Source: Brachionus manjavacas (Eukaryota; Rotifera; Eurotatoria; Ploima; Brachionidae). Taken from it: a DNA stretch of 64,000 bases. Each line of letters starts with the position of its first letter. The first letter of the stretch is position 1. This document shows, piece after piece, positions 1 to 64,000 of this stretch. The stretch covers positions 3,641,501 to 3,705,500 of the forward strand of contig JAHQIY010000005.1 of the NCBI GenBank assembly GCA_019054805.1, read 5' to 3'. A program made the position numbers and the translations under genes. Below the pieces are notes generated by a model. The model was not told where the DNA came from. It searched no databases and saw only the letters and a program-made list of their open reading frames with translations.

Positions 1-937
1 TAGTCAAGATTTTGGCCAATAATTAAAATATCTTGAATGAAAGTGATTTGACTTTTATTGATTGATTTTTGAAGTTACATTCATTTAAGGCTGTTAAGTT
101 TTTAAAAACTGAAAATTACCTTGGATCTGAATACAGGCGGATTTTAAATTAGGAGTTAAAAAAAAGCTCGATTCCTATTTTAAGTGATTAATTTGAATTA
201 GTTTTTTGGATACAAATTGAAACTTGAAAAAATAAAAAATTTGGAAAGACAATTAGATTACTAGATTCGAATGAAATCTTGATTATAAGATAAATATGAA
301 TTTATATTTGATTAATATTCTTTTAAAATTAAATTCGAGAACTAACAATTTTTAAATTCAAGAATAATTTTAAATTTAAAAATTTTCATTCGAAAGGCTC
401 CTTATTCGAATAGAATATGCATATTTTATTTCATCACTACCTATTTTTCACATTCTTTTTTTTAAAGCTTCTGGAAAAGATAATTAAAAACCATCTTAAA
501 TATAATATACTCAAGAAAATTTAAATATAATTTAAGGAACAGCAATAATTTATTTGAACCGATGTCAAAATAGAAAAATGGTGAATATTTCTACCCAAAG
601 GTTATAAGATGCTTTGTAATTAAAAGATGTTGAAGTTTTCAGCTTTTAATACTCTCAATTTTCAATTATAACATTAATTTGATTTTTTTAGAATTTGTGA
701 AAAAATTTAAATTTTTAAACTTGAATATTTTATTGTTAAATATTTCAAATATATTTTTTTTTTCAATTTTATAATAATTAAAAATTTTAAATGAATACTT
801 TTATATAGAATTTAAATGAATGAAGTGTTAATCACTCTTACAGATAGGGGGACTAGCCTGTTGATTAACCTTTAAACTTATTTATAACTTTTTTTTAAAA
901 AAAATTTCCAAAAATACTCTGTAATAAAAAAATTTAC
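1..937. other. AT-rich stretch, no gene resolved
   Basis: Very AT-rich DNA in which no conserved coding segment is visible on either strand. It lies directly downstream, on the minus strand, of the ADAT1-like first exon, so it should be intron or contain further exons of that gene. None could be recognised; the catalytic deaminase motifs of the family are not seen here. Confidence 0.4.
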
Positions 938-1055
938 CTAAAGAAGCTAAAATTGCCGCCAAATTAGTCCATTCACTATTCGTTGGTTTGCTTTTGACCA
1001 AAATATTTTTGTCATAAAAATCATAACAAATTTTGGCTATTTTATCAAAATCCAT
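938..1055 (-). CDS. ADAT1-like tRNA adenosine deaminase, first exon (partial)
   Basis: An ATG at 1055-1053 opens a 39-codon exon ending at a GT donor (937-936, GTAAAT). The peptide begins MDFDKIAKICYDFYDK and contains EWTNLAAILASL. This is the pattern at the N-terminus of ADAT1/ADAR-type deaminases: an 'IA.LCY..Y' helix, then a GKP-like turn (here SKP), then 'EWT.LAA'. ADAT1 converts A37 to inosine in tRNA-Ala in eukaryotes. The catalytic His/Glu and Cys motifs would be in later exons, beyond the left edge or not recognised. The start codon lies 193 bp after the SDR stop on the same strand. The match rests on about 35 residues, so the family call is probable rather than certain. Confidence 0.55.
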
Positions 1056-1247
1056 CTTGTTTAATTAAAATTTTGGTAAAACAGATTTTCATTAAGAAAC
1101 GGAGTTTTAAGTCCATCAATCTTCTTTAATATTTTAATAAAAATTACAATTTATTTTCTTTATATAAAAAATCAATCAACATTTATAGATCTTTAAGGAT
1201 CTTGCAAGTAACAATAAATTATTATTAGATGTTTCTTAGAAAATAAC

Positions 1248-2361
1248 TTAGAAAGTATTCAAATTAACTTCCAAATTAGGTCTAGACGGTTGCAACACAA
1301 AATTAGCGATTAGCATGAAGGCTTTGGAAGGCAAAATACTTTTGAGAACCGAAAGCAAATACAAAACTCGTGGTATACAAACATTCTTTTGATTAACCAA
1401 TATAGCGTGCATAATTCTTTTGGCCACAAATTGAGGTGGCAATGGAGTAGTCAAGTAATTGAATCTTTTAGAAAATTAGAAAATAAATTAATTTTTGTAA
1501 AATTTTTTCAGCTAGTTAGCGGGCTTACAAATGGCGTGATTTAGCATAAAGAGTTGTATTGATTGAGGCAGGATAGACTAGTGTAGTACAAATACCATCA
1601 TAACCAGCAAGTGTCAATTCATGATCCAGTGATTCCATCATTCCAACAAGAGCAAACTTTGATGTACAATTATCGGACATGTGACAAAATCCGAAAAGTC
1701 CTGCACTGCTGGCTACACTCACAATGTGACCATGATTGCGGCTTAACATTGATGGTAAAAATTCTCTCAAAAACCAGTAACTGGCAAAAATATTCACTCT
1801 CATTGTCGAAATAAATTCATCTTCTTTGCATTCCATAAACGAGCGAAAAGCTTGAATACCTGCATTGTTAATTATTATGGTAACCTCGCCAACATCTCTT
1901 CTGATACATTCACAAACTTCTCTGATCTCTTCCCTGCTTCTAGACAGAATAACTTGTAATTTATTAAAATCTTAGAAAAAGCGGCCAAATAGCTACTTTA
2001 AATCACAATGATACGCATTAATTCTTTTACTGTTTAGACCGGTTGTTTTGACTAATTCGACTGTCTTACTATTTTCAGTGTCTTGAATGTCTATGAGAAC
2101 CAAAATTGAGCCTCGTTTGGCAAATTCGATGGCCAATGCACGCCCTAAATCAAAACTTGTATAATTAATTAGAAAAAATAATTCATTTTTAGTACCAAGT
2201 CCTTTTCCAGAACCGGTGATTAAGACTATTTCGTTTCGAACATATTTTTCAGTTGGTGAAAATATGAAATAGAACACGGTCCAGAACATAACTTTGAAAA
2301 ATTCCAAAATTAGAAATATGAGCTCAACAAAAAATGAAATTCCCATATGAACCATAGACAT
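1248..2361 (-). CDS. Membrane-anchored short-chain dehydrogenase/reductase (17beta-HSD11/RDH10-like)
   Basis: Four exons on the minus strand (2361-2196, 2144-1997, 1939-1529, 1464-1248) join in frame through GT-AG introns of 51, 57 and 64 bp to give 313 codons, the normal length of the family. An N-terminal hydrophobic segment (residues about 8-34) should anchor it in ER or lipid-droplet membrane. The Rossmann cofactor motif TGSGKGLG is at 49-56, NNAG at 129-132 and the catalytic Ser region VSVASSAG at 178-185. The catalytic YxxxK motif reads N-C-T-S-K (195-199): Lys is present but Tyr is replaced by Asn (codon at 1671-1669). The C-terminus (LPPQFVAKRIMHAI) matches the SDR16C group that oxidises retinol or sterols. 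The frame is otherwise intact, so this may be a pseudoenzyme, a young pseudogene or a base error. A possible poly(A) signal (AATAAA) lies at 1155-1150. Confidence 0.88.
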
Positions 2362-4444
2362 TTTGTTGTCTGCGGCTTATCCGTTTGTTAATGCTGACTT
2401 TTGCTGAATAATGAATTTTTATTGAAATTTTTCTTTTTTTCGAATTTTTTATTAATTTAATTGTTTCATTTAAGTAAGTAAACATTAGATAAATAAATTT
2501 TCAAAATAAAATGTTAAAATAAAAGTAACAAAAACTCAAAAAAGATATTTAGGTCATATTTTATTAAAATTTAATAATAAATTAATTTTTTATTTAAATT
2601 TTATTTTTGTGAATTTACTAAATTTTTAAATTTTTAAATATTTCAAGCTTTTTTGAAAATTTATAATTCAAATTAATTCAATTATAAAGATAAAATTCAA
2701 CCTTGTTGGGTAATTTTTAAAAAAATTTATATTTTAATTATCTTGGTTACGCGCGGTAATTTCGCTTCAGTTTTAAATTTCTGATTCTACTTTTACTCAG
2801 AAAATTTAAAAATTAATTTTGGTTTTAAGTTTAAAGTCCATTAGCTATAGCTTTTAGATAGTTCTTGCATATAGATATTTTAAATATTAAGATAACTAAA
2901 CAAATATTATTTTCAAAAATCATCTTATCTAAATTGATATTTATCAGATCTTTAAATTTTAATACCTTTTAAAAGACATGAAATTTAACAAAACTTTGAA
3001 GTTGTATGCAATTGTTTCTATTGTCCCAGTGCTAAATAACCTAATGCATAAAAATAAAATCATAAACTTTTAAAATTAAGTTAAATTAATGCAATTTTGG
3101 AAAAAGATTTTTTTTGTGCGAGAATATATTCAAATAAATAAATTTATTTTCCTAAAAAAGGAAATTAATTAGTTTTCTTGAATAATATTCTTTAAAACAT
3201 ATTTTAAAATTTTTCAGTTGAATAAGTATTATCCATAACAATCAATATAATAAAAAACTTCAATTACAAAATAAGCAAAAATTCTTGATTTAATATAAAA
3301 CCTTTTAATTTGTAAATTTTAACGGCTGAAAATTTGAATTTATGTTTATTGTCGACTTTGTTATTCTGAAATTTATCGATGAATATAAATTCGTTTGCAT
3401 CAAAAAGAATCAATATTCTTTACTCATTGATACTAGGAAAGATTTTTGAATTGAAGAAAAACATGAAAACATGTCTAATTTCATGCATGAATAGACAATG
3501 AGATTTGACTATCGAAAAAACAATTTCCTTTTTGTACTTTTTGTACTTTATCTGTTAGAGAAGGGGCGTTTACCTGGTTTAGGGATTAGTATTTATTATA
3601 GAAAAGAGAACTATTAGTTAAAATGAGGATATTTAATTTAACTTTTAGAATATTTTAAAGCGCAAAAAAGGTGTATCACTTCACAGTTGATTATAGATAT
3701 AGAACAATTCTGAAGGGATAAATAAGGACTCAGCAAAAAAAATCCATTAAAAGGTATTTTGCTAAAATTTTATATGAGCTAAATATTCTTTGAATCAATT
3801 TTTGTTTAATTTGGAAAAAAAAATTAATTAAATAATTTTGATAATTCTCATCCCAAAATTATAAGGTATTATTTTAAATTAATTCTGTATAAAAGTTTTA
3901 CGTGAATTTTCAAACTTGATATTAATTAAATTATTAATATCGCATGTTTAGTCGATTCAAAAAAACTCTATAGTTTATTTGAATTTTTTAATTGACAGTA
4001 AATCCTAAATGGAGCGTTAGTTGCTGCCTATTTCTTTAATTAACATGCAATTTCAAAGAATCAATCGGATTAAAATATTAGCTCACTTAAAGTTTGTTTT
4101 TCTGTTGCATTTTTTCGGTCGTTCAGTTTTTATTGATTTTAGGAAATGAATTAAGTCAGAATAAAAAACTTAATCGTGCCATGACAAATAGTCCCTTAAT
4201 TTATAGAAATTTGGTATAAAAGAAAGAAAAAAAATGTTTTTAATCAGTTAAACTTTTTTTAAATTTTTTTTGTTTAGTCATCAAACCTATATAAATTAAG
4301 TTTAATGGCACTAGGAAAACTCACGGTGGATTTAGTAAAGTTTAAAATATCCGTAGATTTTCTAGTGTTATAAATCTTATTTTGTAAATCTTCATCAATG
4401 ATTATTCATTAATAAAATGAATAAATACATGGGAATATTTTAAA
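2362..4444. other. AT-rich intergenic DNA, no gene seen
   Basis: About 2 kb upstream of the SDR gene with long A/T runs and no conserved reading frame, RNA gene or transposon ends recognised. The only structure noted is a short imperfect hairpin, CACTAGGAAAACTCACGG at 4309-4326 against CCGTAGATTTTCTAGTG at 4351-4367. Confidence 0.5.
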
Positions 4445-4585
4445 ATAAAATTTAACCAAATTATTTGCTTTACGCCTGAAGTAAATCCTTTTATTATTTT
4501 AAATAAAAAACTAACTCATAAAGTATTCTCTAATTAAAAATGCTGTTTCATCTGTATTCTGATGATTTGTTTAATCACTAGGGAA
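4445..4585. repeat. Direct repeat marking the left end of the duplicated unit (copy A)
   Basis: This AT-rich stretch, ending ...CACTAGGG, recurs at about 16032-16173 before copy B with scattered differences. It is the furthest-left sequence shared by the two NO VEIN-like units, so the duplication boundary lies at or near its left end. It is visibly more diverged between the copies than the genes are. Confidence 0.7.
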
Positions 4586-5187
4586 AAGGCAACAGCGCAG
4601 TGAAGGGGCTCTGGAAAAGAGTCAGAGCGAAATGGTTCCGGTTCTACAGCACTGGGGCTAACAATATGTATCGGTTCTATAGCTCATACTTCTAGTTAAC
4701 TGGATGCGATCGGTGTACGATATAAACGTCTCGTACGTGCCATCCGCCAACAATCCGGCGAACGCGCCTTCTAGACGCATAACACCATCAATGGAGCTTA
4801 CGCCTTGGCAATACAACGGACCTTTATAAATATCAGCTTCTCTCCGTCATTCCGGCAGCTTTCGAACCTTTTTTAATTTATTTTAATAAAAACGACTGAC
4901 TCGTGGTCAAGCCACCGGTCAGCCAACATTTTTTCTGTGAATGCAGCATGGTGCAACATTCAAAGTTGCATCAACCGAAAAAGTCTGCAAAATTCACAAC
5001 GTTCGATTAAATTGAAATTTAATTTCTGAAAATTTAATAGACCATGGTATTTGATGCACATTTGAATGTTGCATAATGCTGCATTCAACGAACTAATTTT
5101 AAACTTTAAGACAAAAAGTTTTTCAATTTTTTTACATTTTTTTCTGTTTTTTTTTAAATTTTTGTACTGAATTTCACTAAAACTTCA
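4586..5187. other. 600-bp insertion specific to copy A, with a GC-rich block
   Basis: Between sequences shared with copy B (which has only about 55 unrelated bases here), copy A carries about 600 bp. Bases 4590-4860 are clearly GC-richer than everything around them and contain CpG-rich words such as CAATCCGGCGAACGCGCC. No protein is encoded and no RNA family was recognised. The right part contains a foldback element, listed separately. It is probably a transposon fragment of unknown type. Confidence 0.45.
4939..5086. mobile_element. Small foldback (MITE-like) element
   Basis: Arms of about 36 bp, 4939-4974 (begins GAATGCAGCATGGTGCAACA) and 5050-5086, are imperfect inverted repeats. The reverse complement of the right arm begins GAATGCAGCATTATGCAACA. 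The interior is about 75 bp of AT-rich DNA. Non-coding; absent from copy B. Target-site duplications are not obvious. Confidence 0.55.
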
Positions 5188-5588
5188 TTCAAACTTTTAT
5201 ATTTTGATCAAAATTTTACTGCGTAGATTAAAAAAAAATAAAACTTGATAATTTTTTAAAAATCGTTCATTTTTCAATTTTTTGGAAGATAGAAATAAAA
5301 ATGTGATATATACGAATTTATCATGTAAGCATTTTATTAAAAGTATCTTGGAAACTAAGCGATAACAACCACAAACAAAAAAACTTACTGAGATAAAAAT
5401 AGACAATTAGAAAAAAAAGTCATAAATCATTTTTTTTATTAAAATAAAAAAAATTCTCAACAAAGAATAACAAAAAATGAATCAAGTAATTAAATATAAA
5501 ACACTTAATTTGTTGTAATTGATTTAATTGTTAGAGGCCTTCAAACAATGCTTTTATACTTGTTTTTGGTCCCACAAATTTATTTGTT

Positions 5589-8500
5589 ATGAACTCTATT
5601 TTCAACAATTGCTTAAAATATCCAAATGATTTTAAAACAATTGAAAATTTGAATGATGATTCAGTAGACAAATTAATAAATGACCAGAACGACAAAAAAA
5701 ATTCTATTCACAACAAGTTTTTCTGATTTCAAATCGGTCATATCTAAATGCGAACTGATAATTTACATTCATCTTTCTGAAGAGAAATTTTACACTGAGT
5801 CTATTACAAACAGAACATCATACGAGAAATATTCCAAAATTGTGTGGCCATCTTTTGTGCAAGAATCTAAATTATTACTCGAACACACAGAGAAATGTCC
5901 AAGCATTAAAGGCATTTTAATCCTTGACTTTTCAAGATCGCACCGGGAGACTCTAGAATTATTGAGACAAATTAGCTCGTTTTTTAAATCAGGATATCCA
6001 ATAGATAAAAAATTCTTGTTAAAATCGAACTTTGTTTATCAAGAATTGGATAAAAGCTTACCAAGCCGAAATTCAGATCATATTTGGACTACATTCGATA
6101 ATTTTAGAAAAATACTTTCCAATCAATATTTAAACAAAATATCTAAATGCATGGAAGATTTAAATTTAACTAATAGAAATATAAAAAATAGAGCCATTGA
6201 TAATCTTATCGACCTTTTATCATTTAAATACAAAAAAATTGCCGAAGAAAGGAATATTTTTAAAATGATAATTAGTAAAGGAGACACACAAATACCGTAT
6301 AAGAGAATTTTGAACGAAATCGAATATTTTTGTCAAAATTTTGATAGCAGAGTAATTGGACTAGCTGATATATTATACAACATAACAAATAATTCAAAAA
6401 ATCGATCACTAGTTCTTAAAGACCCTGAGTATAAGCGTATTTTGATGAAAATGCTTTCAAATGATAACAAAATAATACAAATCAAAGCTACCGAACTTGT
6501 TTTTACAATGTTTAAAGATTCAGCTTTTAGTAATTTTAAAGGTGCCACCAACAACTGCCTGTTTTTTGACAAAAAAAATAGTCTACTAGAAAAGCTGCTG
6601 AAAATTATTTTTGTTTCCTGTGAGACCATTTTTTCATGTACCAATTATGAACAAGTTACCGAATTGAATTTAGAATACAGGTTTTTGAATATATCTTGTC
6701 TGAAAGAAATACTTTTAGGCTCTCATGAAAATTGGAGTCGAATTGGGATCGATGATTTTCTAAGACTTTCAAATATTTTTGACATGGGTTTACAAGTTTT
6801 AAGACAAACAAAGCACAATTTTCAAGCGAGATTATTATCCGAGCTTGCTTTAATAAAAGGGCTAATTATTAAGACAAATGAAGTCAATTTATTGCAACAA
6901 ATAAATATTGAAAAATATTTGAGACAAACATTAGTTTTAATGAATATTTGCTTGGACGTTCTTGGTAAATTTTGCAAGACTTATCTTTTTATGGTCTATG
7001 AAACATTCAACATTTTAATTCTACTTGCTGAGAAAAATTATTTCAAGAAGGAAGTAAAATCTTATCAATTCATTGATGAATCTGATTTTTTTGCCAAGAA
7101 AAAGCAAATTGGTAATGATTACGAAGATAAAGCTTTAAATAATATAGTCGATTGCTATGATAAATATTTATGGATGGTGCGAAAAAATAACCCAGTGGAA
7201 AAGTTTATTAATTTTAACAAAGACCAAGTTAAATTTTCAATCAAGTTTAGTCAAATGGAAATTGATTTAGAAAATAAAAAGAGAGAACTTGAAGAAAAAA
7301 ATACACAAATTGAAAAATTCAAAAATCAAATCGAAAATTTAACTAACGACAATAAAAATAATTTAGACAAATTCAAGGCTAAAATTAACGAAAATTTAAA
7401 TAATTTTACAATTGAAAACCAGAAACTAATTCAACCACTTTCTACAACGACTAGCAAAATTGAAATTGACGAAAATAACATAAGATCATCTTTGGATGCA
7501 AAAATATTTATTAAAAAAATCGAAGAAAAATACAATAGCATCAGTGATTTTCGTCAGTTGATATGTAATTCATTGAAACATTTGACTGATGGTTTGTACT
7601 CGTCTAAATATCACTTTATCTATGAGCTAATTCAAAATGTTGATGATGCCAAATTTGACCAAAATCCATCTCTTAAAATTATAATTCAAAAGATTCGGTA
7701 ACTTTTTGCAGCAATGAAAAAGGATTCAGTGTATGCGACATACAAAGCATATGCAGTATATCTGAATCCAAAAAATCAAAAGGTGTAAACATCGGTAACA
7801 AAGGTTTAGGCTTTAAATCGGTTTTTTCTGTATGCGATGAACCAGTCATTTATTCAAAACCATTCTGGCAGTTTTATTTTCTTAAACAAAATGACGAGCT
7901 TAGCTATATAACTCCTCATTATTTGGAAAAAATATCAGCAACTCTTGGTCAAATTATAGATGAAAATCAATCAATGAATACATTTGTTCATCTAAAATTT
8001 AAAAAAGATTTTGATTTTAATGAGAATATTGTTAATTTGCTAGATGCCAAAGTTCTTCTGTTCACAAATAAACTTGAACAAATAAGTGTGGAAGATAAAA
8101 TTTTGTCTTCCACATTTATTTACAAAAAACAAATAAAGAGATTTAAGAAAAATCCCAGTGACTTTGAGCTTATTCAACTAGATTTGAACGGAAATAAACA
8201 ATTGGAATTTAAAGTTTTTAACGAGATAATTAAAATTGATGAAAATTTAGCAAAAAAAGAGGAGCTAGCTTCCGAAGAAATCAAGTTATCCATTGCTTTT
8301 CCAAATAAGCTATCTGATTTGAACAGCCATTCGGTTTATTCAATTTTTCCAGTTGAAAAAGAAGACATCAAGTGGCCTTTTTTGATTAATACCTATTGGA
8401 CTTTAGTTACTAATAGAGAAAATATTAAAATGTGCAAGTATAATCAAGTATTGCGTGACTCTTTGGCAGATATGTATTGCCGGATAGTAAAAACTGATCA

Positions 8501-11500
8501 AATTTTGAAGAATAATTTGGCCTTTATTTTGCCAACTTTTGAAAACTTAAATAAATGGTGGCGTAATTTTTCGTCCAAAGTAGCTGATTGTGTAAGACAC
8601 GAAACTAAAATAGGACTTAAAAGATTCAAAAATAAAGCTTTGCAAGAAAAATTAGACGTTTCTGATGAAATTATCAGGATTATTAACATTGAAATAGTTG
8701 AAAACTTAAAACTCAATAAAAAAGATTTGGAATACTTTATGGATTTAAAAGAGTTTTGTGTCGAAGACATTTTGTGTATTTTTGATGTAAAAAATAATTG
8801 TGAGAGAATTCATAGATGGATTGATGGTCGATCAACTCAATGGTGGAGTGATTTTTTCTATGAACTGCTAGCAAAAAAAGTAAATTTGGATACATCGAAA
8901 TATAGAATATTTCAATTGCGAGAACCAATAAGGTAAAAATCAGTAAAAGTGTTTAAGCCGAATTAATGATATTCAAGATGATAATTTTTTTTATTTTGAT
9001 CTAAAATTTAAAAAAATTAAAATTCCTATAAACTGTAAAAAAATGTGCAATGTCATACACAGTATGTGATAATTTTGAACTTTAACATTTAAAAAACACA
9101 ACGAAAAACCAATAATTTCAAAATCAGCACATTCTGTGTAGACTTTTACACATATTTTTAATTAAATATAAAAATCTCAGAATTTAAATTTTTTTTTCAA
9201 AAAGCTTTTCAATTATGTTTGATTAATTAACGATAAATATATGAACTTTAAAGACTAAAAAAAGAAATTTTAGATTCTCATGTCATTTGATTCATGCGAA
9301 TTTAGCTACCATAGAAGATATCCTTGTAAGACTTCTCTGCAAGCATACTTGCTGTAGGTATTACTTATTATTTTAACTTTTAATTTGTTCGGTAAAAATA
9401 AACAGACCTGCATTAAGTCATAATCTATAGTCAATCCTGTTTTCAATTAAGATTTAGAAAATAAAAAGATTAAAATAAGAACCCTTACTCATGTATCATT
9501 TAAAATAAGTTTATTAAATTATAATTAAAATTTAAAATATTTTCCAAAATTAATTCTTGAAATTTTCGATTTCATAATTCCTAAATTGTAATAAAATTTG
9601 ATGCGGAAAGTGTGATTAAATTATCAATATTGAGTTACTTAAAATTTGGTGGGCGTTCAATAAATTTTTTGTAAAACTTTGAAAAATAAATTAAGAATAT
9701 TGTAGTTCTCTCGTAGTTGTAAGACTACAACACCGACAATATTTTCTTTTCTTTATTATTTGTATTATAATTTAATAGTTGTATAAATTAAAATATTTAT
9801 TTTAGGTTTATAACAAGAATTTTTTTTTACTTTTTTTTTATTTTTTTAAGTTATTATTTATTTAAAAATTAAAAACTTAATTTAGAAAAAATATCAATTT
9901 AAGTGGCTAACCGCACAAAATTTGGCAGTATTTTTTAGGCCGTTTTTTTTGGAAATCCAAAAAATAGACCGCCTGGCTGACCGGCAAAATGACCGCAAAA
10001 AACCGTCCGTGTATTGGACCGGTTTATCTTGACCGTATCCAACACTAATTTTTGCACATTTAGCCATTAGCTGCTTAAACTCTGTCTGCTTTTTTACATA
10101 ACAAAAATTATTAACACTTGAAAACAAGTAATTTTTTTAATTTTGATTTGTTTTTTCGGAAAAAACTTTTTTCCAAGAGAAATAATTTAATTACTTTAGC
10201 AGGGTTTTATTTGACTTAAAATCAAATCAATAAGATTTATTTCATTTCAATGAACGCCTTAAAGGCGATTGAAAATAAAAATAAAATGTAATAAATAAGA
10301 CTAAGTGTTAGTGTTTTCTATCTAATTTAATCGTAAATATATTTTAATTTCAAAAATTTATAAAAATAAAATAGTTTCAATGTTTATTGGAATCGATTTC
10401 GGGACAAAATTAATTATCGAAAATAAATTGTGCTCAGGAATTATTCACCCAAAAGAGGCTTATGGGGAATGAATGATAAGATTTAAAATTCACACTCACA
10501 CTTGATCACGTATAATATTTATACGTATAATTTCACGTATAATATGATCAAAATGCAATTCTTTTAAATGACAAAAAATTGACATAAAAAAAAAGAATTT
10601 TAAATTTTTTAAATTTTTCGCTAAATTAACTGGGTACCTATCACTCAAACTCACACTCTCACCCAAAAAAATGGGAAAAATTGTTTTTTTGCTCTTGTGT
10701 GCTCTTTTTTGGTTTATATCGCAATTAATATGTTTCTTGAGCCAAAAAATTGCCTTTAAAGATACTTTCTTATTTTTTAATTTATCTATAATGTAATTTT
10801 TGAATGTGTTTTTATCTTTAAGTTAAAATAATAAAAAATATAAATAAGATTTTTAAAAGATTAGTAACATTAGTTTTATTACATCATCATATTAAATCAG
10901 TAAAATATTTTTAATTTAATGGAATTATTGTGCTCATTTTTAGTCTTAGAATTCATATTTCAGAGAAAAAAATAAAGAAATAATATTGAAAGAATAAGAA
11001 TTGAAAATTTCTAAACTTTAAAGAATGCTATTTTAAAAAAAAGCATAAAAAACAAAAATAAAAGGACACTATAAAATTGAATTTTTCAACTATATATTTA
11101 ATTTTTGATTTATAAAATTTTTATCTTTAAGTTATGATTCAAAAGATAAACGCAAATATAACAAATTAACTAATTTAGAAGGAAATACAATTTATTTTAC
11201 AACTTTACATCATCAATTAAAAACATGGAGAAAAGAAATTTCAATTATTGAAACTCGAAATATCAATGAGGCTGAATATTTAAGATTTCTTCAAATACAA
11301 GACATAGAGCCCGAAAATATGATTGAAATAATCATAGCCTCGCATAAAAAAGGATGCATATCAGAAATTGATTGTATTTGGAACGATTTAGAATTTTTGA
11401 AAAATCATTTTGATATTTTCAAAGATGTTTTGTTCGATGATGTTTTGTCGTTAACAGTGCCTGTGATCGGTGGTCTTTTACCACTTAAATATTCCAAAAT

Positions 11501-13821
11501 CCCAACTTTATTATGTTTTGATCTATCTTTTCTTACCTGTGATGACAGAATAATTAATTTTTCAAGTTTGAAAAAGGCTTTTTCCAACTATGAAATATTA
11601 GAATGGGAACACTTTTTCATTAATTTAGGACTTGCTCTTCCAGACTTAAATGCATTGGACACAAATGACATTTTTCTTAGACCATTAGTAGATTATGATG
11701 AAAGAGAATCTGAATTGGCTTTAAAAATTCTTAATTCGAATGTGAATTTGGTCAATTTTATTAAGCTTCTTCCAATTAAATGCTCAATGGAGTCATGTTC
11801 AATAAAGCACCAAACGGTACATCTTAATTCAATACGTTTGCCTAATTCTCATTGCATTAAAGTTCCCTACCATGCCATGAATTTAGCAGAAAAAATGGGA
11901 ATACACACAAAACTAAATACGAGTTTATGCATAAATTCTTTAGAAGCATTGGTATTAGAAAATAACAAATTCTCTGATGAGTACTTGAAATGGTTCGCTA
12001 GATTACAAGAAATTTCAGGAGACTTTTTTTGAGGATGATATCCAGCACAAAAAGTTGATATGTCTAAAGAATTTATATCAAGAAAAAGAATTTTATTCTC
12101 CTAATCAAGTCTATGTGAGCGGTAATAATCAGGTGATAGAAATCCTTGGAAAATACAAAACAGTCATAAACGAAAAATTGAATAGAGAATTTTTAGAATT
12201 TGAACATTTATTGATAAAATTGGGATTTAAAAATGAACCAAATATACAGGATCTAATTGAATTGATTTTTTTGATGGATCAAGATGAAGAAATATTTTTT
12301 AACCAAAATTTTTTGGGCAATGTAACTTTTAAAGGACAGAATGCGTTAAAATCAATTTATTTATATTTGGAAAATTTACTTCAAAAAAAAGCAAACATTT
12401 ACCAGCCGATCAACTGGGAAACAAGATTGAATTTAAAGGAAATAATTAATAATTCATTGGACAAATATTTAAATGAATTAAAATCACTGCCCGTTTTGAC
12501 TGTTGATAATAAATTAATTCGAAGTGAAATTTTAAAAGAAAAAATTTTAGTAGCGTCCTTGAATGATCAGGTAAGCAAATTGTTTCAAAAGAAAATTCAA
12601 GCACTTATTTTGTATGCAATAGTGAAGTTGCTATGAATTGTCCATTTTTAATGTCAATAATAGGATGTATTTATTTGGAGCCCAATTCTGTAATAAGATT
12701 GTCTCATCAGACTAACAACATGGAGATAATTTATCCATTGATTACTGAAATGGTCAAAATCAATTCAGGTTTAGAAAAAATTGAAATTTTGAATGTTGTT
12801 TATATTGGAGCCGATTTGGTTTATGATCCTCTTTTAAATAGAATTCGAAAAAAGATATTCATTTAATTGATTCACTAAAAACTCTTAGTTTACACTCATT
12901 TGATTCTTTGCTTTTAGATAACGATACTTTACTTTGCTCAACTAAACTATCAAATAAAAGTGGATTTATGTCTGTTTACCAGAGAGGACTGGGAGAATTG
13001 TTGAGTCTAAATTTCCCAAATGAGAATATCGAACAAAAACTTAATTGTTGCATGCAAAATTTGGATAGAAATTTTGAAAGCCTAAGACAAAGATTCCACA
13101 ATTGGTCAAAGGGATCAACAGAAGATTCATTTTATGACATGGATCAAATTTCCTTTCTAGAAAAAAATTTGCCAAATGATCATGTAGCGGCAAATAAAAA
13201 TAATAGTTTGAGTGAGGAAAAATTATACAAACAAAGAATTTTGCAAATTATTAGTAAACTACCTGGTATAAATAGACCTAATGAGTATCATATAAGAAAA
13301 AATATAAAAGTAATATGTCATCTGATAGATTGATCGAGATCGGTAAAAAAGCCGAAACATTTTTTTATCACTTTCTAAATTTTATCTACCCCGGATCGTT
13401 TGAATGGGTTTCATCGTTAAAAAAAGGAATTTTTATCAATAATTTTGGCTTTGATGATAGATTAGGCTATGATTTTGTAGTCAACTTTGATAATAAGAAA
13501 ATATTTTCGCCACATGGCAAAAAGTGTTTAATTGAAGTAAAAGGATTCGGCGATGAATGGCAAGGAAATTTTTTCTTTACTAAAAAACAATTAAATGCAT
13601 TTAAACTTGCTGAAAAAGCTGATGATACAGATTATATAATTGTCGTAATAGATAATTTAAACAATTTGTCTAAGGCAAGAATAGCGGAGATTTTTTGCCT
13701 AAATGAAAATCCAGATATTTTGCGTCTCGAATCAGAAGTCTTTAAAGCAAGTATTTATCTGAGAACAAGTGACTTTGGGTCTTCGAGCAATTTTTCGTCA
13801 TTGTCAGATATTTTAATTTGA
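5589..13821 (+). pseudogene. NO VEIN/sacsin-like GHKL ATPase with DUF3883, copy A (multiple frame breaks)
   Basis: Same gene as copy B. Exon 1 is 5589-8932, the intron 8933-11131 and exon 2 11132-13821. The GHKL N box (ELIQNVDDA, about 7624-7650), the G1 box (NEKGF) and the G2 box (GLGFKSVFSVCDEP, about 7803-7844) are present. Copy A keeps the T6 run (7822-7827) that holds the G2 region in frame, which copy B has lost. It is broken elsewhere, always in homopolymers: an extra A at 5694-5701, a missing A at 7688-7691, two missing T at 12024-12030, a missing A at 12848-12853 and a missing A at 13297-13302. The extra A at 5694 puts a second ATG (5680) in frame, so a shorter N-terminus would still be possible. 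The C-terminal DUF3883 part (13315-13821) is readable. Taken literally it is a pseudogene; if the runs are miscalled it could be intact. Confidence 0.8.
8933..11131 (+). other. 2.2-kb intron of NO VEIN-like copy A
   Basis: The donor is AG|GTAAAA at 8932/8933 and the acceptor CTTTAAG|TTATG at 11131/11132. The phase-2 junction restores Ser and keeps the frame; an in-frame stop just before the acceptor shows that the upstream sequence is not coding. At 2.2 kb it is far longer than the 47-64 bp introns elsewhere. It contains a GC-richer block (9900-10050) with repeated GACCG words, a near-palindrome TTTTTTGGAAATCCAAAAAA (about 9946-9966), and a perfect interrupted palindrome, ACGTATAA/TTATACGT at 10508-10526. 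No second gene is seen. It may contain an old transposon. Confidence 0.7.
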
Positions 13822-14390
13822 ATTTTAGCTTTTCTATGTAGCTTGAAAATAATTCAAAATTTATCTTCAATTTTTTATTGTTAAAAAGACGGTGCTCTTT
13901 CCCATTAAAACTTAATTTTGAAGATAAAGAAAATTAAATAAAAAATTAAAAAATCCATTTTATGTAGAATTTTTTATTGACTTTTTGAGAGAAAATTCGT
14001 ATAAAACATAATTGATTATAAAAGTTACCTTACAACTTTAGTTTTACAATAAGATCGTTCGTAATAAGAGTAGAGTTTCACTACGGCATGGTGGGGATTA
14101 TATAAACACTAAAAGGCGTATTGTTTGTTCAAAATGTGAATCTTCAGACCTTTTTTAATAAAAAAATAAAAAATTTTAAACACATTCTTTATTGTGTTAT
14201 AACAGAATTCAGAGATCGAATTTCCTAAGTAAAAACAAACCCACCACTCGGTGATGTTAAATAAGGACAGATGGTGCTAGTGTGGGGCTACAAATTATTA
14301 CCGAACGCGAGGAAAACTAGGTACTCATCAAAAAAAAAAAATTGATATCTCATAAAAATCTAAATTATTTTAAAGCAAACTTCTTGGGCA
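13822..14390. other. 3' flank of NO VEIN-like copy A
   Basis: Non-coding, AT-rich. The first 400 bp are shared with the regions downstream of copies B to F; similarity stops at about 14222 (after AGAGATCGAATTT), where the other copies have a short filler and then the LINE scrap. A possible poly(A) signal within TTAAATAAAA lies about 115 bp after the stop, as in copy B. Confidence 0.55.
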
Positions 14391-15978
14391 TAAAGGATGA
14401 ATTGATGAATCAGGACTTGGCTAGATTTTTAAAAAATTTTGACGCGAGTCAAATGTTTGATGTATTTACTTAAGAACTGAATTAGATATCATTCCGCAAT
14501 TCCTCAAATAAAAGCTTTATAAAAACAGAACAAGGCCAAAATTCCTTAATAGTGAAATTAAAAAGATGGTTAAACTAAAAAACAAGCTCTGGTATAGATT
14601 CAAGAAGACGTTTTACCAAAATAATCTTATGTGTTTTTGTATTTATCAAAAATCCAGAAATGATTGCTCGATATCAATCAGAATAGGTATTAATGACTTG
14701 GAGCTATTCGTGACAAAACAGGCAAAAAAAAACGAAACTTATTTATAGCTACATAAATAGTAAAAGAAAAATTAGTATTTAGCTTGATGCATTAGAAAAT
14801 GAGGGAAAATAATTAACAAAACGTGAAAATATTGTAAATATAATAAATTTTTTATTTAAATCGGCTTTCCGAGCGAAAAACAGGACGATATTAGTTTCCA
14901 TAAATTAGACCCGATCGTCATCTTTAAGCCATACAAAATTAAGGTCACATAAAACTCAGAAAAATCTTCTGGACCGGACACAATGCATCCTTTGATGCTT
15001 AAATATAGCAATAAAGCATTCTCTTTTGCGTTTTAATTAATATTTATAAAATCGTTTAATGAACTACCAAAATAATGGAAGACAGCAAATTTATCTCCTA
15101 TAAATAATAGTGGAACAAAATTGGATATTAAAAATAATAAATCGGTTTCGCTATTTCAAAAAAAATTGACATTGTCTATACTGACTTGTCAAAGGCCTCA
15201 ACTACTGTCTAGTGTCTCAGATATGCATATGACTTGAAATTAATTGATCTCTCCAAATTCACGAAATAAGGATCATTGAAAATTCTATTAGACCACGATC
15301 TTTGAAATGGGCAGATAATTAGTTAGCAATTCTAACCGGAAAAATTATAAAGCTTTATATCTAGGAAAGAGAAAAGAAAAAAAAAACGAAAACTGAATAT
15401 CAAATCAAATTTTATCTCATTTCCTACAGGAGATAACAGAAAAAAAATATTTCGGTATTTTTATTAAAAATGAATTAAAATAGAATAAACAATGTGCTGT
15501 AGCTGTAGCAGCTATAAAAGCTAACCGAATTATGGGTCTGATAAGATATTCTTTTTAGGGAATCTTAGCCTAGAATCATTAGGACTTCCCTAAATTTAAA
15601 TTGTGAGACCCCATCTGGAGAATTCAGTACGAACCTGGAGCCCGAATTAAAAAACAGGCATTAAAATTCTTGAAAAAGTACAAAGAAGAGTAACAAAACT
15701 GCCTGATTCTACTAGAATTAAGTCTTATGGAAACAGATTGAAATACTTAAATCTTATGAGTCTAAAAAATATTTCAAATTCAAATGGTTTTGAAAGAGTA
15801 TCATTAAATAAATGGTATCAATTTCGTTAGTAGTGCAATAAACCTAAGAAGACCTATGAGAATAGACTGGTAGAGAAGAAAATCGCAGAAGCTCATTAAG
15901 ATATAATTTCTTTACAAATCGCTTTGTAAAATTATGAAACAGTTTATCAGTGAATGCTTTTATAGCAAAAATGAATTA
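14390..15978 (+). mobile_element. Decayed CR1/Jockey-like LINE (non-LTR retrotransposon), RT region
   Basis: Many stops and frameshifts, but landmarks appear in the proper order. NSEIKKMVKLKNKLWYRFKK (14551-14610) is the linker helix before the reverse transcriptase. NSEKSSGPDTMHP (about 14952-14995) corresponds to the 'KSPGPDGIHP' block. IDIVYTDLSKA (about 15166-15200) corresponds to the RT 'VDVIYLDFSKAFD' block. VRPHLENSVRTWSP (about 15604-15648) and LEKVQRRVTKLPDSTRIKSY (about 15672-15731) are hallmarks of the CR1/Jockey C-terminus, and a FFTNRFVKL-like tail follows at about 15910. The endonuclease is not recognised. It is dead. The piece 14949-15036 is the only part retained in the other units, and 15036/15037 is the empty Helitron insertion site. 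Confidence 0.85.
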
Positions 15979-16027
15979 AAATCACTGCTCATTTTGTCTA
16001 TTGTTAATAAATTAATTCGAAGTGAAA
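15968..16027 (+). pseudogene. 60-bp scrap of the NO VEIN-like gene at the A/B junction
   Basis: The segment from ATGAATTAAAATCACTG to TTCGAAGTGAAA resembles bases 12472-12527 of copy A (inside exon 2), with about five differences. It is far more diverged than A is from B. It sits exactly between the LINE end and the repeat that opens unit B, so it may be the footprint of the recombination that made the duplication or of an older, lost copy. Confidence 0.6.
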
Positions 16028-16031
16028 AGCA

Positions 16032-16173
16032 ATTTTACCAAATTATTTGCTCTATGCCTGAAGTAATCCATTTATTATTTTAAATAAAAAACTGACTCAT
16101 AGAGTATTCTCTAATTAATAATGCTGTTTCATCTGTATTCTGATGATTAGTTTAAACACTAGGGTAAAAACTG
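16032..16173. repeat. Direct repeat at the left end of copy B unit
   Basis: Counterpart of 4445-4585. After ...CACTAGGG the two copies differ (B has about 55 bp of its own) until TTCAAACTTTTATATTTT at about 16226, from where A and B run together through the gene. Confidence 0.7.
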
Positions 16174-16630
16174 CTAATTTTATTTTCAAATTGAAATCGT
16201 TCTAACCAGAGAATTCCAAGGATTTATTTATTCAAACTTTTATATTTTTGATCAAAATTTTACTGCGTAGATTAAAAAAAATAAAACTTGATAATTTTTT
16301 AAAAATCGTTCATATTTCAATTTTTTAGAAGATAGAAATAAAAATGTGATAAATACGAATTTATCATGTAAGCATTTTATTAAAAGTATCTTGGAAACTA
16401 AGCGATAACAACCACAAACAAAAAAACTTACTGAGATAAAAATAGACAATTAGAAAAAAAAGTCATAAATCATTTTTTTTATTAAAATAAAAAAATTCTC
16501 AACAAAGAATAACAAAAAATGAATCAAGTAATTAAATATAAAACACTTAATTTGTTGTAATTGATTTAATTGTTAGAGGCCTTCAAACAATGCTTTTATA
16601 CTTGTTTTTGGTCCCACAAATTTATTTGTT

Positions 16631-19600
16631 ATGAACTCTATTTTCAACAATTGCTCAAAATATCCAAATGATTTTAAAACAATTGAAAATTTGAATGATG
16701 ATTCAGTAGACAAATTAATAAATGACCAGAACGACAAAAAAATTCTATTCACAACAAGTTTTTCTGATTTCAAATCGGTCATATCTAAATGCGAACTGAT
16801 AATTTACATTCATCTTTCTGAAGAGAAATTTTACACTGAGTCTATTACAAACAGAACATCATACGAGAAATATTCCAAAATTGTTTGGCCATCTTTTGTG
16901 CAAGAATCTAAATTATTACTCGAACACACAGAGAAATGTCCAAGCATTAAAGGCATTTTAATCCTTGACTTTTCAAGATTGCACCGGGAGACACTAGAAT
17001 TATTGAGACAAATTAGCTCGTTTTTTAAATCAGGATATCAAATAGATAAAAAATTCTTGTTAAAATCGAACTTTGTTTATCAAGAATTGGATAAAAGCTT
17101 ACCAAGCCGAAATTCAGATCATATTTGGACTACATTCGATAATTTTAGAAAAATACTTTCCAATCAATATTTAAACAAAATATCTAAATGCATGGAAGAT
17201 TTAAATTTAACTAATAGAAATATAAAAAATAGAGCCATTGATAATCTTATCGACCTTTTATCATTTAAATACAAAAAAATTGCCGAAGAAAGGAATATTT
17301 TTAAAATGATAATTAGTAAAGGAGACACACAAATACCGTATAAGAGAATTTTGAACGAAATCGAATATTTTTGTCAAAATTTTGATAGCAGAGTAGTTGG
17401 ACTAGCTGATATATTAAACCGAATTACAGATAATTCAAAAAATCGATCACTAGTTCTTAAAGACCCTGAGTATAAGCGTATTTTGATGAAAATGCTTTCA
17501 AATGATAACAAAATAATACAAATCAAAGCTACCGAACTTGTTTTTACAATGTTTAAAGATTCAGCTTTTAGTAATTTTAAAGGTGCCACCAACAACTGCC
17601 TGTTTTTTGACAAAAAAAATAGTCTCCTAGAAAAGCTGCTGAAAATTATTTTTGTTTCCTGTGAGACCATTTTTTCATGTACCAATTATGAACAAGTTAC
17701 CGAATTGAATTTAGAATACAGGTATTTGAATATATCTTGTCTGAAAGAAATACTTTTAGGCTCTCATGAAAATTTGAGTCGAATTGGGATCGATGATTTT
17801 CTAAGACTTTCAAATATTTTTGACATGGGTTTACAAGTTTTAAGACAAACAAAGCACAATTTTCAAGCGAGATTATTATCCGAGCTTGCTTTAATAAAAG
17901 GGCTAATTATTAAGACAAATGAAGTCAATTTATTGCAACAAATAAATATTGAAAAATATTTGAGACAAACATTAGTTTTAATGAATATTTGCTTGGACGT
18001 TCTTGGTAAATTTTGCAAGACTTATCTTTTTATGGTCTATGAAACATTCAACATTTTAATTCTACTTGCTGAGAAAAATTATTTCAAGAAGGAAGTAAAA
18101 TCTTATCAATTCATTGATGAATCTGATTTTTTTGCCAAGAAAAAGCAAATTGGTAATGATTACGAAGATAAAGCTTTAAATAATCTAGTCGATTGCTATG
18201 ATAAATATTTATGCATGGTGCGAAAAAATAACCCAGTGGAAAAGTTTATTAATTTTAACAAAGACCAAGTTAAATTTTCAATCAAGTTTAGTCAAATGGA
18301 AATTGATTTAGAAAATAAAAAGAGAGAACTTGAGGAAAAAAATACACAAATTGAAAAATTCAAAAATCAAATCGAAAATTTAACTAACGACAATAAAAAT
18401 AATTTAGACAAATTCAAGGCTAAAATTAACGAAAATTTAAATAATTTTACAATTGAAAACCAGAAACTAATTCAACCACTTTCTACAACGACTAGCAAAA
18501 TTGAAATTGACGAAAATAACATAAGATCATCTTTGGATGCAAAAATATTTATTAAAAAAATCGAAGAAAAATACAATAGCATCAGTGATTTTCGTCAGTT
18601 GATATGTAATTCATTGAAACATTTGACTGATGGTTTGTACTCGTCTAAATATCACTTTATCTATGAGCTAATTCAAAATGTTGATGATGCCAAATTTGAC
18701 CAAAATCCATCTCTTAAAATTATAATTCAAAAAGATTCGGTAACTTTTTGCAGCAATGAAAAAGGATTCAGTGTATGCGACATACAAAGCATATGCAGTA
18801 TATCTGAATCCAAAAAATCAAAAGGTGTAAACATCGGTAACAAAGGTTTAGGCTTTAAATCGGTTTTTCTGTATGCGATGAACCAGTCATTTATTCAAAA
18901 CCATTCTGGCAGTTTTATTTTCTTAAACAAAATGACGAGCTTAGCTATATAACTCCTCATTATTTGGAAAAAATACCAGCAACTCTTGGTCAAATTAGAG
19001 ATGAAAATCAATCAATGAATACATTTGTTCATCTAAAATTTAAAAAAGATTTTGATTTTAATGAGAATATTGTTAATTTGCTAGATGCCAATGTTCTTCT
19101 GTTCACAAATAAACTTGAACAAATAAGTGTGGAAGATAAAATTTTGTCTTCCACATTTATTTACAAAAAACAAATAAAGAGATTTAAGAAAAATCCCAGT
19201 GACTTTGAGCTTATTCAACTAGATTTGAACGGAAATAAACAATTGGAATTTAAAGTTTTTAACGAGATAATTAAAATTGATGAAAATTTAGCAAAAAAAG
19301 AGGAGCTAGCTTCCGAAGAAATCAAGTTATCCATTGCTTTTCCAAATAAGCTATCTGATTTGAATAGCCATTCGGTTTATTCAATTTTTCCAGTTGAAAA
19401 AGAAGACATCAAGTGGCCTTTTTTGATTAATACCTATTGGACTTTAGTTACTAATAGAGAAAATATTAAAATGTGCAAGTATAATCAAGTGTTGCGTGAC
19501 TCTTTGGCAGATATGTATTGCCGGATAGTAAAAACTGATCAAATTTTGAAGAATAATTTGGCCTTTATTTTGCCAACTTATGAAAACTTAAATAAATGGT

Positions 19601-22600
19601 GGCGTAATTTTTCGTCCAAAGTAGCTGATTGTGTAAGACACGAAACTAAAATAGGACTTAAAAGATTCAAAAATAAAGCTTTGCAAGAAAAATTAGACGT
19701 TTCTGATGAAATTATCAGGATTATTAACATTGAAATAGTTGAAAACTTAAAACTCAATAAAAAAGATTTGGAATACTTTATGGATTTAAAAGAGTTTTGT
19801 GTCGAAGACATTTTGTGTATTTTTGATGTAAAAAATAATTGTGAGAGAATTCATAGATGGATTGATGGTCGATCAACTCAATGGTGGAGTGATTTTTTCT
19901 ATGAACTGCTAGCAAAAAAAGTAAATTTGGATACATCGAAATATAGAATATTTCAATTGCGAGAACCAATAAGGTAAAAATCAGTAAAAGTGTTTAAGCC
20001 GAATTAATGATATTCAAGATGATAATTTTTTTTATTTTGATCTAAAATTTAAAAAAATTAAAATTCCTATAAACTGTAAAAAAATGTGCAATGTCATACA
20101 CAGTATGTGATAATTTTGAACTTTAACATTTAAAAAACACAACGAAAAACCAATAATTTCAAAATCAGCACATTCTGTGTAGACTTTTACACATATTTTT
20201 AATTAAATATAAAAATCTCAGAATTTAAATTTTTTTCAAAAAGCTTTTCAATTATGTTTGATTAATTAACTATAAATATATGAACTTTAAAGACTAAAAA
20301 GAAATTTTAGATTCTCATGTCATTTGATTCATGCGAATTTAGCTACCATAGAAGATATCCTTGTAAGACTTCTCTGCAAGCATACTTGCTGTAGGTATTA
20401 CTTATTATTTTAACTTTTAATTTGTTCGGTAAAAAAAAACAGACCTGCATTAAGTCATAATCTATAGTCAATCCTGTTTTCAATTAAGATTTAGAAAATA
20501 AAAAGATTAAAATAAGAACCCTTACTCATGTATCATTAAAAATAAGTTTATTAAATTATAATTAAAATTTAAAATATTTTCCAAAATTAATTCTTGAAAT
20601 TTTCGATTTCATAATTCCTAAATTGTAATAAAATTTGATGCGGAAAGTGTGATTAAATTATCAATATTGAGTTACTTAAAATTTGGTGGGCGTTCAATAA
20701 ATTTTTTGTAAAACTTTGAAAAATAAATTAAGAATGTTGTAGTTCTCTCGTAGTTGTAAGACTACAACACCGACAATATTTTCTTTTCTTTATTATTTGT
20801 ATTATAATTTAATAGTTGTATAAATTAAAATATTTATTTTAGGTTTATAACAAGAATTTTTTTTTACTTTTTTTTTATTTTTTTAAGTTATTATTTATTT
20901 AAAAATTAAAAACTTAATTTAGAAAAAATATCAATTTAAGTGGCTAACCGCACAAAATTTGGCAGTATTTTTTAGGCCGTTTTTTTTGGAAATCCAAAAA
21001 ATAGACCGCCTGGCTGACCGGCAAAATGACCGCAAAAAACCGTCCGTGTATTGGACCGGTTTATCTTGACCGTATCCAACACTAATTTTTGCACATTTAG
21101 CCATTAGCTGCTTAAACTCTGTCTGCTTTTTTACATAACAAAAATTATTAACACTTGAAAACAAGTAATTTTTTTAATTTTGATTTGTTTTTTCGGAAAA
21201 AAACTTTTTTCCAAGAGAAATAATGTAATTACTTTAGCAGGGTTTTATTTGACTTAAAATCAAATCAATAAGATTTATTTCATTTCAATGAACGCCTTAA
21301 AGGCGATTGAAAATAAAAATAAAATGTAATAAATAAGACTAAGTGTTAGTGTTTTCTATCTAATTTAATCGTAAATATATTTTAATTTCAAAAATTGATA
21401 AAAACTAAAATAGTTTCAATGTTTATTGGAATCGATTTCGGGACAAAATTAATTATCGAAAATAAATTGTGCTATGGAATTATTCACCCAAATGAGGCTT
21501 ATTGGGAATGAATAATAAGAATTAAAATTCACACTCACACTTGATCACGTATAATATTTATACGTATAATTTCACGTATAATATGATCAAAATGCAATTC
21601 TTTTAAATGACAAAAAATTGACATAAAAAAAAAGAATTTTAAATTTTTTTAATTTTTCGCTAAATTAACTGGGTACCTATCACTCAAACTCACACTCTCA
21701 CCCAAAAAAATGGCAAAAATTGTTTTATTGTGCTCTTTTTTGGTTTATATCGCAATTAATATGTTTCTTGAGCCAAAAAATTGCCTTTAAAGATACTTTC
21801 TTATTTTTTAATTTATCTATAATGAAATTTTTGAATGTGTTTTTATCTCTAAGTTAAAAAAAATAAAAAAAAAAATAAATTAGATTTTTAAAAGATTAGT
21901 AACATTAGTTTTATTACATCATCATATTAAATCAGTAAAATATTTTTAATTTAATGGAATTATTGTGCTCATTTTTAGTCTTAGAATTCATATTTCAGAG
22001 AAAAAAATAAAGAAATAATATTGAAAGAATAAGAATTGAAAATTTCTAAACTTTAAAGAATGCTATTTTAAAAAATAGCATAAAAAACAAAAATAAAAGG
22101 ACACTATAAAATTGAATTTTTCAACTATATATTTAATTTTTGATTTAAAATATTTATCTTTAAGTTATGATTCAAAAGATAAACGCAAATATAACAAATT
22201 AACTAATTTAGAAGGAAATACAATTTATTTTACAACTTTACATCATCAATTAAAAACATGGAGAAAAGAAATTTCAATTATTGAAACTCGAAATATCAAT
22301 GAGGCTGAATATTTAAGATTTCTTCAAATACAAGACATAGAGCCCGAAAATATGATTGAAATAATCATAGCCTCGCATAAAAAAGGATGCATATCAGAAA
22401 TTGATTGTATTTGGAACGATTTAGAATTTTTGAAAAATCATTTTGATATTTTCAAAGATGTTTTGTTCGATGATGTTTTGTCGTTAACAGTGCCTGTGAT
22501 CGGTGGTCTTTTACCACTTAAATATTCCAAAATCCCAACTTTATTATGTTTTGATCTATCTTTTCTTACCTGTGATGACAGAATAATTAATTTTTCAAGT

Positions 22601-24860
22601 TTGAAAAAGGCTTTTTCCAACTATGAAATATTAGAATGGGAACACTTTTTCATTAATTTAGGACTTGATCTTCCAGACTTAAATGCATTGGACACAAATG
22701 ACATTTTTCTTAGACCATTAGTAGATTATGATGAAAGAGAATCTGAATTGGCTTTAAAAATTCTTAATTCGAATGTAAATTTGGTCAATTTTATTAAGCT
22801 TCTTCCAATTAAATGCTCAATGGAGTCATGTTCAATAAAGCACCAAACGGTACATCTTAATTCAATACATTTGCCTAATTCTCATTGCATTAAAGTTCCC
22901 TACCATGCCATGAATTTAGCAGAAAAAATGGGAATACACACAAAACTAAATACGAGTTTATGCATAAATTCTTTAGAAGCATTGGTATTAGAAAATAACA
23001 AATTCTCTGATGAGTACTTGAAATGGTTCGCTAGATTACAAGAAATTTCAGGAGACTTTTTTTTTGAGGATGATATCCAGCACAAAAAGTTGATATGTCT
23101 AAAGAATTTATATCAAGAAAAAGAATTTTATTCTCCTAATCAAGTCTATGTGAGCGGTAATAATCAGGTGATAGAAATCCTTGGAAAATACAAAACAGTC
23201 ATAAACGAAAAATTGAATAGAGAATTTTTAGAATTTGAACATTTATTGATAAAATTGGGATTTAAAAATGAACCAAATATACAGGATCTAATTGAATTGA
23301 TTTTTTTGATGGATCAAGATGAAGAAATATTTTTTAACCAAAATTTTTTGGGCAATGTAACTTTTAAAGGACAGAATGCGTTAAAATCAATTTATTTATA
23401 TTTGGAAAATTTACTTCAAAAAAAGCAAACATTTACCAGCCGATCAACTGGGAAACAAGATTGAATTTAAAGGAAATAATTAATAATTCATTGGACAAAT
23501 ATTTAAATGAATTAAAATCACTGCCCGTTTTGACTGTTGATAATAAATTAATTCGAAGTGAAATTTTAAAAGAAAAAATTTTAGTAGCGTCCTTGAATGA
23601 TCAGGTAAGCAAATTGTTTCAAAAGAAAATTCAAGCACTTATTTTGTATGCAATAGTGAAGTTGCTATGAATTGTCCATTTTTAATGTCAATAATAGGAT
23701 GTATTTATTTGGAGCCCAATTCTGTAATAAGATTGTCTCATCAGACTAACAACATGGAGATAATTTATCCATTGATTACTGAAATGGTCAAAATCAATTC
23801 AGATTTAGAAAAAATTGAAATTTTGAATGTTGTTTATATTGGAGCCGATTTGGTTTATGATCCTCTTTTAAATAGAATTCGAAAAAAAGATATTCATTTA
23901 ATTGATTCACTAAAAACTCTTAGTTTACACTCATTTGATTCTTTGCTTTTAGATAACGATACTTTACTTTGCTCAACTAAACTATCAAATAAAAGTGGAT
24001 TTATGTCTGTTTACCAGAGAGGACTGGGAGAATTGTTGAGTCTAAATTTCCCAAATGAGAATATCGAACAAAAACTTAATTGTTGCATCCAAAATTTGGA
24101 TAGAAATTTTGAAAGCCTAAGACAAAGATTCCACAATTGGTCAAAGGGATCAACAGAAGATTCATTTTATGACATGGATCAAATTTCCTTTCTAGAAAAA
24201 AAAAATTTGCCAAATGATCATGTAGCGGCAAATAAAAATAATAGTTTGAGTGAGGAAAAATTATACAAACAAAGAATTTTGCAAATTATTAGTAAACTAC
24301 CTGGTATAAATAGACCTAATGAGTATCATATAAGAAAAAAATATAAAAGTAATATGTCATCTGATAGATTGATCGAGATCGGTAAAAAAGCCGAAACATT
24401 TTTTTATCACTTTCTAAATTTTATCTACCCCGGATCGTTTGAATGGGTTTCATCGTTAAAAAAAGGAATTTTTATCAATAATTTTGGCTTTGATGATAGA
24501 TTAGGCTATGATTTTGTAGTCAACTTTGATAATAAGAAAATATTTTCGCCACAAGGCAAAAAGTGTTTAATTGAAGTAAAAGGATTCGGCGATGAATGGC
24601 AAGGAAATTTTTTCTTTACTAAAAAACAATTAAATGCATTTAAACTTGCTGAAAAAGCTGATGATACAGATTATATAATTGTCGTAATAGATAATTTAAA
24701 CAATTTGTCTAAGGCAAGAATAGCGGAGATTTTTTGCCTAAATGAAAATCCAGATATTTTGCGTCTCGAATCAGAAGTCTTTAAAGCAAGTATTTATCTG
24801 AGAACAAGTGACTTTGGGTCTTCGAGCAATTTTTCGTCATTGTCAGATATTTTAAATTGA
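16631..24860 (+). CDS. NO VEIN/sacsin-like GHKL ATPase with C-terminal DUF3883, copy B
   Basis: The most complete copy, about 2,010 codons. Exon 1 is 16631-19973, the intron 19974-22164 and exon 2 22165-24860. Residues about 130-470 look like armadillo-type helices; 553-600 form a charged coiled coil. The GHKL ATPase domain has an N box (ELIQNVDDA, about 678), a G1 box (NEKGF) and a G2 box (IGNKGLGFKSVF, about 735), as in sacsin and plant NO VEIN. The C-terminal about 170 residues match DUF3883, with GYDFVV (24504) and LIEVKG (24567) giving the D...ExK pattern of the PD-(D/E)xK nuclease fold. Breaks: one T missing at 18864-18868 (six in copy A), one A missing near 23418-23424, and a frame change at 23605-23660 shared with A and F. 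A possible poly(A) signal is at 24976-24981. The cellular role is unknown; family members are linked to chaperone-like or nucleic-acid processing roles, and catalysis here is inference. Confidence 0.75.
19974..22164 (+). other. 2.2-kb intron of NO VEIN-like copy B
   Basis: Same intron as in copy A, with the same splice sites and phase 2, differing by scattered substitutions and short A/T indels. The same GC-richer block (20940-21090) and ACGTATAA palindrome occur. The fusion with Helitron 4 in copy F begins at the equivalent of 21244 in this intron. Confidence 0.7.
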
Positions 24861-25282
24861 ATTTTAGCTTTTCTATGTAGCTTGAAAATAATTCAAAATT
24901 TATCTTCAATTTTTTATTGTTAAAAAGACGGTGCTCTTTCCCATTAAAACTTAATTTTGAAGATAAAGAAAATTAAATAAAAAATTAAAAAATCCATTTT
25001 TTGTAGAATTTTTTATTGACTTTTTGAGAGAAAATTCGTATAAAACATAATTGATTATAAAAGTTACCTTACAACTTTAGTTTTACAATAAGATCGTTCG
25101 TAATAAGAGTAGAGTTTCACTACGGCATGGTGGGGATTATATAAACACTAAAAGGCGTATTGTTTGTTCAAAATGTGAATCTTCAGACCTTTTTTAATAA
25201 AAAAATAAAAAATTTTAAACACATTCTTTATTGAGTTATAACAGAATTCAGAGATCGAATTTATATGATATATATGAGATGA
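24861..25282. other. 3' flank of NO VEIN-like copy B
   Basis: Non-coding, shared with copies A, C, D, E and F. It ends in an AT-rich filler (ATATGATATATATGAGATG, about 25263-25281) that replaces about 730 bp present in copy A, including the 5' part of the LINE. Confidence 0.6.
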
Positions 25283-25370
25283 ATAAAACTCTGAAAAATC
25301 TTCTGGACCGGACACAATGCATCCTTTGATGCTTAAATATAGCAATAAAGCATTCTCTTTTGCGTTTTAA
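25283..25370 (+). mobile_element. 88-bp LINE scrap flanking Helitron 1
   Basis: Nearly identical to 14949-15036 of the LINE beside copy A (encodes the SSGPDTMHPLMLKYSNKA block). It stops exactly at TTTTAA, where Helitron 1 begins. The remainder of the LINE is not found on the far side of any Helitron in the window. Confidence 0.9.
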
Positions 25371-25435
25371 TCCTCTTATATATAATTACGAAAAAAAGTT
25401 GTTTGTTTGATTGTGTAACCAACTTTGCAAATAAG

Positions 25436-25457
25436 CGTCGGAGACCGAAGGTCGACG
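25436..25457. repeat. GC-rich hairpin near the Helitron 5' end
   Basis: CGTCG (25436-25440) pairs with CGACG (25453-25457) and ACC (25444-25446) with GGT (25450-25452), leaving a GAA loop. Present in all five Helitrons about 65 bp from the 5' end, in otherwise AT-rich DNA. A role in 5'-end recognition is possible but unproven. Confidence 0.5.
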
Positions 25458-25504
25458 GCGCGTTTTGCACCTCTTGATGTCCCATTCTGACGAAAATTGC
25501 CAAC

Positions 25505-25735
25505 TCGCCATGTCGTTGCAATGGAAGTCTATGGGCCCTTGGGAAAAAATTGGTCTAATAATGAATTTGCGAATTGAGGGGATATTAAAGTGTTTTTCGG
25601 GTAAATCGAGTGTGTTGATTACGAATATGACCTTTGTTTTTCATTTGGAGTTGAAGGAGGGCCGTGGGGGTTATTTTTAGGCTTTTTGGGCAATTTAAAC
25701 GAATGTGTAGAGGCCGTATTGCAACGACATGGCGA
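25505..25735. repeat. 18-bp perfect inverted repeat in the Helitron 5' region
   Basis: TCGCCATGTCGTTGCAAT at 25505-25522 is the exact reverse complement of 25718-25735. The 195-bp interval is GC-richer than the surroundings. The same arrangement is present in Helitrons 2 to 5. It may be a captured element with its own inverted ends or a structural part of the transposon. Confidence 0.75.
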
Positions 25736-26003
25736 TTTTCTTACGAAATCTGAATTATGGACATAAAATTACTCAGAAATGGTTTTTAAGTTGGTATGCC
25801 TTTGAAAGGCGGGAGCTGTAGACGCTCCTGTTCAATTTTTGCCTTAAATTAAGTCTGAGTGAAAAAAAGTGGGAATAAAGTTTTTTCTGTACAAATCGAT
25901 GCTGCTGATTACGAATATGTGCTTTGTCTTTGCGTAGGTGTTGAAAGCGGGGCGTGGAGGCTGTTTATGAATTTTTTGGGATTTAATCGAGTGTATAGGG
26001 TGC
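25586..26003. repeat. Degenerate direct repeat pair in the Helitron 5' region
   Basis: About 130 bp at 25586-25716 resembles 25876-26003. Shared words include GATTACGAATATG, CTTTGT, GTTGAA and TTTTTTGGG, in the same order. The repeats are about 290 bp apart and clearly diverged, so the duplication is older than the array. Confidence 0.65.
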
Positions 26004-26717
26004 CTAATGCAATGAATCTTTATTTGAAAATTTATAAAAATTTGAATAATCTTCCCAAAAATAAATTGATATTTATTTTAATGGACTTTAAAAATTTTAA
26101 AGAAATTGTTAACTTTATATTATTTTTTTCAATTTTAAAAATTTAAATCTTTAATATATTTTAAAGATTGTAAAATTTCAAAATCACAATATTTATTACA
26201 AATTCGAATTTTTATTAAATTAGTAATTAATAACTTATATTTTTTTGGATAAAAATGTTTAATTTCAAAAATTACGAAATATTAATTTAATTATAATTAA
26301 GTTTATCATTAAATTAAATGATTTATTTAAACCTTATACAGTTTTTAAAATTATTTTATTTTTTTGTATAGTAAAATTTAAATGTTAGAAATTTTTTTAA
26401 TATAAATTGGTTTTTAAAGTTTTGAAAAAAATGTGTTCATTATTTTAAAAAATTTAAATCCATTGAATTATTATTTCGAATTAATTATTTATTATTAAGT
26501 TTTGTTTAAATATTTCCTTCCTCTATTTAAATAAATTTTTATTATTATTTTTAACAAATATTTTAATATTATTTTTTAATTATTAAAAAAAATTTTTTTG
26601 AAGTTTAAATCATTATTAATGATCTTATCAAATTATTAAAATTTTCAATCAAAATATATTAATTTATTTTTTAATATTAGACAATAGAACAATCAAATAT
26701 TTACCAAATAAATTAAA

Positions 26718-29700
26718 ATGCCACCAAGTAATCAAATTATTGTAAATTACTTTTTAATATTTATATCTTAATAGAAACCGTATTTTCAACAAACGATGAT
26801 GAGACAATAAAAGAGTTGTTCAGTCTTTGCACCGTAAATGCTTGGTCTAATTTAGAAATGGAACGTCAGTTCCAGCAACGAACAAGTCGAAGACTAACTT
26901 TTAAGACCTTAAAAGCGAGATTTAATGGTAAAATATTAATTTTGATAGAGTTAAAATTAAACATTTTATTTTAGTAATTATCCAAGCATTGGAACAACCA
27001 CTGGAACAAACCAATAATAATCAGCGTCCAGGAACATCGGCATCATTTGCAACTCAAGTTACAATAAGTGAGGCTGAGCCAATGAGTATTCAACATGAGT
27101 GCCAACTTGATCATCAGATGACTTCTTTGAATCACCAAGAAGCTATTGCTGATATGACCTCAGAGCTTGAACTTAGTTACTTTTTTATATATGTAAAGTA
27201 TAATTATATTAATTGTGTTCTTTAGGTCTTAGTTTTTCTCAACAAGACGAAACATCAGATTTTAATTTAAATGAGACTGTAAATACCCCTGAAACATCAA
27301 ATTTGAGACGACCTGGCAAACCAACAAGTTCGAGGCAAAGGAGAAGATCGCCATTAACTATTGAATCGGTGAACAGACTAAACGAGATTCCGCTGATTAA
27401 TAATAGACTATCAGCTACAACTCCGATTCGTACAAGAAGAAATTTAACCATTCAACTTGAACGGATGGGCACAGCTTCATTTGGGGAAGCACAAAGAGTG
27501 ATTATCACGAGAGCGATGCGCGAAAGAATTAGACGCGCAAATAAGAGTGATGACCAAACTCAAGAACGTTTATTATCTCATTTAAATCGTCAACCTGTCT
27601 TAAGGGCTAATGAAACACCTAATACAGATAATCGTCTTTCTCTTCAGGTTGAGAGACAGAGAAATCGATTAGCAAACGAGACTCCTGAAGTAGCAAATAA
27701 TCGTGTATCTATTGAGGCTGAGAGGCAAAGAAATCGTCGAGCAAATGAGACTGCTGAGCAGCGCGAGAAACGGTTAATGTATCAAAGAGACTACCGAGCT
27801 CGCATCAGAGAGAACGAAACGCCCGAAGAACGTTTACATAGACTCGGTTTAGTTAATGAAAGAAGGCGTGAAAACCGAATTAATCGTCCTTTTTATATGG
27901 AATGGAATATAGATAGGGAAAATGCGATTGAAATTGACAATCAAGGCCAGTTGGAACATGCCTGCCAATATTGCAATGCCTTATACTGGCCAAAGGAAGT
28001 CAATCGAAGCGGCAATTACATTCTTTGTTGTGAAAGGAACAAGATTGTAGTGCCAATTATTGATCAATTTCATCCGACATTAATTCAGTTAGTAAATCCA
28101 GTTAACGATGCACAATGGCAATTAAGCGCAGAGTTTATGATGAATATACGCCAATACAACTCACTTTTTGCAATGGCAGCGGTAAAGTCAAATTTTGATC
28201 CCGAAGACTTGGATAATGTTCTAAATGATATGACACGTTTCAATGAAAGGCGTAATAATCGATTGCCTTATCTTTATAAAGTACATGGTTCTGTTTACTA
28301 CCGCATCCCTCCAATGTTTAATGGACCTAATGGTAATTTGAATCTAAGAGCTGCACAGTATCTTATGTTAGATTCAGATCGAGCTATTGTTGAAAGTATG
28401 CTTGTGAATGGGACTAAAAGCGGTCTAAATATTAATGAAGATATTGTTCAACTTTTAAATCAGATGATGACTAACTCAAATCCACTCAAGCAGTTATTTT
28501 TGACTAATCGCGAAGTTCTTCATCAGCAAAATCAACAAGATCCTTTTACTGTTCAAATGTGGATTACCCGATTTGTTCCGCATAATGTCAATGTACCGGT
28601 TAATGCAAGCGGAAGAAGACAAATTGCTGATTTTGCAGTGAACGGTGAAATTGCAGCCGTTTTTAACGATCAAGACGGTTTGCCTGACGATGGAGTGATT
28701 GTTTATGCCCAAGCAAGACAACTAAATTTGCCTCTAATAAATATTGTACCACAACGTCCAAATAACCATATGCAAAGCATTGACTTGAGGAACCCAAATT
28801 GTGATCCTATGTGTTTTCCATTGCTTTTTCCATATGGTGAATCTGGCTATGATGAACGTTATCAACATAATCAAGTTCATTTGACTACAAATTCAAGAGT
28901 TACTTTGAAAGAATTTTACAAGCATCGTTTACACTTTCGATTGAATTGTCACAATTCTATTTTTAAAATGAGCAAATTATTTCAAGAATATGTGGTTTGT
29001 TCATGGATTAAAATAGAAAAGAACAATTTAAAATTTCTTCGTATGAATCAAGCACGTTTAAGAATAATGGACTATCGGGGCATAATGGATCGTGTTAATG
29101 GTAATTATAATCTTGAAGAAAGAATTGGAAGGGCTTATATTCTACCATCGACGTTTGATGGCAGTGATAGAGCCATGAAACAACATTATTTCGATGCATT
29201 GGAATTAGTTGGAAGATTTGGTAAAGCCGATTACTTTATAACATTTACGTCAAATCCCAGCTGGCCTGAACTTCAACAAACTCTGGCTGCAGGTCAGCCA
29301 TATTTATCTCGGCCTGACATGTGTTCCAGAATGTACAATTTGAAGTTCCGTGAGTTCTGGAACGATCTGAACACCGAACACAAGATAGGAGTGGTAGAGG
29401 CTTATGTTCGAGTGAAGGAATATCAAAAGAGAGGACTTCCACATGATCATATGCTGTTGTGGATGCGAGAAAACGATAAACCATCCACTCCGGAACTAAT
29501 CGATCAGGTTATATGCGCCGAAATTCCAGATCCCGTTACTGACAGAGAGTTATACGAGCTTGTAAAATCAAAAATGATCCATGGACCGTGCTTGCCAAAT
29601 AGCTCATGTATGAAGCAATTTGGTAACCGTTGCTCAAAAGGATTTCCAAAGCATTACAGTGAAACAACGGTCATGAGATTAAATAACTATCCACTGTATC

Positions 29701-32700
29701 GGAGACGGAATAATGATAGAATGGTAACGGTGAGAGGCCATGTACTTGATAACAGATATGTGATTCCATATAATCCTGCGATGCTCAAAAAGTTTCAATG
29801 CCATATTAATTTGGAATATTGTGGCAATTTGAGTTCGATGAAATATATCTTCAATTATGTGTGCAAAGGAAATGATCGTGTCAATGTTCAAGCTCATGGT
29901 ATGAATAACAATATGCCTTTTGCAAATCGAGGACTTACACGAGACGAGTTTGTACAGATGAATCAACGTCAAACTGTTGACAATAGGCAAATCGATTTTA
30001 TTGAGAATGATGATTATGATGTTCAAATTAATCATGATGTTGACAATAATTTAGCTATGGAAGATGATGAGAATGATAATCAAGTTGCAAATCATGATGA
30101 AGGTGAAAATGGTCGTGATCAAGAAAATGATAACATAACTGATAATGGTGACAATGTTCAAGCCGCTAACAATGGTCAAAATAATGATGAAATCTATGAT
30201 GAGATCAGGACATATGAGCGGAAGAGATATGTCAGTTCAATTGAAGCTTTCGATAAGATTATTGGCTTCAAACGTCATGAGATATCTCATACTGTTATTC
30301 ATTTGTTAATTCATCTTGAGAACCGGCAAAATGTTGTTTTTGTTCAAAACAATATTCAACAAGTGGCTAACAATGTACCAAGAACAATGTTGACCGAATT
30401 TTTTGAATTGAACACACGTAGCCAGCGTGCAAACCAATATCTTTACAAAGAAATAGTCATCCATTATCGATTTGATGCGATTAACAAACAATGGATTGAA
30501 CGTGTTCAAGTGAACAGGGCTGAAAGAATAATTGGCCGTATACCTTTTATTCATCCAAATAATCGAGAGCTCTTTCATTTGAAGCTATTGTTGTTACACG
30601 TTCGAGGACCTAATTCTTATTTGTACTTAAAAACTGTTGATGGACAAGTGTATGCTACATTTGAAGAGGCTGCCCGTGCGCGTAATCTTGTTGAAAACAA
30701 TCAACAATGGTACACAATTTTGGAAGAGATTTGTCGAGCTGAACTACCATATAGGATAAGGTAAATATATTTATTAAGGAATTTTAATTCTACTTTATTT
30801 ATTGTCTTTTAATTAGATTTTTGTATGTATCAATTTTATATCACAATAATCCTGCCAACCCGAATGCATTCGAACTGTGGGAAGCATTTAAAGATCCAAT
30901 GTCTGAGGACTACAGACATGAAATTGGTGATGCCAAATATCATAAGGCACTTGGTGTAAGAAATCAAACAAATTTTGGAAATAAATAAATAATTAAATTT
31001 GCTTTTTTTTAGCACATTAGATTTATATTGGAGTCTTTTGGCAAGGTGTTAGAGGACTTCGATTTGCCAATTCCAGATGATCGTGGTTTGCAGTGGCGCA
31101 CCAGAGATATGCCACCAAATATGGGAGAATTAACTCCTGAACAACATACAGAAAGGGCACATCATCTGAATTTGACACTCAACATTCAACAAAGGGTAAA
31201 TTTTTGACATTATTTTTTACTTTTTTCATTTAATTCATTTAGAATGCGATCGATGTTGTTTTAGAAGCTGTTAATAGCAATGACCCAGGATTAAATAAAA
31301 GTTTTTCTTGGACGGTCCAGGAGGCACTGGAAAAACATATGTTATTAATGTAATTTTCAAAAATTTTTTATTTAAACAAATATATATTTAATTCTTTGAT
31401 TTTGAAGCTATTGTTTCATCGATTGAAACAACATAATATGAAAATGATTGCTACAGCTTTTACCGGAATCGCTTCTTCGCTGTTGATTGGTGGTGGCCGT
31501 ACAATGCACTCCAGATTTAAAATACCCATTCCTACTCATATGGGTGTTACAAGTAACATCATGGTGCATTCTGAACAAGCCCAAGAACTTCGAGAATGCC
31601 GATTATTTGTTATTGACGAGGCTTCAATGGTCTCCAGAGCAATGTTGGAGTGCGTTGATCGTTTGTTACGCGACATTATGCAGCAACCCAATATTCCTTT
31701 TGGCGGCAAACCAATACTGTTAACTGGCGACTTTAGACAATGTTGTCCAGTGTCGGACAATGAAAATATTGAAGCTGGCATACTAATGTGTCTAAAAAAT
31801 TCTCCATTATGGCCGTTGTTTACCCAACTCGTATTGACCGAAAACGTGAGGGCTGATCCCAATGAACATGAGTTTAAGAACTGGCTTATGGATATTGGAA
31901 ACGGCCGAAGTCGTATTTACGATGGTCAATATATGGTAAAGCTTCCCGATAGAGTTGTATGCAGAAACAATATTGTAAATCAAGTGTTTGGCGATGTTCC
32001 TTTAAACTTGGATCAACAAAATCGTTTGAATAATGCAATTTTGTGTCCAACTAACAGAGACTCACTTGAAATCAATGAAGTTATTTTGGAAAGATTGGTT
32101 GGTGATAATCATGAATATTTGTCAGCAACAAGCATAGTAAATCGTCAGACTGGAATTGTTGATGATGTTGACGATAATCCAATCGAGGAAGCATTAAGAG
32201 CAACACCAAACGGATTCCCACCACACAAATTGAACATCAAAGTGGGAGCTATTGTTATGCTCATAAAAAATTGGTCTGTTGCATTTGGATTGTGCAATGG
32301 TACTCGATTACGTGTAACTCAATGCAATCAGTTCAGTATCAGATGTTCTGTGTTGACTGGACCTCAACAAGGTCATGAATTCGTTTTGCCACGAACTGAA
32401 TTCAGATCAAATCAAACTGATGCTGGTGTTTGGCTCCGTCGGATTCAATTTCCGTTCCGACTGTCATTTGCTATGACTATAAATAAATCTCAGGGCCAAA
32501 CATTCAATAATGTTGGTTTGCTACTTCGCCAACCAGTGTTTTCACATGGTCAACTGTATGTAGCTGCTTCGAGAGTCCGTAACTTTGATTCGCTATGTAT
32601 TTTGGTAGACACACATTTATATGGTTCAAATCGACAAGGTGAACTGAAACTTACTCGAAATGACAATGGTGTTTATACAAGAAATGTGGTTTTCAGAGAA

Positions 32701-32712
32701 ATTTTGAATTAA
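26718..32712 (+). pseudogene. Helitron 1 Rep/PIF1-like helicase (one frameshift)
   Basis: Eight exons with short GT-AG introns: 26718-26727, 26775-26927, 26975-27175, 27226-30760, 30817-30955, 31013-31195, 31243-31349, 31408-32712. The phases agree. All domains described for element 2 are present. Element 1 has T5 instead of T6 in AAAAGTTTTTCTTGG (about 31311), which shifts the frame immediately before the Walker A motif and would remove the helicase. A poly(A) signal AATAAA is at 32742-32747, 30 bp after the stop. Either inactive or an assembly miscall of a homopolymer. Confidence 0.88.
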
Positions 32713-32907
32713 ACTCTAAATTTAATATTTATATATTTTTCAATAAATATATTAAAAATAAAATTTATTAAATCAACTTCAAATTTTAAATAATTATTTT
32801 TTAGTCAACAAAATTTTAATTTCATTCTAATACAGTACCGATTTGACAAGTGGATTTTTAACGTAAATTTACGTAAATTTACGTAAAATTACTTTGTAAC
32901 AAATTGG

Positions 32908-33273
32908 AAATTTACGTATATTTACGTAAATTAACGTAAAAATTGGTAAAAATGAAAATGCCAAAAAAAGCCCGATTTTTTGAATTTTTTATTATTTTCT
33001 AATAAATTTTGAAAAAATTAGTTTCTATTTATTATCAAATTTTACCAAAAGTTATTTTTTTTACTAATTTTGCGTAAATTTATGTAAATAATGGTAAAAT
33101 ATGGTAAAATATGGTAAAAAATACTTTTTGATAAAATTTGATTTAATAAATAGAAACTAATTTTTTAAAAAATTATTAGAAAATAATAAAAAATTCAAAA
33201 AATCTGGCTTTTTTTTGGCATTTTCATTTTTACCAATTTTTACGTAAATTTACGTAAATATACGTAAAATTAC
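32908..33273. repeat. Long inverted repeat (foldback) in Helitron 3' region
   Basis: Left arm 32908-33062 and right arm 33115-33273 are reverse complements with few mismatches. Both contain the blocks ACGTATATTTACGTAAAT, GGTAAAAATGAAAATGCC and TTAGTTTCTATTTATTA. The loop of about 50 bp carries repeated ATGGTAAAAT. It is either a nested foldback MITE or a hairpin belonging to the Helitron. Counterparts: 42948-43314 in element 2 and 52992-53357 in element 3. Confidence 0.85.
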
Positions 33274-33824
33274 TTTTTATATTCACATGTGTCTAAATCT
33301 CAAAAAATCTGGACTAAAAATTAAAAACAGATATGAATTAATTTTTAACCTTTCCCTTTATTCAATTTACATTAGAAGACCATTTTTATTTTATAAACAT
33401 TTAACAAATTAAAAAAAAAACAACATAAATTTACCTAAAAAACTAATTCAGATAAAAGAAATATAATCATAATTTCAAATATTGGTAATTTTTTTGTTGT
33501 GGAAAAAAATGGAAAAATGCAAATAAATCGCAGAGCTTAAAAAGTTGTTGTTTCGCTCTATAATTGCCCGAAAAGTACAATTTTTACATTCAAAAACTCA
33601 TGAAGAATTAATTTAAAATAATTTATTAAAATTTTATCAAGTAAAATAATCAATGTCTTTGGCAAAACTTACTTGAACATCAGAATTAAAATTTCTTAGT
33701 ATTGTAATCTCTTTATCACTTAATAGAGACCTTGATCAGTGATTAAAATCGCAAATAAAATAGTCCAATTAGCGAAGCAGCTAGGACCTGTATAAAATCT
33801 GCAAGATTTTAGTTCTATCTCGGA

Positions 33825-33849
33825 GGAATAGAAAGGCAGATAGAGCTAG
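33825..33849 (+). other. Helitron 3' terminal motif and CTAG end
   Basis: The stem arm AGATAGA and the CTAG terminus, preceded by arm TCTATCT about 25 bp upstream. Helitron 3' ends are typically a hairpin followed by CTRR; this fits, though the 17-nt loop is long and the stem AT-rich. Confidence 0.6.
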
Positions 33850-33855
33850 TAGATA

Positions 33856-34900
33856 TGAAATTTTGAATGTTGTTTATATTGGAGCCGATTTGGTTTATGA
33901 TCCTCTTTTAAATAGAATTCGAAAAAAAGATATTCATTTAATTGATTCACTAAAAACTCTTAGTTTACACTCATTTGATTCTTTGCTTTTAGATAACGAT
34001 ACTTTACTTTGCTCAACTAAACTATCAAATAAAAGTGGATTTATGTCTGTTTACCAGAGAGGACTGGGAGAATTGTTGAGTCTAAATTTCCCAAATGAGA
34101 ATATCGAACAAAAACTTAATTGTTGCATGCAAAATTTGGATAGAAATTTTGAAAGCCTAAGACAAAGATTCCACAATTGGTCAAAGGGATCAACAGAAGA
34201 TTCATTTTATGACATGGATCAAATTTCCTTTCTAGAAAAAAAAAATTTGCCAAATGATCATGTAGCGGCAAATAAAAATAATAGTTTGAGTGAGGAAAAA
34301 TTATACAAACAAAGAATTTTGCAAATTATTAGTAAACTACCTGGTATAAATAGACCTAATGAGTATCATATAAGAAAAAAATATAAAAGTAATATGTCAT
34401 CTGATAGATTGATCGAGATCGGTAAAAAAGCCGAAACATTTTTTTATCACTTTCTAAATTTTATCTACCCCGGATCGTTTGAATGGGTTTCATCGTTAAA
34501 AAAAGGAATTTTTATCAATAATTTTGGCTTTGATGATAGATTAGGCTATGATTTTGTAGTCAACTTTGATAATAAGAAAATATTTTCGCCACAAGGCAAA
34601 AAGTGTTTAATTGAAGTAAAAGGATTCGGCGATGAATGGCAAGGAAATTTTTTCTTTACTAAAAAACAATTAAATGCATTTAAACTTGCTGAAAAAGCTG
34701 ATGATACAGATTATATAATTGTCGTAATAGATAATTTAAACAATTTGTCTAAGGCAAGAATAGCGGAGATTTTTTGCCTAAATGAAAATCCAGATATTTT
34801 GCGTCTCGAATCAGAAGTCTTTAAAGCAAGTATTTATCTGAGAACAAGTGACTTTGGGTCTTCGAGCAATTTTTCGTCATTGTCAGATATTTTAAATTGA
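33856..34900 (+). pseudogene. 3' fragment of NO VEIN-like gene, copy C
   Basis: Begins inside exon 2 (equivalent to 23816 in copy B), six bases after the Helitron CTAG end. The frame is open to the natural stop, encoding about 345 residues: the last part of the central region and the whole DUF3883 domain with GYDFVV and IEVKG. There is no ATPase domain and no native promoter; the first in-frame ATG is at 34041 (MSVYQRG). It could only be expressed by read-through from the Helitron or from a cryptic promoter. Confidence 0.85.
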
Positions 34901-35410
34901 ATTTTAGCTTTTCTATGTAGCTTGAAAATAATTCAAAATTTATCTTCAATTTTTTATTGTTAAAAAGACGGTGCTCTTTCCCATTAAAACTTAATTTTGA
35001 AGATAAAGAAAATTAAATAAAAAATTAAAAAATCCATTTTTTGTAGAATTTTTTATTGACTTTTTGAGAGAAAATTCGTATAAAACATAATTGATTATAA
35101 AAGTTACCTTACAACTTTAGTTTTACAATAAGATCGTTCGTAATAAGAGTAGAGTTTCACTACGGCATGGTGGGGATTATATAAACACTAAAAGGCGTAT
35201 TGTTTGTTCAAAATGTGAATCTTCAGACCTTTTTTAATAAAAAAATAAAAAATTTTAAACACATTCTTTATTGAGTTATAACAGAATTCAGAGATCGAAT
35301 TTATATGATATATATGAGATGAATAAAACTCTGAAAAATCTTCTGGACCGGACACAATGCATCCTTTGATGCTTAAATATAGCAATAAAGCATTCTCTTT
35401 TGCGTTTTAA
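34901..35410 (+). other. Flank plus 88-bp LINE scrap before Helitron 2
   Basis: Same as 24861-25370: about 420 bp of gene flank, then the LINE scrap at 35323-35410 ending TTTTAA at the Helitron 5' end. No gene. Confidence 0.85.
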
Positions 35411-36756
35411 TCCTCTTATATATAATTACGAAAAAAAGTTGTTTGTTTGATTGTGTAACCAACTTTGCAAATAAGCGTCGGAGACCGAAGGTCGACGGCG
35501 CGTTTTGCACCTCTTGATGTCCCATTCTGACGAAAATTGCCAACTCGCCATGTCGTTGCAATGGAAGTCTATGGGCCCTTGGGAAAAAATTGGTCTAATA
35601 ATGAATTTGCGAATTGAGGGGATATTAAAGTGTTTTTCGGGTAAATCGAGTGTGTTGATTACGAATATGACCTTTGTTTTTCATTTGGAGTTGAAGGAGG
35701 GCCGTGGGGGTTATTTTTAGGCTTTTTGGGCAATTTAAACGAATGTGTAGAGGCCGTATTGCAACGACATGGCGATTTTCTTACGAAATCTGAATTATGG
35801 ACATAAAATTACTCAGAAATGGTTTTTAAGTTGGTATGCCTTTGAAAGGCGGGAGCTGTAGACGCTCCTGTTCAATTTTTGCCTTAAATTAAGTCTGAGT
35901 GAAAAAAAGTGGGAATAAAGTTTTCTGTACAAATCGATGCTGCTGATTACGAATATGTGCTTTGTCTTTGCGTAGGTGTTGAAAGCGGGGCGTGGAGGCT
36001 GTTTATGAATTTTTTGGGATTTAATCGAGTGTATAGGGTGCGTAATGCAATGAATCTTTATTTGAAAATTTATAAAAATTTGAATAATCTTCCCAAAAAT
36101 AAATTGATATTTATTTTAATGGACTTTAAAAATTTTAAAGAAATTGTTAACTTTATATTATTTTTTTCAATTTTAAAAATTTAAATCTTTAATATATTTT
36201 AAAGATTGTAAAATTTCAAAATCACAATATTTATTACAAATTCGAATTTTTATTAAATTAGTAATTAATAACTTATATTTTTTTTTGGATAAAAATGTTT
36301 AATTTCAAAAATTACGAAATATTAATTTAATTATAATTAAGTTTATCATTAAATTAAATGATTTATTTAAACCTTATACAGTTTTTAAAATTATTTTATT
36401 TTTTTGTATAGTAAAATTTAAATGTTAGAAATTTTTTTAATATAAATTGGTTTTTAAAGTTTTGAAAAAAATGTGTTCATTATTTTAAAAAATTTAAATC
36501 CATTGAATTATTATTTCGAATTAATTATTTATTATTAAGTTTTGTTTAAATATTTCCTTCCTCTATTTAAATAAATTTTTATTATTATTTTTAACAAATA
36601 TTTTAATATTATTTTTTAATTATTAAAAAAATTTTTTTGAAGTTTAAATCATTATTAATGATCTTATCAAATTATTAAAATTTTCAATCAAAATATATTA
36701 ATTTATTTTTTAATATTAGACAATAGAACAATCAAATATTTACCAAATAAATTAAA

Positions 36757-39700
36757 ATGCCACCAAGTAATCAAATTATTGTAAATTACTTTTTAATATT
36801 TATATCTTAATAGAAACCGTATTTTCAACAAACGATGATGAGACAATAAAAGAGTTGTTCAGTCTTTGCACCGTAAATGCTTGGTCTAATTTAGAAATGG
36901 AACGTCAGTTCCAGCAACGAACAAGTCGAAGACTAACTTTTAAGACCTTAAAAGCGAGATTTAATGGTAAAATATTAATTTTGATAGAGTTAAAATTAAA
37001 CATTTTATTTTAGTAATTATCCAAGCATTGGAACAACCACTGGAACAAACCAATAATAATCAGCGTCCAGGAACATCGGCATCATTTGCAACTCAAGTTA
37101 CAATAAGTGAGGCTGAGCCAATGAGTATTCAACATGAGTGCCAACTTGATCATCAGATGACTTCTTTGAATCACCAAGAAGCTATTGCTGATATGACCTC
37201 AGAGCTTGAACTTAGTTACTTTTTTATATATGTAAAGTATAATTATATTAATTGTGTTCTTTAGGTCTTAGTTTTTCTCAACAAGACGAAACATCAGATT
37301 TTAATTTAAATGAGACTGTAAATACCCCTGAAACATCAAATTTGAGACGACCTGGCAAACCAACAAGTTCGAGGCAAAGGAGAAGATCGCCATTAACTAT
37401 TGAATCGGTGAACAGACTAAACGAGATTCCGCTGATTAATAATAGACTATCAGCTACAACTCCGATTCGTACAAGAAGAAATTTAACCATTCAACTTGAA
37501 CGGATGGGCACAGCTTCATTTGGGGAAGCACAAAGAGTGATTATCACGAGAGCGATGCGCGAAAGAATTAGACGCGCAAATAAGAGTGATGACCAAACTC
37601 AAGAACGTTTATTATCTCATTTAAATCGTCAACCTGTCTTAAGGGCTAATGAAACACCTAATACAGATAATCGTCTTTCTCTTCAGGTTGAGAGACAGAG
37701 AAATCGATTAGCAAACGAGACTCCTGAAGTAGCAAATAATCGTGTATCTATTGAGGCTGAGAGGCAAAGAAATCGTCGAGCAAATGAGACTGCTGAGCAG
37801 CGCGAGAAACGGTTAATGTATCAAAGAGACTACCGAGCTCGCATCAGAGAGAACGAAACGCCCGAAGAACGTTTACATAGACTCGGTTTAGTTAATGAAA
37901 GAAGGCGTGAAAACCGAATTAATCGTCCTTTTTATATGGAATGGAATATAGATAGGGAAAATGCGATTGAAATTGACAATCAAGGCCAGTTGGAACATGC
38001 CTGCCAATATTGCAATGCCTTATACTGGCCAAAGGAAGTCAATCGAAGCGGCAATTACATTCTTTGTTGTGAAAGGAACAAGATTGTAGTGCCAATTATT
38101 GATCAATTTCATCCGACATTAATTCAGTTAGTAAATCCAGTTAACGATGCACAATGGCAATTAAGCGCAGAGTTTATGATGAATATACGCCAATACAACT
38201 CACTTTTTGCAATGGCAGCGGTAAAGTCAAATTTTGATCCCGAAGACTTGGATAATGTTCTAAATGATATGACACGTTTCAATGAAAGGCGTAATAATCG
38301 ATTGCCTTATCTTTATAAAGTACATGGTTCTGTTTACTACCGCATCCCTCCAATGTTTAATGGACCTAATGGTAATTTGAATCTAAGAGCTGCACAGTAT
38401 CTTATGTTAGATTCAGATCGAGCTATTGTTGAAAGTATGCTTGTGAATGGGACTAAAAGCGGTCTAAATATTAATGAAGATATTGTTCAACTTTTAAATC
38501 AGATGATGACTAACTCAAATCCACTCAAGCAGTTATTTTTGACTAATCGCGAAGTTCTTCATCAGCAAAATCAACAAGATCCTTTTACTGTTCAAATGTG
38601 GATTACCCGATTTGTTCCGCATAATGTCAATGTACCGGTTAATGCAAGCGGAAGAAGACAAATTGCTGATTTTGCAGTGAACGGTGAAATTGCAGCCGTT
38701 TTTAACGATCAAGACGGTTTGCCTGACGATGGAGTGATTGTTTATGCCCAAGCAAGACAACTAAATTTGCCTCTAATAAATATTGTACCACAACGTCCAA
38801 ATAACCATATGCAAAGCATTGACTTGAGGAACCCAAATTGTGATCCTATGTGTTTTCCATTGCTTTTTCCATATGGTGAATCTGGCTATGATGAACGTTA
38901 TCAACATAATCAAGTTCATTTGACTACAAATTCAAGAGTTACTTTGAAAGAATTTTACAAGCATCGTTTACACTTTCGATTGAATTGTCACAATTCTATT
39001 TTTAAAATGAGCAAATTATTTCAAGAATATGTGGTTAGGGCATGGATTAAAATAGAAAAGAACAATTTAAAATTTCTTCGTATGAATCAAGCACGTTTAA
39101 GAATAATGGACTATCGGGGCATAATGGATCGTGTTAATGGTAATTATAATCTTGAAGAAAGAATTGGAAGGGCTTATATTCTACCATCGACGTTTGATGG
39201 CAGTGATAGAGCCATGAAACAACATTATTTCGATGCATTGGAATTAGTTGGAAGATTTGGTAAAGCCGATTACTTTATAACATTTACGTCAAATCCCAGC
39301 TGGCCTGAACTTCAACAAACTCTGGCTGCAGGTCAGCCATATTTATCTCGGCCTGACATGTGTTCCAGAATGTACAATTTGAAGTTCCGTGAGTTCTGGA
39401 ACGATCTGAACACCGAACACAAGATAGGAGTGGTAGAGGCTTATGTTCGAGTGAAGGAATATCAAAAGAGAGGACTTCCACATGATCATATGCTGTTGTG
39501 GATGCGAGAAAACGATAAACCATCCACTCCGGAACTAATCGATCAGGTTATATGCGCCGAAATTCCAGATCCCGTTACTGACAGAGAGTTATACGAGCTT
39601 GTAAAATCAAAAATGATCCATGGACCGTGCTTGCCAAATAGCTCATGTATGAAGCAATTTGGTAACCGTTGCTCAAAAGGATTTCCAAAGCATTACAGTG

Positions 39701-42700
39701 AAACAACGGTCATGAGATTAAATAACTATCCACTGTATCGGAGACGGAATAATGATAGAATGGTAACGGTGAGAGGCCATGTACTTGATAACAGATATGT
39801 GATTCCATATAATCCTGCGATGCTCAAAAAGTTTCAATGCCATATTAATTTGGAATATTGTGGCAATTTGAGTTCGATGAAATATATCTTCAATTATGTG
39901 TGCAAAGGAAATGATCGTGTCAATGTTCAAGCTCATGGTATGAATAACAATATGCCTTTTGCAAATCGAGGACTTACACGAGACGAGTTTGTACAGATGA
40001 ATCAACGTCAAACTGTTGACAATAGGCAAATCGATTTTATTGAGAATGATGATTATGATGTTCAAATTAATCATGATGTTGACAATAATTTAGCTATGGA
40101 AGATGATGAGAATGATAATCAAGTTGCAAATCATGATGAAGGTGAAAATGGTCGTGATCAAGAAAATGATAACATAACTGATAATGGTGACAATGTTCAA
40201 GCCGCTAACAATGGTCAAAATAATGATGAAATCTATGATGAGATCAGGACATATGAGCGGAAGAGATATGTCAGTTCAATTGAAGCTTTCGATAAGATTA
40301 TTGGCTTCAAACGTCATGAGATATCTCATACTGTTATTCATTTGTTAATTCATCTTGAGAACCGGCAAAATGTTGTTTTTGTTCAAAACAATATTCAACA
40401 AGTGGCTAACAATGTACCAAGAACAATGTTGACCGAATTTTTTGAATTGAACACACGTAGCCAGCGTGCAAACCAATATCTTTACAAAGAAATAGTCATC
40501 CATTATCGATTTGATGCGATTAACAAACAATGGATTGAACGTGTTCAAGTGAACAGGGCTGAAAGAATAATTGGCCGTATACCTTTTATTCATCCAAATA
40601 ATCGAGAGCTCTTTCATTTGAAGCTATTGTTGTTACACGTTCGAGGACCTAATTCTTATTTGTACTTAAAAACTGTTGATGGACAAGTGTATGCTACATT
40701 TGAAGAGGCTGCCCGTGCGCGTAATCTTGTTGAAAACAATCAACAATGGTACACAATTTTGGAAGAGATTTGTCGAGCTGAACTACCATATAGGATAAGG
40801 TAAATATATTTATTAAGGAATTTTAATTCTACTTTATTTATTGTCTTTTAATTAGATTTTTGTATGTATCAATTTTATATCACAATAATCCTGCCAACCC
40901 GAATGCATTCGAACTGTGGGAAGCATTTAAAGATCCAATGTCTGAGGACTACAGACATGAAATTGGTGATGCCAAATATCATAAGGCACTTGGTGTAAGA
41001 AATCAAACAAATTTTGGAAATAAATAAATAATTAAATTTGCTTTTTTTTAGCACATTAGATTTATATTGGAGTCTTTTGGCAAGGTGTTAGAGGACTTCG
41101 ATTTGCCAATTCCAGATGATCGTGGTTTGCAGTGGCGCACCAGAGATATGCCACCAAATATGGGAGAATTAACTCCTGAACAACATACAGAAAGGGCACA
41201 TCATCTGAATTTGACACTCAACATTCAACAAAGGGTAAATTTTTGACATTATTTTTTACTTTTTTCATTTAATTCATTTAGAATGCGATCGATGTTGTTT
41301 TAGAAGCTGTTAATAGCAATGACCCAGGATTAAATAAAAGTTTTTTCTTGGACGGTCCAGGAGGCACTGGAAAAACATATGTTATTAATGTAATTTTCAA
41401 AAATTTTTTATTTAAACAAATATATATTTAATTCTTTGATTTTGAAGCTATTGTTTCATCGATTGAAACAACATAATATGAAAATGATTGCTACAGCTTT
41501 TACCGGAATCGCTTCTTCGCTGTTGATTGGTGGTGGCCGTACAATGCACTCCAGATTTAAAATACCCATTCCTACTCATATGGGTGTTACAAGTAACATC
41601 ATGGTGCATTCTGAACAAGCCCAAGAACTTCGAGAATGCCGATTATTTGTTATTGACGAGGCTTCAATGGTCTCCAGAGCAATGTTGGAGTGCGTTGATC
41701 GTTTGTTACGCGACATTATGCAGCAACCCAATATTCCTTTTGGCGGCAAACCAATACTGTTAACTGGCGACTTTAGACAATGTTGTCCAGTGTCGGACAA
41801 TGAAAATATTGAAGCTGGCATACTAATGTGTCTAAAAAATTCTCCATTATGGCCGTTGTTTACCCAACTCGTATTGACCGAAAACGTGAGGGCTGATCCC
41901 AATGAACATGAGTTTAAGAACTGGCTTATGGATATTGGAAACGGCCGAAGTCGTATTTACGATGGTCAATATATGGTAAAGCTTCCCGATAGAGTTGTAT
42001 GCAGAAACAATATTGTAAATCAAGTGTTTGGCGATGTTCCTTTAAACTTGGATCAACAAAATCGTTTGAATAATGCAATTTTGTGTCCAACTAACAGAGA
42101 CTCACTTGAAATCAATGAAGTTATTTTGGAAAGATTGGTTGGTGATAATCATGAATATTTGTCAGCAACAAGCATAGTAAATCGTCAGACTGGAATTGTT
42201 GATGATGTTGACGATAATCCAATCGAGGAAGCATTAAGAGCAACACCAAACGGATTCCCACCACACAAATTGAACATCAAAGTGGGAGCTATTGTTATGC
42301 TCATAAAAAATTGGTCTGTTGCATTTGGATTGTGCAATGGTACTCGATTACGTGTAACTCAATGCAATCAGTTCAGTATCAGATGTTCTGTGTTGACTGG
42401 ACCTCAACAAGGTCATGAATTCGTTTTGCCACGAACTGAATTCAGATCAAATCAAACTGATGCTGGTGTTTGGCTCCGTCGGATTCAATTTCCGTTCCGA
42501 CTGTCATTTGCTATGACTATAAATAAATCTCAGGGCCAAACATTCAATAATGTTGGTTTGCTACTTCGCCAACCAGTGTTTTCACATGGTCAACTGTATG
42601 TAGCTGCTTCGAGAGTCCGTAACTTTGATTCGCTATGTATTTTGGTAGACACACATTTATATGGTTCAAATCGACAAGGTGAACTGAAACTTACTCGAAA

Positions 42701-42752
42701 TGACAATGGTGTTTATACAAGAAATGTGGTTTTCAGAGAAATTTTGAATTAA
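36757..42752 (+). CDS. Helitron 2 Rep/PIF1-like helicase, intact (about 1,877 aa)
   Basis: Exons 36757-36766, 36814-36966, 37014-37214, 37265-40799, 40856-40994, 41052-41234, 41282-41389 and 41448-42752 total 5,634 nt, a whole number of codons. The ATG (MPPK...) is the only start giving matching phases. The N-terminal part (about 150-330) is Arg-rich with repeated 'RANET.E' units, followed by a zinc-binding CQYC...CC cluster. The Rep nuclease has FITFTSNPSWPE (about 790), the HUH motif PHDHMLLWM (about 863) and the two-tyrosine motif KYIFNYVCKG (about 993). The PIF1-like helicase has Walker A GPGGTGKT (about 1430), Walker B VIDEAS (about 1511), GGKPILLTGDFRQ, TINKSQGQTF and QLYVAASRV. Rep nicks and joins single strands at the ends; the helicase unwinds the donor strand. 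Asp in the middle of HUH is not the hydrophobic residue of the general motif. Confidence 0.93.
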
Positions 42753-42947
42753 ACTCTAAATTTAATATTTATATATTTTTCAATAAATATATTAAAAATA
42801 AAATTTATTAAATCAACTTCAAATTTTAAATAATTATTTTTTAGTCAACAAAATTTTAATTTCATTCTAATACAGTACCGATTTGACAAGTGGATTTTTA
42901 ACGTAAATTTACGTAAATTTACGTAAAATTACTTTGTAACAAATTGG

Positions 42948-43314
42948 AAATTTACGTATATTTACGTAAATTAACGTAAAAATTGGTAAAAATGAAAATG
43001 CCAAAAAAAGCCCGATTTTTTGAATTTTTTATTATTTTCTAATAAATTTTGAAAAAATTAGTTTCTATTTATTATCAAATTTTACCAAAAGTTATTTTTT
43101 TACTAATTTTGCGTAAATTTATGTAAATAATGGTAAAATATGGTAAAATATGGTAAAAAAAATACTTTTTGATAAAATTTGATTTAATAAATAGAAACTA
43201 ATTTTTTAAAAAATTATTAGAAAATAATAAAAAATTCAAAAAATCTGGCTTTTTTTTGGCATTTTCATTTTTACCAATTTTTACGTAAATTTACGTAAAT
43301 ATACGTAAAATTAC
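42948..43314. repeat. Long inverted repeat in Helitron 2
   Basis: Counterpart of 32908-33273, differing by A/T-run lengths. Confidence 0.85.
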
Positions 43315-43895
43315 TTTTTATATTCACATGTGTCTAAATCTCAAAAAATCTGGACTAAAAATTAAAAACAGATATGAATTAATTTTTAACCTTTCCCTTT
43401 ATTCAATTTACATTAGAAGACCATTTTTATTTTATAAACATTTAACAAATTAAAAAAAAACAACATAAATTTACCTAAAAAACTAATTCAGATAAAAGAA
43501 ATATAATCATAATTTCAAATATTGGTAATTTTTTTGTTGTGGAAAAAAATGGAAAAATGCAAATAAATCGCAGAGCTTAAAAAGTTGTTGTTTCGCTCTA
43601 TAATTGCCCGAAAAGTACAATTTTTACATTCAAAAACTCATGAAGAATTAATTTAAAATAATTTATTAAAATTTTATCAAGTAAAATAATCAATGTCTTT
43701 GGCAAAACTTACTTGAACATCAGAATTAAAATTTCTTAGTATTGTAATCTCTTTATCACTTAATAGAGACCTTGATCAGTGATTAAAATCGCAAATAAAA
43801 TAGTCCAATTAGCGAAGCAGCTAGGACCTGTATAAAATCTGCAAGATTTTAGTTCTATCTCGGAGGAATAGAAAGGCAGATAGAGCTAGTAGATA

Positions 43896-44940
43896 TGAAA
43901 TTTTGAATGTTGTTTATATTGGAGCCGATTTGGTTTATGATCCTCTTTTAAATAGAATTCGAAAAAAAGATATTCATTTAATTGATTCACTAAAAACTCT
44001 TAGTTTACACTCATTTGATTCTTTGCTTTTAGATAACGATACTTTACTTTGCTCAACTAAACTATCAAATAAAAGTGGATTTATGTCTGTTTACCAGAGA
44101 GGACTGGGAGAATTGTTGAGTCTAAATTTCCCAAATGAGAATATCGAACAAAAACTTAATTGTTGCATGCAAAATTTGGATAGAAATTTTGAAAGCCTAA
44201 GACAAAGATTCCACAATTGGTCAAAGGGATCAACAGAAGATTCATTTTATGACATGGATCAAATTTCCTTTCTAGAAAAAAAAAATTTGCCAAATGATCA
44301 TGTAGCGGCAAATAAAAATAATAGTTTGAGTGAGGAAAAATTATACAAACAAAGAATTTTGCAAATTATTAGTAAACTACCTGGTATAAATAGACCTAAT
44401 GAGTATCATATAAGAAAAAAATATAAAAGTAATATGTCATCTGATAGATTGATCGAGATCGGTAAAAAAGCCGAAACATTTTTTTATCACTTTCTAAATT
44501 TTATCTACCCCGGATCGTTTGAATGGGTTTCATCGTTAAAAAAAGGAATTTTTATCAATAATTTTGGCTTTGATGATAGATTAGGCTATGATTTTGTAGT
44601 CAACTTTGATAATAAGAAAATATTTTCGCCACATGGCAAAAAGTGTTTAATTGAAGTAAAAGGATTCGGCGATGAATGGCAAGGAAATTTTTTCTTTACT
44701 AAAAAACAATTAAATGCATTTAAACTTGCTGAAAAAGCTGATGATACAGATTATATAATTGTCGTAATAGATAATTTAAACAATTTGTCTAAGGCAAGAA
44801 TAGCGGAGATTTTTGCCTAAATGAAAATCCAGATATTTTGCGTCTCGAATCAGAAGTCTTTAAAGCAAGTATTTATCTGAGAACAAGTGACTTTGGGTCT
44901 TCGAGCAATTTTTCGTCATTGTCAGATATTTTAAATTGAA
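43896..44940 (+). pseudogene. 3' fragment of NO VEIN-like gene, copy D
   Basis: As copy C, but T5 instead of T6 at 44810-44814 shifts the frame and stops it at 44820, removing the last 40 residues after the DUF3883 core. It carries His (CATGGC) where B, C and F have Gln, shared with A and E. Confidence 0.85.
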
Positions 44941-45448
44941 TTTTAGCTTTTCTATGTAGCTTGAAAATAATTCAAAATTTATCTTCAATTTTTTATTGTT
45001 AAAAAGACGGTGCTCTTTCCCATTAAAACTTAATTTTGAAGATAAAGAAAATTAAATAAAAAATTAAAAAATCCATTTTTTGTAGAATTTTTATTGACTT
45101 TTTGAGAGAAAATTCGTATAAAACATAATTGATTATAAAAGTTACCTTACAACTTTAGTTTTACAATAAGATCGTTCGTAATAAGAGTAGAGTTTCACTA
45201 CGGCATGGTGGGGATTATATAAACACTAAAAGGCGTATTGTTTGTTCAAAATGTGAATCTTCAGACCTTTTTTAATAAAAAAATAAAAAATTTTAAACAC
45301 ATTCTTTATTGAGTTATAACAGAATTCAGAGATCGAATTTATATGATATATATGAGATGAATAAAACTCTGAAAAATCTTCTGGACCGGACACAATGCAT
45401 CCTTTGATGCTTAAATATAGCAATAAAGCATTCTCTTTTGCGTTTTAA
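44941..45448 (+). other. Flank plus LINE scrap before Helitron 3
   Basis: Gene flank, then the LINE scrap at 45361-45448. Shares a one-T shorter run (GTAGAATTTTTATTG) with the flank of copy E. No gene. Confidence 0.85.
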
Positions 45449-48400
45449 TCCTCTTATATATAATTACGAAAAAAGTTGTTTGTTTGATTGTGTAACCAAC
45501 TTTGCAAATAAGCGTCGGAGACCGAAGGTCGACGGCGCGTTTTGCACCTCTTGATGTCCCATTCTGACGAAAATTGCCAACTCGCCATGTCGTTGCAATG
45601 GAAGTCTATGGGCCCTTGGGAAAAAATTGGTCTAATAATGAATTTGCGAATTGAGGGGATATTAAAGTGTTTTTCGGGTAAATCGAGTGTGTTGATTACG
45701 AATATGACCTTTGTTTTTCATTTGGAGTTGAAGGAGGGCCGTGGGGGTTATTTTTAGGCTTTTTGGGCAATTTAAACGAATGTGTAGAGGCCGTATTGCA
45801 ACGACATGGCGATTTTCTTACGAAATCTGAATTATGGACATAAAATTACTCAGAAATGGTTTTTAAGTTGGTATGCCTTTGAAAGGCGGGAGCTGTAGAC
45901 GCTCCTGTTCAATTTTTGCCTTAAATTAAGTCTGAGTGAAAAAAAAGTGGGAATAAAGTTTTTTCTGTACAAATCGATGCTGCTGATTACGAATATGTGC
46001 TTTGTCTTTGCGTAGGTGTTGAAAGCGGGGCGTGGAGGCTGTTTATGAATTTTTTTGGGATTTAATCGAGTGTATAGGGTGCGTAATGCAATGAATCTTT
46101 ATTTGAAAATTTATAAAAATTTGAATAATCTTCCCAAAAATAAATTGATATTTATTTTAATGGACTTTAAAAATTTTAAAGAAATTGTTAACTTTATATT
46201 ATTTTTTTTCAATTTTAAAAATTTAAATCTTTAATATATTTTAAAGATTGTAAAATTTCAAAATCACAATATTTATTACAAATTCGAATTTTTATTAAAT
46301 TAGTAATTAATAACTTATATTTTTTTTTGGATAAAAATGTTTAATTTCAAAAATTACGAAATATTAATTTAATTATAATTAAGTTTATCATTAAATTAAA
46401 TGATTTATTTAAACCTTATACAGTTTTTAAAATTATTTTATTTTTTTGTATAGTAAAATTTAAATGTTAGAAATTTTTTTTTTAATATAAATTGGTTTTT
46501 AAAGTTTTGAAAAAAATGTGTTCATTATTTTAAAAAATTTAAATCCATTGAATTATTATTTCGAATTAATTATTTATTATTAAGTTTTGTTTAAATATTT
46601 CCTTCCTCTATTTAAATAAATTTTTATTATTATTTTTAACAAATATTTTAATATTATTTTTTAATTATTAAAAAAAATTTTTTTGAAGTTTAAATCATTA
46701 TTAATGATCTTATCAAATTATTAAAATTTTCAATCAAAATATATTAATTTATTTTTTAATATTAGACAATAGAACAATCAAATATTTACCAAATAAATTA
46801 AAATGCCACCAAGTAATCAAATTATTGTAAATTACTTTTTAATATTTATATCTTAATAGAAACCGTATTTTCAACAAACGATGATGAGACAATAAAAGAG
46901 TTGTTCAGTCTTTGCACCGTAAATGCTTGGTCTAATTTAGAAATGGAACGTCAGTTCCAGCAACGAACAAGTCGAAGACTAACTTTTAAGACCTTAAAAG
47001 CGAGATTTAATGGTAAAATATTAATTTTGATAGAGTTAAAATTAAACATTTTATTTTAGTAATTATCCAAGCATTGGAACAACCACTGGAACAAACCAAT
47101 AATAATCAGCGTCCAGGAACATCGGCATCATTTGCAACTCAAGTTACAATAAGTGAGGCTGAGCCAATGAGTATTCAACATGAGTGCCAACTTGATCATC
47201 AGATGACTTCTTTGAATCACCAAGAAGCTATTGCTGATATGACCTCAGAGCTTGAACTTAGTTACTTTTTTATATATGTAAAGTATAATTATATTAATTG
47301 TGTTCTTTAGGTCTTAGTTTTTCTCAACAAGACGAAACATCAGATTTTAATTTAAATGAGACTGTAAATACCCCTGAAACATCAAATTTGAGACGACCTG
47401 GCAAACCAACAAGTTCGAGGCAAAGGAGAAGATCGCCATTAACTATTGAATCGGTGAACAGACTAAACGAGATTCCGCTGATTAATAATAGACTATCAGC
47501 TACAACTCCGATTCGTACAAGAAGAAATTTAACCATTCAACTTGAACGGATGGGCACAGCTTCATTTGGGGAAGCACAAAGAGTGATTATCACGAGAGCG
47601 ATGCGCGAAAGAATTAGACGCGCAAATAAGAGTGATGACCAAACTCAAGAACGTTTATTATCTCATTTAAATCGTCAACCTGTCTTAAGGGCTAATGAAA
47701 CACCTAATACAGATAATCGTCTTTCTCTTCAGGTTGAGAGACAGAGAAATCGATTAGCAAACGAGACTCCTGAAGTAGCAAATAATCGTGTATCTATTGA
47801 GGCTGAGAGGCAAAGAAATCGTCGAGCAAATGAGACTGCTGAGCAGCGCGAGAAACGGTTAATGTATCAAAGAGACTACCGAGCTCGCATCAGAGAGAAC
47901 GAAACGCCCGAAGAACGTTTACATAGACTCGGTTTAGTTAATGAAAGAAGGCGTGAAAACCGAATTAATCGTCCTTTTTATATGGAATGGAATATAGATA
48001 GGGAAAATGCGATTGAAATTGACAATCAAGGCCAGTTGGAACATGCCTGCCAATATTGCAATGCCTTATACTGGCCAAAGGAAGTCAATCGAAGCGGCAA
48101 TTACATTCTTTGTTGTGAAAGGAACAAGATTGTAGTGCCAATTATTGATCAATTTCATCCGACATTAATTCAGTTAGTAAATCCAGTTAACGATGCACAA
48201 TGGCAATTAAGCGCAGAGTTTATGATGAATATACGCCAATACAACTCACTTTTTGCAATGGCAGCGGTAAAGTCAAATTTTGATCCCGAAGACTTGGATA
48301 ATGTTCTAAATGATATGACACGTTTCAATGAAAGGCGTAATAATCGATTGCCTTATCTTTATAAAGTACATGGTTCTGTTTACTACCACGTCCCTCCAAT

Positions 48401-51400
48401 GTTTAATGGACCTAATGGTAATTTGAATCTAAGAGCTGCACAGTATCTTATGTTAGATTCAGATCGAGCTATTGTTGAAAGTATGCTTGTGAATGGGACT
48501 AAAAGCGGTCTAAATATTAATGAAGATATTGTTCAACTTTTAAATCAGATGATGACTAACTCAAATCCACTCAAGCAGTTATTTTTGACTAATCGCGAAG
48601 TTCTTCATCAGCAAAATCAACAAGATCCTTTTACTGTTCAAATGTGGATTACCCGATTTGTTCCGCATAATGTCAATGTACCGGTTAATGCAAGCGGAAG
48701 AAGACAAATTGCTGATTTTGCAGTGAACGGTGAAATTGCAGCCGTTTTTAACGATCAAGACGGTTTGCCTGACGATGGAGTGATTGTTTATGCCCAAGCA
48801 AGACAACTAAATTTGCCTCTAATAAATATTGTACCACAACGTCCAAATAACCATATGCAAAGCATTGACTTGAGGAACCCAAATTGTGATCCTATGTGTT
48901 TTCCATTGCTTTTTCCATATGGTGAATCTGGCTATGATGAACGTTATCAACATAATCAAGTTCATTTGACTACAAATTCAAGAGTTACTTTGAAAGAATT
49001 TTACAAGCATCGTTTACACTTTCGATTGAATTGTCACAATTCTATTTTTAAAATGAGCAAATTATTTCAAGAATATGTGGTTTGTTCATGGATTAAAATA
49101 GAAAAGAACAATTTAAAATTTCTTCGTATGAATCAAGCACGTTTAAGAATAATGGACTATCGGGGCATAATGGATCGTGTTAATGGTAATTATAATCTTG
49201 AAGAAAGAATTGGAAGGGCTTATATTCTACCATCGACGTTTGATGGCAGTGATAGAGCCATGAAACAACATTATTTCGATGCATTGGAATTAGTTGGAAG
49301 ATTTGGTAAAGCCGATTACTTTATAACATTTACGTCAAATCCCAGCTGGCCTGAACTTCAACAAACTCTGGCTGCAGGTCAGCCATATTTATCTCGGCCT
49401 GACATGTGTTCCAGAATGTACAATTTGAAGTTCCGTGAGTTCTGGAACGATCTGAACACCGAACACAAGATAGGAGTGGTAGAGGCTTATGTTCGAGTGA
49501 AGGAATATCAAAAGAGAGGACTTCCACATGATCATATGCTGTTGTGGATGCGAGAAAACGATAAACCATCCACTCCGGAACTAATCGATCAGGTTATATG
49601 CGCCGAAATTCCAGATCCCGTTACTGACAGAGAGTTATACGAGCTTGTAAAATCAAAAATGATCCATGGACCGTGCTTGCCAAATAGCTCATGTATGAAG
49701 CAATTTGGTAACCGTTGCTCAAAAGGATTTCCAAAGCATTACAGTGAAACAACGGTCATGAGATTAAATAACTATCCACTGTATCGGAGACGGAATAATG
49801 ATAGAATGGTAACGGTGAGAGGCCATGTACTTGATAACAGATATGTGATTCCATATAATCCTGCGATGCTCAAAAAGTTTCAATGCCATATTAATTTGGA
49901 ATATTGTGGCAATTTGAGTTCGATGAAATATATCTTCAATTATGTGTGCAAAGGAAATGATCGTGTCAATGTTCAAGCTCATGGTATGAATAACAATATG
50001 CCTTTTGCAAATCGAGGACTTACACGAGACGAGTTTGTACAGATGAATCAACGTCAAACTGTTGACAATAGGCAAATCGATTTTATTGAGAATGATGATT
50101 ATGATGTTCAAATTAATCATGATGTTGACAATAATTTAGCTATGGAAGATGATGAGAATGATAATCAAGTTGCAAATCATGATGAAGGTGAAAATGGTCG
50201 TGATCAAGAAAATGATAACATAACTGATAATGGTGACAATGTTCAAGCCGCTAACAATGGTCAAAATAATGATGAAATCTATGATGAGATCAGGACATAT
50301 GAGCGGAAGAGATATGTCAGTTCAATTGAAGCTTTCGATAAGATTATTGGCTTCAAACGTCATGAGATATCTCATACTGTTATTCATTTGTTAATTCATC
50401 TTGAGAACCGGCAAAATGTTGTTTTTGTTCAAAACAATATTCAACAAGTGGCTAACAATGTACCAAGAACAATGTTGACCGAATTTTTGAATTGAACACA
50501 CGTAGCCAGCGTGCAAACCAATATCTTTACAAAGAAATAGTCATCCATTATCGATTTGATGCGATTAACAAACAATGGATTGAACGTGTTCAAGTGAACA
50601 GGGCTGAAAGAATAATTGGCCGTATACCTTTTATTCATCCAAATAATCGAGAGCTCTTTCATTTGAAGCTATTGTTGTTACACGTTCGAGGACCTAATTC
50701 TTATTTGTACTTAAAAACTGTTGATGGACAAGTGTATGCTACATTTGAAGAGGCTGCCCGTGCGCGTAATCTTGTTGAAAACAATCAACAATGGTACACA
50801 ATTTTGGAAGAGATTTGTCGAGCTGAACTACCATATAGGATAAGGTAAATATATTTATTAAGGAATTTTAATTCTACTTTATTTATTGTCTTTTAATTAG
50901 ATTTTTGTATGTATCAATTTTATATCACAATAATCCTGCCAACCCGAATGCATTCGAACTGTGGGAAGCATTTAAAGATCCAATGTCTGAGGACTACAGA
51001 CATGAAATTGGTGATGCCAAATATCATAAGGCACTTGGTGTAAGAAATCAAACAAATTTTGGAAATAAATAAATAATTAAATTTGCTTTTTTTTAGCACA
51101 TTAGATTTATATTGGAGTCTTTTGGCAAGGTGTTAGAGGACTTCGATTTGCCAATTCCAGATGATCGTGGTTTGCAGTGGCGCACCAGAGATATGCCACC
51201 AAATATGGGAGAATTAACTCCTGAACAACATACAGAAAGGGCACATCATCTGAATTTGACACTCAACATTCAACAAAGGGTAAATTTTTGACATTATTTT
51301 TTACTTTTTTCATTTAATTCATTTAGAATGCGATCGATGTTGTTTTAGAAGCTGTTAATAGCAATGACCCAGGATTAAATAAAAGTTTTTCTTGGACGGT

Positions 51401-53933
51401 CCAGGAGGCACTGGAAAAACATATGTTATTAATGTAATTTTCAAAAATTTTTTATTTAAACAAATATATATTTAATTCTTTGATTTTGAAGCTATTGTTT
51501 CATCGATTGAAACAACATAATATGAAAATGATTGCTACAGCTTTTACCGGAATCGCTTCTTCGCTGTTGATTGGTGGTGGCCGTACAATGCACTCCAGAT
51601 TTAAAATACCCATTCCTACTCATATGGGTGTTACAAGTAACATCATGGTGCATTCTGAACAAGCCCAAGAACTTCGAGAATGCCGATTATTTGTTATTGA
51701 CGAGGCTTCAATGGTCTCCAGAGCAATGTTGGAGTGCGTTGATCGTTTGTTACGCGACATTATGCAGCAACCCAATATTCCTTTTGGCGGCAAACCAATA
51801 CTGTTAACTGGCGACTTTAGACAATGTTGTCCAGTGTCGGACAATGAAAATATTGAAGCTGGCATACTAATGTGTCTAAAAAATTCTCCATTATGGCCGT
51901 TGTTTACCCAACTCGTATTGACCGAAAACGTGAGGGCTGATCCCAATGAACATGAGTTTAAGAACTGGCTTATGGATATTGGAAACGGCCGAAGTCGTAT
52001 TTACGATGGTCAATATATGGTAAAGCTTCCCGATAGAGTTGTATGCAGAAACAATATTGTAAATCAAGTGTTTGGCGATGTTCCTTTAAACTTGGATCAA
52101 CAAAATCGTTTGAATAATGCAATTTTGTGTCCAACTAACAGAGACTCACTTGAAATCAATGAAGTTATTTTGGAAAGATTGGTTGGTGATAATCATGAAT
52201 ATTTGTCAGCAACAAGCATAGTAAATCGTCAGACTGGAATTGTTGATGATGTTGACGATAATCCAATCGAGGAAGCATTAAGAGCAACACCAAACGGATT
52301 CCCACCACACAAATTGAACATCAAAGTGGGAGCTATTGTTATGCTCATAAAAAATTGGTCTGTTGCATTTGGATTGTGCAATGGTACTCGATTACGTGTA
52401 ACTCAATGCAATCAGTTCAGTATCAGATGTTCTGTGTTGACTGGACCTCAACAAGGTCATGAATTCGTTTTGCCACGAACTGAATTCAGATCAAATCAAA
52501 CTGATGCTGGTGTTTGGCTCCGTCGGATTCAATTTCCGTTCCGACTGTCATTTGCTATGACTATAAATAAATCTCAGGGCCAAACATTCAATAATGTTGG
52601 TTTGCTACTTCGCCAACCAGTGTTTTCACATGGTCAACTGTATGTAGCTGCTTCGAGAGTCCGTAACTTTGATTCGCTATGTATTTTGGTAGACACACAT
52701 TTATATGGTTCAAATCGACAAGGTGAACTGAAACTTACTCGAAATGACAATGGTGTTTATACAAGAAATGTGGTTTTCAGAGAAATTTTGAATTAAACTC
52801 TAAATTTAATATTTATATATTTTTCAATAAATATATTAAAAATAAAATTTATTCAATCAACTTCAAATTTTAAATAATTATTTTTTAGTCAACAAAATTT
52901 TAATTTCATTCTAATACAGTACCGATTTGACAAGTGGATTTTTAACGTAAATTTACGTAAATTTACGTAAAATTACTTTGTAACAAATTGGAAATTTACG
53001 TATATTTACGTAAATTAACGTAAAAATTGGTAAAAATGAAAATGCCAAAAAAAAGCCCGATTTTTTGAATTTTTTATTATTTTCTAATAAATTTTGAAAA
53101 AATTAGTTTCTATTTATTATCAAATTTTACCAAAAGTTATTTTTTTTACTAATTTTGCGTAAATTTATGTAAATAATGGTAAAATATGGTAAAATATGGT
53201 AAAAAAAATACTTTTTGATAAAATTTGATTTAATAAATAGAAACTAATTTTTTAAAAAATTATTAGAAAATAATAAAAAATTCAAAAAATCTGGCTTTTT
53301 GGCATTTTCATTTTTACCAATTTTTACGTAAATTTACGTAAATATACGTAAAATTACTTTTTATATTCACATGTGTCTAAATCTCAAAAAATCTGGACTA
53401 AAAATTAAAAACAGATATGAATTAATTTTTAACCTTTCCCTTTATTCAATTTACATTAGAAGACCATTTTTATTTTATAAACATTTAACAAATTAAAAAA
53501 AAAACAACATAAATTTACCTAAAAAACTAATTCAGATAAAAGAAATATAATCATAATTTCAAATATTGGTAATTTTTTTGTTGTGGAAAAAAATGGAAAA
53601 ATGCAAATAAATCGCAGAGCTTAAAAAGTTGTTGTTTCGCTCTATAATTGCCCGAAAAGTACAATTTTTACATTCAAAAACTCATGAAGAATTAATTTAA
53701 AATAATTTATTAAAATTTTATCAAGTAAAATAATCAATGTCTTTGGCAAAACTTACTTGAACATCAGAATTAAAATTTCTTAGTATTGTAATCTCTTTAT
53801 CACTTAATAGAGACCTTGATCAGTGATTAAAATCGCAAATAAAATAGTCCAATTAGCGAAGCAGCTAGGACCTGTATAAAATCTGCAAGATTTTAGTTCT
53901 ATCTCGGAGGAATAGAAAGGCAGATAGAGCTAG
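45449..53933 (+). mobile_element. Helitron 3 (8,485 bp)
   Basis: Ends TC (45449) and CTAG (53930-53933). Same organisation as elements 1 and 2; the 3' foldback is at 52992-53357. Confidence 0.92.
46803..52796 (+). pseudogene. Helitron 3 Rep/helicase (two frameshifts)
   Basis: Exons 46803-46812, 46860-47012, 47060-47260, 47311-50844, 50901-51039, 51097-51279, 51327-51433 and 51492-52796. One T is missing at 50484-50488, which ends the Rep part early. The same T5-for-T6 loss as in element 1 occurs before Walker A (about 51386). It reads YHVPPM where the others read YRIPPM (about 48386). All Rep motifs are upstream of the first break. Confidence 0.88.
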
Positions 53934-53939
53934 TAGATA

Positions 53940-54982
53940 TGAAATTTTGAATGTTGTTTATATTGGAGCCGATTTGGTTTATGATCCTCTTTTAAATAGA
54001 ATTCGAAAAAAAGATATTCATTTAATTGATTCACTAAAAACTCTTAGTTTACACTCATTTGATTCTTTGCTTTTAGATAACGATACTTTACTTTGCTCAA
54101 CTAAACTATCAAATAAAAGTGGATTTATGTCTGTTTACCAGAGAGGACTGGGAGAATTGTTGAGTCTAAATTTCCCAAATGAGAATATCGAACAAAAACT
54201 TAATTGTTGCATGCAAAATTTGGATAGAAATTTTGAAAGCCTAAGACAAAGATTCCACAATTGGTCAAAGGGATCAACAGAAGATTCATTTTATGACATG
54301 GATCAAATTTCCTTTCTAGAAAAAAAATTTGCCAAATGATCATGTAGCGGCAAATAAAAATAATAGTTTGAGTGAGGAAAAATTATACAAACAAAGAATT
54401 TTGCAAATTATTAGTAAACTACCTGGTATAAATAGACCTAATGAGTATCATATAAGAAAAAAATATAAAAGTAATATGTCATCTGATAGATTGATCGAGA
54501 TCGGTAAAAAAGCCGAAACATTTTTTTATCACTTTCTAAATTTTATCTACCCCGGATCGTTTGAATGGGTTTCATCGTTAAAAAAAGGAATTTTTATCAA
54601 TAATTTTGGCTTTGATGATAGATTAGGCTATGATTTTGTAGTCAACTTTGATAATAAGAAAATATTTTCGCCACATGGCAAAAAGTGTTTAATTGAAGTA
54701 AAAGGATTCGGCGATGAATGGCAAGGAAATTTTTTCTTTACTAAAAAACAATTAAATGCATTTAAACTTGCTGAAAAAGCTGATGATACAGATTATATAA
54801 TTGTCGTAATAGATAATTTAAACAATTTGTCTAAGGCAAGAATAGCGGAGATTTTTTGCCTAAATGAAAATCCAGATATTTTGCGTCTCGAATCAGAAGT
54901 CTTTAAAGCAAGTATTTATCTGAGAACAAGTGACTTTGGGTCTTCGAGCAATTTTTCGTCATTGTCAGATATTTTAAATTGA
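53940..54982 (+). pseudogene. 3' fragment of NO VEIN-like gene, copy E
   Basis: As copy C, but the A run at 54320-54327 has 8 A instead of 10, stopping the first frame at 54339. The DUF3883 domain itself remains open from 54329 to 54982. Confidence 0.85.
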
Positions 54983-55491
54983 ATTTTAGCTTTTCTATGT
55001 AGCTTGAAAATAATTCAAAATTTATCTTCAATTTTTTATTGTTAAAAAGACGGTGCTCTTTCCCATTAAAACTTAATTTTGAAGATAAAGAAAATTAAAT
55101 AAAAAATTAAAAAATCCATTTTTTGTAGAATTTTTATTGACTTTTTGAGAGAAAATTCGTATAAAACATAATTGATTATAAAAGTTACCTTACAACTTTA
55201 GTTTTACAATAAGATCGTTCGTAATAAGAGTAGAGTTTCACTACGGCATGGTGGGGATTATATAAACACTAAAAGGCGTATTGTTTGTTCAAAATGTGAA
55301 TCTTCAGACCTTTTTTAATAAAAAAATAAAAAATTTTAAACACATTCTTTATTGAGTTATAACAGAATTCAGAGATCGAATTTATATGATATATATGAGA
55401 TGAATAAAACTCTGAAAAATCTTCTGGACCGGACACAATGCATCCTTTGATGCTTAAATATAGCAATAAAGCATTCTCTTTTGCGTTTTAA
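54983..55491 (+). other. Flank plus LINE scrap before Helitron 4
   Basis: Gene flank, then the LINE scrap at 55404-55491. No gene. Confidence 0.85.
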
Positions 55492-58400
55492 TCCTCTTAT
55501 ATATAATTACGAAAAAAAGTTGTTTGTTTGATTGTGTAACCATCTTTGCAAATAAGCGTCGGAGACCGAAGGTCGACGGCGCGTTTTGCACCTCTTGATG
55601 TCCCATTCTGACGAAAATTGCCAACTCGCCATGTCGTTGCAATGGAAGTCTATGGGCCCTTGGGAAAAAATTGGTCTAATAATGAATTTGCGAATTGAGG
55701 GGATATTAAAGTGTTTTTCGGGTAAATCGAGTGTGTTGATTACGAATATGACCTTTGTTTTTCATTTGGAGTTGAAGGAGGGCCGTGGGGGTTATTTTTA
55801 GGCTTTTTGGGCAATTTAAACGAATGTGTAGAGGCCGTATTGCAACGACATGGCGATTTTCTTACGTAATCTGAATTATGGACATAAAATTACTCAGAAA
55901 TGGTTTTTAAGTTGGTATGCCTTTGAAAGGCGGGAGCTGTAGACGCTCCTGTTCAATTTTTGCCTTAAATTAAGTCTGAGTGAAAAAAAAGTGGGAATAA
56001 AGTTTTTTCTGTACAAATCGATGCTGCTGATTACGAATATGTGCTTTGCGTAGGTGTTGAAAGCGGGGCGTGGAGGCTGTTTATGAATTTTTTTGGGATT
56101 TAATCGAGTGTATAGGGTGCGTAATGCAATGAATTTTTATTTGAAAATTTATAAAAATTTGAATAATCTTCCCAAAAATAAATTGATATTTATTTTAATG
56201 GACTTTAAAAATTTTAAAGAAATTGTTAACTTTATATTATTTTTTCAATTTTAAAAATTTAAATCTTTAATATATTTTAAAGATTGTAAAATTTCAAAAT
56301 CACAATATTTATTACAAATTCGAATTTTTATTAAATTAGTAATTAATAACTTATATTTTTTTTGGATAAAAATGTTTTATTTCAAAAATTACGAAATATT
56401 AATTTAATTATAATTAAGTTTATCATTAAATTAAATGATTTATTTAAACCTTATACTGTTTTTAAAATTATTTTATTTTTTTGTATAGTAAAATTTAAAT
56501 GTTAGAAATTTTTTTTTTTAATATAAATTGGTTTTTAAAGTTTTGAAAAAAATGTGTTCATTATTTTAAAAAATTTAAATCCATTGAATTATTATTTCGA
56601 ATTAATTATTTATTATTAAATTTTGTTTAAATATTTCCTTCCTCTATTTAAATAAATTTTTATTTTAAAATATTAACAAATATTTTAAAATAATTATATC
56701 TTAATAGAAACCGTATTTTCAACAAACGATGATGAGACAATAAAAGAGTTGTTCAGTCTTGCACCGTAAATGCTTGGTCTAATTTAGAAATGGAACGTCA
56801 GTTCCAGCAACGAACAAGTCGAAGACTAACTTTTAAGACCTTAAAAGCGAGATTTAATGGTAAAATATTAATTTTGATAGAGTTTAAAATTAAACATTTT
56901 ATTTTAGTAATTATCCAAGCATCGGAACAACCACTGGAACAAACCAATAATAATCAGCGTCCAGGAACATCGGCATCATTTGCAACTCAAGTTACAATAA
57001 GTGAGGCTGAGCCAATGAGTATTCAACATGAGTGCCAACTTGATCATCAGATGACTTCTTTGAATCACCAAGAAGCTATTGCTGATATGACCTCAGAGCT
57101 TGAACTTAGTTACTTTTTTATATATGTAAAGTATAATTATATTAATTGTGTTCTTTAGGTCTTAGTTTTTCTCAAAAAGACGAAACATCAGATTTTAATT
57201 TAAATGAGACTGTAAATACCCCTGAAACATCAAATTTGAGACGACCTGGCAAACCAACAAGTTCGAGGCAAAGGAGAAGATCGCCATTAACTATTGAATC
57301 GGTGAACAGACTAAACGAGATTCAGCTGATTAATAATAGACTATCAGCTACAACTCCGATTCGTACAAGAAGAAATTTAACCATTCAACTTGAACGGATG
57401 GGCACAGCTTCATTTGGAGAAGCACAAAGAGTGATTATCACGAGAGCGATGCGCGAAAGAATTAGACGCGCAAATGAGAGTGATGACCAAACTCAAGAAC
57501 GTTTATTATCTCATTTAAATCGTCAACCTGTCTTAAGGGCTAATGAAACGCCTAATACAGATAATCGTCTTTCTCTTCAGGTTGAGAGACAGAGAAATCG
57601 ATTAGCAAACGAGACTCCTGAAGTAGCAAATAATCGTGTATCTATTGAGGCTGAGAGGCAAAGAAATCGTCGAGCAAATGAGACTGCTGAGCAGCGCGAG
57701 AAACGGTTAATGTATCAAAGAGACTACCGAGCTCGCATCAGAGAGAACGAAACGCCCGAGGAACGTTTACATAGACTCGGTTTAGTTAATGAAAGAAGGC
57801 GTGAAAACCGAATTAATCGTCCTTTTTATATAGAATGAAATATAGATAGGGAAAATGCGATTGAAATTGACAATCAAGGCCAGTTGGAACATGCCTGCCA
57901 ATATTGCAATGCCTTATACTGGCCAAAGGAAGTCAATCGAAGCGGCAATTACATTCTTTGTTGTGAAAGGAACAAGATTGTAGTGCCAATTATTGATCAA
58001 TTTCATCCGACATTAATTCAGTTAGTAAATCCAGTTAACGATGCACAATGGCAATTAAGCGCAGAGTTTATGATGAATATACGCCAATACAACTCACTTT
58101 TTGCAATGGCAGCGGTAAAGTCAAATTTTGATCCCGAAGACTTGGATAATGTTCTAAATGATATGACACGTTTCAATGAAAGGCGTAATAATCGATTGCC
58201 TTATCTTTATAAAGTACATGGTTCTGTTTACTACCGCATCCCTCCAATGTTTAATGGACCTAATGGTAATTTGAATCTAAGAGCTGCACAGTATCTTATG
58301 TTAGATTCAGATCGAGCTATTGTTGAGAGTATGCTTGTGAATGGGACTAAAAGCGGTCTAAATATCAATGAAGATATTGTTCAACTTTTAAATCAGATGA

Positions 58401-58569
58401 TGACTAACTCAAATCCACTCAAGCAGTTATTTTTGACTAATCGCGAAGTTCTTCATCAGCAAAATCAACAAGATCCTTTTACTGTTCAAATGTGGACTAC
58501 CCGATTTGTTCCGCATAATGTCAATGTACCGGTTAATGCAAGCGGAAGAAGACAAATTGCTGATTTTGC
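55492..58569 (+). mobile_element. Helitron 4, 3'-truncated (3,078 bp)
   Basis: Starts with the normal TC end at 55492 and stops inside the Rep exon at 58569 (after GCTGATTTTGC), where NO VEIN-like intron sequence follows. It differs from elements 1-3 by an about 190-bp deletion that removes the start exon (junction near 56660-56697) and several substitutions, all but the downstream ones shared with element 5. No helicase and no 3' end are present. Confidence 0.9.
56708..58569 (+). pseudogene. Helitron 4 Rep N-terminal remnant
   Basis: Remnant exons are 56708-56859, 56908-57108 and 57159-58569. The ATG exon is deleted, one T is missing at about 56760, and TGG has become TGA at 57836-57838 (ending ...FYIE) where intact copies read FYMEW; two G-to-A changes lie within seven bases. 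The zinc-binding region and the N-terminal Helitron domain remain readable after the stop, up to the fusion point. Not functional. Confidence 0.88.
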
Positions 58570-59501
58570 TTTATTTGACTTAAAATCAAATCAATAGGAT
58601 TTATTTCATTTCAATGAACGCCTTAAAGGCGATTGAAAATAAAAATAAAATGTAATAAATAAGACTAAGTGTTAGTGTTTTCTAACAAAATTGAATAAAA
58701 TATTTTATTTAATCGTAAATATATTTTAATTTCAAAAATTGATAAAACTAAAATAGTTTCAATGTTTATTGGAATCGATTTCGGGACAAAATTAATTATC
58801 GAAAATAAATTGTGCTATGGAATTATTCACCCAAATGAGGCTTATTGGGAATGAATAATAAGAATTAAAATTCACACTCACACTTGATCACGTATAATAT
58901 TTATACGTATAATTTCACGTATAATATGATCAAAATGCAATTCTTTTAAATGACAAAAAATTGACATAAAAAAAGAATTTTAAATTTTTTTAATTTTTCG
59001 CTAAATTAACTGGGTACCTATCACTCAAACTCACACTCTCACCCAAAAAAATGGCAAAAATTGTTTTATTGTGCTCTTTTTTGGTTTATATCGCAATTAA
59101 TATGTTTCTTGAGCCAAAAAATTGCCTTTAAAGATACTTTCTTATTTTTTAATTTATCTATAATGTAATTTTTGAATGTGTTTTTATCTCTAAGTTAAAA
59201 TAAAAAAATTTAAATAAGATTTTTAAAAGATTAGTAACATTAGTTTTATTACATCATCATATTAAATCAGTAAAATATTTTTAATTTAATGGAATTATTG
59301 TGCTCATTTTTAGTCTTAGAATTCATATTTCAGAGAAAAAAATAAAGAAATAATATTGAAAGAATAAGAATTGAAAATTTCTAAACTTTAAAGAATGCTA
59401 TTTTAAAAAATAGCATAAAAAACAAAAATAAAAGGACACTATAAAATTGAATTTTTCAACTATATATTTAATTTTTGATTTATAAAATTTTTATCTTTAA
59501 G
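58570..59501 (+). other. Partial NO VEIN-like intron, copy F
   Basis: Corresponds to 21244-22164 of copy B and joins Helitron 4 directly at its left end. It includes the ACGTATAA palindrome. A 20-bp insertion-like difference (TCTAACAAAATTGAATAAAA) is present near 58680-58700. The acceptor CTTTAAG is preserved at 59501. Confidence 0.75.
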
Positions 59502-62197
59502 TTATGATTCAAAAGATAAACGCAAATATAACAAATTAACTAATTTAGAAGGAAATACAATTTATTTTACAACTTTACATCATCAATTAAAAACATGGAG
59601 AAAAGAAATTTCAATTATTGAAACTCGAAATATCAATGAGGCTGAATATTTAAGATTTCTTCAAATACAAGACATAGAGCCCGAAAATATGATTGAAATA
59701 ATCATAGCCTCGCATAAAAAAGGATGCATATCAGAAATTGATTGTATTTGGAACGATTTAGAATTTTTGAAAAATCATTTTGATATTTTCAAAGATGTTT
59801 TGTTCGATGATGTTTTGTCGTTAACAGTGCCTGTGATCGGTGGTCTTTTACCACTTAAATATTCAAAAATCCCAACTTTATTATGTTTTGATCTATCTTT
59901 TCTTACCTGTGATGACAGAATAATTAATTTTTCAAGTTTGAAAAAGGCTTTTTCCAACTATGAAATATTAGAATGGGAACACTTTTTCATTAATTTAGGA
60001 CTTGATCTTCCAGACTTAAATGCATTGGACACAAATGACATTTTTCTTAGACCATTAGTAGATTATGATGAAAGAGAATCTGAATTGGCTTTAAAAATTC
60101 TTAATTCGAATGTAAATTTGGTCAATTTTATTAAGCTTCTTCCAATTAAATGCTCAATGGAGTCATGTTCAATAAAGCACCAAACGGTACATCTTAATTC
60201 AATACATTTGCTTAATTCTCATTGCATTAAAGTTCCCTACCATGCCATGAATTTAGCAGAAAAAATGGGAATACACACAAAACTAAATACGAGTTTATGC
60301 ATAAATTCTTTAGAAGCATTGGTATTAGAAAATAACAAATTCTCTGATGAGTACTTGAAATGGTTCGCTAGATTACAAGAAATTTCAGGAGACTTTTTTT
60401 TTGAGGATGATATCCAGCACAAAAAGTTGATATGTCTAAAGAATTTATATCAAGAAAAAGAATTTTATTCTCCTAATCAAGTCTATGTGAGCGGTAATAA
60501 TCAGGTGATAGAAATCCTTGGAAAATACAAAACAGTCATAAACGAAAAATTGAATAGAGAATTTTTAGAATTTGAACATTTATTGATAAAATTGGGATTT
60601 AAAAATGAACCAAATATACAGGATCTAATTGAATTGATTTTTTTGATGGATCAAGATGAAGAAATATTTTTTAACCAAAATTTTTTGGGCAATGTAACTT
60701 TTAAAGGACAGAATGCGTTAAAATCAATTTATTTATATTTGGAAAATTTACTTCAAAAAAGCAAACATTTACCAGCCGATCAACTGGGAAACAAGATTGA
60801 ATTTAAAGGAAATAATTAATAATTCATTGGACAAATATTTAAATGAATTAAAATCACTGCCCGTTTTGACTGTTGATAATAAATTAATTCGAAGTGAAAT
60901 TTTAAAAGAAAAAATTTTAGTAGCGTCCTTGAATGATCAGGTAAGCAAATTGTTTCAAAAGAAAATTCAAGCACTTATTTTGTATGCAATAGTGAAGTTG
61001 CTATGAATTGTCCATTTTTAATGTCAATAATAGGATGTATTTATTTGGAGCCCAATTCTGTAATAAGATTGTCTCATCAGACTAACAACATGGAGATAAT
61101 TTATCCATTGATTACTGAAATGGTCAAAATCAATTCAGATTTAGAAAAAATTGAAATTTTGAATGTTGTTTATATTGGAGCCGATTTGGTTTATGATCCT
61201 CTTTTAAATAGAACTCGAAAAAAGATATTCATTTAATTGATTCACTAAAAACTCTTAGTTTACACTCATTTGATTCTTTGCTTTTAGATAACGATACTTT
61301 ACTTTGCTCAACTAAACTATCAAATAAAAGTGGATTTATGTCTGTTTACCAGAGAGGACTGGGAGAATTGTTGAGTCTAAATTTCCCAAATGAGAATATC
61401 GAACAAAAACTTAATTGTTGCATGCAAAATTTGGATAGAAATTTTGAAAGCCTAAGACAAAGATTCCACAATTGGTCAAAGGGATCAACAGAAGATTCAT
61501 TTTATGACATGGATCAAATTTCCTTTCTAGAAAAAAAAAAAATTTGCCAAATGATCATGTAGCGGCAAATAAAAATAATAGTTTGAGTGAGGAAAAATTA
61601 TACAAACAAAGAATTTTGCAAATTATTAGTAAACTACCTGGTATAAATAGACCTAATGAGTATCATATAAGAAAAAAATATAAAAGTAATATGTCATCTG
61701 ATAGATTGATCGAGATCGGTAAAAAAGCCGAAACATTTTTTTATCACTTTCTAAATTTTATCTACCCCGGATCGTTTGAATGGGTTTCATCGTTAAAAAA
61801 AGGAATTTTTATCAATAATTTTGGCTTTGATGATAGATTAGGCTATGATTTTGTAGTCAACTTTGATAATAAGAAAATATTTTCGCCACAAGGCAAAAAG
61901 TGTTTAATTGAAGTAAAAGGATTCGGCGATGAATGGCAAGGAAATTTTTTCTTTACTAAAAAACAATTAAATGCATTTAAACTTGCTGAAAAAGCTGATG
62001 ATACAGATTATATAATTGTCGTAATAGATAATTTAAACAATTTGTCTAAGGCAAGAATAGCGGAGATTTTTTGCCTAAATGAAAATCCAGATATTTTGCG
62101 TCTCGAATCAGAAGTCTTTAAAGCAAGTATTTATCTGAGAACAAGTGACTTTGGGTCTTCGAGCAATTTTTCGTCATTGTCAGATATTTTAAATTGA
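59502..62197 (+). pseudogene. NO VEIN-like gene exon 2, copy F
   Basis: Complete exon 2 without exon 1, so the GHKL ATPase domain is missing. The first in-frame ATG is at 59689. Frame breaks: 6 instead of 8 A at 60755-60760, the break shared by all copies near 60941-61000, 6 instead of 7 A at 61218-61223, and 12 instead of 10 A at 61531-61542. The DUF3883 domain is open from 61544 to the stop. It carries Gln (CAAGGC), like B and C. Confidence 0.85.
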
Positions 62198-62707
62198 ATT
62201 TTAGCTTTTCTATGTAGCTTGAAAATAATTCAAAATTTATCTTCAATTTTTTATTGTTAAAAAGACGGTGCTCTTTCCCATTAAAACTTAATTTTGAAGA
62301 TAAAGAAAATTAAATAAAAAATTAAAAAATCCATTTTTTGTAGAATTTTTTATTGACTTTTTGAGAGAAAATTCGTATAAAACATAATTGATTATAAAAG
62401 TTACCTTACAACTTTAGTTTTACAATAAGATCGTTCGTAATAAGAGTAGAGTTTCACTACGGCATGGTGGGGATTATATAAACACTAAAAGGCGTATTGT
62501 TTGTTCAAAATGTGAATCTTCAGACCTTTTTTAATAAAAAAATAAAAAATTTTAAACACATTCTTTATTGAGTTATAACAGAATTCAGAGATCGAATTTA
62601 TATGATATATATGAGATGAATAAAACTCTGAAAAATCTTCTGGACCGGACACAATGCATCCTTTGATGCTTAAATATAGCAATAAAGCATTCTCTTTTGC
62701 GTTTTAA
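62198..62707 (+). other. Flank plus LINE scrap before Helitron 5
   Basis: Gene flank, then the LINE scrap at 62620-62707 ending TTTTAA. No gene. Confidence 0.85.
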
Positions 62708-64000
62708 TCCTCTTATATATAATTACGAAAAAAGTTGTTTGTTTGATTGTGTAACCATCTTTGCAAATAAGCGTCGGAGACCGAAGGTCGACGGCGCGTT
62801 TTGCACCTCTTGATGTCCCATTCTGACGAAAATTGCCAACTCGCCATGTCGTTGCAATGGAAGTCTATGGGCCCTTGGGAAAAAATTGGTCTAATAATGA
62901 ATTTGCGAATTGAGGGGATATTAAAGTGTTTTTCGGGTAAATCGAGTGTGTTGATTACGAATATGACCTTTGTTTTTCATTTGGAGTTGAAGGAGGGCCG
63001 TGGGGGTTATTTTTAGGCTTTTTGGGCAATTTAAACGAATGTGTAGAGGCCGTATTGCAACGACATGGCGATTTTCTTACGTAATCTGAATTATGGACAT
63101 AAAATTACTCAGAAATGGTTTTTAAGTTGGTATGCCTTTGAAAGGCGGGAGCTGTAGACGCTCCTGTTCAATTTTTGCCTTAAATTAAGTCTGAGTGAAA
63201 AAAAGTGGGAATAAAGTTTTTTCTGTACAAATCGATGCTGCTGATTACGAATATGTGCTTTGCGTAGGTGTTGAAAGCGGGGCGTGGAGGCTGTTTATGA
63301 ATTTTTTGGGATTTAATCGAGTGTATAGGGTGCGTAATGCAATGAATCTTTATTTGAAAATTTATAAAAATTTGAATAATCTTCCCAAAAATAAATTGAT
63401 ATTTATTTTAATGGACTTTAAAAATTTTAAAGAAATTGTTAACTTTATATTATTTTTTTTCAATTTTAAAAATTTAAATCTTTAATATATTTTAAAGATT
63501 GTAAAATTTCAAAATCACAATATTTATTACAAATTCGAATTTTTATTAAATTAGTAATTAATAACTTATATTTTTTTTGGATAAAAATGTTTTATTTCAA
63601 AAATTACGAAATATTAATTTAATTATAATTAAGTTTATCATTAAATTAAATGATTTATTTAAACCTTATACTGTTTTTAAAATTATTTTATTTTTTGTAT
63701 AGTAAAATTTAAATGTTAGAAATTTTTTTTTAATATAAATTGGTTTTTAAAGTTTTGAAAAAAATGTGTTCATTATTTTAAAAAATTTAAATCCATTGAA
63801 TTATTATTTCGAATTAATTATTTATTATTAAATTTTGTTTAAATATTTCCTTCCTCTATTTAAATAAATTTTTATTTTAAAATATTAACAAATATTTTAA
63901 AATAATTATATCTTAATAGAAACCGTATTTTCAACAAACGATGATGAGACAATAAAAGAGTTGTTCAGTCTTGCACCGTAAATGCTTGGTCTAATTTAGA
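62708..64000 (+). mobile_element. Helitron 5, 5' part (continues beyond the window)
   Basis: Starts TC at 62708 with the same hairpin, 18-bp inverted repeat and direct repeats. It shares with element 4 the 6-bp loss in GTGCTTTGCGTAG, ACGTAATCTG for ACGAAATCTG, the deletion of the start exon, and the missing T in CAGTCTTGC (about 63968-63973). Only the beginning of the second Rep exon (from 63920) is visible. Confidence 0.9.

Follow-up and report, generated by a model that had tools for sequence, protein, structure and literature searches.

The window analysed here, 64,000 nt on contig C5 of a 114-Mb assembly in 61 contigs, has a G+C content of 29% and contains an array of Helitrons. Self-comparison and the adjoining sequence indicate that the host gene unit at this locus is ~11 kb long and tandemly repeated, and that the Helitron array sits within this gene cluster (Table 1). 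Two positions in the gene recur throughout: p, where the Helitron is inserted, and q, where the amplified host piece begins.

Table 1. Gene copies, Helitrons and host pieces of the array (G3 and G4 in window coordinates)
Feature	Position	Strand	Remarks
Gene copy G1	5184..16226	+	Marginal Sacsin and NO VEIN C-terminal matches; p empty
Gene copy G2, up to site p	16227..25370	+	q uninterrupted; left edge of the array
Original copy of the amplified host piece (q to p)	23816..25370	+	3' end of the gene, NO VEIN C-terminal match, downstream flank
Helitron H1, full	25371..33849	+	5' TCCTCTTATATA, 3' GATAGAGCTAG; open frames for Rep (HUH) and a PIF1 helicase
Helitron 3' terminus	33800..33849	+	11-bp stem preceding CTAG
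Unit 2 host piece	33850..35410	+	Opens with TAGATA, then host q sequence
Helitron H2, full	35411..43889	+
Unit 3 host piece	43890..45448	+
Helitron H3, full length	45449..53933	+	Rep frame broken close to its end
Unit 4 host piece	53934..55491	+
Helitron H4	55492..58569	+	Lineage B, reduced to the 5' 3.08 kb; followed by the host equivalent of 21244
Unit 5 host piece, mosaic	58570..62707	+	Left part G3-type, right part G2-type
Helitron H5, 5' part	62708..64000	+	Lineage B; extends to 65781 past the window, then G3
Gene copy G3	~65782-71839		Beyond the window's right end
Gene copy G4	~71840-82264		Beyond the window's right end

The initial annotation assigned the host gene an ATPase/nuclease fold, a description for which the Pfam matches are marginal. 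A Sacsin match (33.4 bits, cut-off 32.8) was found in one frame of G1 but not in the corresponding frames of G2, and a NO VEIN C-terminal domain match (24.5-26.4 bits, cut-off 22.1) is present in G1, G2 and unit 2. The frame at 18859-19974 had no match by sequence search against solved structures, and within the window there was no tRNA and no RNA family above threshold. A genome search with the q region returned 12 matches, of which eight strong and three short ones fall in the cluster and the last, a weak one, is on C3; by its own statement, the search tool's repeat counts are lower bounds. A stretch of ~0.7 kb directly before p is present in G1 and missing from all five Helitron-bearing flanks (25262-25283 compared with 14223-14949). 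G3 past 69809 resembles G1 in the region of this gap, and the alignments of G3 and G4 to G1 continue through p.

The Helitron itself has the features expected of a canonical autonomous element. H1 is 8,479 bp long, and its ends, TCCTCTTATATA and GATAGAGCTAG, are found in the three full copies of the array and in a copy on contig C13, giving the canonical 5' TC and 3' CTRR termini. Rep is represented by a stop-to-stop frame of 1183 codons (PF14214, E 1.7e-46) with an N-terminal STPR match, and a frame of 452 codons matches the PIF1 helicase (PF05970, E 2e-41). An H-x-H motif lies within the Rep frame, which we take to be the HUH motif of Rep. The layout of the frames suggests that Rep and helicase, which are separate here, are probably joined by introns. 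The 11-bp stem at the 3' terminus is of ordinary stability, as 33 of 200 shuffled sequences fold at least as well in energy. More distant relatives exist, the best reaching 70% in protein comparison across most of the helicase; a search of viral contigs for the helicase gave no relative. Close to the 3' end of every full Helitron (H1, H2, H3 and the C13 copy) there is a palindromic repeat of ~440 bp, at 32831-33273 in H1, which is rich in TTTACGTAAA and has CAGTACCGATTTGAC following TA at one end. Similar copies, mostly ~74-90% identical, are scattered at many places in the genome, and the repeat therefore has the appearance of a small inverted-repeat transposon that entered the Helitron.

In G2, the Helitron sits ~0.5 kb past the point where the NO VEIN-bearing frame ends. 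Site p is empty in G1 (at 15036/15037), G3 and G4, where it reads AA/TTAATATT, and the occupied site reads AA/TC... Because these three gene copies are uninterrupted at p, the insertion can be recognized as the canonical A^T type, with no duplication of the target.

Close relatives of the element are rare. A genome search with the Helitron 5' end gave at least 12 matches. Six are full-length (five in the array and one on C13), and the other six are partial, 70-74% identical, and overlap or adjoin those same copies. At least four matches were obtained with the 3' end, three in the array and one on C13. The C13 copy is thus the only other near-identical Helitron found in the genome, with these counts being lower bounds. 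It is flanked as A/TC...CTAG/T and lacks the host flank of the C5 gene. Its substitutions relative to H1, H2 and H3 number 11, 13 and 11 in ~8,475 bases. This near-identity, together with the clean ends, indicates recent movement of the family with its termini correctly used. At 760 bp more than the length of H1, the C13 Helitron also has an internal duplication (2013-2698 of the extracted piece) that is missing from the array copies. A region of ~220 kb on the same contig (C13:1531200-1753962) holds ten Rep matches, mostly decayed.

Many matches to a second, different Helitron family lie near contig ends, including those of C19, C52, C4, C14 and C17, and several of these matches have long open frames. 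Two copies within C19:1-20000, at 6223-11741 and 13587-19088, are 99.5% alike; each starts in TTAGGG-type telomere repeats, and one of the two runs straight into CCCTAA repeats at its end. The start of the copy in C52:27001-37000 is not in telomere repeats. Telomere-associated Helitrons have been reported in the nematode Oscheius tipulae (PMC8022731).

Read from left to right, the array consists of G2..p-H1, q..p-H2, q..p-H3, q..p-H4 (truncated) and 21244-equivalent..p-H5 (truncated), followed by G3. Successive Helitron starts are spaced 10,040, 10,038, 10,043 and 7,216 bp apart, and in self-comparison 23816-46658 and 33856-56695 are 99.7% identical over 22.9 kb, with 24 mismatches and 30 gap openings. 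The exact ends and this self-comparison bear out the initial annotation, which described three full Helitrons with TC...CTAG ends alternating with a 1.56-kb host piece at a period of ~10.04 kb; all three carry Rep/helicase genes. Its count of a single truncated Helitron needs correction, as there are two, H4 and H5, the latter (62708-65781) crossing the end of the window. Alignment shows both to be cut off at the identical internal point and to continue at the identical host position. The truncation joint, at 58569/58570 and by alignment also at 65781/65782, is a plain non-homologous joint within the Helitron; its sequence is consistent with a deletion reaching into the next gene copy. In unit 2, a predicted stop-to-stop frame of 371 codons (33785-34900) runs from the 3' end of the Helitron across CTAG into the tail of the NO VEIN-like gene.

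The repeated structure is not a matter of chance similarity, since the units are 10 kb long and near-identical and carry unit-specific substitutions and indels. The number of units, three full and two truncated, is given as assembled. Near-identical 10-kb repeats are hard to assemble and many of the differences are indels, but an assembly artefact is the least credible of the explanations weighed here given the private substitutions of the units, the two Helitron lineages, the truncation in just two units and the mosaic unit.

The joint that founds the array connects the exact 3' end of the Helitron (CTAG/T) to q, 1.55 kb upstream of the Helitron 5' end in the same gene. It is non-homologous, carries ~5 extra bases and lies exactly at CTAG/T in all three full units. 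The initial annotation had pointed to the Helitron's own 3' end, and this link is real. A circle of the unit would carry the junction CTAG/TAGATATGAAA, compared with CTAG/TC in a normal Helitron circle. The joint reads CTAG TAGATA TGAAATTTTG, and the intact q in five uninterrupted copies reads AAAAAAT TGAAATTTTG; the TAGATA of unit 2 is not found at q in the intact gene copies, and its position between CTAG and host q contrasts with the canonical flanks at p and on C13. The extra bases are therefore six (TAGATA), or five (AGATA) if the target is taken as AAAAAA^TTGAAA. The filler may have been copied from AGATA near the Helitron end, because this motif recurs 12 bases before that end; the recurrence suggests this only weakly, with a shuffle chance of 0.085 (last 30 bases, either strand). 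A genome-wide search allowing up to two mismatches found no further joint between the Helitron and q.

The precision of this joint bears on how the array could have begun. One explanation leaves the transposase uninvolved: an illegitimate tandem duplication whose breakpoint coincided with the Helitron end, followed by unequal crossing over. The truncation joint of H4 (58569/58570) is a comparable non-homologous joint in the same array, and yet the founding breakpoint would have to fall at one exact base among the thousands in the Helitron and its flanks. We consider such a coincidence very improbable. With a random break at this point unlikely, the Helitron 3' end was presumably made by the element's own cutting or by insertion. 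That the unit ends exactly on the 3' cleavage site implicates the element, whether a join went wrong at the donor site or a Helitron inserted a second time and the two elements then recombined.

The initial annotation had proposed rolling-circle replication that either began outside the element or read through its end. Read-through was rejected because the joint sits exactly at CTAG; the flank is also upstream sequence, and there is accordingly no 3' transduction by bypass of the end. Initiation outside the element would require an alternative 5' end at q, with Rep starting at q and stopping at CTAG and the resulting 10-kb circle or concatemer re-entering by homologous recombination. This would account for the 3' boundary exactly at CTAG and predicts the seamless left edge that is seen, and a similar idea of an alternative left terminal sequence (LTS) was put forward for the Populus KCS arrays (PMC13253262). 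However, the unit start, TAGATATGAAAT, opens without a TC and is dissimilar to the Helitron's 5' end: it shares 8/30 positions with the left end (9/30 if the count begins at 33856), a score of at least 8 being reached at 80% of all positions along the gene. The search for solo flank-plus-Helitron units elsewhere in the genome, suggested by the same annotation, found none (counts being lower bounds), and the only dispersed copy found, on C13, is a Helitron alone with normal ends. An alternative 5' end is therefore improbable, somewhat less so than simple coincidence.

Unequal recombination, the other origin raised by the initial annotation, is supported by unit 5. At sites that distinguish G2 from G3/G4, the left part of this unit is G3-type at 10/10 sites from 21360 to 22875 and the right part G2-type at 6/6 sites from 24935 to 25234, with one switch point, which falls within sequence shared by the two gene copies. 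This comparison excluded gapped columns and any site at which G3 and G4 disagree, and site 24089, private to G2, was set aside. If G3 had exchanged unequally with a [..p-Helitron] unit, this is the sequence pattern expected. As a mosaic of two gene copies, unit 5 indicates that at least this part of the array was multiplied by unequal homologous recombination within the host flank. Over 23816-25262, the Helitron-side flanks differ by 0-2 substitutions from one another, by 3-5 from G1 and by 6-7 from G3/G4. A higher figure for G1, 18-20 substitutions from the Helitron-bearing flanks, was set aside; most of these adjoin the 0.7-kb gap, and 3-5 lie away from it.

The Helitrons of the array fall into two lineages, A (H1-H3) and B (H4 and H5), separated by 27 fixed substitutions in ~3.07 kb, 17 of which lie outside an indel-rich stretch. 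The host flanks from q to p of the five units show 0-2 differences among themselves in ~1.55 kb. Judged from the sequences, this split beside near-identical flanks counts against a donor-site join following a single insertion; a single insertion would fit only if exchange near p replaced the flank of lineage B. The lineages can also be explained by two ordinary insertions in the same orientation, lineage B at p and lineage A (that of C13) at q, 1.55 kb upstream. Recombination between these Helitrons would give Helitron-[q..p]-Helitron arrays, with the left-hand Helitron at q lost by exchange with an intact gene copy. Two insertions account for the exact CTAG/T end and for the presence of lineage A in all three q-joint Helitrons and lineage B in the rightmost two. 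An A^T dinucleotide is available at q, and the context AAAAAA^TTGAAATTTTG could be read as a canonical insertion site with five extra bases, a possible second insertion that also counts against a donor-site join.

Several observations fit two insertions poorly. The five extra bases at q are unexpected for an ordinary insertion. H1-H3 are already of lineage A at 51 bp from the 5' end, so the exchange between A and B would have to lie in this 51-bp stretch, unless conversion came afterwards. The genome yielded a single other near-identical copy, and with the family this rare, two insertions 1.5 kb apart require a local preference. The joint of q-left to a Helitron 5' end was not found among the copies detected, the six full-length 5'-end matches being five at p and one on C13. 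We regard two insertions as an unlikely origin, though the strongest of the alternatives.

The explanation ranked first, ahead of two insertions, is a donor-site join at the Helitron 3' end followed by homologous amplification, which we hold with about even confidence. The exact CTAG end, the filler bases and a parallel with Helraiser (below) suggest it. How the founding joint was made and in what order the events followed is what we infer here. A canonical Helitron would have inserted once at the A^T site p of G2, downstream of the NO VEIN-bearing frame. Its 3' terminus, the expected cut site of the Rep nuclease, would then have been joined at the donor locus to q with ~5 filler bases, giving a single tandem duplication of [q...p-Helitron]. 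There are two likely routes to such a joint. A nick at CTAG/T may have turned into a break, or Rep may have aberrantly joined upstream DNA to the right terminus, with resealing on a sister copy. Once two units were present, unequal homologous exchange in the gene flank and the Helitrons could raise the copy number. A deletion extending into the following gene copy would have removed the 3' part of the last element, and the truncated-Helitron unit would then have been duplicated by one more unequal exchange. More tentatively, and with somewhat less than even confidence, we propose that the Helitron 3' cut site started the tandem duplication of the element and its upstream neighbour at the donor locus, with Rep-made nicks becoming ends that were joined on the sister copy to DNA upstream of the left end.

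The element resembles canonical autonomous Helitrons of the RepHel type, such as Helraiser (PMC4778049, PMC5876387), in its TC/CTAG ends, A^T insertion, Rep HUH nuclease and PIF1-type helicase. The canonical element also has a stem before CTAG, whose putative counterpart here is the 11-bp stem. The C5 element differs from the RepHel elements described there in its local amplification together with an upstream flank, its separate Rep and helicase frames and its N-terminal STPR match. With single-stranded minus-strand donors, Helraiser gave mostly aberrant joints, which connected DNA upstream of the left end to positions within the right end (PMC5876387). Those joints came from artificial single-stranded donors and lay inside the right end, whereas the joint here is at the end exactly.

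Plants, bats and fungi are known to carry tandem Helitrons (PMC5876387, PMC5148889), and the array shares with these several Helitrons in the same orientation at a single locus. The tandem arrays described in these sources consist of head-to-tail joins or adjacent insertions. In the array on C5, by contrast, CTAG is never joined directly to TC after a full Helitron, as 1.56 kb of host gene separates the elements in all three of these intervals. Repeated host sequence with Helitron-like signals also occurs in Arabidopsis, where tRNA-Cys clusters overlap annotated Helitrons and local duplication via failed termination was proposed (2023, PMC10701932). In that case, Helitron-finding programs yielded no reliable prediction for the tRNA genes; here, a canonical Helitron with an exact 3' end is present.

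Helitrons have already been proposed as a source of tandem gene copies. In Populus, tandem KCS genes were suggested to result from Helitrons using an alternative left end beyond the element itself (2026, PMC13253262), and gene copies alternate with Helitrons there as they do here. Compared with the Populus arrays as described, the joint on C5 can be read base by base, has no TC start upstream and contains filler; homologous exchange is demonstrated by the mosaic unit, and the gene tail alone is amplified. The Helitron literature consulted described no case of an exact CTAG joined to upstream host DNA. The array is young enough for its steps to be read as canonical insertion, a non-homologous joint at the 3' end and homologous amplification, parts that are each of a known kind and whose combination is unusual. 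The locus makes Helitron nicking as the seed of a donor-site tandem duplication directly testable. If true, such nicking would open a route at the donor site by which Helitron activity leads to tandem gene arrays, distinct from both gene capture and head-to-tail concatemers.
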